A stretch of DNA of 36,222 bases, taken from contig VGAZ01000007.1 of NCBI GenBank assembly GCA_016870615.1, forward strand, positions 1 to 36,222. Reading direction: 5' to 3'. The notes under the pieces were generated by a model. The model was not told the origin of the DNA. It was given only the letters and a program-made list of their open reading frames with translations, and made no database searches. This stretch comes from Actinomycetota bacterium (GTDB taxonomy: Bacteria; Actinomycetota; Humimicrobiia; Humimicrobiales; Humimicrobiaceae). A program made the translations under genes and the position numbers. Of this stretch, positions 1 through 36,222 are shown piece after piece (position 1 is the stretch's first letter; each line of letters starts with the position of its first letter).

Positions 1-734
1 TTAAATTTGATAAGGAAAAAATAAAAGATACTGTAAGAGTATATCTTGCTGTAAAAAAAATGTGCCAGGATAACAATTTTTCAGCAGTAGCCTTTGACTG
101 CGCCTCAAAACTTGTGGTGTTAAAGAGCATTATAGGGTGCCTGTCAAACTCCCTTCTAAATTCAGACGGCATAACTGCCGGATGTGAGGGGGACATGTTA
201 AGCACAATTTCATCATATATTTTAAAACTGTTTTCAGGTATGCCAACAGCCGTTAGCGACATGCCAGCTTTTGATGATAATGATAACTCAGTTCTTTTGT
301 GGCACTGCGGCTCAGCGCCTCTTGAAATGGCTGGCACCTGTGGAGCTATATGCAGGAATGTTTACAGGTCAGATTTTGCAAAAGGGACTGAATTTGATAA
401 TCTAGGCCCCATTACCGATATGGTATATCCCAAAAGCGATGTTACAGTTTTCAGGCTAACCGGGGAGTCTGATTATTACTATTACTTTACCGGAAAAAGT
501 TTTAATGAAAAAAAGGAATCCTGGTATGGAAACAGGGGATGGATAAATGAATTGAAACTGTACGGTAAACCCGTAAGGGCCATTGATTTAATAAATACGA
601 TTCTTATAAATAATATACAGCACCATTACCCGGTTGTATTAAAGGACGTTAGCAAGTATATTGATGAATTTGCGTACTGGCTCGGGTTAAAAAGGGTAAA
701 AAGGCTGGGATATGAAGATTTTTTATACCCATAA
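1..734 (+). CDS. L-fucose/L-arabinose isomerase-like protein, C-terminal part (5' end outside window)
   Basis: The reading frame is open from the first bases of the window (in frame from position 3), so the gene starts to the left. The visible part aligns closely with the C-terminal half of the complete 471-residue paralog at 12722-14137; both share NSLLNSDGI, GCE, the LLWHCGSAP block and FAYW near the end. The LLWHCG block resembles one I remember from the C-terminal domain of fucose/arabinose-isomerase-like proteins. These convert aldoses to ketoses in the cytoplasm, usually with a divalent metal. A start at the internal ATG at 60 would drop conserved residues and is not credible. The next gene is 120 bp downstream. 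The substrate is unknown; a deoxysugar fits the neighbours (mutarotases, rhamnulokinase-like kinase, class II aldolase). Confidence 0.75.
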   Translation, partial: KFDKEKIKDTVRVYLAVKKMCQDNNFSAVAFDCASKLVVLKSIIGCLSNSLLNSDGITAGCEGDMLSTISSYILKLFSGMPTAVSDMPAFDDNDNSVLLWHCGSAPLEMAGTCGAICRNVYRSDFAKGTEFDNLGPITDMVYPKSDVTVFRLTGESDYYYYFTGKSFNEKKESWYGNRGWINELKLYGKPVRAIDLINTILINNIQHHYPVVLKDVSKYIDEFAYWLGLKRVKRLGYEDFLYP

Positions 735-854
735 ATTATATTTATTAAATACATAATAAATATGCATTTTCTGTACTTTGTGTGTTTACTGGTAAGATAA
801 TTTATTGGATATCTATAATATGATAATTAATTACATTAAGACAGGAGGATTTTA

Positions 855-1838
855 ATGCTTAAACCTTATATAAGCTCACATCTATGGGTTCTGGGATCTT
901 TTGGAGAAAGATATGTCCCAAATGGATATTATGAAGATATGAAGCTTGAAAAAAAACTTGAAGCGATGTCTGAAATCGAAGGATACAATGGTATCCTTGT
1001 GTTTTATCCGTCAGATCCACTTCCAGATGATCCTGATAAAATTGTAAAAATGCTTGCAAACCACGGACTTAAAGTAGCAAATACTGCAGTAGAAAATTTT
1101 ACAGACAGAAAATGGAGGCATGGAGCCCTGTGTACAAATGAAGAAAAGATCCGCAAGGAAAATATTAAACTATGCAAGGAAGCGGTAGATTTTACTGCAC
1201 AAATTCCAGGGGCTTCGCTCCGAATCTGGCCTGCTCATGACGGGTTTGATTACCCATTCCAGGTAAATTATGAAGAAGGCTGGAAATATCTTGTAGACAG
1301 CTACAGACAAATATGTTCACATAACCCAGGTGTTAAGATATCAGTGGAATACAAGCAGAAAGACCCTAGACAAAGGCAATATATAAGTAATATAGGGAAA
1401 ATGATGATGCTTTTTAATGATGTAGGAATGGATAATTTAACAGGAGCTCTTGATACCGGACATGCATTGATGAGCCAGGAAAGTCTTGCAGAAGATGTGG
1501 TTATTCTTGCTATGCATAATAAATTAAATGAAGTTCATTTAAATGAAAATTACAGGGACTCAGACCCGGATTTGATATTCGGAACAATAATGTTCTGGGA
1601 GAATCTTGAATTGTATTATTATCTGAATAAATATAAATTTTCAGGTTGGCATGAAATAGACATTATAACGCCCAGGGATGACAGGATAAAAGCACTAAGA
1701 CTTGCTGTAAAAATGACCCTTAAATACGACGAGCTCGCAAAAAGATTGCTTGAACACAGGGATAAGATAGAAACAAATCTTGGTGGCTATCATTTCTCAG
1801 ATAATATGGAACTTATTTGTGATTTATTATTTAAATAA
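855..1838 (+). CDS. Xylose-isomerase-like TIM-barrel sugar isomerase/epimerase
   Basis: A 327-residue cytoplasmic protein of the sugar phosphate isomerase/epimerase (AP endonuclease 2-like) superfamily. The expected metal-site residues can be placed as E165 (in SVEYK), D200 and H203 (in LDTGHA), H228 (in VHLNEN) and E267 (in WHEID). This is the usual Glu/Asp/His/Glu pattern for keto-aldo isomerisation or epimerisation. The start is supported by a strong ribosome binding site, aggagg, a few bases upstream, and a TATAAT-like box lies at 814-819. The arrangement resembles L-rhamnose isomerases of the xylose-isomerase fold, but other members act on inosose or 3-keto sugars, so the substrate is open. 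It sits between the isomerase-like gene at the left edge and the DeoR-type regulator, inside the sugar/methyltransferase island. Confidence 0.7.
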   Translation: MLKPYISSHLWVLGSFGERYVPNGYYEDMKLEKKLEAMSEIEGYNGILVFYPSDPLPDDPDKIVKMLANHGLKVANTAVENFTDRKWRHGALCTNEEKIRKENIKLCKEAVDFTAQIPGASLRIWPAHDGFDYPFQVNYEEGWKYLVDSYRQICSHNPGVKISVEYKQKDPRQRQYISNIGKMMMLFNDVGMDNLTGALDTGHALMSQESLAEDVVILAMHNKLNEVHLNENYRDSDPDLIFGTIMFWENLELYYYLNKYKFSGWHEIDIITPRDDRIKALRLAVKMTLKYDELAKRLLEHRDKIETNLGGYHFSDNMELICDLLFK

Positions 1839-2100
1839 GTGCAAGAATTTGAGCTTGGGGATTAATTTGATATTAATAAAGAAATTTTACAGGCTTAACT
1901 CAGTTATTAAATAATATAAGAAAGAAACTATAAGCCAGAATGATTTAAATAAAAAACTTTTAGAAAATATTGATTATAAAAAGCATTATAGGTAAGAAAT
2001 TTTCATTAATATTGCTTTTCTAATGAATTTACAATATAATTATAACGTTTTATACATGTTTTCTCAATTATTATATATATTATTATACAAATTTTTTCAT

Positions 2101-2877
2101 ATGAATCCTGAAGAAAGAAGAAAAAAAATACTGGATTTTGTGAGAAAAAGCAAAAACAAAGTCACAGTGAAAGGCCTATCTTTAGAATTAGGAATACCAC
2201 AGTCATTAGCATATAAAGATATAGGCATACTTGAAAGCCAACGATTGTTAAAGAAAAAATATGGCAGCATTAATATTTTCGAATCTGAAAAAAAACAACA
2301 TAATTTTTTTCTAAGATTACAGAAAAATGAAAAACAGAAAAAAGCTATAGCCAAAAAAGCAGTTTCGATTGTATGCGATGGCGATACAATATTTCTAGAC
2401 GGTTCCACAACTGTATATTATTTTTTTGAAGAACTTAAAAGAGCTAATCTGCAAAATATTACACTTATAACCAATTCCATCTTCATACCTCAGGAGATGA
2501 TTCTGCAAGATAATATAGATCTTATTTGTGTAGGGGGTGTCTTAAATAAATACCTCGGCACAAGTGATGGTGACACATGGGAAATGCTGGTAAAGAATAA
2601 TATTTATGCAAACAAGTTTTTCTTTTCATGTTTTGCTATGTCAACAGAGATTGGAGTACTGGACCCTATACAGGTAGATGCAAGCATGAAATCAGTTTTT
2701 TCTTTAAGGTCACAGGAAAAAATATGCCTTTTAGACAGTAGTAAGTTTTTTCTTTATAGCGCAAATAACTGGATTGGACTGGATGAGATAGATTTAATTA
2801 TATCAGATTCTGGTTTAAACGAAGATATTAAGGAAAAACTTTCCCTGAAAGATGTTAAAGTTCTAATTGCTGATTGA
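2101..2877 (+). CDS. DeoR/GlpR-family transcriptional regulator
   Basis: With the start at 2101 the protein has 258 residues, the usual DeoR length, and begins MNPEERRKKILDF, the typical first helix of the N-terminal winged helix. A start at 2023 would add 26 hydrophobic residues and has no better ribosome site; neither start has a clear Shine-Dalgarno sequence. The C-terminal DeoRC sensor domain is recognisable from DGSTTVYYF, ITNS and GGVLNKYLGTSDG, the region that normally binds a phosphorylated sugar. The gene lies directly upstream of the sugar ABC importer, so it most likely represses or activates this island in response to a sugar phosphate. Candidate operators are the inverted repeats at 2893-2912 and 2964-2983. 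The regulator family is clear; the effector is not. Confidence 0.8.
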   Translation: MNPEERRKKILDFVRKSKNKVTVKGLSLELGIPQSLAYKDIGILESQRLLKKKYGSINIFESEKKQHNFFLRLQKNEKQKKAIAKKAVSIVCDGDTIFLDGSTTVYYFFEELKRANLQNITLITNSIFIPQEMILQDNIDLICVGGVLNKYLGTSDGDTWEMLVKNNIYANKFFFSCFAMSTEIGVLDPIQVDASMKSVFSLRSQEKICLLDSSKFFLYSANNWIGLDEIDLIISDSGLNEDIKEKLSLKDVKVLIAD

Positions 2878-2892
2878 AAATATTAGATAAAA

Positions 2893-2912
2893 ATCCGTTT
2901 AAAAGAACGGAT
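2893..2912. promoter_or_regulatory. Inverted repeat upstream of sugar-binding protein gene
   Basis: ATCCGTT (2893-2899), a 6-base spacer and AACGGAT (2906-2912) form a perfect 7-bp dyad 16 bp after the regulator's stop codon. No T-run follows, so it is a poor intrinsic terminator. Its place between a DeoR-type gene and the transporter it probably controls makes it a candidate operator. Confidence 0.35.
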
Positions 2913-2963
2913 GAATTTATAAAAAGGAGGAGGTGAAACTCATATAGAATGAATAATAAAAAT

Positions 2964-2983
2964 CCAAGTTATTTTTAACTTGG
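2964..2983. promoter_or_regulatory. Perfect 8-bp dyad in the leader of the sugar-binding protein gene
   Basis: CCAAGTTA (2964-2971), TTTT, TAACTTGG (2976-2983) is a perfect 8-bp inverted repeat ending 25 bp before the start codon of the substrate-binding protein. There is no T-tract after it. It may be an operator for the neighbouring DeoR-type regulator or an mRNA 5' stabilising hairpin. Its sequence differs from the other dyad at 2893-2912. Confidence 0.4.
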
Positions 2984-3008
2984 AGTAATAAAAATATGAG
3001 GAGGGAAA

Positions 3009-4148
3009 ATGAAAAAGACAAAAATTGCATTGTTAGTCTGCCTATCATTGATAATGGTGGCAACGTTTATGGCTTTACCTGGTTGTAAAACTGGTACAGC
3101 ACCGGAAACTGTAATAGTGAAAGAAACTGTTGTTGAAACTGTTATCGAGAAGGTAGAAGTTGAAGTGGATGCAGATTCACCTTACACTTATGAGAAATTA
3201 AGGGAAATGGCAAAAGCCGGCGCATATGAAGGCGAACCTGCAAAAGGCCGCACAATGGCTTTTGCAAACGCAATTAAATCGTTTCCATTCTGCTTATCAG
3301 TTGAGAATAGCATAATAGAACAATGGCAATTGGCAGGCGGTTCTATGGCTGACCTGACAGTTCTTGATAATGCTGTAGACCCGGCAGTATCAGTGCAGAA
3401 TGCAGATATTATCTTCAATAAAATGCCTGAAGTTTTCCTACAGTTCCAAATTGATGCACAAATAAACGCTCAAATTGGAAGAAGAGCTCAAGAGCTTGGA
3501 ATTTTTATAATTGCCATAGATATACCGGTCCCGGGATTTCCATTCCAGGGTGTTGATAATTACGGTACTTCTGTTTTAACTGGAAACTGGGCATTGGAAC
3601 AGATAGACCCAGTTTTTGGCGGCTGGGAAAATGTAGATAGAGTATTCTTTCTCTGGAATCCTGTAATTGGTGAAACTGTAGCAATGAGAATGTATGGCGC
3701 AATGGACGTATTCAAGGAAAAATTTGGTGCAGAGGCAGACACAAAAGCTGAGGGTTCAAAGGCAGTGCTGGTTGATGCCGGAAGCACAACTGACGAAGCA
3801 AAAGCAGCTATATCGGATATTCTTGCAGCATATCCCCAGGATGAAAACATAATTGTTTTCACTCTTAATGACCAGGCTGCAGCGGGCGTTCAGGCAGCTG
3901 CAGAGATAGCCGGCAGGTGGAATCCTGACAAGTGGCTTATAATGTCACAGGGCCTTGATGATCTCGGCATGCAGCTTGTAAGAGATGGCGTTATTGACGG
4001 CGACAGCGCATATTTTCCTGAAAAATATGGCGAATACCTGATTCCTGGCGCTCTTGCTCATATGTATGGAAATCCAGTACCTGCATACTTGTTTATCGAT
4101 AATGTTATTATCACGCCTGATAATATTGATGAATATTATCCTAAGTAA
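3009..4148 (+). CDS. Sugar ABC transporter substrate-binding lipoprotein
   Basis: A 379-residue exported protein. The N-terminus has a basic start, a hydrophobic stretch and a lipobox ending LPGC with the lipidated Cys at residue 26. A short Val/Glu-rich linker (about residues 32-52) follows, then a periplasmic-binding-protein type I domain of the ribose/rhamnose/autoinducer-2 class. The start has a good ribosome site (gaggagg) at 2999-3005. It is the first gene of a four-gene importer unit, ahead of the double ATPase and two RbsC-like permeases, and downstream of a DeoR-type regulator. This class binds pentoses, hexoses or deoxyhexoses. Neighbouring mutarotase, kinase and aldolase genes suggest a rhamnose- or fucose-like sugar, possibly methylated. 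Confidence 0.85.
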   Translation: MKKTKIALLVCLSLIMVATFMALPGCKTGTAPETVIVKETVVETVIEKVEVEVDADSPYTYEKLREMAKAGAYEGEPAKGRTMAFANAIKSFPFCLSVENSIIEQWQLAGGSMADLTVLDNAVDPAVSVQNADIIFNKMPEVFLQFQIDAQINAQIGRRAQELGIFIIAIDIPVPGFPFQGVDNYGTSVLTGNWALEQIDPVFGGWENVDRVFFLWNPVIGETVAMRMYGAMDVFKEKFGAEADTKAEGSKAVLVDAGSTTDEAKAAISDILAAYPQDENIIVFTLNDQAAAGVQAAAEIAGRWNPDKWLIMSQGLDDLGMQLVRDGVIDGDSAYFPEKYGEYLIPGALAHMYGNPVPAYLFIDNVIITPDNIDEYYPK

Positions 4149-4194
4149 TATTTAATGTTTTTTATTCAAGCAGGATAGTAATAAATAAAAAATG

Positions 4195-4217
4195 GGAGGG
4201 CTAATATCTAGCCCTCC
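4195..4217 (+). promoter_or_regulatory. Strong intercistronic hairpin between binding protein and transporter ATPase genes
   Basis: GGAGGGCTA (4195-4203), loop ATATC, TAGCCCTCC (4209-4217) makes a perfect 9-bp GC-rich stem. The sequence after it is AAAACAG, so there is no T-run. A hairpin here is typical of transporter operons where the 3' end of the binding-protein mRNA is stabilised, or transcription partly attenuated, so that the binding protein is made in excess over membrane components. Confidence 0.6.
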
Positions 4218-4295
4218 AAAACAGTATTTTATTTGAAATGGATTATTACAGAATTTTAATCATAAATAACTAAATAAACTAAAGTGAGGCAAAAT

Positions 4296-5786
4296 ATGCC
4301 AGATAATGAAATATTAATGGAAATGTCAGGCATAACAAAAAACTTCCCGGGAGTTTTAGCGCTTGATGATGTCAGTGTAAGCCTTTATAAAGGTGAAATA
4401 CTGGGACTTCTGGGGGAAAATGGAGCAGGTAAATCTACACTTATAAAAATTCTTTCGGGTGCGTACATGCTTGAAAAAGGGAAGATAATTATTAAGGGAA
4501 AAGAGTGCAAATTTTTAAGTCCGCACGAAAGCTTAGCTGCTGGCATAAGGGTAATATACCAGGAATTGACTTCATTTGAACCACTGACTGTTCTTGAAAA
4601 TATTTTTGCCGGCGAGGTAGTTACGAATAAAGCGGGTTTTGTTTCCTGGAAAGAAATGGCTGCAAAATCAAAAAAAATACTTTCTATGCTTGGCTCGGAA
4701 ATAAATCCTAGTGAGCTTATGGAAAATTTAAGTGTAGGGCAAAAACAGATAGTTGAGATTGCAAAAGCCATTCACGGCAATGCAAAAATAATTGTAATGG
4801 ATGAACCAACATCTGCCCTTGATGAAAAAGAAGTGAACACCTTATACAGTGTAATTAGGAAATTAAGGGAACAAGGGGTGGGCGTTATTTATATATCACA
4901 CAGGATGGAAGAAATATTCCAGATAACCGACAGGGTGGCAGTGCTGCGCGATGGTAAAAAAGTGGGTGATATAAAAACACATGAAACAAATAAATTTGAG
5001 CTTGTAAATCTTATAGTTGGCCGGGAGCTTTCAGAGCAGTATCCCAAAAGGGATATTAAAAAAGGCAAAGTCATTTTTGAAGTTAAAGATCTCACTTATT
5101 TAAATAAAGTTAAAAATGTAAGTTTTAATCTCCGCGAAGGTGAAATTGTGGCTTTTTTTGGTCTTCTTGGTGCTGGAACTCATCAGCTATTTTCAGTAAT
5201 TTTTGGAGATAAAAAAGCAACAAGCGGGGAAATATATGTAGATGGGAGAATGATTAATGTTACAAATCCCAATATTGCAAAAAAAAGCGGGCTAGGGTAT
5301 ATCCCAATCGACAGGAAAGAAGAAGGATTGGCCCTTGTCATGGATTTAAAGCAGAATATAACTTCTGCAAATATTGAAGAGATGGGAGCTGGATTTATTC
5401 TAAATAAAAGAACTGAAAATGAGCATGCTACTAAATGGTTTAACACGCTTAATATAAAAGCTCCATCAATCGATACCCTGGCAGGCAGTCTTTCAGGAGG
5501 AAACCAGCAAAAAGTCGTCGTAGCAAAATGGCTGGAAAAGAATTCAAGAATACTTCTTATGAATGAGCCAACCAGGGGTATAGATGTAGGTTCAAAATCA
5601 GAGATCTATATGATTGCAGAGGATCTCTGTGAAAAAGGAGTTGGGGTGCTGATGGTCTCAAGTGAGCTTCCTGAGATTTTAGCAATATCTGACAGGGTCA
5701 TAGTCATGAGGGACGGTGAGATTGTCGGTGAATTTGTAACTAAAGATACAGACCAGGAAGAACTTATGCACCTGGCTTCCGCATAA
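4296..5786 (+). CDS. Sugar ABC transporter ATP-binding protein, RbsA/MglA type (two ATPase domains)
   Basis: A protein of about 496 residues with two ABC domains in tandem. Domain 1 has Walker A (GENGAGKST), signature LSVGQKQ and Walker B (IIVMDEPTSAL). Domain 2 has a degenerate Walker A (GLLGAGTHQL) but an intact signature LSGGNQQK and NEPTRGID, the asymmetry usual for the RbsA/MglA/XylG family. An in-frame GTG at 4284 could extend it by four residues, but GTGAGG is better read as the ribosome site for the ATG at 4296. It energises uptake through the two permeases encoded just downstream. Confidence 0.9.
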   Translation: MPDNEILMEMSGITKNFPGVLALDDVSVSLYKGEILGLLGENGAGKSTLIKILSGAYMLEKGKIIIKGKECKFLSPHESLAAGIRVIYQELTSFEPLTVLENIFAGEVVTNKAGFVSWKEMAAKSKKILSMLGSEINPSELMENLSVGQKQIVEIAKAIHGNAKIIVMDEPTSALDEKEVNTLYSVIRKLREQGVGVIYISHRMEEIFQITDRVAVLRDGKKVGDIKTHETNKFELVNLIVGRELSEQYPKRDIKKGKVIFEVKDLTYLNKVKNVSFNLREGEIVAFFGLLGAGTHQLFSVIFGDKKATSGEIYVDGRMINVTNPNIAKKSGLGYIPIDRKEEGLALVMDLKQNITSANIEEMGAGFILNKRTENEHATKWFNTLNIKAPSIDTLAGSLSGGNQQKVVVAKWLEKNSRILLMNEPTRGIDVGSKSEIYMIAEDLCEKGVGVLMVSSELPEILAISDRVIVMRDGEIVGEFVTKDTDQEELMHLASA

Positions 5787-5806
5787 CATTAATAGAAAGG
5801 TTGAAT

Positions 5807-6778
5807 ATGCAACAAATGAAAAAAAAGTCCTTTAAGATTACAGATACCTATATACTGCTTATTATTCTTGTAGTATTGGTTGCTTTCTTTTCACTGGTAA
5901 ACAGGCAGTTTATTGCATATAATAATATAAGTACAATGCTTAAGAACATGGTCTTAACCGGTGTTCTTGCATTAGGTCTTACTCCTTTGATGATCGCAAG
6001 AGGCCTGGATATATCTTTTGGCAACTCCATTTCTCTTACCTCGGTTATAATGGCAGTACTCTACACTGTCTTTGGATTAAATTTATGGTTAACATTATTA
6101 ATTGGAATATTAGTTGCAGCATTAATCGGTTTTATAAATGGATTGCTGATAGAGAAATTTAATCTTATCCCTATTATCCTTACCCTTGGAACAATGGCAA
6201 TACTTCAGGCGCTGGCCCTTGTGACTGCAAATACTTTTACTCAGACATACTCAATTCTTATGCTTACAGACCAGCTGTACTACTTTAGCACAAGGACATT
6301 TTTAAAAATTCCTTTGCCTTTGTATGTTCTTATTGTACTGATTTTTATTTTCTGGTTTGTACTTACAAAGACAAAATTTGGAAGGACTATTTATCTTATC
6401 GGTGCAAATCCAAAAGTCGCATATCTTTGCGGTGTAAAGGTAAAAAAGGTTAAAATCCTGCTTTATATATTTATGGGATTCATAACAGGCATTGGTGGTG
6501 TATTAAGTGTAGCGCTCACAGGTGTAGGTGCTTCATATCAAGGCGCGAAGCTTGTTCTTCCCACACTTTCTGCAGTTCTTTTGGGTGGAATATCCCTCAT
6601 GGGCGGCAGTGGAAGTGCACTGGGTACATTGATTGGTGTCTTGATCGTAACTGTTATTTTCAATGGGCTTTCAGTTCTTAATGTACCATCTTATTATATA
6701 CAGCTGTTCCAGGGAATTGCGCTGATTTTAATAGTAGCTGCTTATGAAATCAGAAACAAGAAAATACAAATTATTTAA
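5807..6778 (+). CDS. Sugar ABC transporter permease, RbsC family (first copy)
   Basis: A very hydrophobic protein of about 323 residues with roughly eight to ten membrane segments, of the RbsC/RhaP/LsrC permease family (BPD_transp_2). Family blocks seen are ARGLDISFGNSISLTSVI near residue 65 and LLGGISLMGGSGSALGTLIG near residue 260. The ATG at 5807 lies six bases after AGAAAGG; an in-frame TTG at 5801 is the only upstream alternative. It probably forms a heterodimer with the permease encoded next to it, as in rhamnose and autoinducer-2 importers. Confidence 0.88.
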   Translation: MQQMKKKSFKITDTYILLIILVVLVAFFSLVNRQFIAYNNISTMLKNMVLTGVLALGLTPLMIARGLDISFGNSISLTSVIMAVLYTVFGLNLWLTLLIGILVAALIGFINGLLIEKFNLIPIILTLGTMAILQALALVTANTFTQTYSILMLTDQLYYFSTRTFLKIPLPLYVLIVLIFIFWFVLTKTKFGRTIYLIGANPKVAYLCGVKVKKVKILLYIFMGFITGIGGVLSVALTGVGASYQGAKLVLPTLSAVLLGGISLMGGSGSALGTLIGVLIVTVIFNGLSVLNVPSYYIQLFQGIALILIVAAYEIRNKKIQII

Positions 6779-6812
6779 CTTTAAAAGGCTCTGAAATAAA
6801 CGAGGTTTTTTT

Positions 6813-7808
6813 ATGAACGATCAAAAAAGAAATGATTTCTTAAATGCAATTAATCCATTTAATAAAAACTCTATGACTCCGACTCTATTAATAGTTTATG
6901 CTTTAATGATACTAATATTTTCCCTTATAAATCCATTATTTATAAGCCTTGCAAATATCAAGAGTATTGTGGCCAACCTGACTATTTCAGGAATAATGGC
7001 TGTTGGGCTTACAACAGTAATACTCACTGGCAATTTTGACATATCAGTTGGTTCAATACTTGGAGTTTCAGCGATTGTATGCGCAAAATTATATAATATT
7101 GGTGATACTTATATACCGCTGCCGGTTGTTATTCTTGCAGGAATTGCCGTGGGTGCAGCGATTGGAGCAATAAACGGTTTTCTTGTAACTGTTGTTGGAA
7201 TAAACTCTATCATAACAACACTTGGCACACTTGCAGTTTTTCGGGGCCTTGCATATCTTTATGGAACTGAAACTGCACAGATTTATTATAAACCATATGT
7301 TTTTATGGGCAGGGGTTATGTCTTTAAGCATGTTCCGCTTACGCTGATATATTTCATTGTAATACTTGTTCTTATGTATGTTGTACTTAGATTTACTAAA
7401 TTTGGCAGAAATGTATATCAGGTTGGAGCAAATTTGCAGGCAGCAAGGCTTGCGGGTGTTTCAATTAAAAAAACCACTTTTTATACTTTTATTATTTCAG
7501 GAATTACCGCCGGAATCGGAGGAATACTATTGTCTTCACAACTTTCATTCGCACAGGGGGTATTTGGACTTGGATATGAATTCAAGATTCTTGCCATCTG
7601 CGTATTAGGCGGCATCTCGCTTGCCGGGGGCAGAGGAACACTGGTAGGGATCATTGTTGCAACTTTTATACTTGGTTCTATTTCAAATGGGCTTGCACTA
7701 TCAAAAGTTCCAATAGAATGGCGAGACGCGTTTGAAGGTATAATACTCATCATAGCTATAATGGTAGATTCGATCAGGATTAGCAGAAGAGCACTTCTTA
7801 GGGCATAG
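6813..7808 (+). CDS. Sugar ABC transporter permease, RbsC family (second copy)
   Basis: A 331-residue multi-pass membrane protein homologous to the preceding permease, with TGNFDISVGSILGVSAIV and VLGGISLAGGRGTLVG in matching places. Two different permeases rather than a homodimer is the pattern of the rhamnose (RhaPQ) and autoinducer-2 (LsrCD) importers. The stop codon at 7806-7808 is followed after 23 bp by the class II aldolase gene, so transport and catabolism are probably co-transcribed. Confidence 0.88.
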   Translation: MNDQKRNDFLNAINPFNKNSMTPTLLIVYALMILIFSLINPLFISLANIKSIVANLTISGIMAVGLTTVILTGNFDISVGSILGVSAIVCAKLYNIGDTYIPLPVVILAGIAVGAAIGAINGFLVTVVGINSIITTLGTLAVFRGLAYLYGTETAQIYYKPYVFMGRGYVFKHVPLTLIYFIVILVLMYVVLRFTKFGRNVYQVGANLQAARLAGVSIKKTTFYTFIISGITAGIGGILLSSQLSFAQGVFGLGYEFKILAICVLGGISLAGGRGTLVGIIVATFILGSISNGLALSKVPIEWRDAFEGIILIIAIMVDSIRISRRALLRA

Positions 7809-7831
7809 ATAATTATGGTAAAGGAATAAAA

Positions 7832-8710
7832 ATGGTTGATGTAAAAAAGATTAGAAAATCAATATGTGAAGTGGCTGCTTATTTAATTAATAAGGACCTG
7901 ACTGATCTAAGCGGCGGCAATATTTCTGTAAGGGATAAAAATAAAATTTATATTAATGAGAGATTGTCAGGCCCAAATTATCAATGGAAAATTGAAGAAG
8001 ACTCAATAATAGTTACAGACATTTGTAAAATGCCCCTGATTGGTGATGAAGGTTTAATTACGCGTGAAGCCTCCACACACTATTTAATTTATCAAACTTT
8101 TCCTGAAATCAATGCCATTATTCATTGCCACCCTTTATTTATGATGGTGTTTGGCGCAGCGCATATGGATATACCTTCTGTGACTGAAGGTTCAAGAGTT
8201 ATTTTGGGAGATCAGCCCATTACAAATGTAGAAGAGTCTATTCCGTCGTCCCAGGACCAGGCCGAAAAAGTAGTCGATAATTTTAAAAAAAGAAGAGAAA
8301 AAGATTCAAACGCAGCTTTGATTTGCAACATTCCTTTCCATGGAATGTTTACTGCAGGAGCCAACTTAAATGATGCACTTGTTTATGCTGATATTGCTAA
8401 TAACTGTGCAAAATTATTAATTTACAGGCAATTGATGTTTGGCAATGACCCTGCTGCAGATCTTTCAATCCGCAAACACTTCACGAGAGAAGATTTCTCA
8501 ACAATGGATATATTTAAAGAAGTATGTAAACCTGGTTATGTTTACGAGGATGCATTCGGGCAAAAAACTAAATACATCAGCCCAGAATTTAAACAAAATA
8601 AATCTGACAATGAAATTAATTTTACAGCAAATGGCTTGAACAGTATCAATAAGGACAAAATAGTAAGTATTGTAACAGAAATATTGGCAAAATTATTAAA
8701 TTCTAAATAA
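7832..8710 (+). CDS. Class II aldolase/adducin-family protein (rhamnulose-1-P or fuculose-1-P aldolase-like)
   Basis: A 292-residue zinc aldolase-fold protein. It has the family SGGNISVR block (residues 27-34), Zn ligands H98 and H100 in IHCHP, and H170 in IPFHG; E79 in REAST is the likely catalytic acid. Class II aldolases of this type split deoxyketose 1-phosphates into dihydroxyacetone phosphate and lactaldehyde. At 292 residues it is nearer in length to RhaD (about 275) than FucA (about 215). It lies directly after the permeases, while the rhamnulokinase-like gene that could supply its substrate is at 22030. Some relatives act on other sugar acids or phosphates, so the substrate remains inferred. 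Confidence 0.8.
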   Translation: MVDVKKIRKSICEVAAYLINKDLTDLSGGNISVRDKNKIYINERLSGPNYQWKIEEDSIIVTDICKMPLIGDEGLITREASTHYLIYQTFPEINAIIHCHPLFMMVFGAAHMDIPSVTEGSRVILGDQPITNVEESIPSSQDQAEKVVDNFKKRREKDSNAALICNIPFHGMFTAGANLNDALVYADIANNCAKLLIYRQLMFGNDPAADLSIRKHFTREDFSTMDIFKEVCKPGYVYEDAFGQKTKYISPEFKQNKSDNEINFTANGLNSINKDKIVSIVTEILAKLLNSK

Positions 8711-8720
8711 GTTTTTAATA

Positions 8721-8760
8721 ATGGCTTATTACCCAGTTCCTTAAATAGTAATTTAGCCAT
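8721..8760 (+). promoter_or_regulatory. Interrupted hairpin between aldolase and first mttB-family gene
   Basis: ATGGCT (8721-8726) pairs with AGCCAT (8755-8760), and inside it ATTAC (8728-8732) pairs with GTAAT (8748-8752). This gives an 11-bp stem with a small internal loop. There is no T-run, so it is more likely an mRNA processing or stability element than a terminator. Confidence 0.35.
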
Positions 8761-8792
8761 AGTATAAACAGGAATACAATCCAATACTATTA

Positions 8793-8804
8793 TGCCTTAA
8801 GGCA
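8793..8804. promoter_or_regulatory. 12-bp perfect palindrome upstream of first mttB-family gene
   Basis: TGCCTTAAGGCA is a perfect palindrome 42 bp before the start codon at 8847. It could be a regulator binding site for a second promoter that drives the methyltransferase genes separately from the transporter genes. No direct evidence for a promoter is claimed. Confidence 0.3.
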
Positions 8805-8846
8805 ATTATTATTTAATACAAATGAAAAGAAAGGGGTTCAATTAAA

Positions 8847-10295
8847 ATGCAAAATGGATTTAAAAGAAGATTTGAGCCAATAAAAATACTGTCAAATAGC
8901 AATATTGAGCAAATCCACACAGCATCACTCGAAATACTTGAAGAGCTGGGTTTTAAGTATGAGTCAGAAAAAGCTTTAAAACTGCTTGAAGCACATGGAT
9001 GCAAAGTTGACTACACTACAATGGTAGCTAAAATTCCATCAGGTCTTGTTGAATGGGCGCTTGATAAAACGCCTTCAAGTTTTTTAGTACGCGCAAGAGA
9101 ACCTGAAAAAAGCCTCAGGATAGGAGGCAATACAATGTATTTTATGAATTCTACAGGAGCGAGGCACGTAAATATTGATACCGGGATTCTGACCACACCA
9201 ACTCTCAAGCAGAACAACATTGCAGTGCTTGTTTCAGATTCATTGGACACAGTACATGTCTTTCCCTCTTACACGCCATATTTTGAGATTGAAAATGTGC
9301 CGCCTGTTATGTCTTGCCCGGTATCCTGTGCACAGCGACACAGATTTTCAACAAAACCTTCAAGGGGAGCTACGGAGGCGGAAAGTTTTATTTGGGAAAT
9401 TAAAATAGCAGAGGTGCTGGATTGCCAGTTACTGGGGTTAATATGTGGGAACCCCCCTTTTTCTATGGGTAAAGACAATGCAAGCGCAGCTTTTGCGTAT
9501 TTAGATGCCGGTTTTCCGATTTATGTTGCCTCGGGTTCCCCATTGGGGAGCACAAGGCCAGTCACTGTAAGTGGGGGCATTGCCAGTTATAATGCAGAGC
9601 TGTTTGCTATCATTGTGCTGATTCAATGCATTAAGCCAGGCAGCGGAGTACTTGTTGATGACTCGATACTATCTTTGAATATGCAAACAGGAGACATGAA
9701 TTTTGGAACTGCAGCAACAGCAATGCAGCAAATGGCTTTTAACCAGATGTGGCACTCATTTTACAAAGTTCCCGTAAGCGATGTAGGGGCTGCATTTTCA
9801 AATTCAAAGATAATTGATTACCAACTGGGCGCAGAAAAATTACCTGTTGCAATGTGTTCCGCTCTATCCGGGGGAAATATAATAGTGCTGCATGGCGGAG
9901 TAACTGCAGAGCTTGCTTATAATCCGGTGCTTGCAATTATTGATGATGATATAGCCCGGACAATAGGCAGGATAATAGAAGGCTTTGATGTAAATGACGA
10001 TGCGATTGGGCTTAATTACATTAATGAAGTTGGTTTTACAGGATCTTTTTTATCAAAAAAACATACAAGGGCTTATTGGAAAACTGAAGATTATATGCCG
10101 AAAATATTTGACAAAACATCTTACAGCGAGTGGATCGATACAGGCAAAAAGACTGTTGTGGATAAAGCTAAAGAAAAATATGAAGATATTTTAGCAAATT
10201 ACAAACCAAAACCAGTAACAGATGAGCAGGACAAAGAAATTGATAAAATATTAAAAGAAGCTGAGAATTATTATAGGAAGAAAGGATTGCTTTAA
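8847..10295 (+). CDS. MttB/MtgB-family corrinoid methyltransferase (non-pyrrolysine), copy 1
   Basis: A 482-residue cytoplasmic protein of the trimethylamine methyltransferase superfamily (COG5598). The first characterised members move a methyl group from a methylated amine to a Co(I) corrinoid protein. The frame has no internal UAG, so it lacks the pyrrolysine of true MttB and belongs with MtgB-like enzymes for quaternary amines. It shares long blocks with the copies at 17611 and 19627: GFKRRFEPIK at the start, HGGVTAELAYNP and IIDDDIA near residues 350-370, and a YYRKKGLL tail. The ribosome site AAGAAAGGGG supports the start. Its position after an aldolase and before UroD-fold and isomerase genes suggests a substrate linked to sugar catabolism rather than plain betaine. 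Confidence 0.85.
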   Translation: MQNGFKRRFEPIKILSNSNIEQIHTASLEILEELGFKYESEKALKLLEAHGCKVDYTTMVAKIPSGLVEWALDKTPSSFLVRAREPEKSLRIGGNTMYFMNSTGARHVNIDTGILTTPTLKQNNIAVLVSDSLDTVHVFPSYTPYFEIENVPPVMSCPVSCAQRHRFSTKPSRGATEAESFIWEIKIAEVLDCQLLGLICGNPPFSMGKDNASAAFAYLDAGFPIYVASGSPLGSTRPVTVSGGIASYNAELFAIIVLIQCIKPGSGVLVDDSILSLNMQTGDMNFGTAATAMQQMAFNQMWHSFYKVPVSDVGAAFSNSKIIDYQLGAEKLPVAMCSALSGGNIIVLHGGVTAELAYNPVLAIIDDDIARTIGRIIEGFDVNDDAIGLNYINEVGFTGSFLSKKHTRAYWKTEDYMPKIFDKTSYSEWIDTGKKTVVDKAKEKYEDILANYKPKPVTDEQDKEIDKILKEAENYYRKKGLL

Positions 10296-10405
10296 CATTA
10301 GATAGTTATTTTAGGAATAAAAAGATTTCAAGGTTTCAGGAACCTGGGCAGGTCTTAGATTAAGAATAAGAAAAAATATTTTATTAAACCACAAGGAGAT
10401 ATCAG

Positions 10406-11419
10406 ATGAACTCTCTTGAAAGAGTAATTTTAGCGCTTGAACGAAAAATACCCGATAGGGTGCCCCATTTTGAGCTTGAGGTATCAAGCAGCGTAATTCG
10501 TGAGATTATAGGTGACGGTGATATATTTGATTTGGCTGAAAAACTTGACCTGGATGCCGTCTCTCCAAGGGTAAACCAGAAAAGGCAGAAGATTGATGAG
10601 AATACATTTATCGACGAGCGGGGGCTCATGGTAAAAAAAACCACCCAGGACTATCTTGAGCCTGTAAATACTGTGATTAAAAATGAGGCGGATTTAAGAA
10701 AATTTGAGTTTCCTGACCCTTATGCGCCGCACAGGCTTGATGGTTTAAAAAAAGCCATAGAAAGATTTAAAGGCAGGAAGGCAATTATATCTTTACTAAG
10801 AGACGGGTGGTCAGAGGTCAGGGATCTGCATGGTTTTTCTGAGTCTCTGATAGACATGGTTGACAATCCGAAGCTTATTAAAGGCATTATGAATAAAGCT
10901 GTTGAATACTATATTGAACTCGGCAGGCTGTCTGCAGAACTAGGAGCAGAAATAGCATTTTCGGGAGATGATATTGCAGGCAATAATGGTCTTCTTATGA
11001 GCCCGGCCCATTTTAAGGAGTTTATATACCCCGCAATGAAAAGGATTTATAAAAAGTGGCACAGTTTTGGGCTATATATTATTAAGCATTCTGATGGAGA
11101 CCTGAATAAAATAATGGACCTGCTCATTGACACGGGGCTTGATTGCCTTCATCCCATAGATCCACTTGCAGGCATGAGCCTTGAAAAAGTAAAGAAGGAT
11201 TACGGCAGAAGGATATGTATTATGGGTAATGTAAACTGTGCAGGCAATTTGGTGTATGGAACTGAAGAAGATGTTGTAAACGAGGTAAAAAAATGTATTG
11301 AAGTTGCAGCACCGGGTGGAGGGTATATATTGTCTTCAAGCAATATAATACCAAACAGTGTTAAGCCGAAGAATTATCTTGCAATGGTAGCGGCAGTGAA
11401 GCAATTCGGGGTTTATTGA
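10406..11419 (+). CDS. UroD-fold (uroporphyrinogen decarboxylase family) methyltransferase-like protein 1
   Basis: A 337-residue TIM-barrel protein of the UroD superfamily. Beside corrinoid proteins this fold usually means a methyltransferase (MtaA, MtbA, CmuA and, as I recall, MtvB/OdmB-type O-demethylases) rather than haem synthesis. Visible blocks are HSDGDLNK, GLDCLHPIDP and MGNVNC. The HxCx(n)C zinc motif of MtaA is replaced by HSDGD, so coenzyme M methylation is unlikely. AAGGAG lies just before the ATG. The gene is the first of a pair with the UroD-fold gene at 11542. It may carry out the demethylation step or pass the methyl group on; which one cannot be decided from sequence. Confidence 0.75.
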   Translation: MNSLERVILALERKIPDRVPHFELEVSSSVIREIIGDGDIFDLAEKLDLDAVSPRVNQKRQKIDENTFIDERGLMVKKTTQDYLEPVNTVIKNEADLRKFEFPDPYAPHRLDGLKKAIERFKGRKAIISLLRDGWSEVRDLHGFSESLIDMVDNPKLIKGIMNKAVEYYIELGRLSAELGAEIAFSGDDIAGNNGLLMSPAHFKEFIYPAMKRIYKKWHSFGLYIIKHSDGDLNKIMDLLIDTGLDCLHPIDPLAGMSLEKVKKDYGRRICIMGNVNCAGNLVYGTEEDVVNEVKKCIEVAAPGGGYILSSSNIIPNSVKPKNYLAMVAAVKQFGVY

Positions 11420-11541
11420 AAAAGCAATTATTTATCAATTGGCAAGCCCTAAAAGGAGTCTAAGATGTAATGATACTTAGTTAGTAATTTTTAATTGATT
11501 ATGGTTTTTGTTTATCATTTTTTTATTAAGGAGTTAAAAAT

Positions 11542-12645
11542 ATGCTGAATTCAAAAACAATCGAACCTTTTAATGGTTCTCCTGACATAGAAAGACTGCT
11601 TGCAGCTTTTAAACGTAAACCCGTGGACAGGGTTCCTAATTTTGAGATACTTTATGAAGATAAACATGTAGAAAAACTGCTTGGCAGATATGCCGGAAAT
11701 ACACTGGCATATGGCGGAGACCCTGCAAAAGGTGCTGATGCTGACCAGGGGCGGCCCATGTACCCTGATGACTTTCTTGACTTTTGCGAAATAATTGGCC
11801 AGGATGCTATGCTGATAGGGTCCTCGCTGTGGGTGCCTTTTATGAGGTTGAACGAAGACGGCAAAAAGATTAATGCTTATGACAGGAAAGTCAGGACTGC
11901 CCAGGATTTCAGCAAAATTATTATTGACTCAGACACGCAAATCTCAGAAACAATAAAATACCTGAAGGAATATAAAGATGCTATTGAAAAAAGAAATTCA
12001 CGCATAGGTGTGGGAGTTATATGCGCCAGCATAACCCAGACACTATATGAGTTTGTTGTAGGAATGAATGATTTTATGATGATGGTGTATGAAAACCGTG
12101 ACCTGGTGGAGGATTTGCTGGAAGTGTCAACAATACACTCTGTAAAAATGATCCAGGCCCTTGTTGAAAATAGCGTAGATTTTATATTTGCTGCAGATGA
12201 TGTTGCATTTAAATCCGGTCTTTTTATCCCTCCGAAAATAATGAAAGAAATATGGGTCCCAAGGATGGCACGCATATTTGAACCTGCATTAAATGCCGGG
12301 GTCCCAATAATGTTTCATTCCGACGGCAAAATCGATGATATGGTTGAGGACCTTATAGACATCGGGCTTGATTGTCTTAATCCAATGGACCCATACGGAG
12401 CAGACTACAGGGAATACAAAAAAAGGTATGGCAGCAGGCTCTGCCTGTCAGGCAATGTGGATATCGAGTTCCCACTTTCAAAGGGAACGCCTGAAGATGT
12501 GGATGCCGATGTAAAGGCTCATATGGACGTTTTAAAGCCTGGATATGGTTATGTCGCAACGGTGTCACATTCAGTAGTAAATTATATACCCCATGAAAAC
12601 GTAATAGCCTATATAAATGCAATACACAAATATGGGGCATATTAG
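11542..12645 (+). CDS. UroD-fold methyltransferase-like protein 2
   Basis: A 367-residue UroD-superfamily protein and paralog of the preceding gene. It shares FHSDGK, DIGLDCLNPMDP, YGSRLCLSGNVD and a C-terminal helix ending HKYGAY. The N-terminal part before the barrel is longer than in the first copy. As in copy 1 the HxC zinc motif is not present. AAGGAG lies upstream of the ATG. It is followed after 76 bp by the full fucose-isomerase-like gene. Having two adjacent, clearly diverged UroD paralogs argues for two related substrates or for separate demethylase and methyl-acceptor roles. Confidence 0.75.
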   Translation: MLNSKTIEPFNGSPDIERLLAAFKRKPVDRVPNFEILYEDKHVEKLLGRYAGNTLAYGGDPAKGADADQGRPMYPDDFLDFCEIIGQDAMLIGSSLWVPFMRLNEDGKKINAYDRKVRTAQDFSKIIIDSDTQISETIKYLKEYKDAIEKRNSRIGVGVICASITQTLYEFVVGMNDFMMMVYENRDLVEDLLEVSTIHSVKMIQALVENSVDFIFAADDVAFKSGLFIPPKIMKEIWVPRMARIFEPALNAGVPIMFHSDGKIDDMVEDLIDIGLDCLNPMDPYGADYREYKKRYGSRLCLSGNVDIEFPLSKGTPEDVDADVKAHMDVLKPGYGYVATVSHSVVNYIPHENVIAYINAIHKYGAY

Positions 12646-12721
12646 AAGAAATAAAGAATTATTTTTAAAAAAAGGTTTTTATTTCTAACTTAAATTATTA
12701 ATAATTACAAAGGAGTGCAAA

Positions 12722-14137
12722 ATGGAAAAATTAAAAGTCGGATTTGTTGCAGGCTTTATGGAAGGTTTTTCAACAAAGGGGCTTGATTATTTTAAGGCAT
12801 ACCAGAAAGAACTTGCAAAAATGGCAGATAAATATGGTTTTGAACTGCATGTGATCGATATAATAATGCAGAATATTGAGCAGGCCTCAAACATAAGAAA
12901 AGAAATAGAGGCAAAACAGCTTGATTTTGTACTTTTTTTCCATCCCTCATACATAATAGGCGACAATGTATTTGAAATAATGAAATCTGGAAAGAATTTC
13001 GGGCTATGGGCAATTGAGGAATTAAGCCCTACCGGTCCTATGACATTTGGTTCTTTTGTAAATATCTCCCAGAACATAGGTATATCAAAACATAATTTTC
13101 TTGCAAAACCCCTAAAGACCAAGTGGTTCTTTGGAGACATGGAAAGCAAGTTCTTCAAGAACCGGTTTGACATTACAATAAAAGCTCTTACTGCAGCCAA
13201 AGCCATGAAAAATGCAAGAGTGGCACAAATTGGCAAGCTTGCAGATGGCCACATAAACCACATGGCAAACCCAAGAGCAGTATACCAGTACCTTGGTGTT
13301 GATGTGACAAGAGATTATGAAGTAGAGGATATAATATCGCTTGGTGAAAAAATAACTGCTGCAGAAGTTGACAAAGTATTTAAAGCTGTAAAACAAGCTT
13401 CAAAAATAAGCCGTGTATCAGAAGATAAAGTGCGGGATTCTGTAAAGATGTATCTTGCTATAAAAAAAATCTGTAATGAGAACAATTACAGTGCAGTGGC
13501 ATTCAGCTGCTGGCCAAAGCTTATGCCCCTAAAGGAAATGGTAGGATGCCTTACAAACTCATTGTTAAACAGTGATGGAATTGCTGCAGGTTGTGAAGCA
13601 GATATATTGGGTACAATTTCAATGCTTGTGCTACAGAAACTTACAGGGGCTCCTGTGGCACTGATGGATCTTCCCAAGTTTGATGAAAACGATGAATCAC
13701 TGCTGCTGTGGCACTGCGGTTCCGCTCCATTTGAAATGGCCAACGAGCAAGGCGTTATGTGTGAGAAGCATTATTTTGCAGATTATGCTGAAAGCGTCAA
13801 GAATTGCGGGCCCATAACTGACCTTATATTCAAAAAAGGAGATGTTACAGTATTCAGGCTAGCAGGTGAAGGTGAGCAGTTCTATTATGTTACGGGTAAA
13901 TTTTTTGACCCGGAAAAACAAGCATTCTGCGGAAGTAGGGGATGGGTAAACCAGCTAAAGTTCTATGAGGAACCAATAAAAGCATGGGATTTAGCAAATA
14001 CATTATTAGAGAATGGTCTTCCCCACCATTTCCCGATGGTTATGCAGAATGTAGGACCTTATCTTGAAGAGTTTGCTTACTGGACAGAGCTTAAAAAAGT
14101 GAGAAGATATGATTACAGGGATTACCTCTATGTTTAG
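12722..14137 (+). CDS. L-fucose/L-arabinose isomerase-like protein (full length)
   Basis: A 471-residue protein with a Rossmann-like N-terminal half (VGFVAGF at the start, FFHPSYI near residue 77) and a C-terminal half with NSLLNSDGI, GCEAD and LLWHCGSAP. The overall plan matches fucose/arabinose isomerase-like proteins that interconvert aldoses and ketoses, but it is shorter than classical FucI (about 590 residues). The ribosome site AAAGGAG precedes the ATG. It is a close paralog of the partial gene at the left edge, so the island carries two forms of this enzyme about 12 kb apart. It lies between UroD-fold genes and a creatininase-family gene. The substrate is inferred only. Confidence 0.72.
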   Translation: MEKLKVGFVAGFMEGFSTKGLDYFKAYQKELAKMADKYGFELHVIDIIMQNIEQASNIRKEIEAKQLDFVLFFHPSYIIGDNVFEIMKSGKNFGLWAIEELSPTGPMTFGSFVNISQNIGISKHNFLAKPLKTKWFFGDMESKFFKNRFDITIKALTAAKAMKNARVAQIGKLADGHINHMANPRAVYQYLGVDVTRDYEVEDIISLGEKITAAEVDKVFKAVKQASKISRVSEDKVRDSVKMYLAIKKICNENNYSAVAFSCWPKLMPLKEMVGCLTNSLLNSDGIAAGCEADILGTISMLVLQKLTGAPVALMDLPKFDENDESLLLWHCGSAPFEMANEQGVMCEKHYFADYAESVKNCGPITDLIFKKGDVTVFRLAGEGEQFYYVTGKFFDPEKQAFCGSRGWVNQLKFYEEPIKAWDLANTLLENGLPHHFPMVMQNVGPYLEEFAYWTELKKVRRYDYRDYLYV

Positions 14138-14175
14138 GGGACACCCTTAAGCAAAGGAAAGGAACGATTGTAAAA

Positions 14176-15006
14176 GTGAAAATTAATTTTGAGCAAATGC
14201 GCTCCCCGGAAATAGAACAATTTATAAATGATGGCGGAATGGTTATAGTCCCGATTGGCGCCTGTGAGGTGCATGGAAGGCACCTTCCTGTGATAACTGA
14301 TACAGAAATGGCATACTCTGCAGCAGTTGATGCTGCCCGTAAAATTTCTGGAAAAATACCGGTATCAGTTCTTCCAGCAGTCTGGTTCGGGTATTCTGTC
14401 TCAATTTTAAAAAACTGGCCGGGCACTATAACAATAAGGCCAAAAGTGCTTATAGACCTTATGTATAATATCTGCCAGTCGCTTATAGACATGGGTATAG
14501 ATAAAATACTTATTGTAAATGGCCATGGCAATAATCCTGGCGTGCTTGATGTAGTTGTGCGCACAATAGGGGATGATTTTAAAGTATTTGCAGGCATTAC
14601 CAATATTTTTGACTGCTGGGACAAAGAATATGTCAAACAAAACCGAAAGTCAGAATTAGGCGGCATCGGCCATGCATGCGAGATTGAAACCTCGGTTATG
14701 CTTCATCTGGACAAAAAACTTGTTGATATGTCTGTAGCAGATGACACTGATATAATGAAAAGCGATCTTAATACATGCCCGGTGGATTGGGGTTCAGGTA
14801 AAAAACGGAAGATGTATCTTTCAACCTGGTATCTTGAAAACAGCACATACGGGGGAGCAGGAGATCCTACTTATGCAACAGAAGAATTTGGCAAAATAAT
14901 GCATGAAATGACAGTAACCGGATTATGTGAGGTAATAGAGGAATTCTATAAAACCCAGAATGAACTCAAGAACCGTAAGTTAAAAAGGAAATGCCAGAAG
15001 TTTTAA
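14176..15006 (+). CDS. Creatininase-family metal-dependent amidohydrolase
   Basis: A 276-residue protein, probably starting at a GTG. The metal-site pattern of the creatininase family is intact: E31, H33 and H36 in EVHGRHLP, D42 in TDTE, NGHGNN at 115-120 and GHACEIET with H166 and E169. Members hydrolyse cyclic amides such as creatinine. Others open non-nitrogen rings: inosose hydrolase IolN of the Thermotoga inositol pathway and formamide hydrolases of flavin synthesis belong here. In this sugar context a lactone- or inosose-like ring opening, or release of a sugar from an N-methylated group, is plausible. The gene follows the isomerase by 38 bp and precedes the third UroD-fold gene. Confidence 0.78.
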   Translation: MKINFEQMRSPEIEQFINDGGMVIVPIGACEVHGRHLPVITDTEMAYSAAVDAARKISGKIPVSVLPAVWFGYSVSILKNWPGTITIRPKVLIDLMYNICQSLIDMGIDKILIVNGHGNNPGVLDVVVRTIGDDFKVFAGITNIFDCWDKEYVKQNRKSELGGIGHACEIETSVMLHLDKKLVDMSVADDTDIMKSDLNTCPVDWGSGKKRKMYLSTWYLENSTYGGAGDPTYATEEFGKIMHEMTVTGLCEVIEEFYKTQNELKNRKLKRKCQKF

Positions 15007-15085
15007 GGCAATATGATGATGATTTGTTTTTTCAAGATATTATTAATAAACTACAGCAGCAGTTCTTATTAAAGGAGCCTACTGG

Positions 15086-16246
15086 ATGGATTCAAGGCAG
15101 AAATTTTTATCAGTAATGAATTTTGATGAAAATGCATTAATACCGAAAACAGAATTTGCATACTGGGCAGGGACAATCAGGAAATGGTTCAGCCAGGGCC
15201 TGCCAAAAATAAAGGATGTTTCAGAGGAGATTCTGGATCCTGAATCCATAAGAGGTTCAAAACCTCTGACCTTGAAATATGCAGATGAAGTTGATAACAA
15301 TGTGGCGCCTTTTTTTAAACTTGATTCATATCTTGAAAAATTCCCCATTGACTACAGCTCGATGATGCAAAGCAGGGTTCTTGAGGAAAACAACGAATAC
15401 AGGATTTTTGTTGATAAATACGGCCTGACAAATAAAGTCCTGAAGCAGAAATCTTCTATCCCAATGGTAATAGATTACCCGATAAAAAACAGGAAAGATT
15501 TTTATGAGTACGTCTCATTATATGATAACTCCAGTGGTGGAATAGCCAAAAGGTTGCCTGCGGATTTTAATAACCTTGCGGCGGAACTGAAAAACAGAGA
15601 TTTTCCTATAAGGCTCGGGGGTAATCCTTTCGGTTTTTCATTTCTTGCGCGCCACCTGATGGGAGAAGTAACTTTCATGCTTAGCATGTATGATGACCCG
15701 GAATTCATAAAAGAGTTTAATGAATATTTCCTGAATTTTACAATAGATTACTGGTCAGAAATTCTTAGAAAAGTCGAGGTTGACTGTGTATTTATACTTG
15801 AGGACATTGCATACCGCTCGGGATCATTTATATCAAAAGAGATGTTTGACACTTTTATGCGCCCGTATTATTTGAAGCTTATAGATTTTTTAAAACAGTA
15901 TAGTATAAACAACATTTTTGTTGACTGTGACGGATTAATTGGGGAACTCATACCACTCTGGATTGAGGCCGGGGTTACCGGGCTTTTTCCGTTTGAAGCT
16001 GTAAATGATATTGTAGCTGTTAGAAATGAATATCCGCATTTAAAAATGATGGGTGGGTTCAATAAAAAAGTCCTTTTTAAAGATTCTACAAAACAGGAAA
16101 TTGACGGGGAGCTCGGCAGGGTTTTTACAGTATTGAAAAGCGGGGGTTACATACCGCATATTGATCATGCTGTTTCTGAAGATGTGACATGGGAGAATTT
16201 CAGGTACTACAGGGAAAAGCTGAACAGCTTTATAGATAAAATTTAA
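15086..16246 (+). CDS. UroD-fold methyltransferase-like protein 3 (divergent)
   Basis: A 386-residue member of the UroD superfamily, clearly different from the two copies at 10406 and 11542. The HSDG block is replaced by VDCDG (near residue 278), and GNV by MGGFNKK. It has the N-terminal EFAYWAGTI and YGLTNK region seen in many UroD-like proteins next to corrinoid genes. AAAGGAG precedes the start. The replaced metal or corrinoid-contact residues suggest another substrate or acceptor from those of the first pair. It is followed by a RhaM-like mutarotase and then the first corrinoid protein, so it could be the direct partner of the protein at 16798. Confidence 0.72.
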   Translation: MDSRQKFLSVMNFDENALIPKTEFAYWAGTIRKWFSQGLPKIKDVSEEILDPESIRGSKPLTLKYADEVDNNVAPFFKLDSYLEKFPIDYSSMMQSRVLEENNEYRIFVDKYGLTNKVLKQKSSIPMVIDYPIKNRKDFYEYVSLYDNSSGGIAKRLPADFNNLAAELKNRDFPIRLGGNPFGFSFLARHLMGEVTFMLSMYDDPEFIKEFNEYFLNFTIDYWSEILRKVEVDCVFILEDIAYRSGSFISKEMFDTFMRPYYLKLIDFLKQYSINNIFVDCDGLIGELIPLWIEAGVTGLFPFEAVNDIVAVRNEYPHLKMMGGFNKKVLFKDSTKQEIDGELGRVFTVLKSGGYIPHIDHAVSEDVTWENFRYYREKLNSFIDKI

Positions 16247-16300
16247 TTTATTATTAATATAGTACTCAAGGATTTTAATAATAAGAATTGGAGGTAAAAT

Positions 16301-16648
16301 GTGAACAGATACTGTATAGTTCTAGAACTGAAAGATGAATTCATAGAGCCATATTGTGATATTCACCGTAATCCCTGGCCGGAACTGCTTAAATCAATAA
16401 AAGACGGGGGAGCAAAGGAACTGCTGATTTGGAACTACAAGAATCTTTCAATTGTCTATTATGAGTGTGAAGACATAGATAAATTGTATGAAGGGCTTAA
16501 TAAGCTTGAAGTTACAAAGAAATGGAATGTTACAGTAGGGCCATGGTTCAGGAAATCCCTTCCTGTTGATGAAGACGGAAAATTTATAACCTGTGAAAAA
16601 ATATTTGATTTAAACCAGCAGATTGCAGGAAAACTTGAGCAGTACTAA
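16301..16648 (+). CDS. L-rhamnose mutarotase (RhaM) family protein, copy 1
   Basis: A 115-residue ferredoxin-like-fold protein of the RhaM/DUF718 family, which speeds alpha-beta anomer exchange of deoxysugars before isomerisation. Y18 and H22, the residues I remember as the active-site pair in E. coli RhaM, are both in place (EPYCDIH), as is a Trp after them (W26) and a W in KKWNV. Translation starts at GTG 16301 after GGAGGT; the overlapping ATG at 16299 reads straight into TGA and cannot be the start. Found between UroD-fold and corrinoid-protein genes, it ties the methyltransferase set to a deoxysugar. A second copy is at 19143. Confidence 0.75.
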   Translation: MNRYCIVLELKDEFIEPYCDIHRNPWPELLKSIKDGGAKELLIWNYKNLSIVYYECEDIDKLYEGLNKLEVTKKWNVTVGPWFRKSLPVDEDGKFITCEKIFDLNQQIAGKLEQY

Positions 16649-16797
16649 AAGATGATTGATTACAGCATATTTCCTGGATAATCGGTTCTTTTTATAAATT
16701 TACCAGCCATATATTTTGAACTGATATCCTTTATCCGTAATTATTTTTAATTTTAAAAATTTATTTAAAATGTTTATCAAAGAAAGGAAAAACATAA

Positions 16798-17436
16798 ATG
16801 CCTTCATTAAAAGAAATACACGATGCTGTTGCTTCAGGAAATTATAAAGATATAGGCAATCTTGTCCAGGGTGCAATAGACAGTGGAGAAACACTTGAAA
16901 ATATAATAAACAATGCTCTTTCGTCTGCAATGCTGGAGGTAGGGGATAAATTTGGTTCGGGCGATCTTTATATGCCTGATATGCTGCTTGCTGCAAAAGC
17001 AATGAAGGTCGCAATGGAGATAATAAAACCATTGCTTAAGGGTTCAGAACACCTTTCGGAAAAGGGCACTGTTGTTATAGGTACAGTTAAAGGGGACCTT
17101 CATGATATAGGAAAAAACCTGGTTATTACTATGGCGGAAGGGCAGGGTTTTAAAGTTATTGATCTGGGCATAGATGTTGATTTCCAGGTCTTTGTAGATG
17201 CGATTAAAGAACACAATCCCAATATTGTTGCATTTTCCGGACTTCTTACAACTACCCTTGCAAATATTCCCGAGCACATCAGGGCAATAGAGGATGCCGG
17301 GTTAAGAAAATCAGTCAAACTGGCTGTTGGCGGTGCCCCTGTAACACAGCACTTTGCAGATATGTATGGAATAGAAATATATTCTCCTGATGCGTCAGGG
17401 GCCGCTAAAGAGTTTTTAAAGGTATTAAATAAGTAA
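16798..17436 (+). CDS. Corrinoid (B12-binding) methyltransferase protein, MtgC/MtbC-like, copy 1
   Basis: A 212-residue soluble protein of the dimethylamine/glycine betaine corrinoid-protein family. Residues 1-85 form the helical cap domain. The Rossmann B12 domain follows, with D100-L-H102-D-I-G105, where H102 is the lower axial cobalt ligand, then SGLLTTT (147-153) and VGGAPV (177-182). It would accept a methyl group from an MttB- or UroD-type enzyme on Co(I) and hand it on. AGAAAGG precedes the ATG. The next gene is an MttB-family protein, the standard pairing. A reductive activator (RamA-like) would be needed to rescue Co(II), but none is seen in this window. Confidence 0.92.
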   Translation: MPSLKEIHDAVASGNYKDIGNLVQGAIDSGETLENIINNALSSAMLEVGDKFGSGDLYMPDMLLAAKAMKVAMEIIKPLLKGSEHLSEKGTVVIGTVKGDLHDIGKNLVITMAEGQGFKVIDLGIDVDFQVFVDAIKEHNPNIVAFSGLLTTTLANIPEHIRAIEDAGLRKSVKLAVGGAPVTQHFADMYGIEIYSPDASGAAKEFLKVLNK

Positions 17437-17495
17437 AATACTGGATTTTTAAAGTATTGGGCCCATAGGGCCAGGGGATTTAAAGGTGCCTTTAA
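17437..17495 (+). promoter_or_regulatory. Three consecutive hairpins after corrinoid-protein gene
   Basis: Directly after the stop codon there are three inverted repeats in 59 bp: AATACT/AGTATT (17437-17458), GGCCC-ATA-GGGCC (17460-17472) and TTAAAGG-TG-CCTTTAA (17480-17495). No T-run follows. The array may stabilise or process the corrinoid-protein mRNA, or be part of the leader of the next methyltransferase gene. Confidence 0.4.
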
Positions 17496-17610
17496 TATGA
17501 TTGCTGGTACTAGGGTTTTTATTTAATAAACTTGCTGTTTTAAGTGGGCGATTCACAAAGTTTATTATTAAATGACTTTACGAAACAATAATTGCAGGAG
17601 GAGGCAGTAA

Positions 17611-19062
17611 TTGCGAAAAGGATTTACAAGAAAATTTGAACCTTTAAGGGTGTTATCCGATTCCCAGGTCGAAACCATCCATAAGAGAACCCTCGAAGTG
17701 CTTGCAGAGGTCGGCTGTAAATTTGAATCTGTTCGCGCCCTTGAACTGCTGAAGAAAAACGGTTGCAGGATTGATCTGGAGCAACGGCTGGCATATTTCC
17801 CCCCGGACCTTGTAGAAAGCAGTATCAGAATGTGTCCCAGCAGTTTTTTGGTCAAATCCAGGGATCCAAAAGATAACCTTCTTATAGGCGGGAATACCCT
17901 GTATTTTATGTCGTCGCTTGGTGCAAGATTATCTGATATTGAAACCGGCATGGTGAGAGTGCCTACAATGGAAGAAAATAACCAGGCTATATTTATATCG
18001 GATGCCCTGGATTCAATAGACCTTTACAGCGGTTATACGCCATATTTTGAGATAGAGGGTGTGGAACCAGTCATGCTCTGTTCAACAAGCCTTGCAATGC
18101 GGATTCGCAATTCTACAAAAATTACAAGGGGCACCCAGCCCACCGACACGTTTATCTGGGAGACTCTCATTGCCCAGGCTGCTGGCCAGGAACTTATCGG
18201 CAATATGGAAGCCGCTGCTCCTCTTTCCTATCCTGAGGATGCAATAAATGCCGCTTATACATATGTTGAAGCAGGATTTCCTGTATATATTGCAGCAGGT
18301 TCAGTCATGGGCGGAACTGCACCGGTTACTGTTGCGGGTTCTACTATAAGCAATAATGCTGAGCTTCTTGCGGCTATAGTATTTATACAGTGTATTAGAC
18401 CGGGCACAGGCATTATTGCAAATGATTGTGTATTTCCAATGAATATGGAAAGCGGGGATTTGTTTTTCTGTTCACTTGGGTCAAGCCTTCACCAGATGGC
18501 ATTTAACCAGATATGGCATGATCTTTACAGGATTCCTACCAACAATACGGGTTCAGCATTTCCTAACTCAAAAAAAGCTGATTATCAGAGCGCCTATGAG
18601 AAAACGCATGTTGCTATGGCGTCAGCTCTTTCAGGCGCAAATATGATTGTATTTCATGGCGGGGTTACTGCCGAGCTTTCATATAATCCTGTCCTTGCAA
18701 TAATAGATGATGATATTGCAATGACAATAGGAAAGACAATAGAGGGCTTTGAAGTGAGTGAAGATACAATGGCAGTAGATATTATAAAGGATGTTGGAAC
18801 TGTCCCCGGGACATTTCTAAATAAGACGCATACAAGAGAATGGTGGAAAAAAGAATATTTTTTACCGAAATCTGCGGACAGGCTTTCATATCCCGAATGG
18901 CTCAATTCAGGACATAAAGGGGCAATAGATAAAGCCAGGGAAAGGATGGAGCATATCCTTGCCACCCATAAAGTAAAACCTTTAAGCAGCGATACCGACA
19001 GGGAGTTAGATAAAATACTTAACGATGCGCGAAAATATTACAGGGATAAAGGGCTGCTTTAA
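17611..19062 (+). CDS. MttB/MtgB-family corrinoid methyltransferase (non-pyrrolysine), copy 2
   Basis: A 483-residue MttB-superfamily protein with a TTG start, chosen because AGGAGGAGG (17596-17604) stands six bases before it and the N-terminus (RKGFTRKFEPL) matches the other copies. There is no in-frame UAG. The C-terminal region HGGVTAELSYNP, IIDDDIAMTIG and YYRDKGLL is almost the same as in copy 1, so the two probably bind similar substrates. It follows a corrinoid protein and precedes a RhaM-like mutarotase. Its role is to transfer a methyl group from a small methylated compound to that corrinoid protein. Confidence 0.87.
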   Translation: MRKGFTRKFEPLRVLSDSQVETIHKRTLEVLAEVGCKFESVRALELLKKNGCRIDLEQRLAYFPPDLVESSIRMCPSSFLVKSRDPKDNLLIGGNTLYFMSSLGARLSDIETGMVRVPTMEENNQAIFISDALDSIDLYSGYTPYFEIEGVEPVMLCSTSLAMRIRNSTKITRGTQPTDTFIWETLIAQAAGQELIGNMEAAAPLSYPEDAINAAYTYVEAGFPVYIAAGSVMGGTAPVTVAGSTISNNAELLAAIVFIQCIRPGTGIIANDCVFPMNMESGDLFFCSLGSSLHQMAFNQIWHDLYRIPTNNTGSAFPNSKKADYQSAYEKTHVAMASALSGANMIVFHGGVTAELSYNPVLAIIDDDIAMTIGKTIEGFEVSEDTMAVDIIKDVGTVPGTFLNKTHTREWWKKEYFLPKSADRLSYPEWLNSGHKGAIDKARERMEHILATHKVKPLSSDTDRELDKILNDARKYYRDKGLL

Positions 19063-19142
19063 TCCTGGTTTTCCTTTGTTTGATTTATATTATGCGGTAC
19101 TTTTGAAATAATCCGTTTTGTAATCATAAGGCAGGAGGTTCA

Positions 19143-19481
19143 ATGGAAAATACATGTGTTTATATGAAAATAAAGCCTGAAGGCAGGGAAGGTTATATCA
19201 ACATACATAAAAAAGGCAATGTGTGGAAAGAAGTGCTTGAAAATCTGAAGAATGCAGGCTTTAAAAAAATGAAAATATATATGCTTGATAATTATGCAGT
19301 GGTATATATTGAAGCTGAAAACATTGCAAAGGCTTTCAAATATCTTGGAAAGCAGCCAGATACATCCAGATGGAATGAAGCCACTTCAGCATTTATGGAA
19401 ACCCAGCCTGACTATGATTCCGAAGAAGTTGTTAAACAGCTTGAATGCGTTTTTAATTTTGAAAATGGAGTCCAGAAATAG
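19143..19481 (+). CDS. L-rhamnose mutarotase (RhaM)-like protein, copy 2
   Basis: A 112-residue protein of the same fold as the one at 16301. It keeps Y18 and H22 (EGYINIH) and a Trp after them (W28), but the rest has diverged strongly. GGCAGGAGG stands just before the ATG. It lies between MttB copies 2 and 3. If active it would exchange anomers of a deoxysugar or methylated sugar. Alternatively, members of the dimeric alpha-beta barrel superfamily can act as small binding proteins. Family assignment is less certain than for copy 1. Confidence 0.6.
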   Translation: MENTCVYMKIKPEGREGYINIHKKGNVWKEVLENLKNAGFKKMKIYMLDNYAVVYIEAENIAKAFKYLGKQPDTSRWNEATSAFMETQPDYDSEEVVKQLECVFNFENGVQK

Positions 19482-19521
19482 GTTCTATTCAGCTGGTTTT
19501 CAACCCTTAAAGGAAGAATAT

Positions 19522-19593
19522 ATGAGAAAGAGATTTACAAAGGAAAAAAGCATGGGGACTGTCCCCAAAAAGCATGGGGACTGTCCCCGATGA
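19522..19593 (+). pseudogene. Truncated duplicate of mttB start (23 codons)
   Basis: A short frame with its own ribosome site begins MRKRFTKEK, matching MRKGFTRKI at the start of the MttB-family gene at 19627. It then runs into the GGGGAC repeat and stops at TGA 19591. It looks like the broken front end of an mttB-type gene or a duplicated leader. It could be translated as a 23-residue peptide and compete with or feed ribosomes to the real start, but a passive remnant is simpler. Confidence 0.45.
19545..19588. repeat. Two tandem 22-bp copies carrying GGGGACTGTCCCC palindrome
   Basis: Two exactly identical 22-bp units abut each other (19545-19566 and 19567-19588). Each contains the 13-bp palindrome GGGGACTGTCCCC (19554-19566 and 19576-19588). 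The form resembles the GGGGAC-type REP palindromes scattered in many bacterial genomes. Only two units and no spacer, so it is not a CRISPR. Confidence 0.85.
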
Positions 19594-19626
19594 ATAACCA
19601 GTTTTCAGTCCGGAAAGGAAGAATTT

Positions 19627-21078
19627 ATGAGAAAGGGATTTACAAGGAAAATAGCGCCGGTTAAAGTACTTTCTGATACCCAGATTGAATATATACACAA
19701 CTCCTCTCTTGAAGTACTTGAAAAAACAGGTGTAAAACTTGAAAGTGAAAGAGCCTTAAAAATACTAAAAGAAAACGGGTGCATTATTGATTTTGAATCC
19801 AAGATTGCAAAGTTTCCAGGCTGGCTCGTTGAAGAATCTGTAAGGAGGGCGCCCTCCAGCTTTTCAGTAAAAGCGCGCATACCTGAAGACGACTTGAGAA
19901 TAAGTATGTCAAACCTTTATTTTATGCCTGCAGCAGGGGCAAAACTCCATGACGAAAAAACAGGCAGTCTATCTGTTGCAACACTCAAAGAGAATGACCA
20001 GGGCGTTAAAATATGCGATGGTCTAGATGCTGCTGATTTCCAGGCATCATATTGCCCTTATTTTGAACTTAAGGATATTGAACCTGTAATGCTTCTTGCG
20101 GAAAGCCAGGCAAGTATCGCTCGTAATTCTACAAGAGTGTCAAGGGGAGCGCAGGCTACTGATTCATTTATATGGGAAGCCCAAATAGCGAATGCTGCCG
20201 GCAAGCAGCTGATAGGCACCATGGAGGGGGCAGCCCCTCTTTGTTTTCCTGAAGACGCGGTCAATGCCGCATTTGAGTATATGGATAATGGTTTTCCCAT
20301 ATGGGCAACAGGAGGCTCTATAATGGGCGGAAGCTCGCCTGTCACTATTGCAGGCGCAACAGTGACAAATAATGCTGAAATACTTGCAGCAATAACTTTT
20401 ATACAATGCTACAGGCCGGGGAATGCAGTCCTTGCAAATGATTTTGTAGTACCGATGGACATGGAAAGCGGCAACTTGTTTTTCGGTGCAATAGGGGCCG
20501 GCTTTCACCAGATGGCGTTTAACCAGATATACAGGGAGCTTTACCGCATACCGACATGCAACGCTATGGCGGCATTTCCCAATTCAAAGCTTATTGATTA
20601 CCAGAATGCTTTTGAAAAAACGCATCTTGCCCTGTCTGCAGCACTTTCTGGTGCAAGCATGATTGCATTTATAGGTTCTGTGAGCCAGGAGCTTGCATGG
20701 AGCCCGCTGCAGGCTGTTATTGATAATGATGCTGTGAATATAATTGGCAGATATATAGAAGGATTTGAGATAAATGATTTGACAATTGCATCTGATCTTA
20801 TAGCTGAGGTCGGCCCGTCTCCGGGTTCATTTTTGGGTAAAAAACACACAAGGGAAAATTGGCGACGGGAATCTTATATCCCTAAAACATTTGACAGGCT
20901 GTCTTACCAGGACTGGGCACGCTCAGGAAAACCTTCTGTCATTGATAAAGCAAGGAATAGTGTTGAGGAAATAATAAAAAAACACAGACCGCAACCTTTA
21001 TCAGAAACCCAGGAGAATCAAATCCAGGGAATTCTAAAAGAAGCAAGGAAGTATTATGAAAAAAAAGGTTTACTCTAA
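19627..21078 (+). CDS. MttB/MtgB-family corrinoid methyltransferase (non-pyrrolysine), copy 3
   Basis: A 483-residue paralog of the proteins at 8847 and 17611, starting MRKGFTRKIAPVKVL and ending YYEKKGLL. It has no in-frame UAG. In the conserved C-terminal region it departs from the other two: HGGVTAEL is IGSVSQEL, and IIDDDIA is VIDNDAV. These changes fall in a block that is nearly invariant between copies 1 and 2, so a different methyl donor is likely. AAAGGAAG precedes the ATG. A corrinoid protein follows after 103 bp and is probably its partner. The 5' end is preceded by a duplicated start region and REP-like repeats. Confidence 0.87.
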   Translation: MRKGFTRKIAPVKVLSDTQIEYIHNSSLEVLEKTGVKLESERALKILKENGCIIDFESKIAKFPGWLVEESVRRAPSSFSVKARIPEDDLRISMSNLYFMPAAGAKLHDEKTGSLSVATLKENDQGVKICDGLDAADFQASYCPYFELKDIEPVMLLAESQASIARNSTRVSRGAQATDSFIWEAQIANAAGKQLIGTMEGAAPLCFPEDAVNAAFEYMDNGFPIWATGGSIMGGSSPVTIAGATVTNNAEILAAITFIQCYRPGNAVLANDFVVPMDMESGNLFFGAIGAGFHQMAFNQIYRELYRIPTCNAMAAFPNSKLIDYQNAFEKTHLALSAALSGASMIAFIGSVSQELAWSPLQAVIDNDAVNIIGRYIEGFEINDLTIASDLIAEVGPSPGSFLGKKHTRENWRRESYIPKTFDRLSYQDWARSGKPSVIDKARNSVEEIIKKHRPQPLSETQENQIQGILKEARKYYEKKGLL

Positions 21079-21181
21079 TTAATTACTGCTGGACTAATTG
21101 TTATTTTACAATATTAACAATTTTTTGAGCAAAACTTTAAAGTTAAATTGTTTATAAAAAATAAGAAAGGAAGTTAAAAAG

Positions 21182-21829
21182 ATGGCAGACTCAATACAAA
21201 GCTTAAAAGATGTAGTACTGGATTTTGATATTGACAGAGCTGAAGAAGTTGCAAGAAATGCAATAGATTCAGGCACTGATCCTCTTCTTGCAGCTGCAGC
21301 TTTAACAGATGCAATTAGACAGGTTGGTGATGCATTCGGTAAAGGGGATTTATTTTTGCCAGATCTTGTATGCGCATCTGAAGTATTGAAAAAGGCTTTT
21401 CCAATAGTTAATGATGCTATTGAAAAAAAAGGCGCAACACAGGAATCACTCGGCAAGGTAGTAATAGGTACAGTGTTTGGCGACATACATTCCATAGGAA
21501 AAGGAATGGTTTCCACACTCTTGTATGCTGCCGGCTTTAAGGTAATTGACCTTGGCATAAATGTTAAGGGGGAAGATTTCTTGAAAGCTGTAAAAGATGA
21601 AAACGCAAATGTGCTTGCTATGTCAGCCCTATTAACTACAACAGCCATGGAGCAGAAAAAAGTCATTGAGGGCCTTAAGGAGGCAGGGATAAGAGATAGA
21701 GTAAAGGTGGTGGTGGGAGGAAGTCCCATAAACCAGGAATTTGCAGACTCCATAGGCGCAGATGGTTATGGCTCAACTGCCCCCGAAGGAGTCAAGGTCG
21801 TAAAGAGGCTTCTTGGGATAAAGGACTAG
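21182..21829 (+). CDS. Corrinoid (B12-binding) methyltransferase protein, copy 2
   Basis: A 215-residue corrinoid protein with the same layout as that at 16798: helical cap (residues 1-90), D101-I-H103-S-I-G106 with H103 as cobalt ligand, SALLTTT near residue 143 and VGGSPI near residue 178. The two share family blocks but differ widely elsewhere, so they probably serve different methyltransferases: 16798 pairs with MttB 2 and UroD 3, and this one with MttB 3. AGAAAGGAAG precedes the start. The next gene is the rhamnulokinase-like kinase, about 200 bp downstream. Confidence 0.92.
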   Translation: MADSIQSLKDVVLDFDIDRAEEVARNAIDSGTDPLLAAAALTDAIRQVGDAFGKGDLFLPDLVCASEVLKKAFPIVNDAIEKKGATQESLGKVVIGTVFGDIHSIGKGMVSTLLYAAGFKVIDLGINVKGEDFLKAVKDENANVLAMSALLTTTAMEQKKVIEGLKEAGIRDRVKVVVGGSPINQEFADSIGADGYGSTAPEGVKVVKRLLGIKD

Positions 21830-21907
21830 CTGGGCATTGAGAGTATTTAAAAAATCCCCATATTTTTAGCAGAAGATAAAAATGTTGAAGGTTTCTTATT
21901 TAAGAAT

Positions 21908-21941
21908 TTAACTGTTTAATAAAAACTGCTTAATCAGTTAA
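21908..21941. promoter_or_regulatory. Inverted repeat in the kinase leader
   Basis: TTAACTG (21908-21914) and CAGTTAA (21935-21941) form a perfect 7-bp dyad with a 20-base spacer. It is followed by AT-rich sequence with a TATAAT at 21974-21979, although no well-spaced -35 box is seen. A separate promoter and operator for the kinase gene are possible. Confidence 0.3.
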
Positions 21942-22029
21942 AATCAATTCAGCTATTTGTTAGAATAGTAATATATAATTACAGGGTTGCGCATGTAAGA
22001 AATATTTCAAATATCTTATGGGAGGTAAA

Positions 22030-23508
22030 ATGGCAACAAAAAATTATCTTGTATTTGATTTCGGGGCAAGTAATGGGCGGGCTTCAGTAGCTGTTTTTGA
22101 TGGCAGCAAATTCGAATTTGATATAGTGCACAGGTTTGACAACATTCCGGTAAATGCCGCAGGCACCCTGTACTGGGATTTCTTAAGGCTTTTCGGGGAC
22201 CTCAAAACAGGTCTTTTGGCAGCAGCAAAAAAATACAGCCAGCTTCAGTCAATGGCAATTGATACATGGGGAGTTGATTTTGGAATTATTGATAAAAACG
22301 GAAAACTCATTTCAAATCCCATACATTACAGGGATGAAAAAAGAAACAGCATGACTGAAGAAGTCTTCGGCATTATAAGTAGGGAAGAGCTTTTCAAGCT
22401 CACGGGCTGCGCAATGCTCTCCTATTACAGTATTTTTAATTTGTATTCTTTAAAAATTCAGGAAAGCCCGGAATACCAGAATGCCGGCAAGCTTTTAATG
22501 ATGCCTGATCTTTTTAATTATTTCCTTACAGGAGTTGCAGTAAATGAATACACTGAGGCCCATACAACACTTATGTGCAGCCCTTTTACCAAAGACTGGG
22601 AGTTTAAAATAATAGATAAACTGGGATTTCCAACAGATATTTTCTCAAAAGTTATACAGCCAGGAACAGAAATAGCATACTTGCAGGAAAATGTCTGCAA
22701 AGAGCTGGAGATAAAACCTTTAAGGGTAATAGCCCCTGCCAGCCATGATACGCCCTCTGCCATTGCAGGCATACCTGTACCGGATAATTCCGGAAACCGG
22801 GTGTTTATGAGTATAGGCACATGGGGTGTAAGCATACTTGAAATGGATTCACCTTTAATTAAAACAGAAATACTGGATGCCGGATTTGCAAATGAAGCAG
22901 GCGCTGAAGGTAAAATGCTTCTGTTTAAGAACTTTGTAGGTATGTGGATAATACAGCAGTCCAGGAACTACTGGCTGAAAGATAAAAAAGACATTTCCTG
23001 GGATGACATTATGTACAGCGCAAAAGATGCAAAACCATCAGGGGCAATAATAAATGTGGATGATTCCGCATTTCTTCTTGGCCAGCATAATATGCCCCAA
23101 TTAATATGTGATTTTTGCAAAAAAACCGGACAAAAAATCCCGGAAGGCATTGGAGAGATTGCCAGGGTTGTTTACGAAGGTTTTGCTTTAAAAATAAAGC
23201 ATGATATTTTAAATCTTGAGAAAATAACAGGAAGCAAATTTGAAGCAATAAATATAGTCGGCGGCGGGACCAAGGACGAGCTATACTGCCAGTGGGCGGC
23301 AGATGCTAGCGGGCTTGAAGTTTTTGCTGGGCCTACAGAAACAACTTCTATTGGTAACCTGTTAATGCAGTTAAAGGCAGCAGGGGAGATTAAAAATCTT
23401 TCTGATGGCAGGCAGCTCTCACTTAACTCTTCAAAGATTAAGCAATACAGCCCGGCAGGCACAGCATATTGGGACAGCCAGTATGAAAAATACCTGAAAA
23501 TTCTTTAG
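22030..23508 (+). CDS. rhaB: Rhamnulokinase-like FGGY carbohydrate kinase
   Basis: A 492-residue FGGY kinase. The closest match by motifs is rhamnulokinase: VFDFGASNGRA at the N-terminus, IDTWGVDFGIID, NPIHYRDEKR, ASHDTPSAIAG, IGTWGVSILE and GGGTKDELYCQWAADASG. Rhamnulokinase phosphorylates L-rhamnulose on O1, giving the substrate for a class II aldolase such as that at 7832. The start is taken at 22030 because GGGAGGT just before it is the ribosome site; the in-frame ATG at 22018 lies before that site. FGGY kinases have relatives for fuculose, xylulose and autoinducer-2, so the exact ketose is not proven. Confidence 0.82.
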   Translation: MATKNYLVFDFGASNGRASVAVFDGSKFEFDIVHRFDNIPVNAAGTLYWDFLRLFGDLKTGLLAAAKKYSQLQSMAIDTWGVDFGIIDKNGKLISNPIHYRDEKRNSMTEEVFGIISREELFKLTGCAMLSYYSIFNLYSLKIQESPEYQNAGKLLMMPDLFNYFLTGVAVNEYTEAHTTLMCSPFTKDWEFKIIDKLGFPTDIFSKVIQPGTEIAYLQENVCKELEIKPLRVIAPASHDTPSAIAGIPVPDNSGNRVFMSIGTWGVSILEMDSPLIKTEILDAGFANEAGAEGKMLLFKNFVGMWIIQQSRNYWLKDKKDISWDDIMYSAKDAKPSGAIINVDDSAFLLGQHNMPQLICDFCKKTGQKIPEGIGEIARVVYEGFALKIKHDILNLEKITGSKFEAINIVGGGTKDELYCQWAADASGLEVFAGPTETTSIGNLLMQLKAAGEIKNLSDGRQLSLNSSKIKQYSPAGTAYWDSQYEKYLKIL

Positions 23509-23629
23509 ACTGTAAAAAAAGGAAATTCCAGCTTGGAAGAATTATTTAAAAACCATTGTTTTTAAGGTTTTACATACAGGTTAAATGTTATAAAGAAAAT
23601 ATTAAAATATAGACAGGTGGAAAAAGAAA

Positions 23630-24400
23630 ATGAGTGAATGCAAACTAAGTGGTAAGGCAACACTGATAACAGGCGGAGCAAGCGGTATAGGCAGGCAGAT
23701 AGCCCTTACTTTTGCGCGCAATGGTTCAGATATTGCAATACTTGATCTTGATGACAGAAGATGCCCTGAAGTGATACTTGAAATTGAAAGTAAATACGGC
23801 AGGAGGGGCCTGTTTGTTTCTTGCGACATCTCTGATTATGAAAAAGTCAGCTCAGCCTGCGATAAAGCAATTAACAAATTTGGCAAAATAGATAATTTGG
23901 TGTGCGCGGCAGGTTACGGTTCCAAAGTAGCCATTGAAAATATGGAAATATCTGAGTGGAAAAAAGCAATTGATATAAACTTAAACGGCACATTTTATGT
24001 TATACGCAGCCTTGTAAATCATATGCTTGATAATGGCAAAGGCAATATAATTATTATAGGCTCAGCAACTGTGGAAACAGGAAGCGGCGGCGGCCTGCAT
24101 TATGCTGCTGCAAAAACTGCACAGTATGGAATTATGAAAGGGCTTTCCTACGAGCTACTTTCAAGAGGGATACGCACAAATATTATAACTCCCCATATAA
24201 TAGATACGCCTATGCTTCGTAAAAGATATCCTGATGATCCCGATACAAATGCTATGCTTGCAAAAAGAACTCCTATTGGAAGAATTGGCAACCCTGAGGA
24301 TATTGCAAATGCGGCTCTTTTCCTGGCATCGGATGATTCAGGCTATATCTGCGGCGCAGATATAGTGGCAGATGGTGGAGCAATACATTACCTGCACTGA
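23630..24400 (+). CDS. SDR-family NAD(P)-dependent dehydrogenase
   Basis: A 256-residue classical short-chain dehydrogenase. The cofactor motif TGGASGIG is at residues 14-21, NAG is replaced by AAG (residues 93-95), S145 and Y158-x-x-x-K162 form the catalytic set, and an acidic D39 in ILDLDD points to NAD rather than NADP. It ends with CGADIVADGG, usual for the family. Sugar-island SDRs of this type oxidise sugars, lactaldehyde-level alcohols or inositols. It is the last + strand gene before the minus-strand tautomerase and may close the catabolic unit. Confidence 0.85.
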   Translation: MSECKLSGKATLITGGASGIGRQIALTFARNGSDIAILDLDDRRCPEVILEIESKYGRRGLFVSCDISDYEKVSSACDKAINKFGKIDNLVCAAGYGSKVAIENMEISEWKKAIDINLNGTFYVIRSLVNHMLDNGKGNIIIIGSATVETGSGGGLHYAAAKTAQYGIMKGLSYELLSRGIRTNIITPHIIDTPMLRKRYPDDPDTNAMLAKRTPIGRIGNPEDIANAALFLASDDSGYICGADIVADGGAIHYLH

Positions 24401-24416
24401 TAATATCTTAAAAAAC

Positions 24417-24602
24417 CTAATTGTCTGATTTAAGTTTTCCGCCGGTTGAGAAGTTTTCTTTTTTCATTTCATTGAACTTTATCCAGACTACTTCAGGCGC
24501 GACTTCAGCCACTTCCGAAATAATCTCGGTTATTCTTTTTGCCATTTCTTTTTTCTGCTCAAGCGTCCTTCCTTCAAGAAAGTCAATGTTTACTATGGGC
24601 AT
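24417..24602 (-). CDS. 4-oxalocrotonate tautomerase-family small protein
   Basis: A 61-residue protein starting MPIVNIDFLEGRT. After Met removal Pro1 would be the catalytic base of this family. The minus-strand start at 24602 has AAAGGA seven bases upstream; a longer in-frame form would add 41 hydrophobic residues with no such site and would bury the Pro. Tautomerases of this size form hexamers and act on enols and keto acids. It is the only intact gene on this strand, convergent with the SDR gene (16 bp between stop codons), and may mark the boundary of the island. The substrate is unknown. Confidence 0.8.
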   Translation of the reverse strand: MPIVNIDFLEGRTLEQKKEMAKRITEIISEVAEVAPEVVWIKFNEMKKENFSTGGKLKSDN

Positions 24603-24728
24603 TTTTTGTCCTTTCATATATTTTAAACTGAAATTATTTATTTCATGTTTTATTAAATGCAGTTTTACTATTAATAATGGATATAATAATATAAAATTCA
24701 TAAAAATAAAAAGCGGCAATAGCAATTA

Positions 24729-24756
24729 AAAAAGACGGGGCCAAATTTCCCCCTGT
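24729..24756 (-). terminator. Possible weak terminator on the minus strand
   Basis: Read on the minus strand, GGGG, a nine-base loop, CCCC and GTCTTTTTT form a short stem and T-run. It would stop antisense transcription entering from the cobT side. The stem is only four certain pairs. Confidence 0.25.
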
Positions 24757-24832
24757 TTGTAATTAAATGGTTTTAATATAGCTGTGATAAATATATGCCG
24801 GATAATTATTTAAAATTAAGGAAAAGATTAAA

Positions 24833-25930
24833 ATGGAAAAAAATGAAGCTTTTAATTACATCAAAAATGCGGCAAATTCAATAATATTACCGGACAAAAA
24901 AGCCCTACAAAATGCCCAAAAGCGCCTGGACAGCCTTACAAAACCGGCAGGAAGCCTGGGGCGCCTTGAAGAGCTTGCAAAGCAGATAGCATCCATTACT
25001 GGCAAGATGGACCCGGATATTTCCAAAAAGCTTGTTATTGTAATGGCGGCGGACCATGGAGTTGTCCAGGAGGGGGTTAGCGCCTATCCACAGGAGGTAA
25101 CCCCGCAGATGGTATATAATTTCATGCAAGGAGGGGCAGGCATAAATGTACTTGCAAAACATGCAGGGGCCGATGTAATGGTTGTTGATGTCGGTGTAGC
25201 AGCAGAATTAAAAATAAAAGAAAATAATAAGGACAAAAAAAGCATATTTATTGATAAAAAGGTGGCATTTGGGACTAAGAACATGGCGAAAGAGCCGGCA
25301 ATGAACCCGCAGCAGGCAGCTCTTGCCGTATCTGCAGGTATTGCTGTAGCTCAAGACATGATTGATGCGGGGTATGGAATTATTGGAACAGGTGATATGG
25401 GGATAGGCAATACAACAGCAAGCAGTGCAATAGCTTCATGCATTTGCGGAGTTGATGCAGAAAAAGTCACAGGCTATGGCACAGGTATTGACGAGGCTGG
25501 ATTTGAAAAGAAAGTTCAAGTGATAAGGAAGGCTATAAAGCTGAACAATCCTGACGCTTCTGATGGGCTTGATGTCCTGTCAAAGGTTGGAGGTTATGAA
25601 ATAGGTGGAATTGCCGGAGTAATACTTGGCTGCGCCTTGCGAAAAGTTCCTGTTGTAATTGATGGATTTATTTCTGGAGCAGGAGCGCTGATTGCTGAAG
25701 CCATTGCTCCAGTTTCAAGGCATTATATGATTGCTTCACACTGTTCAGTGGAAAAGGGCCACAGGATAGTTCTTGAAAAACTTGGCCTGGTCCCTCTTTT
25801 TAATTTTGACATGAGGCTTGGTGAGGGTACGGGCGCGGCAATTGGGATTGGCATTGCTGATGCTGCAATAAAAATATTAAATGAAATGGCAACATTTGAC
25901 CAGGCGCAAGTTTCACAGAAAAAAGAATAA
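24833..25930 (+). CDS. cobT: Nicotinate-nucleotide--dimethylbenzimidazole phosphoribosyltransferase
   Basis: A 365-residue CobT. It activates the lower-ligand base (dimethylbenzimidazole or another benzimidazole or phenol) as an alpha-ribotide for cobamide assembly. Clear family blocks are LDSLTKPAGSLGRLE, ADHGV, YPQEVTPQMV, GTGDMGIGNTT and the C-terminal LGEGTGAAIG, in which E331 is the expected catalytic base. Length fits (356 in Salmonella). It opens the cobalamin block, with CobO next, and CobU and CobS completing the lower loop at 29835-31411. No cobalamin riboswitch is visible before it. It has a plain AAGGAAAAG ribosome site. Confidence 0.96.
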   Translation: MEKNEAFNYIKNAANSIILPDKKALQNAQKRLDSLTKPAGSLGRLEELAKQIASITGKMDPDISKKLVIVMAADHGVVQEGVSAYPQEVTPQMVYNFMQGGAGINVLAKHAGADVMVVDVGVAAELKIKENNKDKKSIFIDKKVAFGTKNMAKEPAMNPQQAALAVSAGIAVAQDMIDAGYGIIGTGDMGIGNTTASSAIASCICGVDAEKVTGYGTGIDEAGFEKKVQVIRKAIKLNNPDASDGLDVLSKVGGYEIGGIAGVILGCALRKVPVVIDGFISGAGALIAEAIAPVSRHYMIASHCSVEKGHRIVLEKLGLVPLFNFDMRLGEGTGAAIGIGIADAAIKILNEMATFDQAQVSQKKE

Positions 25931-26000
25931 AAGAAAGGCAACGGCTGCATTTTTCATGCTGTTTTAAGCCTCCAGCCAAATGAAAGGAATGATTATAGAA

Positions 26001-26528
26001 ATGAATAAACTGCAAAAAGGTTATACTCATGTATATTTCGGAACAGGCAAGGGCAAAACCACTGCAGCAATGGGGCTTGCCGTTCGCGCAGCAGGTTACG
26101 GTCTTAAAGTTTATATTGCCCAGTTTATAAAGGGGCTTATATATAGTGAAATTAAATGCCTTAAAAAATTAAGCGAAAACATTACGGTAAAGCAATATGG
26201 CAGGGGATGCTTTATAAAAAAGGAACCAACACAGGAGGACATTGAGGCTGCAAAACATGGAATTAAAGAAGCCATTCAGATAATCAAATCAGGAAAATAT
26301 GATGTTGTAATACTGGATGAAATTACTGTTGCGGAATTTTTCGGGCTCGTAACTGTTGCTGAAATTACAGATATTATTAAATCAAAGCCGGATAATGTTG
26401 AACTGGTTCTTACCGGGCGCAAAGCTGATAAGAAAATACTGGATGCAGCTGATCTTGTTACAGAAATGAAAGAGATTAAGCATTACTACGCCTGTGGTGT
26501 GCAGGCAAGAAAGGGGATAGAGAAGTAG
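26001..26528 (+). CDS. cobO: Cob(I)yrinic acid a,c-diamide adenosyltransferase (CobO/BtuR family)
   Basis: A protein of about 175 residues of the CobA/CobO/BtuR type, which adds the adenosyl group to Co(I) corrinoids and lets salvaged corrinoids enter the assembly pathway. GTGKGKTTAAMGLA is the ATP-binding P-loop right at the N-terminus, followed by VYIAQFIKG, VILDEITVA and LTGRKAD. Starts at 25980 or 25989 in the same frame are possible; 26001 gives the usual MNKLQKGYTHVYFGTG beginning, though the AAAGGA site is 12 bases away. It follows cobT by about 70 bp. Confidence 0.93.
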   Translation: MNKLQKGYTHVYFGTGKGKTTAAMGLAVRAAGYGLKVYIAQFIKGLIYSEIKCLKKLSENITVKQYGRGCFIKKEPTQEDIEAAKHGIKEAIQIIKSGKYDVVILDEITVAEFFGLVTVAEITDIIKSKPDNVELVLTGRKADKKILDAADLVTEMKEIKHYYACGVQARKGIEK

Positions 26529-26694
26529 CAATTTTTAAATGCCTGCTTTTAAAAACTTAGCAGACTGAATATATATTAATGAATTATCTTATTTAAAATC
26601 ATGCTGTTTTTCTTTATCCTGGTTTTCTAAAATTTTTATCAATATTAATTTCAATATTAATTGCTTTTTTAAAACATTTTTTATATTATAAATA

Positions 26695-26709
26695 CTACTA
26701 AATTAGTAG
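26695..26709. promoter_or_regulatory. 15-bp palindrome upstream of DsrE-like gene
   Basis: CTACTAA-A-TTAGTAG is a perfect 7-bp-arm palindrome 52 bp before the dsrE-like start, overlapping the downstream side of a TATATTATAA stretch. This is the usual place for a repressor operator. Two direct copies of TCAATATTAATT lie further upstream (26639-26662). Confidence 0.45.
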
Positions 26710-26760
26710 CATTTAAAAATAAGCCAGTCATGAAGCTGGTTTTACAGAAAGGAAAACACA

Positions 26761-27132
26761 ATGGAAAAAAAGAAACTATTATACGTCCAGACAAGCGGAA
26801 TAAACACGCCTCAAAGGCTGTATTCACCTTTTATTCTTGCACAAACTGCAATAGCCATGGATATTGAGCCGACAATATATTTTCTTGGAGAGGGCATTTC
26901 AGTTGTCACTAAAGGAAATGCTGAAAAAATAAAAATGGGTAATTTCCCTTCACTTAAGGAAGTAATGGACCAGACCGCAGCAATGGGAATAAAAATGCTT
27001 GTTTGCCAGCAGAGCATGCAGGTATTTGGACAGAATCTTACTCCTGATGATTTTGAGGAATGTTCAAAAATTGTAGGGGCTGCCACTCTAAACAGTCTTG
27101 TCCTTGAATCAGACGGTACTATGTGGTTTTAG
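26761..27132 (+). CDS. DsrE/DsrF-like small protein
   Basis: A 123-residue single-domain protein of the DsrE-like fold. It has the family pattern of VQTSG near the N-terminus, AIAMDIEPTIYFLGEG, and C82 (in LVCQQS) where DsrE-family proteins carry their persulfide cysteine. AGAAAGGAAA precedes the ATG. DsrE-like proteins exchange sulfane sulfur with TusA-like partners, and a TusA-like gene follows at 27542. Why a sulfur-relay pair lies inside a cobalamin block is unclear. Confidence 0.75.
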   Translation: MEKKKLLYVQTSGINTPQRLYSPFILAQTAIAMDIEPTIYFLGEGISVVTKGNAEKIKMGNFPSLKEVMDQTAAMGIKMLVCQQSMQVFGQNLTPDDFEECSKIVGAATLNSLVLESDGTMWF

Positions 27133-27541
27133 TTTAAGCTGGAGAATAGACACATATAACTGCCAGGCTGCCAGTATTTTATTTACTTAGTGCAACCATG
27201 CCCGGTGTTATTGAATTATTAATTGCAGCAGATAAAAATATTGAAGTATAATAAAATAAGAGTTAACAAGTTTTAGAATAATTCCGCAATCTAAAGAAAT
27301 AATAATACCAGTTATGCATATAAAATGCAGAACTTAAGGTATAAGTCTGAAAGAAATTAAGCAAATCAAGACGACGGTTACCTTTTTAATAATGTTTTGT
27401 GCCTTGAGCGAAGCGAAAGGAATGGTTATAAGTCTGAAAGAAATAAGATAGGTAAAATTTATTAAAAATAATGTGCTTAAGGACAATGGGTTTTCATCCC
27501 GTTTTGCGCCTTTAAGCAAAGCGAAAGGCATGTGTATAAAA
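27133..27541. repeat. Non-coding stretch with alternating repeat (A-B-A-B) upstream of tusA-like gene
   Basis: About 400 bp without a credible gene. Unit A, TATAAGTCTGAAAGAAAT, occurs at about 27340 and 27427; unit B, GTTTTG then a CCTT...GCGAAAGG block, occurs at 27394 and 27501. The order is A-B-A-B, so a segment of roughly 90-107 bp was duplicated. The second B forms a hairpin GCCTTT/AAAGGC (27508-27513 with 27524-27529) whose right arm contains the ribosome site of the tusA-like gene. The left half (27133-27330) shows nothing more than CTGCCAG repeated twice. Confidence 0.6.
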
Positions 27542-27823
27542 ATGGAAAAAGATTTATTTACAGATAGTAAAAATGAGGGTGCTAACAGCAGCATTGATGC
27601 TGATGAATTTCTTGACTGTACCGGGCTATATTGCCCCGCCCCCATTTTTGAGACAAGGAAAAAAATTGATAGTATTGAAGCAGGAAAGGTTTTAAAAGTG
27701 GCTGCAGATGATCCTGCATCAGAGGAAGATATAAAAAGCTGGGCAAAAAACACGCAAAACCAACTTTTAAAAGTTGAAAAAGATAATGATAAGTTTATTT
27801 TTTATATTAGAAAAAAAGATTAA
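27542..27823 (+). CDS. TusA/SirA/YedF-family sulfurtransferase
   Basis: A protein of about 93 residues with the TusA-family signature DCTGLYCPAPIF, in which the Cys of CPAP carries the persulfide, and the C-terminal DDPASEEDIKSWAK block. Starts at 27530 and 27473 in the same frame are possible; 27542 gives MEKDLF and a workable but long spacing from AAAGG. It probably partners the DsrE-like protein upstream in moving sulfane sulfur to an unknown acceptor. Its leader is duplicated (see the repeat entry). Confidence 0.8.
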   Translation: MEKDLFTDSKNEGANSSIDADEFLDCTGLYCPAPIFETRKKIDSIEAGKVLKVAADDPASEEDIKSWAKNTQNQLLKVEKDNDKFIFYIRKKD

Positions 27824-27903
27824 GGATAATTTAAATATATTTATTAAATATTTTGGAAAAATAGCTTACGAGAGCTTGTTTTTACCTCATAAGCATTATA
27901 CTG

Positions 27904-28059
27904 TTACTGCCATGTTTTTTTGTTGTTTAAAATAGCTTTTTCTGCCTTATTAATTATGTCCTGAAGGCTGCGGTTTGGCTTTATTGCGCTTATCCCTGCA
28001 CTTATCGGGAATGCTTGAATTTTAAAAAAATATAATAAAAATAAAATAAAAATATTCAT
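27904..28059 (-). pseudogene. Remnant of a GGDEF-domain gene, C-terminal end
   Basis: On the minus strand 51 codons are open. The last 35 residues read FPISAGISAIKPNRS, a helix with INKAEKAIL, and KK near the stop. This matches the end of diguanylate cyclase GGDEF domains (SxGIS, then a DxAxY-like helix and a basic end). The upstream part is low-complexity Phe/Leu/Ile-coding sequence and there is no GGDEF motif, so only the tail survives. Judged from pattern only. Confidence 0.4.
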
Positions 28060-28161
28060 TGATATTATCAAATAATCTGGTATATTGTTAGAAAGCCTGG
28101 AAGTGATAAATATTTTACAATAAGTACTTAATGCCGGGCAATGAACTTTGACAATTAAACA

Positions 28162-28336
28162 TTCTTCTTTCTGAGAAGGGAATCCGGTTTAAAGCCGGAG
28201 CGGTACCGCCACTGTAATCGGGTGTGTATTCTTTAGAAATTGTTAAAAAAAGCAGCTTCTTAAAACCACTGGAATATTATTTTTCCGGGAAGGTAAAGAA
28301 TAAAGTCCCGTCAGCCAGGAAACCTGCAGAAAGAAA
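28162..28336 (+). ncRNA. Cobalamin riboswitch
   Basis: The conserved core is plain: GGGAATCCGG, AAGCCGGAGCGGTACCGCC and ACTGTAATCGG (28178-28222), then the B12 box AGCCAGGAAACCTGC (28313-28327). The closing P1 helix pairs CTTTCTG (28167-28173) with CAGAAAG (28327-28333). It binds adenosylcobalamin or a related cobamide. The terminator about 90 bp downstream, ahead of btuF, indicates OFF control of corrinoid uptake and probably of the downstream cobU-cobS-btuCD genes. Confidence 0.95.
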
Positions 28337-28422
28337 GCTTGATTATGGCTCTTCGGATTAAAGGGTGTAATTTTTTTATTGCAAAAATTGATTATTTAAA
28401 GTTTTAAGTATAACAAAAATTT

Positions 28423-28452
28423 AAACCCCGTCTCCGTAAGGCGGGGTTTTTT
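28423..28452 (+). terminator. Intrinsic terminator, probable expression platform of the cobalamin riboswitch
   Basis: AAACCCCG (28423-28430) pairs with CGGGGTTT (28442-28449), followed by a run of Ts to 28452. It lies between the riboswitch aptamer and the btuF start at 28511, so its formation in the ligand-bound state would stop transcription. I do not see the competing antiterminator clearly. Confidence 0.85.
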
Positions 28453-28510
28453 AGTTATAGGCATCTAAAATAAATGGTTTTAATGTTAATGAAAAAGAGA
28501 AAGGAAAAAA

Positions 28511-29563
28511 ATGCCAAAAAAAAGAATAATAAAAAGCAGGCATTGCATTGCATTGTTAATGTCTATAGCAGTTTTGCTTTCTGTGCTTGTCTTGTCTTTT
28601 ACGGCATGCAAAATCAGCGAAGATGCGCAGAGCGTACAAACTGAAGCGCCGGAAACTGCTGCAGAAACTGCAGAAGAAACCACAGCAGTAGAAATTGAAA
28701 CTGCCGTTGAAGAAGAAGCTGCAGAAATAAAAGTAACAGACGGGCTGGGAAATGAAGTTACGCTGGCTGCTGCAGCAGAAAAAATTATCGTGTTTGTGCC
28801 AAGCGCGCTTGAAATACTTCATGCCATCGGTGCAATGGATAAAGTAATCGGGGTTGATAACTGGAGCATAGATATCGGGGATCCTCTTGCAGAAGGAATG
28901 GAGGGATTCGGGGATTTCCAGGGACTGAATATGGAAAAAGTCACCGCAGCTGATCCTGATCTGATAATCGGGCTTTTGGGATGGGCTGAAGAAGATATTA
29001 ATAAACTCAAGGAGCTTGGAATCCAGTTATATATAGTGGATGCCAATACCGTTGATGAGGTTTATGCTGAAATATTGAATATGGGCAAAATTGCCGGAAT
29101 GGAGCTTGAAGCAGAAATACTTATGGAAGGACTCAAGGCAGAAATAGATGATATTAGATTAAAAACCGAAGCAATACCTGATGATGAGAAGCCCAGAGTG
29201 TTTTATGAAGTATGGAACGATCCGCTTATGAGCGCAGGAAACAACACATTTATAAATGAGCTTATAGTTTATGCCGGCGGGAAAAATATAGTTGCAGAAG
29301 ACGGACTTGAGGGGTGGCCCGAATATAGCCTTGAAAGCCTTATAAAGAATAATCCTGATGTAATTATTGCCCCTGTATCACTTGCAGCAGATCCAGGTGT
29401 AATTTTATCCGATGCAAGATTTTCAGGAATAAATGCAGTAAAAAATGAAAGAGTTTATATAGTTCCTGATAACCCAATCAGCAGGCCAAGCCAGAATATA
29501 GTGGTGGGCCTTTTAATGTTTGCCCGTGCAATTCATCCAGATATTTTCGGTGAATTCAATTAG
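28511..29563 (+). CDS. btuF: Corrinoid ABC transporter substrate-binding lipoprotein
   Basis: A 350-residue exported protein. It has a signal peptide with a probable lipidated C33 (in SFTAC), a Glu/Ala/Thr-rich linker (about residues 36-70) and a class III helical-backbone binding domain. That domain is typical for cobalamin and siderophores: VTDGLGNEVTLAAAAEKIIVFVPSALEI, VIGVDNW, ADPDLIIG, and NNPDVIIA near the end. The cobalamin riboswitch upstream makes corrinoid the substrate. It is separated from its permease and ATPase genes (31521-33850) by cobU and cobS. Confidence 0.88.
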   Translation: MPKKRIIKSRHCIALLMSIAVLLSVLVLSFTACKISEDAQSVQTEAPETAAETAEETTAVEIETAVEEEAAEIKVTDGLGNEVTLAAAAEKIIVFVPSALEILHAIGAMDKVIGVDNWSIDIGDPLAEGMEGFGDFQGLNMEKVTAADPDLIIGLLGWAEEDINKLKELGIQLYIVDANTVDEVYAEILNMGKIAGMELEAEILMEGLKAEIDDIRLKTEAIPDDEKPRVFYEVWNDPLMSAGNNTFINELIVYAGGKNIVAEDGLEGWPEYSLESLIKNNPDVIIAPVSLAADPGVILSDARFSGINAVKNERVYIVPDNPISRPSQNIVVGLLMFARAIHPDIFGEFN

Positions 29564-29648
29564 CAGCAGTAAATAGCGTTTTTTTGTATTTATATTTCTG
29601 CTGAATATGCCTGAGCAGGCGCAGCTTTTCCATAGCGATGTAATGCTG

Positions 29649-29721
29649 GCAGGGAGAGCATGAATAATTATAATCATGGCTCCTGGAATGATTTCCCTTT
29701 TTGTTCCGGAACTCTCCCTGC
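29649..29721 (+). ncRNA. Predicted three-way-junction structured element between btuF and cobU
   Basis: Outer stem GCAGGGAGAG (29649-29658) with CTCTCCCTGC (29712-29721) is a perfect 10 bp. It encloses two further stems: CATGA/TCATG (29659-29663 with 29674-29678) and TCC-T-GGAA/TTCCGGA (29681-29688 with 29704-29710, one bulged T). There is no T-run after it. The shape could be a cis-regulatory RNA, a processed small RNA or a MITE-like DNA element; no known family is recognised. Confidence 0.5.
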
Positions 29722-29834
29722 AAATAAAAAATTAATAAAAAAATTAAAAAAAGATTATAATAATTAAAAACAGCTATATTATTTTGTTAACAGTTTTAGC
29801 AGAAATGCTTTTTGTTTTATTGAGAGAATAATAA

Positions 29835-30428
29835 ATGAGTAAAATGTATTTCATTTTGGGTGGCGCAAGAAGCGGTAAAAGCGGTTTTTCCGAAGAGCTT
29901 GCGATGTCATTATCTGAAAGGGTGGGCTATTTAGCAACCGGCCAGGTAATAGATGATGAGATGAAAAAAAGAATTGATGTCCATAAAAAAAGAAGGCCTC
30001 AGCACTGGGAGACATATGAGATTGAAGCAAATGAAATTAATATTTCAGATATTGAAAAAGTGATTCTAAAAGCAGGTAAAGACAATCAAGAAGTTCTTAT
30101 AATTGACTGTATGACAAATCTGCTATTCAGGTTAATTCACAAATACAGTCTTGACCGGCTCGAAATACTTGAAAACAGTCTTGAAAATAAAATTGAAGAT
30201 GAAATTACTATTTTTTTTGATAAGTTTATTGCTGCTGTAAGGAATGCGGCAGACACTATGGACTTAGATATAATAATTGTGTCAAATGAAGCAGGACTGG
30301 GGCTTGTCCCGGCATACCCCCTCGGAAGGATATTCAGGGACATGCTTGGAATTGTAAATAAAAAAATTGCAGTTATCTCAAATGAGGTCCATTTTTTTAT
30401 TGCTGGCATAGGCATGAAAATAAAATAA
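29835..30428 (+). CDS. cobU: Adenosylcobinamide kinase / adenosylcobinamide-phosphate guanylyltransferase
   Basis: A 197-residue CobU/CobP. The N-terminal LGGARSGKS (residues 8-16) is the P-loop, followed by VGYLATGQ, RIDVHKKRRPQHWET with the guanylated His (probably H50), IIDCMTNLL, and VSNEAGLGLVPAYPLGR. It phosphorylates adenosylcobinamide and then attaches GMP, making AdoCbi-GDP for CobS. The CobU route with CobO marks corrinoid salvage. It lies about 50 bp before cobS. The ribosome site is weak (GAGAGAATA). Confidence 0.95.
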   Translation: MSKMYFILGGARSGKSGFSEELAMSLSERVGYLATGQVIDDEMKKRIDVHKKRRPQHWETYEIEANEINISDIEKVILKAGKDNQEVLIIDCMTNLLFRLIHKYSLDRLEILENSLENKIEDEITIFFDKFIAAVRNAADTMDLDIIIVSNEAGLGLVPAYPLGRIFRDMLGIVNKKIAVISNEVHFFIAGIGMKIK

Positions 30429-30478
30429 ATTAAAACATAAAAATATTAATAGTTTATAAATTTTATACAATTTTTTTA

Positions 30479-31411
30479 ATGCGGCTTTTAAATGCAATAG
30501 GTTTTTTAACCATTATTAAAATTCCTTCCAGGTTTTATATCAGGCAGGAGCAATACCATAAAACGCTTATTTTTTTTCCGGCTGTTGGATTCATAATCGG
30601 AATAGCCAGCTCAATCATTTTTTTTGCTCTTAATTTTATTTTTCCTTTAATACTTATTATTATAATTATTGCGGGATTTGAAATAGTAATATCCGGCGGC
30701 ATTCATATGGATGGACTTGCAGATACTGCTGATGGTGTTTTTAGTGGTGAAAAAGACAGGGAAAAAATACATGCTATAATGAAAAAGGGCGATACTGGCG
30801 TATTCGGGGTCCTTGCCATTTTATTTTCAATTTCTTTTAAAGTTCTTCTTTATTATTTAATTGCTTCAGAACTTAAAATATCCGCTTTTTTGAAGTCGCC
30901 GGTAGAGTTTAATTTTTTCCACTACAATTTTGGCAGCTTCCTGGTATTGATTACAGTTATAATTTTTACTCCAGTATTTGGCAGGCTTGTTATGCTCTAT
31001 CTTTTCTCAAAGTATGAGCCTGCAGTAAAAACCGGCAGCCTTGCAGCCTCATTTAAAAGCAGCCAGAACCGGCCTGATTTTATTATTGCAGCAGTTTTTA
31101 CATCAGTGATTTTTTTAGCTGCAAGTATTATTGCAAAAATAAATTTTTATTTTCCTGTTGATTTTTTAAAAGGGCATCCAATAAAAAGTCCTGTATATCT
31201 TTTTTATGTTATACTGGCAACCCTTGCAGCAACAGGCGTTATTATAGTTTTATTTACAATCTTTTTTGCATCAGGTGCCGCAGGTTTTTTTTCAAGAAGG
31301 ACCGGCGGTTTAAGCGGCGATGTGATTGGCGCTGTATGTGTATTGTCTGAAGTTTTCTTTTTGTTTATAAATTATTTTTTTATTATTTTTTTTAATATGC
31401 TTTTCAAATAG
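30479..31411 (+). CDS. cobS: Adenosylcobinamide-GDP ribazoletransferase (cobalamin synthase)
   Basis: A 310-residue integral membrane enzyme with about seven hydrophobic segments. It joins AdoCbi-GDP to the alpha-ribazole (phosphate) made with CobT. The signature GGIHMDGLADTADGVFSG (residues 73-90) and KKGDTGVFGV (102-111) are intact; these acidic residues bind Mg and the substrate. A second block, SRRTGGLSGDVIGA, is near the C-terminus. It is somewhat longer than the usual 250 residues. No clear Shine-Dalgarno sequence precedes the ATG. Confidence 0.94.
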   Translation: MRLLNAIGFLTIIKIPSRFYIRQEQYHKTLIFFPAVGFIIGIASSIIFFALNFIFPLILIIIIIAGFEIVISGGIHMDGLADTADGVFSGEKDREKIHAIMKKGDTGVFGVLAILFSISFKVLLYYLIASELKISAFLKSPVEFNFFHYNFGSFLVLITVIIFTPVFGRLVMLYLFSKYEPAVKTGSLAASFKSSQNRPDFIIAAVFTSVIFLAASIIAKINFYFPVDFLKGHPIKSPVYLFYVILATLAATGVIIVLFTIFFASGAAGFFSRRTGGLSGDVIGAVCVLSEVFFLFINYFFIIFFNMLFK

Positions 31412-31423
31412 TTTTTGTAAAAG

Positions 31424-31445
31424 AAAGGGGATGGTTCCCTTTTTT
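31424..31445 (+). terminator. Likely intrinsic terminator after cobS
   Basis: AAAGGG (31424-31429), a seven-base loop and CCCTTT (31437-31442) continue into three more Ts. The stem is short, so read-through into btuC is likely. Confidence 0.5.
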
Positions 31446-31520
31446 AAAAAGTATTATAGATACTTAATACTGATAAATATTTGAAATAAAAATCTTGCAG
31501 GATAGAGTTTTAAAGAATAA

Positions 31521-32579
31521 ATGGAAAAAAAACAATATTTGCCCAAAAGGAAAACATATAAATACATCATTATTCTGCTGTTTGTTCTTATTGCTGCAAT
31601 TGTTGTATCAGCATCCCTTGGCTCTGCCGATCTTTCAATAAAAGAAACTTCAATTATAATTGCAAGCCATATTCCGGTAATTAAAAATCTTACCATCAAC
31701 CAGACTATTGACCCGCTGAGTGAGAGGATAATTACGCAGATAAGGCTTCCCAGGATTTTTCTTGCTGTTTTTGCAGGAATTGCGCTTGCCTGCGCCGGTG
31801 TAATTTACCAGGGCATATTCCGCAACCCTCTTGCTGATCCGTATATTATAGGGGTTAGCGCCGGAGCCTCGCTTGGCGCAACCGTTGGGCTTCTATTTAT
31901 TTCCGGCATGCGGCTTTTAAGTTTTTCTGCAGCAAATATTCTTGCATTTGCAGGCGCGCTGGGGGTTACTTTTTTTGTTTATAATATTTCCCGCATAAGA
32001 AACAGGATATCAGTTGTCACGCTTCTTCTTGCAGGTGTTGCAATAAGCGCGCTTATCAGCTCAATAAATTCTTTTATACTGATATTTAAAACACAGGATA
32101 TGGCAAAAGTTATATTCTGGCTGATGGGCGGACTGACTTCAGCTTCATGGTGGCATCTGTATACAATTGTGCCTGTTGTCATATCTGTGTTTATTGTAAG
32201 CAGTTTTTTTATGAAAGATTTAAATCTTATATCACTCAGTGACCAGAGAGCATCACAGCTAGGGGTCCAGACTGAGAAAGTAAAAGTGATACTGCTTGTA
32301 CTTGCATCCATAATTGCAGCTTCTGCAGTATCAGTAAGCGGAATTATAGGGTTTATCGGGCTTATAACACCCCACATAATGAGGCTGATTGTCGGGCCCG
32401 ATCACAAGGTATTGTTGCCGGCTTCCGCAGTTGCAGGCGGTATAGTGCTGCTGTTTTCAGATACGCTTGCGCGCACAGTTCTTGAACCAAGGGAAATACC
32501 TGTGGGCATAATTACTTCAATAATAGGAGTGCCCTTTTTCATATACCTGCTTTTAAGATCAAAAAGAAAAGTGTTTTAA
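31521..32579 (+). CDS. btuC: Corrinoid ABC transporter permease (FecCD/BtuC family)
   Basis: A 352-residue membrane protein of the FecCD family with about ten helices. Family blocks are RLPRIFLAVFAGIALACAGVIYQ, NPLADPYIIGVSAGASLGA, VSVSGIIGFIGLITPHIMRLIVGPDH and the REIPVGIITSIIGVPFFIYLL end. It would form the channel for the BtuF-delivered corrinoid. The ATPase gene starts two bases after its stop codon, so the two are certainly co-transcribed. Confidence 0.9.
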   Translation: MEKKQYLPKRKTYKYIIILLFVLIAAIVVSASLGSADLSIKETSIIIASHIPVIKNLTINQTIDPLSERIITQIRLPRIFLAVFAGIALACAGVIYQGIFRNPLADPYIIGVSAGASLGATVGLLFISGMRLLSFSAANILAFAGALGVTFFVYNISRIRNRISVVTLLLAGVAISALISSINSFILIFKTQDMAKVIFWLMGGLTSASWWHLYTIVPVVISVFIVSSFFMKDLNLISLSDQRASQLGVQTEKVKVILLVLASIIAASAVSVSGIIGFIGLITPHIMRLIVGPDHKVLLPASAVAGGIVLLFSDTLARTVLEPREIPVGIITSIIGVPFFIYLLLRSKRKVF

Positions 32580-32581
32580 AA

Positions 32582-33850
32582 ATGCCTGATGAGATTTTAA
32601 AAATTAGTAATCTTAGCTTTGCCTATAACGGGACAAAAGTTATCGACAATATAAATTTCTCTGCAGAAAGAGGAAGCTTTATCTCTGTGCTCGGGCCTAA
32701 CGGCTCAGGCAAAAGCACTCTCATAAATCTTATAAGCAATGCCCTTAAGGGTTATGAGGGAAACATCAGTGTTTTCGGCAGGGATATAAAGAAAATGAAT
32801 TCAAGAGATATTGCCAGGCTTATAGCTGTGGTTCCACAGTATTCAAACCCTGGTTTTGATTTTACTGTTGAGGAACTTGTTCTTATGGGACGGTTTCCCT
32901 ATATCTCCCGTTTCGGTTCAGAAACAATCCAGGATTTTAATTTTTGTGCGAAAATCATGAAAAAAACCGGGGTTTTCAGTCTTGCAAAAAAAAAGTTCAA
33001 TGAACTTTCCGGAGGGGAAAAGCAGAGGGTAATAATAGCGCAGGCGCTTGCCCAGGACAGCCCGCTTCTTCTCCTGGATGAACCCACCTCACACCTTGAT
33101 ATTAATTTCCAGATTGAACTTATGGATCTTTTTTACACTTTAAACCGTAAAGAAGATAAAACTATAATAGGAGTTTTTCATGATTTAAACCTTGCGGCTA
33201 ATTACAGCAGCACTGCAATGCTTTTAAAACAGGGCTGCATTTACAGTGCCGGCAAGGTTGAAAAAATAATTACAAGAGACAGTATCCAGGAAGTGTTTCA
33301 CAGTGATGTTTTTGTTGCTAAAAATCCTGTTACGCAAAAAGTTTATATCAGTCCTGCTTTCAGCATTATAAAGGAAAATGACTTACCTGTTCCGGAAGGC
33401 TCAGGCAATATACGGGTGCATGTAATAGGGGGCGGGGGCGCAGCTTCCCCGCTTCTTGACATGTTAACGCGAATGGGCTATAAAGTTACATGCGGTGTTA
33501 TAAATAATTTTGACAGTGATCTTGATACAGCCAGCATGCTTGGCATAACATATGTAAGTGAAGCGCCTTTTTCACCCATAAGTTTTTACTCACAGAATAA
33601 AAATATGGAACTTATCAGGGCAAGTGATGCAGTAATACTTCCTCCGGTTGCATTCGGCAATGGTAATTTTTCCAATCTTGTTTCAGTAAAAGAAGCCCTT
33701 GAGCTGGGAAAGAAAGTCATCATTGTGAACGGCAGCGATATAACAAAAAGGGATTACACCGGCGGAAAAGCTGCAAAGATTTATGAAAAACTTCTCGATA
33801 AAGGTGCAATAGTTGTTGAAAGCATTTTTAGGGTGCCTGAAAAAATATAG
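32582..33850 (+). CDS. btuD: Corrinoid ABC transporter ATPase with extra C-terminal domain
   Basis: A 422-residue protein. Residues 1-265 form a standard FecE/BtuD-type ATPase: Walker A GPNGSGKS (38-45), Q-loop VVPQ (83-86), signature LSGGE (142-146), Walker B LLLLDE (162-167) and switch His in VFHDLN (around 200). From about residue 275 there is an extra domain of some 150 residues starting with a glycine-rich strand-turn VIGGGGAASP and ending ESIFRVPEKI, which looks Rossmann-like. Ordinary BtuD stops near 250-260. The extension may sense nucleotide or corrinoid. Similar long forms exist, as far as I recall, in archaea and anaerobes. Confidence 0.9.
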   Translation: MPDEILKISNLSFAYNGTKVIDNINFSAERGSFISVLGPNGSGKSTLINLISNALKGYEGNISVFGRDIKKMNSRDIARLIAVVPQYSNPGFDFTVEELVLMGRFPYISRFGSETIQDFNFCAKIMKKTGVFSLAKKKFNELSGGEKQRVIIAQALAQDSPLLLLDEPTSHLDINFQIELMDLFYTLNRKEDKTIIGVFHDLNLAANYSSTAMLLKQGCIYSAGKVEKIITRDSIQEVFHSDVFVAKNPVTQKVYISPAFSIIKENDLPVPEGSGNIRVHVIGGGGAASPLLDMLTRMGYKVTCGVINNFDSDLDTASMLGITYVSEAPFSPISFYSQNKNMELIRASDAVILPPVAFGNGNFSNLVSVKEALELGKKVIIVNGSDITKRDYTGGKAAKIYEKLLDKGAIVVESIFRVPEKI

Positions 33851-33921
33851 GCCTGCGAGTTTTATTACAAATCCCATGGCAAAATTATCCTGGATTCCTG
33901 GAAACAGCTTCTCATTGTTTT

Positions 33922-33936
33922 AGGAAGGCCTTTCCT
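33922..33936. other. Small hairpins after btuD
   Basis: AGGAA-GGCCT-TTCCT forms a 5-bp stem. Just before it AAACA/TGTTT (33902-33920) could form another, and TGGAA/TTCCA (33899-33942) could enclose both. There is no T-run; it may be a weak end of the btuCD transcript. Confidence 0.3.
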
Positions 33937-33997
33937 GGTTCCATCATTTCAGATTTTACACATGATATTTTGGTAATAAAAATTTATAATAATATAT

Positions 33998-35386
33998 ATG
34001 GAAAAAAATGGAAAAAAAACAGGCTGGCTGGCAAGCAAGAAACAGGTTGCGCTTTTTTCTCTAATAGTGACCATAATACTTGTTGCAGTAAAAGTATTAA
34101 TGGCTTATCTTTCTAACAGCATTGGCGTTTTGTCTGAGGCTTTAAATAATGGCCTGGATCTTGTTACTGTGCTTATAGTTTTTCTAGCAGTAAGGATGTC
34201 CTCAAAACCAGCAGACTCAGATCATACATATGGACATGGTAAATATGAAAATCTTTCTGCCCTCATTGAAATAATCATAATATCAGTTTTATGTTTTTTT
34301 ATAATTTATAAATCAGCACAGAGAATAATATTTAAGGATTTCGAATTAAATCTTAATAATTATGTTTTTATTGTCCTTATAGTATCAATTGCTGTAAATA
34401 TAGTAAGAGTCTATTTTGTCGGCAGGGCTGCAAAAAAATTTGACTCTTATGCATTTAAAGCTGAATTCTTGAATTATTTCAGCGATATATTAAGTTCAAT
34501 AATTGTAATTATTGGTTTGTTTGTCTCAGAAGCAGGTTTTTATCTGGCAGATCCAATTGCTTCTATAATAATTTCTTTAATGATACTTGTTTTTGGGGCA
34601 AGGATGGCTTTAAAAGTTGTGAGGAATTTCCTTGATTATATTCCCCGGGAGGTGACTGATAAAGTGCGGTGTGTCATAGAGAGCATACCTGAAGTAATGT
34701 CTACAGACAGGATCCTTATTCATGAAGTGGGCAACACTAAATTCATAAATCTTGCCATAAGTGTTGATGATAATATTTATCTCTCCCGCCTTGAAAACCT
34801 AAAAGAAAAAATAAAGGCAAAAATATTACAGGCCTATCCTGGTTCTGAAATAATGATCTCTGCAAAATCTGCTTTTTCCGAGTGTAATATTGATTGCAGG
34901 ATAAAGGAGATCCTGCTGGGCTGGAATGATGTAAAGGATATACATAATCTAAGTATTTATAATGTATCAAATATGATTGATGTTTCAGCGCATATTGAGT
35001 TAAGCAAATCATTAAATTTAATTGAATCAGAAAAACTTACAACTGAAGCCGAAAAAAGAATAAAGCAGGAAATAAAAAACATAAGAAATGTATACATACA
35101 TATTGAGGATAAAAAAAGCGATGAAAACTGGAATGATATAACAAAAGATTCAGAAGAATTAATAAAAGACATAGAGGCCCATATATCAGGTTATATAATT
35201 AAAGATTCCTATCACAATTTTACCATACTGGAGCGAAACGGGTATTATTATATTGCCCTGCACTGCAGGCTTGACAGGAATATGGAAATAGATTCGGCTC
35301 ATTCAGTTATAACTGAGCTGGAAGACAGGATAAAAAGTATTTCCGCTAAAATCAAAGATGTGCTTGTGCATGTTGAGCCGGGATAG
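33998..35386 (+). CDS. Cation diffusion facilitator family transporter with long C-terminal region
   Basis: A 462-residue membrane protein. The first 210 residues hold six hydrophobic segments and the CDF motif [10 protein letters not shown] (77-86). CDF exporters move Zn, Mn, Fe, Co or Ni out of the cytoplasm in exchange for protons. In TM2 the usual metal-site Asp/His pair appears as SEALNNGLD, and in TM5 as NYFSD, so the metal is not obvious. The C-terminal 250 residues are roughly twice the usual length and seem to hold two or three tandem copies of the dimerisation domain (repeated VHIE/VHVE-like strand ends). Cobalt handling near cobalamin genes is tempting but unproven. Confidence 0.85.
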
Positions 35387-35418
35387 TTGAATTGATAGCA
35401 AAACATGGAGGTATTTTT

Positions 35419-35613
35419 ATGGATTGTAAAAAAGAAGTAAATCTGGCCAGATGCAATTGCAGCTATGAGCCATGCTCAAGAAAGGGCATATGCTGTGATT
35501 GCATAGCTTATCACAAATCAAATGGTGAATTGCCGGCATGCTATTTTAATGATGCTGATGAAAGAACTTACAACAGGAGTATTGGATTTTTTATGAAAGC
35601 TAGCAGGCGGTAG
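35419..35613 (+). CDS. Cysteine-rich small protein (DUF6485-like)
   Basis: A 64-residue soluble protein with seven Cys in its first 26 residues and one further (C3, C12, C14, C18, C23, C24, C26 and C40), including [13 protein letters not shown] and PACYF. It resembles the DUF6485 family of small proteins found in anaerobes, presumed to bind zinc or an iron-sulfur cluster. GGAGGT nine bases before the ATG at 35419 fixes the start; the earlier TTG at 35392 lies before that site. It is 32 bp after the CDF gene. Function unknown. Confidence 0.65.
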
Positions 35614-35725
35614 GTCCTGTAGTTTTAATAATGAAATACCTTTTAGTCTTTTTAAATTATTTATGTTTTATTAAGAGTTATTCAATAAATCTATTATAAA
35701 AAAATCATTTATATTTTTATAAGTT

Positions 35726-36222
35726 ATGCTTAATCTTAACAGAAGCAGCCTCAGATCAGGTATAGGCATCCTTTATTATATCTGGATTCAGGAAAACAAT
35801 GATTTTCCGGTAATAATTTATCTTGGAAATAGCGCTAAGTCTTATAATGATTACCAGAAAACACTGATTATCAAATATTGCAATGTAATATTTTCCGATA
35901 AGAGTTCAATATTTATTGAAGAAAGAATAAATGATTATTTTGCTAAAAATAAAAATAGCTTAAATATGCCCTGCAGGTTTTTAACAGGCAGTGATTTTGA
36001 AAAAAATATATGGATAAAAACTGCAGATATATCTTATGGGCAGGTAGCTACTTATAAAGAAGTTGCTGAGTCTGCTGGCTGCCCTGCTGCATGGAGGGCT
36101 GCAGGCACTGCACTGGGTAATAATCCTTTAATGCTTATTATACCCTGCCACAGGGTAATTAAATCATCAGGTGAAATAGGGAAATATGGTGGAGGGGAAA
36201 AAGTCAAAGCATTTCTTCTTAT
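35726..36222 (+). CDS. ogt: Methylated-DNA--[protein]-cysteine S-methyltransferase (3' end outside window)
   Basis: An open frame runs from the ATG at 35726 to the end of the window without a stop (165 codons). The C-terminal part is a clear O6-alkylguanine-DNA alkyltransferase: ISYGQVATYKEVA (helix-turn-helix), an RAAGTALGNNP block with the arginine finger, and the active-site IIPCHRVI. It takes the alkyl group from O6-methylguanine onto that Cys. The N-terminal domain is poorly conserved, as usual. No good ribosome site is seen, so a nearby start could be used instead. The end of the protein lies beyond the right edge. Confidence 0.88.
   Translation, partial: MLNLNRSSLRSGIGILYYIWIQENNDFPVIIYLGNSAKSYNDYQKTLIIKYCNVIFSDKSSIFIEERINDYFAKNKNSLNMPCRFLTGSDFEKNIWIKTADISYGQVATYKEVAESAGCPAAWRAAGTALGNNPLMLIIPCHRVIKSSGEIGKYGGGEKVKAFLL

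Follow-up and report, generated by a model that had tools for sequence, protein, structure and literature searches.

Gene content of the locus

The window analyzed here is a stretch of 36,222 nucleotides, positions 1 to 36,222 on the forward strand of contig VGAZ01000007.1, from assembly GCA_016870615.1 of an Actinomycetota bacterium, an uncultured, sediment-type organism placed by GTDB in Actinomycetota; Humimicrobiia; Humimicrobiales; Humimicrobiaceae. Bases 1-24400 hold a cluster in which every gene lies on the + strand. On the methyl side, Pfam identifies MttB-family methyltransferases and UroD-fold proteins, three of each, along with a pair of corrinoid proteins; on the sugar side there are an ABC importer, a rhamnulokinase-like kinase and a class II aldolase, as well as two RhaM mutarotases and two or three ketol-isomerases. 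The genes of the two sides are interleaved and not in separate blocks. The features are as follows:

1-734, +, AraA/FucI-type ketol-isomerase, second copy, 3' part, truncated by the contig start
855-1838, +, xylose-isomerase-like TIM barrel protein, RhaI/XylA type (PF01261, AP_endonuc_2)
2023-2877, +, DeoR-type regulator with sugar-phosphate sensor domain (PF00455)
3009-4148, +, sugar ABC importer, binding protein (Peripla_BP_4, PF13407)
4284-5786, +, sugar ABC importer, double ATPase (PF00005, two stretches)
5801-6778, +, sugar ABC importer, permease 1 (BPD_transp_2, PF02653)
6813-7808, +, sugar ABC importer, permease 2 (BPD_transp_2, PF02653)
7832-8710, +, class II aldolase, AraD/FucA/RhaD superfamily (Aldolase_II, PF00596)
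8847-10295, +, MttB-family methyltransferase 1, without pyrrolysine (PF06253, 248 bits; tree)
10406-11419, +, UroD-fold protein 1, MtaA/CmuA-like (PF01208)
11542-12645, +, UroD-fold protein 2 (PF01208)
12722-14137, +, ketol-isomerase, arabinose/fucose isomerase fold (PF24856/PF02952)
14176-15006, +, creatininase-family metallohydrolase, metal motif present (PF02633, 196 bits)
15086-16246, +, UroD-fold protein 3, divergent (PF01208, 46 bits)
16301-16648, +, RhaM-type mutarotase 1 (PF05336)
16798-17436, +, corrinoid protein a, DLHDIG motif (PF02310 and PF02607)
17611-19062, +, MttB-family methyltransferase 2 (PF06253)
19143-19481, +, RhaM-type mutarotase 2 (PF05336)
19627-21078, +, MttB-family methyltransferase 3 (PF06253)
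21182-21829, +, corrinoid protein b, DIHSIG motif (PF02310 and PF02607)
22018-23508, +, rhamnulokinase-like FGGY kinase (FGGY_N/C)
23630-24400, +, short-chain dehydrogenase, SDR (PF13561)
24833-26528, +, CobT and CobO/BtuR, corrinoid salvage (PF02277, PF02572)
28154-28345, +, cobalamin riboswitch 5' of the BtuF gene (RF00174, 78.6 bits)
28511-33850, +, BtuF, CobU, CobS, BtuC and BtuD, corrinoid uptake and completion (PF01497, PF02283, PF02654, PF01032, PF00005)

Each gene class named in an initial annotation of the bare sequence was recovered by Pfam, but that list had passed over the creatininase-family protein, the SDR, and the B12-salvage block with its riboswitch. The second AraA/FucI-type isomerase at the contig start and the DeoR regulator are further additions to the same run of genes. 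The first 23.5 kb represent 1.1% of the 2.13 Mb genome, and yet contain 3 of its 8 MttB genes (chance P about 7e-5), 3 of its approximately 24 UroD genes (P about 0.002) and 2 of its 5 RhaM genes (P about 0.001), in genome-wide tests built on family searches and sampled stretches.

MttB-family methyltransferases

All three MttB-family proteins match PF06253 (MTTB) over their full length, with 234-248 bits against a cut-off of 25, and orthologs of MttB2 with 80-87% identity lie inside sugar loci of three relatives. None of them carries pyrrolysine, as their reading frames run without an in-frame amber codon and F occupies the Pyl position; moreover, MttB1 scores 273 against the trimethylamine methyltransferase equivalog, which needs 525. 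In the tree, a 44-row MttB clade was recovered with support 100/100, and both DhMtgB and MttB fall outside it. The contacts proposed for glycine betaine in DhMtgB (Y94, N199, R309 and H345) are docking predictions (PMC6855144), and at each of these aligned positions 0 of 10 clade sequences match. Because of the sugar neighbors, the separate clade and the absent betaine contacts, demethylation of glycine betaine or trimethylamine was rejected as the primary role of these proteins.

In the literature examined, the characterized MttB-family enzymes nevertheless all act on amines or quaternary amines, including betaines (PMC8604678, PMC12155760), and the substrate could be a sugar-linked N-methylated compound, such as an amino sugar with an N-methyl or trimethylammonio group, or a betaine glycoside. 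In such a scheme, MttB would demethylate the nitrogen, UroD would relay the methyl group, the sugar would be degraded and the creatininase-type hydrolase would cleave the C-N bond. The presence of a creatininase-family gene in the cluster, which also adjoins the isomerase gene in relatives, is in agreement with this scheme, as is the acidic residue found at the position of DhMtgB N199 in 8 of 10 clade members. Against it, no deaminase, ammonia-lyase or amine-handling gene was found in the window, the proposed betaine contacts are not kept, and the UroD-only sugar loci of the same genome require no amine; we thus consider an N-methylated substrate unlikely, and an O-methyl sugar the better candidate.

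Sugar import and breakdown genes

None of the sugar enzymes of the cluster scores above a curated equivalog cut-off. The kinase finds its best family match, by a wide margin, in rhamnulokinase (TIGR02627, 361 bits, cut-off 528). Both RhaM proteins belong to PF05336 (58.8 and 72.3 bits, cut-off 23.4), and the class II aldolase misses all NCBIfam equivalog cut-offs, reaching 27.5 of 170 bits for rhamnulose-1-phosphate aldolase. The TIM barrel protein scores 58.6 bits against RhaI (TIGR02635, cut-off 531) and matches PDB entry 3ktc (E 4e-40). The isomerase at 12722-14137 scored 123 bits to SftI, under the cut-off, and a sequence-based PDB search found nothing; it was fold comparison that gave the assignment, as the AF2 model (pLDDT 81.5) has arabinose and fucose isomerases as top Foldseek matches (arabinose isomerase, E 1.5e-26, TM 0.78). 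The partial isomerase at the contig start, with no Pfam match, is 53% identical to it. In addition, the SDR is kept with the cluster in two relatives (L031 and L032, 57-80%).

Were the substrate a methylated cyclitol, a methyl pentose, a uronate or an S-methyl sugar, the methyl chemistry would stay the same and the ring pathway would change. Weak similarities of the creatininase-family gene to IolN, of the TIM-barrel gene to IolO and of the aldolase to MtnB point in that direction, together with transketolase-, ribose-5-phosphate-isomerase- and triose-phosphate-isomerase-like genes in related loci, which were judged by looking at the sequences and not by HMM. On the other hand, the kinase, the two RhaM proteins and the isomerase of AraA/FucI fold are at odds with such substrates, and no inositol dehydrogenase is found in the window. 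Overall, substrates of this group appear quite improbable, and the inositol or methyl-cyclitol route in particular was rejected, given the weak IolN/IolO similarity and the lack of a dehydrogenase set. The deoxysugar proposed in the initial annotation agrees with the rhamnulokinase-type kinase, the RhaM proteins and the class II aldolase, and also with a microcompartment of lactaldehyde/lactate type encoded elsewhere in the genome; the missed equivalog cut-offs limit this to a probable class of sugar.

UroD-fold and corrinoid proteins

The three UroD-fold proteins all match PF01208. UroD1 has PRK06252 as a match (85 bits) and methylcobalamin:CoM methyltransferase and CdmB as PDB matches, and a true HemE function was rejected (19.5 of 303 bits for hemE). 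The sequence-based PDB search found nothing for UroD3, which was assigned by fold comparison: its AF2 model (pLDDT 91) retrieves UroD and methylcobalamin:CoM methyltransferase in Foldseek, so that the UroD fold is present despite the divergent sequence. The MtaA-type zinc ligands HxC...C are replaced in these proteins (HSDG or DCDG at the first site, GGG or no Cys at the third position), which makes methylation of a thiol such as CoM unlikely, and that function was rejected. The superfamily also contains the characterized O-demethylases MtvB, OdmB and MtoB (PMC13222342, PMC8630106). Each of the genome's 5 RhaM genes has a UroD gene no more than 5 kb away (P 1.7e-6). Several sugar loci of the same genome hold UroD-fold genes with no corrinoid protein adjacent.

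Both two-domain corrinoid proteins retain the DxHxxG cobalamin motif, a feature of the cognate partners of MttB-family enzymes, and the B12-salvage block follows the cluster down to 33850; the same block occurs near the cluster in one relative (L033). The candidate MT1 enzymes and the corrinoid proteins are in the window, which contains neither RACo nor a pterin methyltransferase. Elsewhere in the genome, two RACo genes, AcsE/MtrH-like pterin proteins (candidate MT2) and AcsC, part of the acetyl-CoA pathway, were found. No ACS (CdhC) turned up in this genome, which is 93% complete, but many Humimicrobiaceae members, including the same genus, have it. One further locus of the genome combines a BMC shell, aldehyde dehydrogenase, LarA, an FAD lactate-type oxidase and RACo, as in a lactaldehyde-type microcompartment.

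It could be argued that the MttB and UroD paralogs perform a non-methyl reaction on sugars (e.g., isomerization, lyase or dealkylation), with the corrinoid proteins serving something else, since UroD-fold genes do occur apart from corrinoid proteins and neither zinc nor a known methyltransferase motif was confirmed. We find this very unlikely, as intact-DxHxxG corrinoid proteins, RACo and a pterin methyltransferase, the standard methyl-transfer set, adjoin MttB/UroD genes in several related loci, in keeping with corrinoid-dependent methyl transfer.

Conservation of the neighborhood

We looked for sugar genes within six genes of MttB in Humimicrobiaceae-type Actinomycetota MAGs. This MttB clade is represented by 38 loci, 29 of which (76%) have such neighbors, and distant MttB paralogs by 26, of which 16 do, as compared to 5.7% of 547 genes in control stretches, a baseline that may be somewhat low because these come mostly from large contigs; as the compared loci are mutually related, the neighborhood P values overstate independence. 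Sugar and methyltransferase genes that were always apart in relatives would have spoken against the initial annotation; this was not the case, and the annotation was not refuted.

Two other genomes keep the gene order MttB2-RhaM2-MttB3, and FucI, creatininase and importer genes are conserved there as well; about ten more show B12-MttB-SBP-ABC-permease-permease together with FGGY, UroD or API. A family member (G005) has Peripla_BP_4/ABC/permease-RhaM-UroD-B12-MttB-MttB-RACo. In another phylum, two Aerophobetes loci (L104 and L108) display B12-MttB-MttB-RACo with a CUT1-type importer component; the first additionally holds genes for UroD, pterin methyltransferase, GH4 glycosidase and a sugar-phosphate isomerase-type protein, and brings candidates for the full set of MT1, corrinoid protein, MT2 and activator together in a single locus. 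Although the genome abounds in both kinds of gene (12 FGGY kinases, besides the UroD and MttB genes counted above), this gene-by-gene interleaving across genera and in another phylum makes a coincidental or merely co-regulated adjacency of unrelated sugar and methylamine operons extremely improbable. Conservation in many genera and at the two Aerophobetes loci strongly supports the proposal that the methyltransferases serve a sugar-linked methyl compound.

Proposed pathway and its meaning

Altogether, the cluster probably encodes the corrinoid-dependent anaerobic demethylation and breakdown of a methylated sugar, likely an O-methyl deoxysugar, with substrate and chemistry deduced from gene families and their neighbors; the initial interpretation as a whole is partly supported. 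The ABC importer would take up the methylated sugar, for which an O-methyl 6-deoxyhexose is the most likely candidate, and the MttB- and UroD-type enzymes may each act on one position or intermediate, handing its methyl group to the Co(I) of either of the two corrinoid proteins. We infer this transfer, the division of labor and the order of steps. RACo would hold the corrinoid proteins reduced, and a pterin-binding methyltransferase would pass the methyl group to tetrahydrofolate and on to the acetyl-CoA pathway, both being encoded elsewhere. The demethylated sugar would undergo RhaM mutarotation, isomerization to the ketose by the API and AraA/FucI-type enzymes, phosphorylation by the rhamnulokinase-like kinase and cleavage by the class II aldolase, with the aldehyde product entering the microcompartment/lactate locus. 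Creatininase and SDR receive no step in this scheme, which we counted against it, along with RACo and pterin methyltransferase being outside the window, the CdhC result, the missed cut-offs and the lack of a described sugar substrate.

O-methyl sugars occur in plant, algal and bacterial glycans. In agreement with the initial annotation, which knew of no such anaerobic pathway, we found no description of corrinoid-dependent sugar demethylation in the literature searched (open-licence papers), nor any account of the anaerobic opening of O-methyl sugars; in the literature examined, no sugar substrate is described for an MttB- or UroD-family methyltransferase. If the pathway is real, both families gain a new substrate class, many sugar-locus proteins now annotated as 'uroporphyrinogen decarboxylase family' or 'trimethylamine methyltransferase' gain a function, the anaerobic carbon cycle acquires methyl sugars as a further kind of methyl donor, and an uncultured class is given a way of life. 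More tentatively, several MttB and UroD lineages might have been recruited independently, each to a different methyl sugar, with Humimicrobiaceae living partly on methylated sugars. One-carbon metabolism in anoxic sediments would then have a branch fed by methyl sugars, in which the sugar carbon goes into lactaldehyde-type fermentation and the methyl carbon enters the acetyl-CoA pathway.

Comparison with known systems

The non-pyrrolysine MttB-family demethylases of acetogens and methanogens (MtgB, MtpB, MtcB and MtyB) share with the cluster the Pfam family, the lack of pyrrolysine, a two-domain corrinoid partner and a genome-encoded activator of the RACo type; the cluster MttBs differ in lying outside the glycine betaine methyltransferase clade, in missing the proposed betaine contacts, and in their placement in sugar catabolic and not betaine loci. 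UroD-family O-demethylases and dehalogenases (MtvB, OdmB, MtoB and CdmB) have the same fold and a corrinoid protein nearby, and their methyl ether substrates are a precedent for an O-methyl sugar, but similarity is distant (about 30 bits to CdmB) and the transporters and enzymes encoded nearby are here those for sugars and not for aromatic compounds. The soluble CoM methyltransferases MtaA/MtbA and the bacterial mlp clusters provide the best named match of UroD1, with the zinc ligands HxC and C replaced in the cluster (HSDG; GGG). As in L-rhamnose and L-fucose catabolism (RhaM, RhaI, RhaB and RhaD; FucI, FucK and FucA), there are mutarotases, a ketol-isomerase, an FGGY kinase, a class II aldolase and a lactaldehyde-type microcompartment, the latter elsewhere in the genome, but all score under equivalog cut-offs and methyltransferase genes are inserted among the sugar genes. 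Finally, marine bacteria demethylate 6-O-methyl-galactose aerobically by a P450, which removes the methyl ether before sugar catabolism, depends on oxygen and releases formaldehyde, whereas the cluster described here is apparently anaerobic, corrinoid-based and methyl-conserving.

Gene content and proposed function

The MAG has 2.13 Mb and is 93% complete, and those of its close relatives that carry names are MAGs of Actinomycetota, including Candidatus Humimicrobium. The window opens contig C7. All main genes from 1 to 24400 are co-directional, with intergenic gaps of 14-188 bases, and every class listed in the initial annotation was correctly named, as each was matched by Pfam. The gene order is as follows (Pfam; the riboswitch by RF00174):

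First genes: isomerase fragment, xylose-isomerase-like barrel, DeoR regulator, sugar importer (Peripla_BP_4, ABC, two permeases), class II aldolase
Middle genes: MttB1, UroD1, UroD2, AraA/FucI-type isomerase, creatininase family, UroD3
Last genes: mutarotase RhaM1, corrinoid protein a, MttB2, mutarotase RhaM2, MttB3, corrinoid protein b, FGGY kinase, SDR
After the SDR: CobT, CobO, DsrE, TusA, cobalamin riboswitch, BtuF, CobU, CobS, BtuC, BtuD

The isomerase fragment at the contig start was assigned through its identity to the later isomerase. The genes observed, together with the conservation of their association, are most economically read as a system for the corrinoid-dependent demethylation of a sugar; we infer that the substrate is probably an O-methyl 6-deoxyhexose, and the methyl-carrying heteroatom and the division of labour between MttB and UroD proteins are likewise inferred.

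Association of methyltransferase and sugar genes

The genome holds eight MttB genes (one split in two pieces), approximately 24 UroD genes, five RhaM genes and 12 FGGY kinases above the cut-off. All five RhaM genes lie less than 5 kb from a UroD gene (P 1.7e-6, given that such stretches amount to some 7% of genome length), and so do seven of the eight MttB genes; the link between UroD, MttB and sugar genes is therefore a genome-wide property, not confined to the window. UroD genes accompany RhaM, FGGY kinases, FucI-type isomerases, sugar importers or epimerase-type genes on contigs C1, C33, C51, C53, C72, C109 and C158, and the sugar loci on C33, C72, C75, C109 and C158 (L076-L080) hold UroD-fold genes without an adjoining corrinoid protein, which may draw on a common corrinoid pool or have another role. 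Separately, a same-clade MttB at C1:63146-64550 (L044) is split between two frames that overlap, of 313 and 176 aa, by frameshift or assembly error.

The MttB clade was searched for in 61 genomes and is present in many members of the Humimicrobiaceae. When neighbourhoods were annotated by profiles grown from the window genes, and despite short contigs, a sugar marker was found within six genes in 29 of 38 clade loci; a sugar enzyme occurs in 18, the same importer type in 15, UroD in 17 and a corrinoid protein in 26. In control stretches (547 genes), any sugar marker reached 5.7% and UroD 0, a large contrast, with P values not to be taken literally since compared loci are mutually related and controls biased to large contigs. 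Two MAGs (L031 and L032) keep the order importer, FucI, creatininase, MttB2, RhaM2, MttB3, FGGY at approximately 56-87% identity, and the creatininase-family gene also adjoins a FucI-type isomerase in L042. Distant MttB paralogs have sugar markers at 16 of 26 loci, often a FucI-type isomerase and a CUT1 importer, which suggests further sugar-linked MttB lineages. Such paralogs, at about 25% identity, repeatedly adjoin these two in L045, L119, L124, L126, L131 and others.

Outside the family, an Aerophobetes locus (L104) contains a GH4 glycosidase, a sugar-phosphate isomerase-type gene, UroD, a corrinoid protein, two MttB genes, the corrinoid activator RACo, a pterin-binding methyltransferase and an SBP_bac_1 binding protein, and in a second Aerophobetes locus (L108) the core of corrinoid protein, two MttB genes and RACo sits within a CUT1 importer operon. 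Co-location in the family and in Aerophobetes thus excludes the outcome named in the initial annotation as refuting its proposal, namely that sugar and methyltransferase genes always lie apart.

Proposed fate of the sugar and of the methyl group

The kinase is closest to rhamnulokinase, the isomerase has a predicted arabinose/fucose isomerase fold and the aldolase is a member of the AraD/FucA/RhaD superfamily; all three score below the equivalog cut-offs. A further locus lies elsewhere in the genome:

Contig C31 (L071), 2082-13668: microcompartment locus; one run of BMC shell, aldehyde dehydrogenase, LarA-type lactate racemase, FAD lactate-type oxidase, GcvH and RACo

This gene set is as expected if deoxyhexose aldol cleavage yields lactaldehyde, and its RACo is suggestive of a second tie between methyl transfer and deoxysugar breakdown.

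After demethylation, the methyl group would be retained on folate. The genome encodes two RACo and pterin-binding AcsE/MtrH-type proteins, one adjoining AcsC. No ACS (CdhC) was detected in this 93% complete genome; this may reflect a gap, because AcsC is close to a contig start and many family members, including one of the same genus, have ACS.

The cobalamin riboswitch (RF00174, 78.6 bits, 28154-28345) precedes B12 uptake and salvage genes, a block that fits a high corrinoid demand. The block also contains DsrE-like and TusA-like genes (26761-27823) and a long BtuD-type ATPase (32582-33850, 422 aa) with an additional C-terminal region beyond the ATPase domain.

Comparison with known methyltransferases

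The chief rival reading, an amine-bearing sugar, draws on the fact that characterised MttB relatives act on amines. MttB1-3 lack pyrrolysine, with F at its position, and group in a clade of 44 rows with full support, from which glycine betaine and trimethylamine methyltransferases are excluded; 35 of these rows have sugar neighbours. None of ten aligned clade members retains the residues that docking predicts to bind glycine betaine in the methyltransferase DhMtgB (PMC6855144; numbering shifted by one).

For corrinoid-based removal of methyl groups from sugars, no described pathway was found in the open-licence literature searched. The corrinoid proteins a and b retain DxHxxG. UroD3 is a weak sequence match, yet its predicted structure has the UroD fold (pLDDT 91). 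UroD1 is closest to MtaA/CmuA-type proteins but lacks the Cys zinc ligands of the MtaA type; the UroD superfamily has O-demethylases and dehalogenases among its members, with corrinoid proteins as the methyl acceptors (PMC13222342, PMC8630106).

Follow-up and report, generated by a model that had tools for sequence, protein, structure and literature searches.

The 36,222-nucleotide stretch of DNA analysed here (the window) raises the question of how the gap between rhaM and mttB3 came to hold two gene starts separated by a tandem palindromic repeat, what kind of repeat this is, and whether it matters to the downstream gene.

Two palindromic units inside a duplicated gene start

The initial annotation had described two perfect 22-bp units lying between two imperfect copies of the mttB leader, and a 23-codon frame ahead of mttB3; these features were all found in the sequence (Table 1). 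The adjacent units are identical (AAAAAGCATGGGGACTGTCCCC), and each of them holds GGGGACTGTCCCC, which is palindromic at every position but the centre base. Five matches to this palindrome with at most 2 mismatches were counted in the window, against 0.16 expected. The flanking direct repeat is likewise real: copies A and B are 84% identical over 51 nt without gaps (19496-19546 versus 19601-19651), and when one gap is allowed the repeat extends to ...GGAAAAAAGC in copy A and ...GGAAAATAGC in copy B. Searched against the genome, copy A matched copy B best after itself (E = 2.3e-11); the next best match had an E value of 0.5. It should be noted that the match of copy A overlaps the first 7 bases of unit 1 (AAAAAGC). 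Copy A has drifted and carries an extra base that would shift the mttB frame. The 23-codon frame opened by its ATG is closed by a TGA at 19591-19593 and reads MRKRFTKEKSMGTVPKKHGDCPR. A search of plasmids with the rhaM-mttB3 site gave no match.

Table 1. Features at and around the rhaM-mttB3 gap, in window coordinates
Feature	Position	Strand	Remarks
rhaM, L-rhamnose mutarotase (upstream gene)	19143-19481	+	Pfam rhaM 4.4e-20; syntenic in G002
Copy A, duplicated mttB3 leader, ribosome site and first codons	19496-19551	+	
Copy A ribosome site AGGAAG	19511-19516	+	start codon at 19522
23-codon frame, opened by copy A, reading through both palindromes	19522-19593	+	absent in G002
22-bp unit 1	19545-19566	+	palindrome GGGGACTGTCCCC at 19554-19566
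22-bp unit 2	19567-19588	+	palindrome GGGGACTGTCCCC at 19576-19588
Copy B, working mttB3 leader	19601-19655	+	core 40/42 identical to the single leader of G002
Copy B ribosome site AGGAAG	19616-19621	+	start at 19627
mttB3, MTTB-family methyltransferase homologue, intact, 483 aa	19627-21078	+	Pfam MTTB 3e-70

Among the relatives, one genome of the same genus (G002) was syntenic and informative at this site. It has the gene order mttB2-rhaM-mttB3 seen in the window, and its rhaM-mttB3 gap measures 57 bases, compared to 145 in the window, with a single leader and no palindrome. Since this syntenic site is empty, the insert is lineage-specific and the arrangement is not a fixed leader. Over the leader core, copy B and G002 agree at 40 of 42 positions, copy A and G002 at 37 of 43, and copies A and B at 39 of 43. 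The closer agreement of copy B with G002, together with the drift of copy A, marks copy B as the working start and copy A as a decaying one. Moreover, certain leader bases and the second codon, AGA, are common to copies A and B but missing in G002. With copy B the closer of the two to G002, the duplication would most simply date after the split from this relative.

Dispersal of the palindrome and its place beside RAYT genes

The suggestion that the repeat recurs in the genome was borne out. A search by pattern only of the assembly to which the window belongs (93% complete, 235 contigs) recovered 13 exact copies of GGGGACTGTCCCC on 7 contigs, one to four per contig, and 0 copies of the pattern read backwards. 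These are solo dispersed copies, single or clustered. One-mismatch forms add further copies. Several of these stand at the extreme ends of contigs C17 and C37, so that the repeat itself seems to cause breaks in the assembly. The exact 13-mer was absent from 40 related genomes, where a one-mismatch search was dominated by chance matches in GC-richer genomes, and a text search of papers for the 13-mer found no mention of it.

Some of these places deserve description. The contig ends at L021 (G000:C17) 1-200 and at G000:C37:32-44 are built of GGGGACTGTCCCT units and repeated neighbouring sequence. At L020 (G000:C5), positions 1501-1580 hold GGGGACGGTCCCC followed by the variants GGGGACGGTTCTTTTG and AAGGGGACGTTTCC, inside a 478-aa open frame. 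At L013 (G000:C86), a palindrome copy (4447-4459) and a degenerate neighbour stand in frame within a glycosyltransferase gene (minus-strand frame 3997-5223, Pfam Glycos_transf_1 6.4e-29). The L013 copy was considered as a second empty-site comparison and set aside, as same-genus relatives carry other inserts of other lengths there, so that the point is a variable linker and no clean empty site.

The REP-associated transposase that the initial annotation had in mind did not turn up: Y1_Tnp and RAYT searches of the window's genome returned nothing, even at E <= 10. Its absence is not proven, given the 93% completeness of the assembly and the breaks at the repeat, in which some contigs end.

A search of GTDB genomes for GGGGACTGTCCCC occurring twice within 30 bases recovered such tandem pairs in at least 119 stretches from many phyla; among the matches listed, the hosts include Lachnospiraceae, Coriobacteria, Planctomycetota, Omnitrophota, Prevotella, Kiritimatiellae, WOR-3, Aminicenantes, Bacillaceae, Burkholderiales, Halomonas and others. 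The units directly adjoin a RAYT-like gene in four of these stretches, and the palindrome stands on both sides of the RAYT gene in L157, L156, L158 and L160, the last of these from Halomonas halodenitrificans. Two palindrome-adjacent proteins that were scanned matched Y1_Tnp (9.7e-14 and 6.8e-11) and the NCBIfam model REP_Tyr_transpos (NF047646; 1.9e-22, just under the cut-off, and 8.7e-18).

An alignment (A2) built from the four genes found beside the palindrome was then used as a query, and a RAYT-type Y1 transposase proved to be encoded in 44 of 49 motif-bearing genomes, compared to 75 of 296 genomes in an even draw from the window's phylum, a set of different taxonomy. As the query was seeded from palindrome-adjacent genes and RAYTs are common, the value of 44/49 shows presence more than enrichment. 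Where flanks were read, the palindrome lay within about 500 bp of a RAYT gene in 20 of 39 genomes, usually on both sides, and the reversed control gave 0; adjacency was compared here with pattern controls and not with each genome's own palindrome density. The flanks of 30 RAYTs from motif-bearing genomes contained 113 GGGGAC/GTCCCC hexamers versus 6 and 7 for two scrambled controls and 21 for the reversed hexamer, the latter partly because CAGGGG overlaps the motif's own context. For 30 RAYTs not picked for the motif, 23 hexamers were counted versus 6 and 7 (scrambled) and 10 (reversed). Palindromes upstream and downstream of a RAYT gene often have opposite orientations, with exceptions.

A single RAYT clade for the palindrome-flanked genes was rejected, since these are scattered on a tree of 100 RAYTs; they need 16 changes and are weakly clustered, 3 of 500 shuffles being as low. 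Four further RAYT loci (L174, L167, L176 and L180) are flanked by other GGGGAC-tagged repeats (GGGGACGGTTCC, GGGGACATTCC, GGGGACAGGTA and GGGGACGGATCT), which are perhaps sister repeat types.

Relation to TIRs and classical REPs

TIRYT genes are flanked by inverted repeats (TIRs) with a GGGGWSAS motif; some TIRs are self-complementary, and some families occur as solo, dimeric or grouped copies (PMC3733652). The window repeat resembles them in its motif and in its dispersed solo copies: GGGGACAG, on the minus strand of each unit, fits GGGGWSAS. The palindrome in other genomes also resembles TIRs in standing on both sides of a RAYT-like gene, often inverted. With GGGGACAG fitting GGGGWSAS, the repeat is best filed as solo TIR-type and not as a GT[AG]G REP, and the pair in the window is best taken for a solo array of REPs of this TIR type, placed where a gene starts. 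It differs from the TIRs of TIRYTs in that no transposase gene was found in the window's genome, and in that an identical 13-bp palindrome spans many phyla whereas TIRs are described genome by genome (PMC3733652).

Classical REPs and REPINs with their GT[AG]G-type RAYTs are likewise short dispersed palindromes, often paired, beside a Y1 transposase gene. The window repeat shares with them a dispersed palindrome that forms a stem-loop: as single-stranded DNA the two units fold into one strong hairpin (z -6.6), a single unit forming only 5 pairs. By contrast, the GT[AG]G tetranucleotide expected 0-2 nt 5' of the hairpin is missing on both strands of the unit, so that a canonical REP is ruled out by sequence; the pair in the window is a direct tandem and not an inverted one; and classical REPs are described as species-specific, which this palindrome is not. 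The entry of a REP-type element at the gene start, as first proposed, thus holds as regards dispersal, the local scar and the flanking of RAYTs elsewhere, but the element is not a classical GT[AG]G REP.

Most TIRYTs (20 of 26) have been placed in subclass 2.1 of the TnpA-Y1 proteins (RAYT group 1), near whose genes no REP-like sequences were found by automatic or manual search, and for which TIRs were discussed (PMC6006769). The motifs of this subclass, NHxH and YxxxNP, also occur in the palindrome-flanked proteins of alignment A2, as NHxH and YIxxNP, and some of these proteins end in a helix-turn-helix-like stretch, although HTH_29 in L092 was weak and below the cut-off. Unlike the situation reported for subclass 2.1, short palindromic arrays stand here beside many genes that are likely members.

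What is of interest in this repeat is its identity across phyla. Species-specificity has been ascribed to classical REPs, and a large transposase subclass is reported to lack REPs altogether (PMC6006769). Against this background, an identical palindrome next to likely subclass 2.1 proteins from many phyla is a concrete, testable candidate substrate for that subclass. We propose, tentatively and as a possibility that may well prove wrong, that GGGGACnGTCCCC is a palindrome spreading across phyla, recognised by many divergent subclass 2.1 RAYTs and able to promote duplication of adjacent DNA at its landing sites.

Origin of the double start and consequences for mttB3

Taken together, the dispersal of the repeat, the empty G002 site, the palindrome-RAYT adjacency in other genomes and the drift of copy A make it likely, with a probability of roughly 0.75, that a solo tandem array of this RAYT/TIRYT-associated repeat (GGGGACnGTCCCC) arrived after the split from the relative and that about 55 bp of the start were duplicated around it. 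The repeat would be moved or multiplied by a RAYT-type HUH transposase, not seen in the assembly, that cuts single-stranded hairpins. Once the array had reached the rhaM-mttB3 gap of this lineage, the mttB3 leader and first codons would have been duplicated on either side of it, possibly by template switching or break repair at insertion or, alternatively, by a tandem duplication whose junction holds the array. Since the match of copy A reaches into unit 1 (AAAAAGC), and since AAAGCA-like letters are seen again next to palindromes elsewhere in the window's genome, a template switch may have been guided by a short sequence identity at the joint. Copy B would then have kept the gene working, while copy A lost its function as a leader through decay, its 23-codon frame being a product of chance. 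The site would thus be a clear and recent case in which a repeat entered the start of a gene and, owing to the duplication of that start, left the gene unbroken.

That flank duplication might be typical of such arrays in general was rejected, as only 2 of 145 arrays gave a clear score, namely the window (39, shuffles at most 14) and L050 (29, shuffles at most 15). The flanking duplication is a private accident of the rhaM-mttB3 site and, given its rarity at other arrays, transposition alone does not explain the scar. The array of L050 (5668-5945, Actinomyces) lies between two direct copies of a sequence of about 40 bp.

The initial annotation had also considered a relic of an mttB duplication. 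On this view an additional mttB gene would have lost its body, leaving copy A as its remains and the palindromes where the deletion was joined, a reading that agrees with the three mttB paralogues of the region, with the MRKGFTRK start common to two of them and with the end of copy A at codon 9-10, where the repeat begins. It is nonetheless unlikely: copy A has no good match in the genome other than copy B, the stretch shared by the two copies includes non-coding leader missing from mttB1 and mttB2, and no extra gene is present at the G002 site. In appearance, the copies fit a short duplication confined to the gene start better than the remains of a second mttB gene. Two strain variants joined via the repeat by the assembler would be conceivable in a genome of 235 contigs, short repeats being prone to misjoining, but copies A and B show 16% divergence and one indel, copy A is no closer to G002 than copy B, and the flanking gene order agrees with that of G002, which makes such an artefact very unlikely.

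Slightly less likely even than a misjoin is a fixed regulatory leader whose hairpins and 23-codon frame control mttB3 translation or transcription. A ribosome site and a start codon do precede the frame and a strong RNA hairpin can form, but the fold of the whole-leader RNA is unremarkable (z -1.45) and terminator-like signals are confined to the minus strand. There is no support for a regulatory role, since G002 lacks the whole insert and its mttB3 is intact. The second ribosome site and the 23-codon frame that had been pointed out ahead of mttB3 are thus both present, with no evidence of a role. The array does not include the ribosome site of copy B, and the direct effect of the array on mttB3 is probably small or none. 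Least likely of all is a DNA-binding regulator that has the palindromes as its dispersed operators, for although an exact conserved palindrome occurs at several intergenic places, some copies lie inside coding frames (L013 4447, L020 1501), tandem runs vary in spacing, the 40 relatives have no exact copy, and the same 13-mer adjoins RAYT genes in unrelated phyla.

As for the gene itself, mttB3 belongs to a region of the window (8847-23508) that encodes three MttB homologues and corrinoid-type proteins, with rhaM, a sugar kinase and an ABC sugar transporter nearby, and that perhaps serves to demethylate a methylated sugar or some related substrate.
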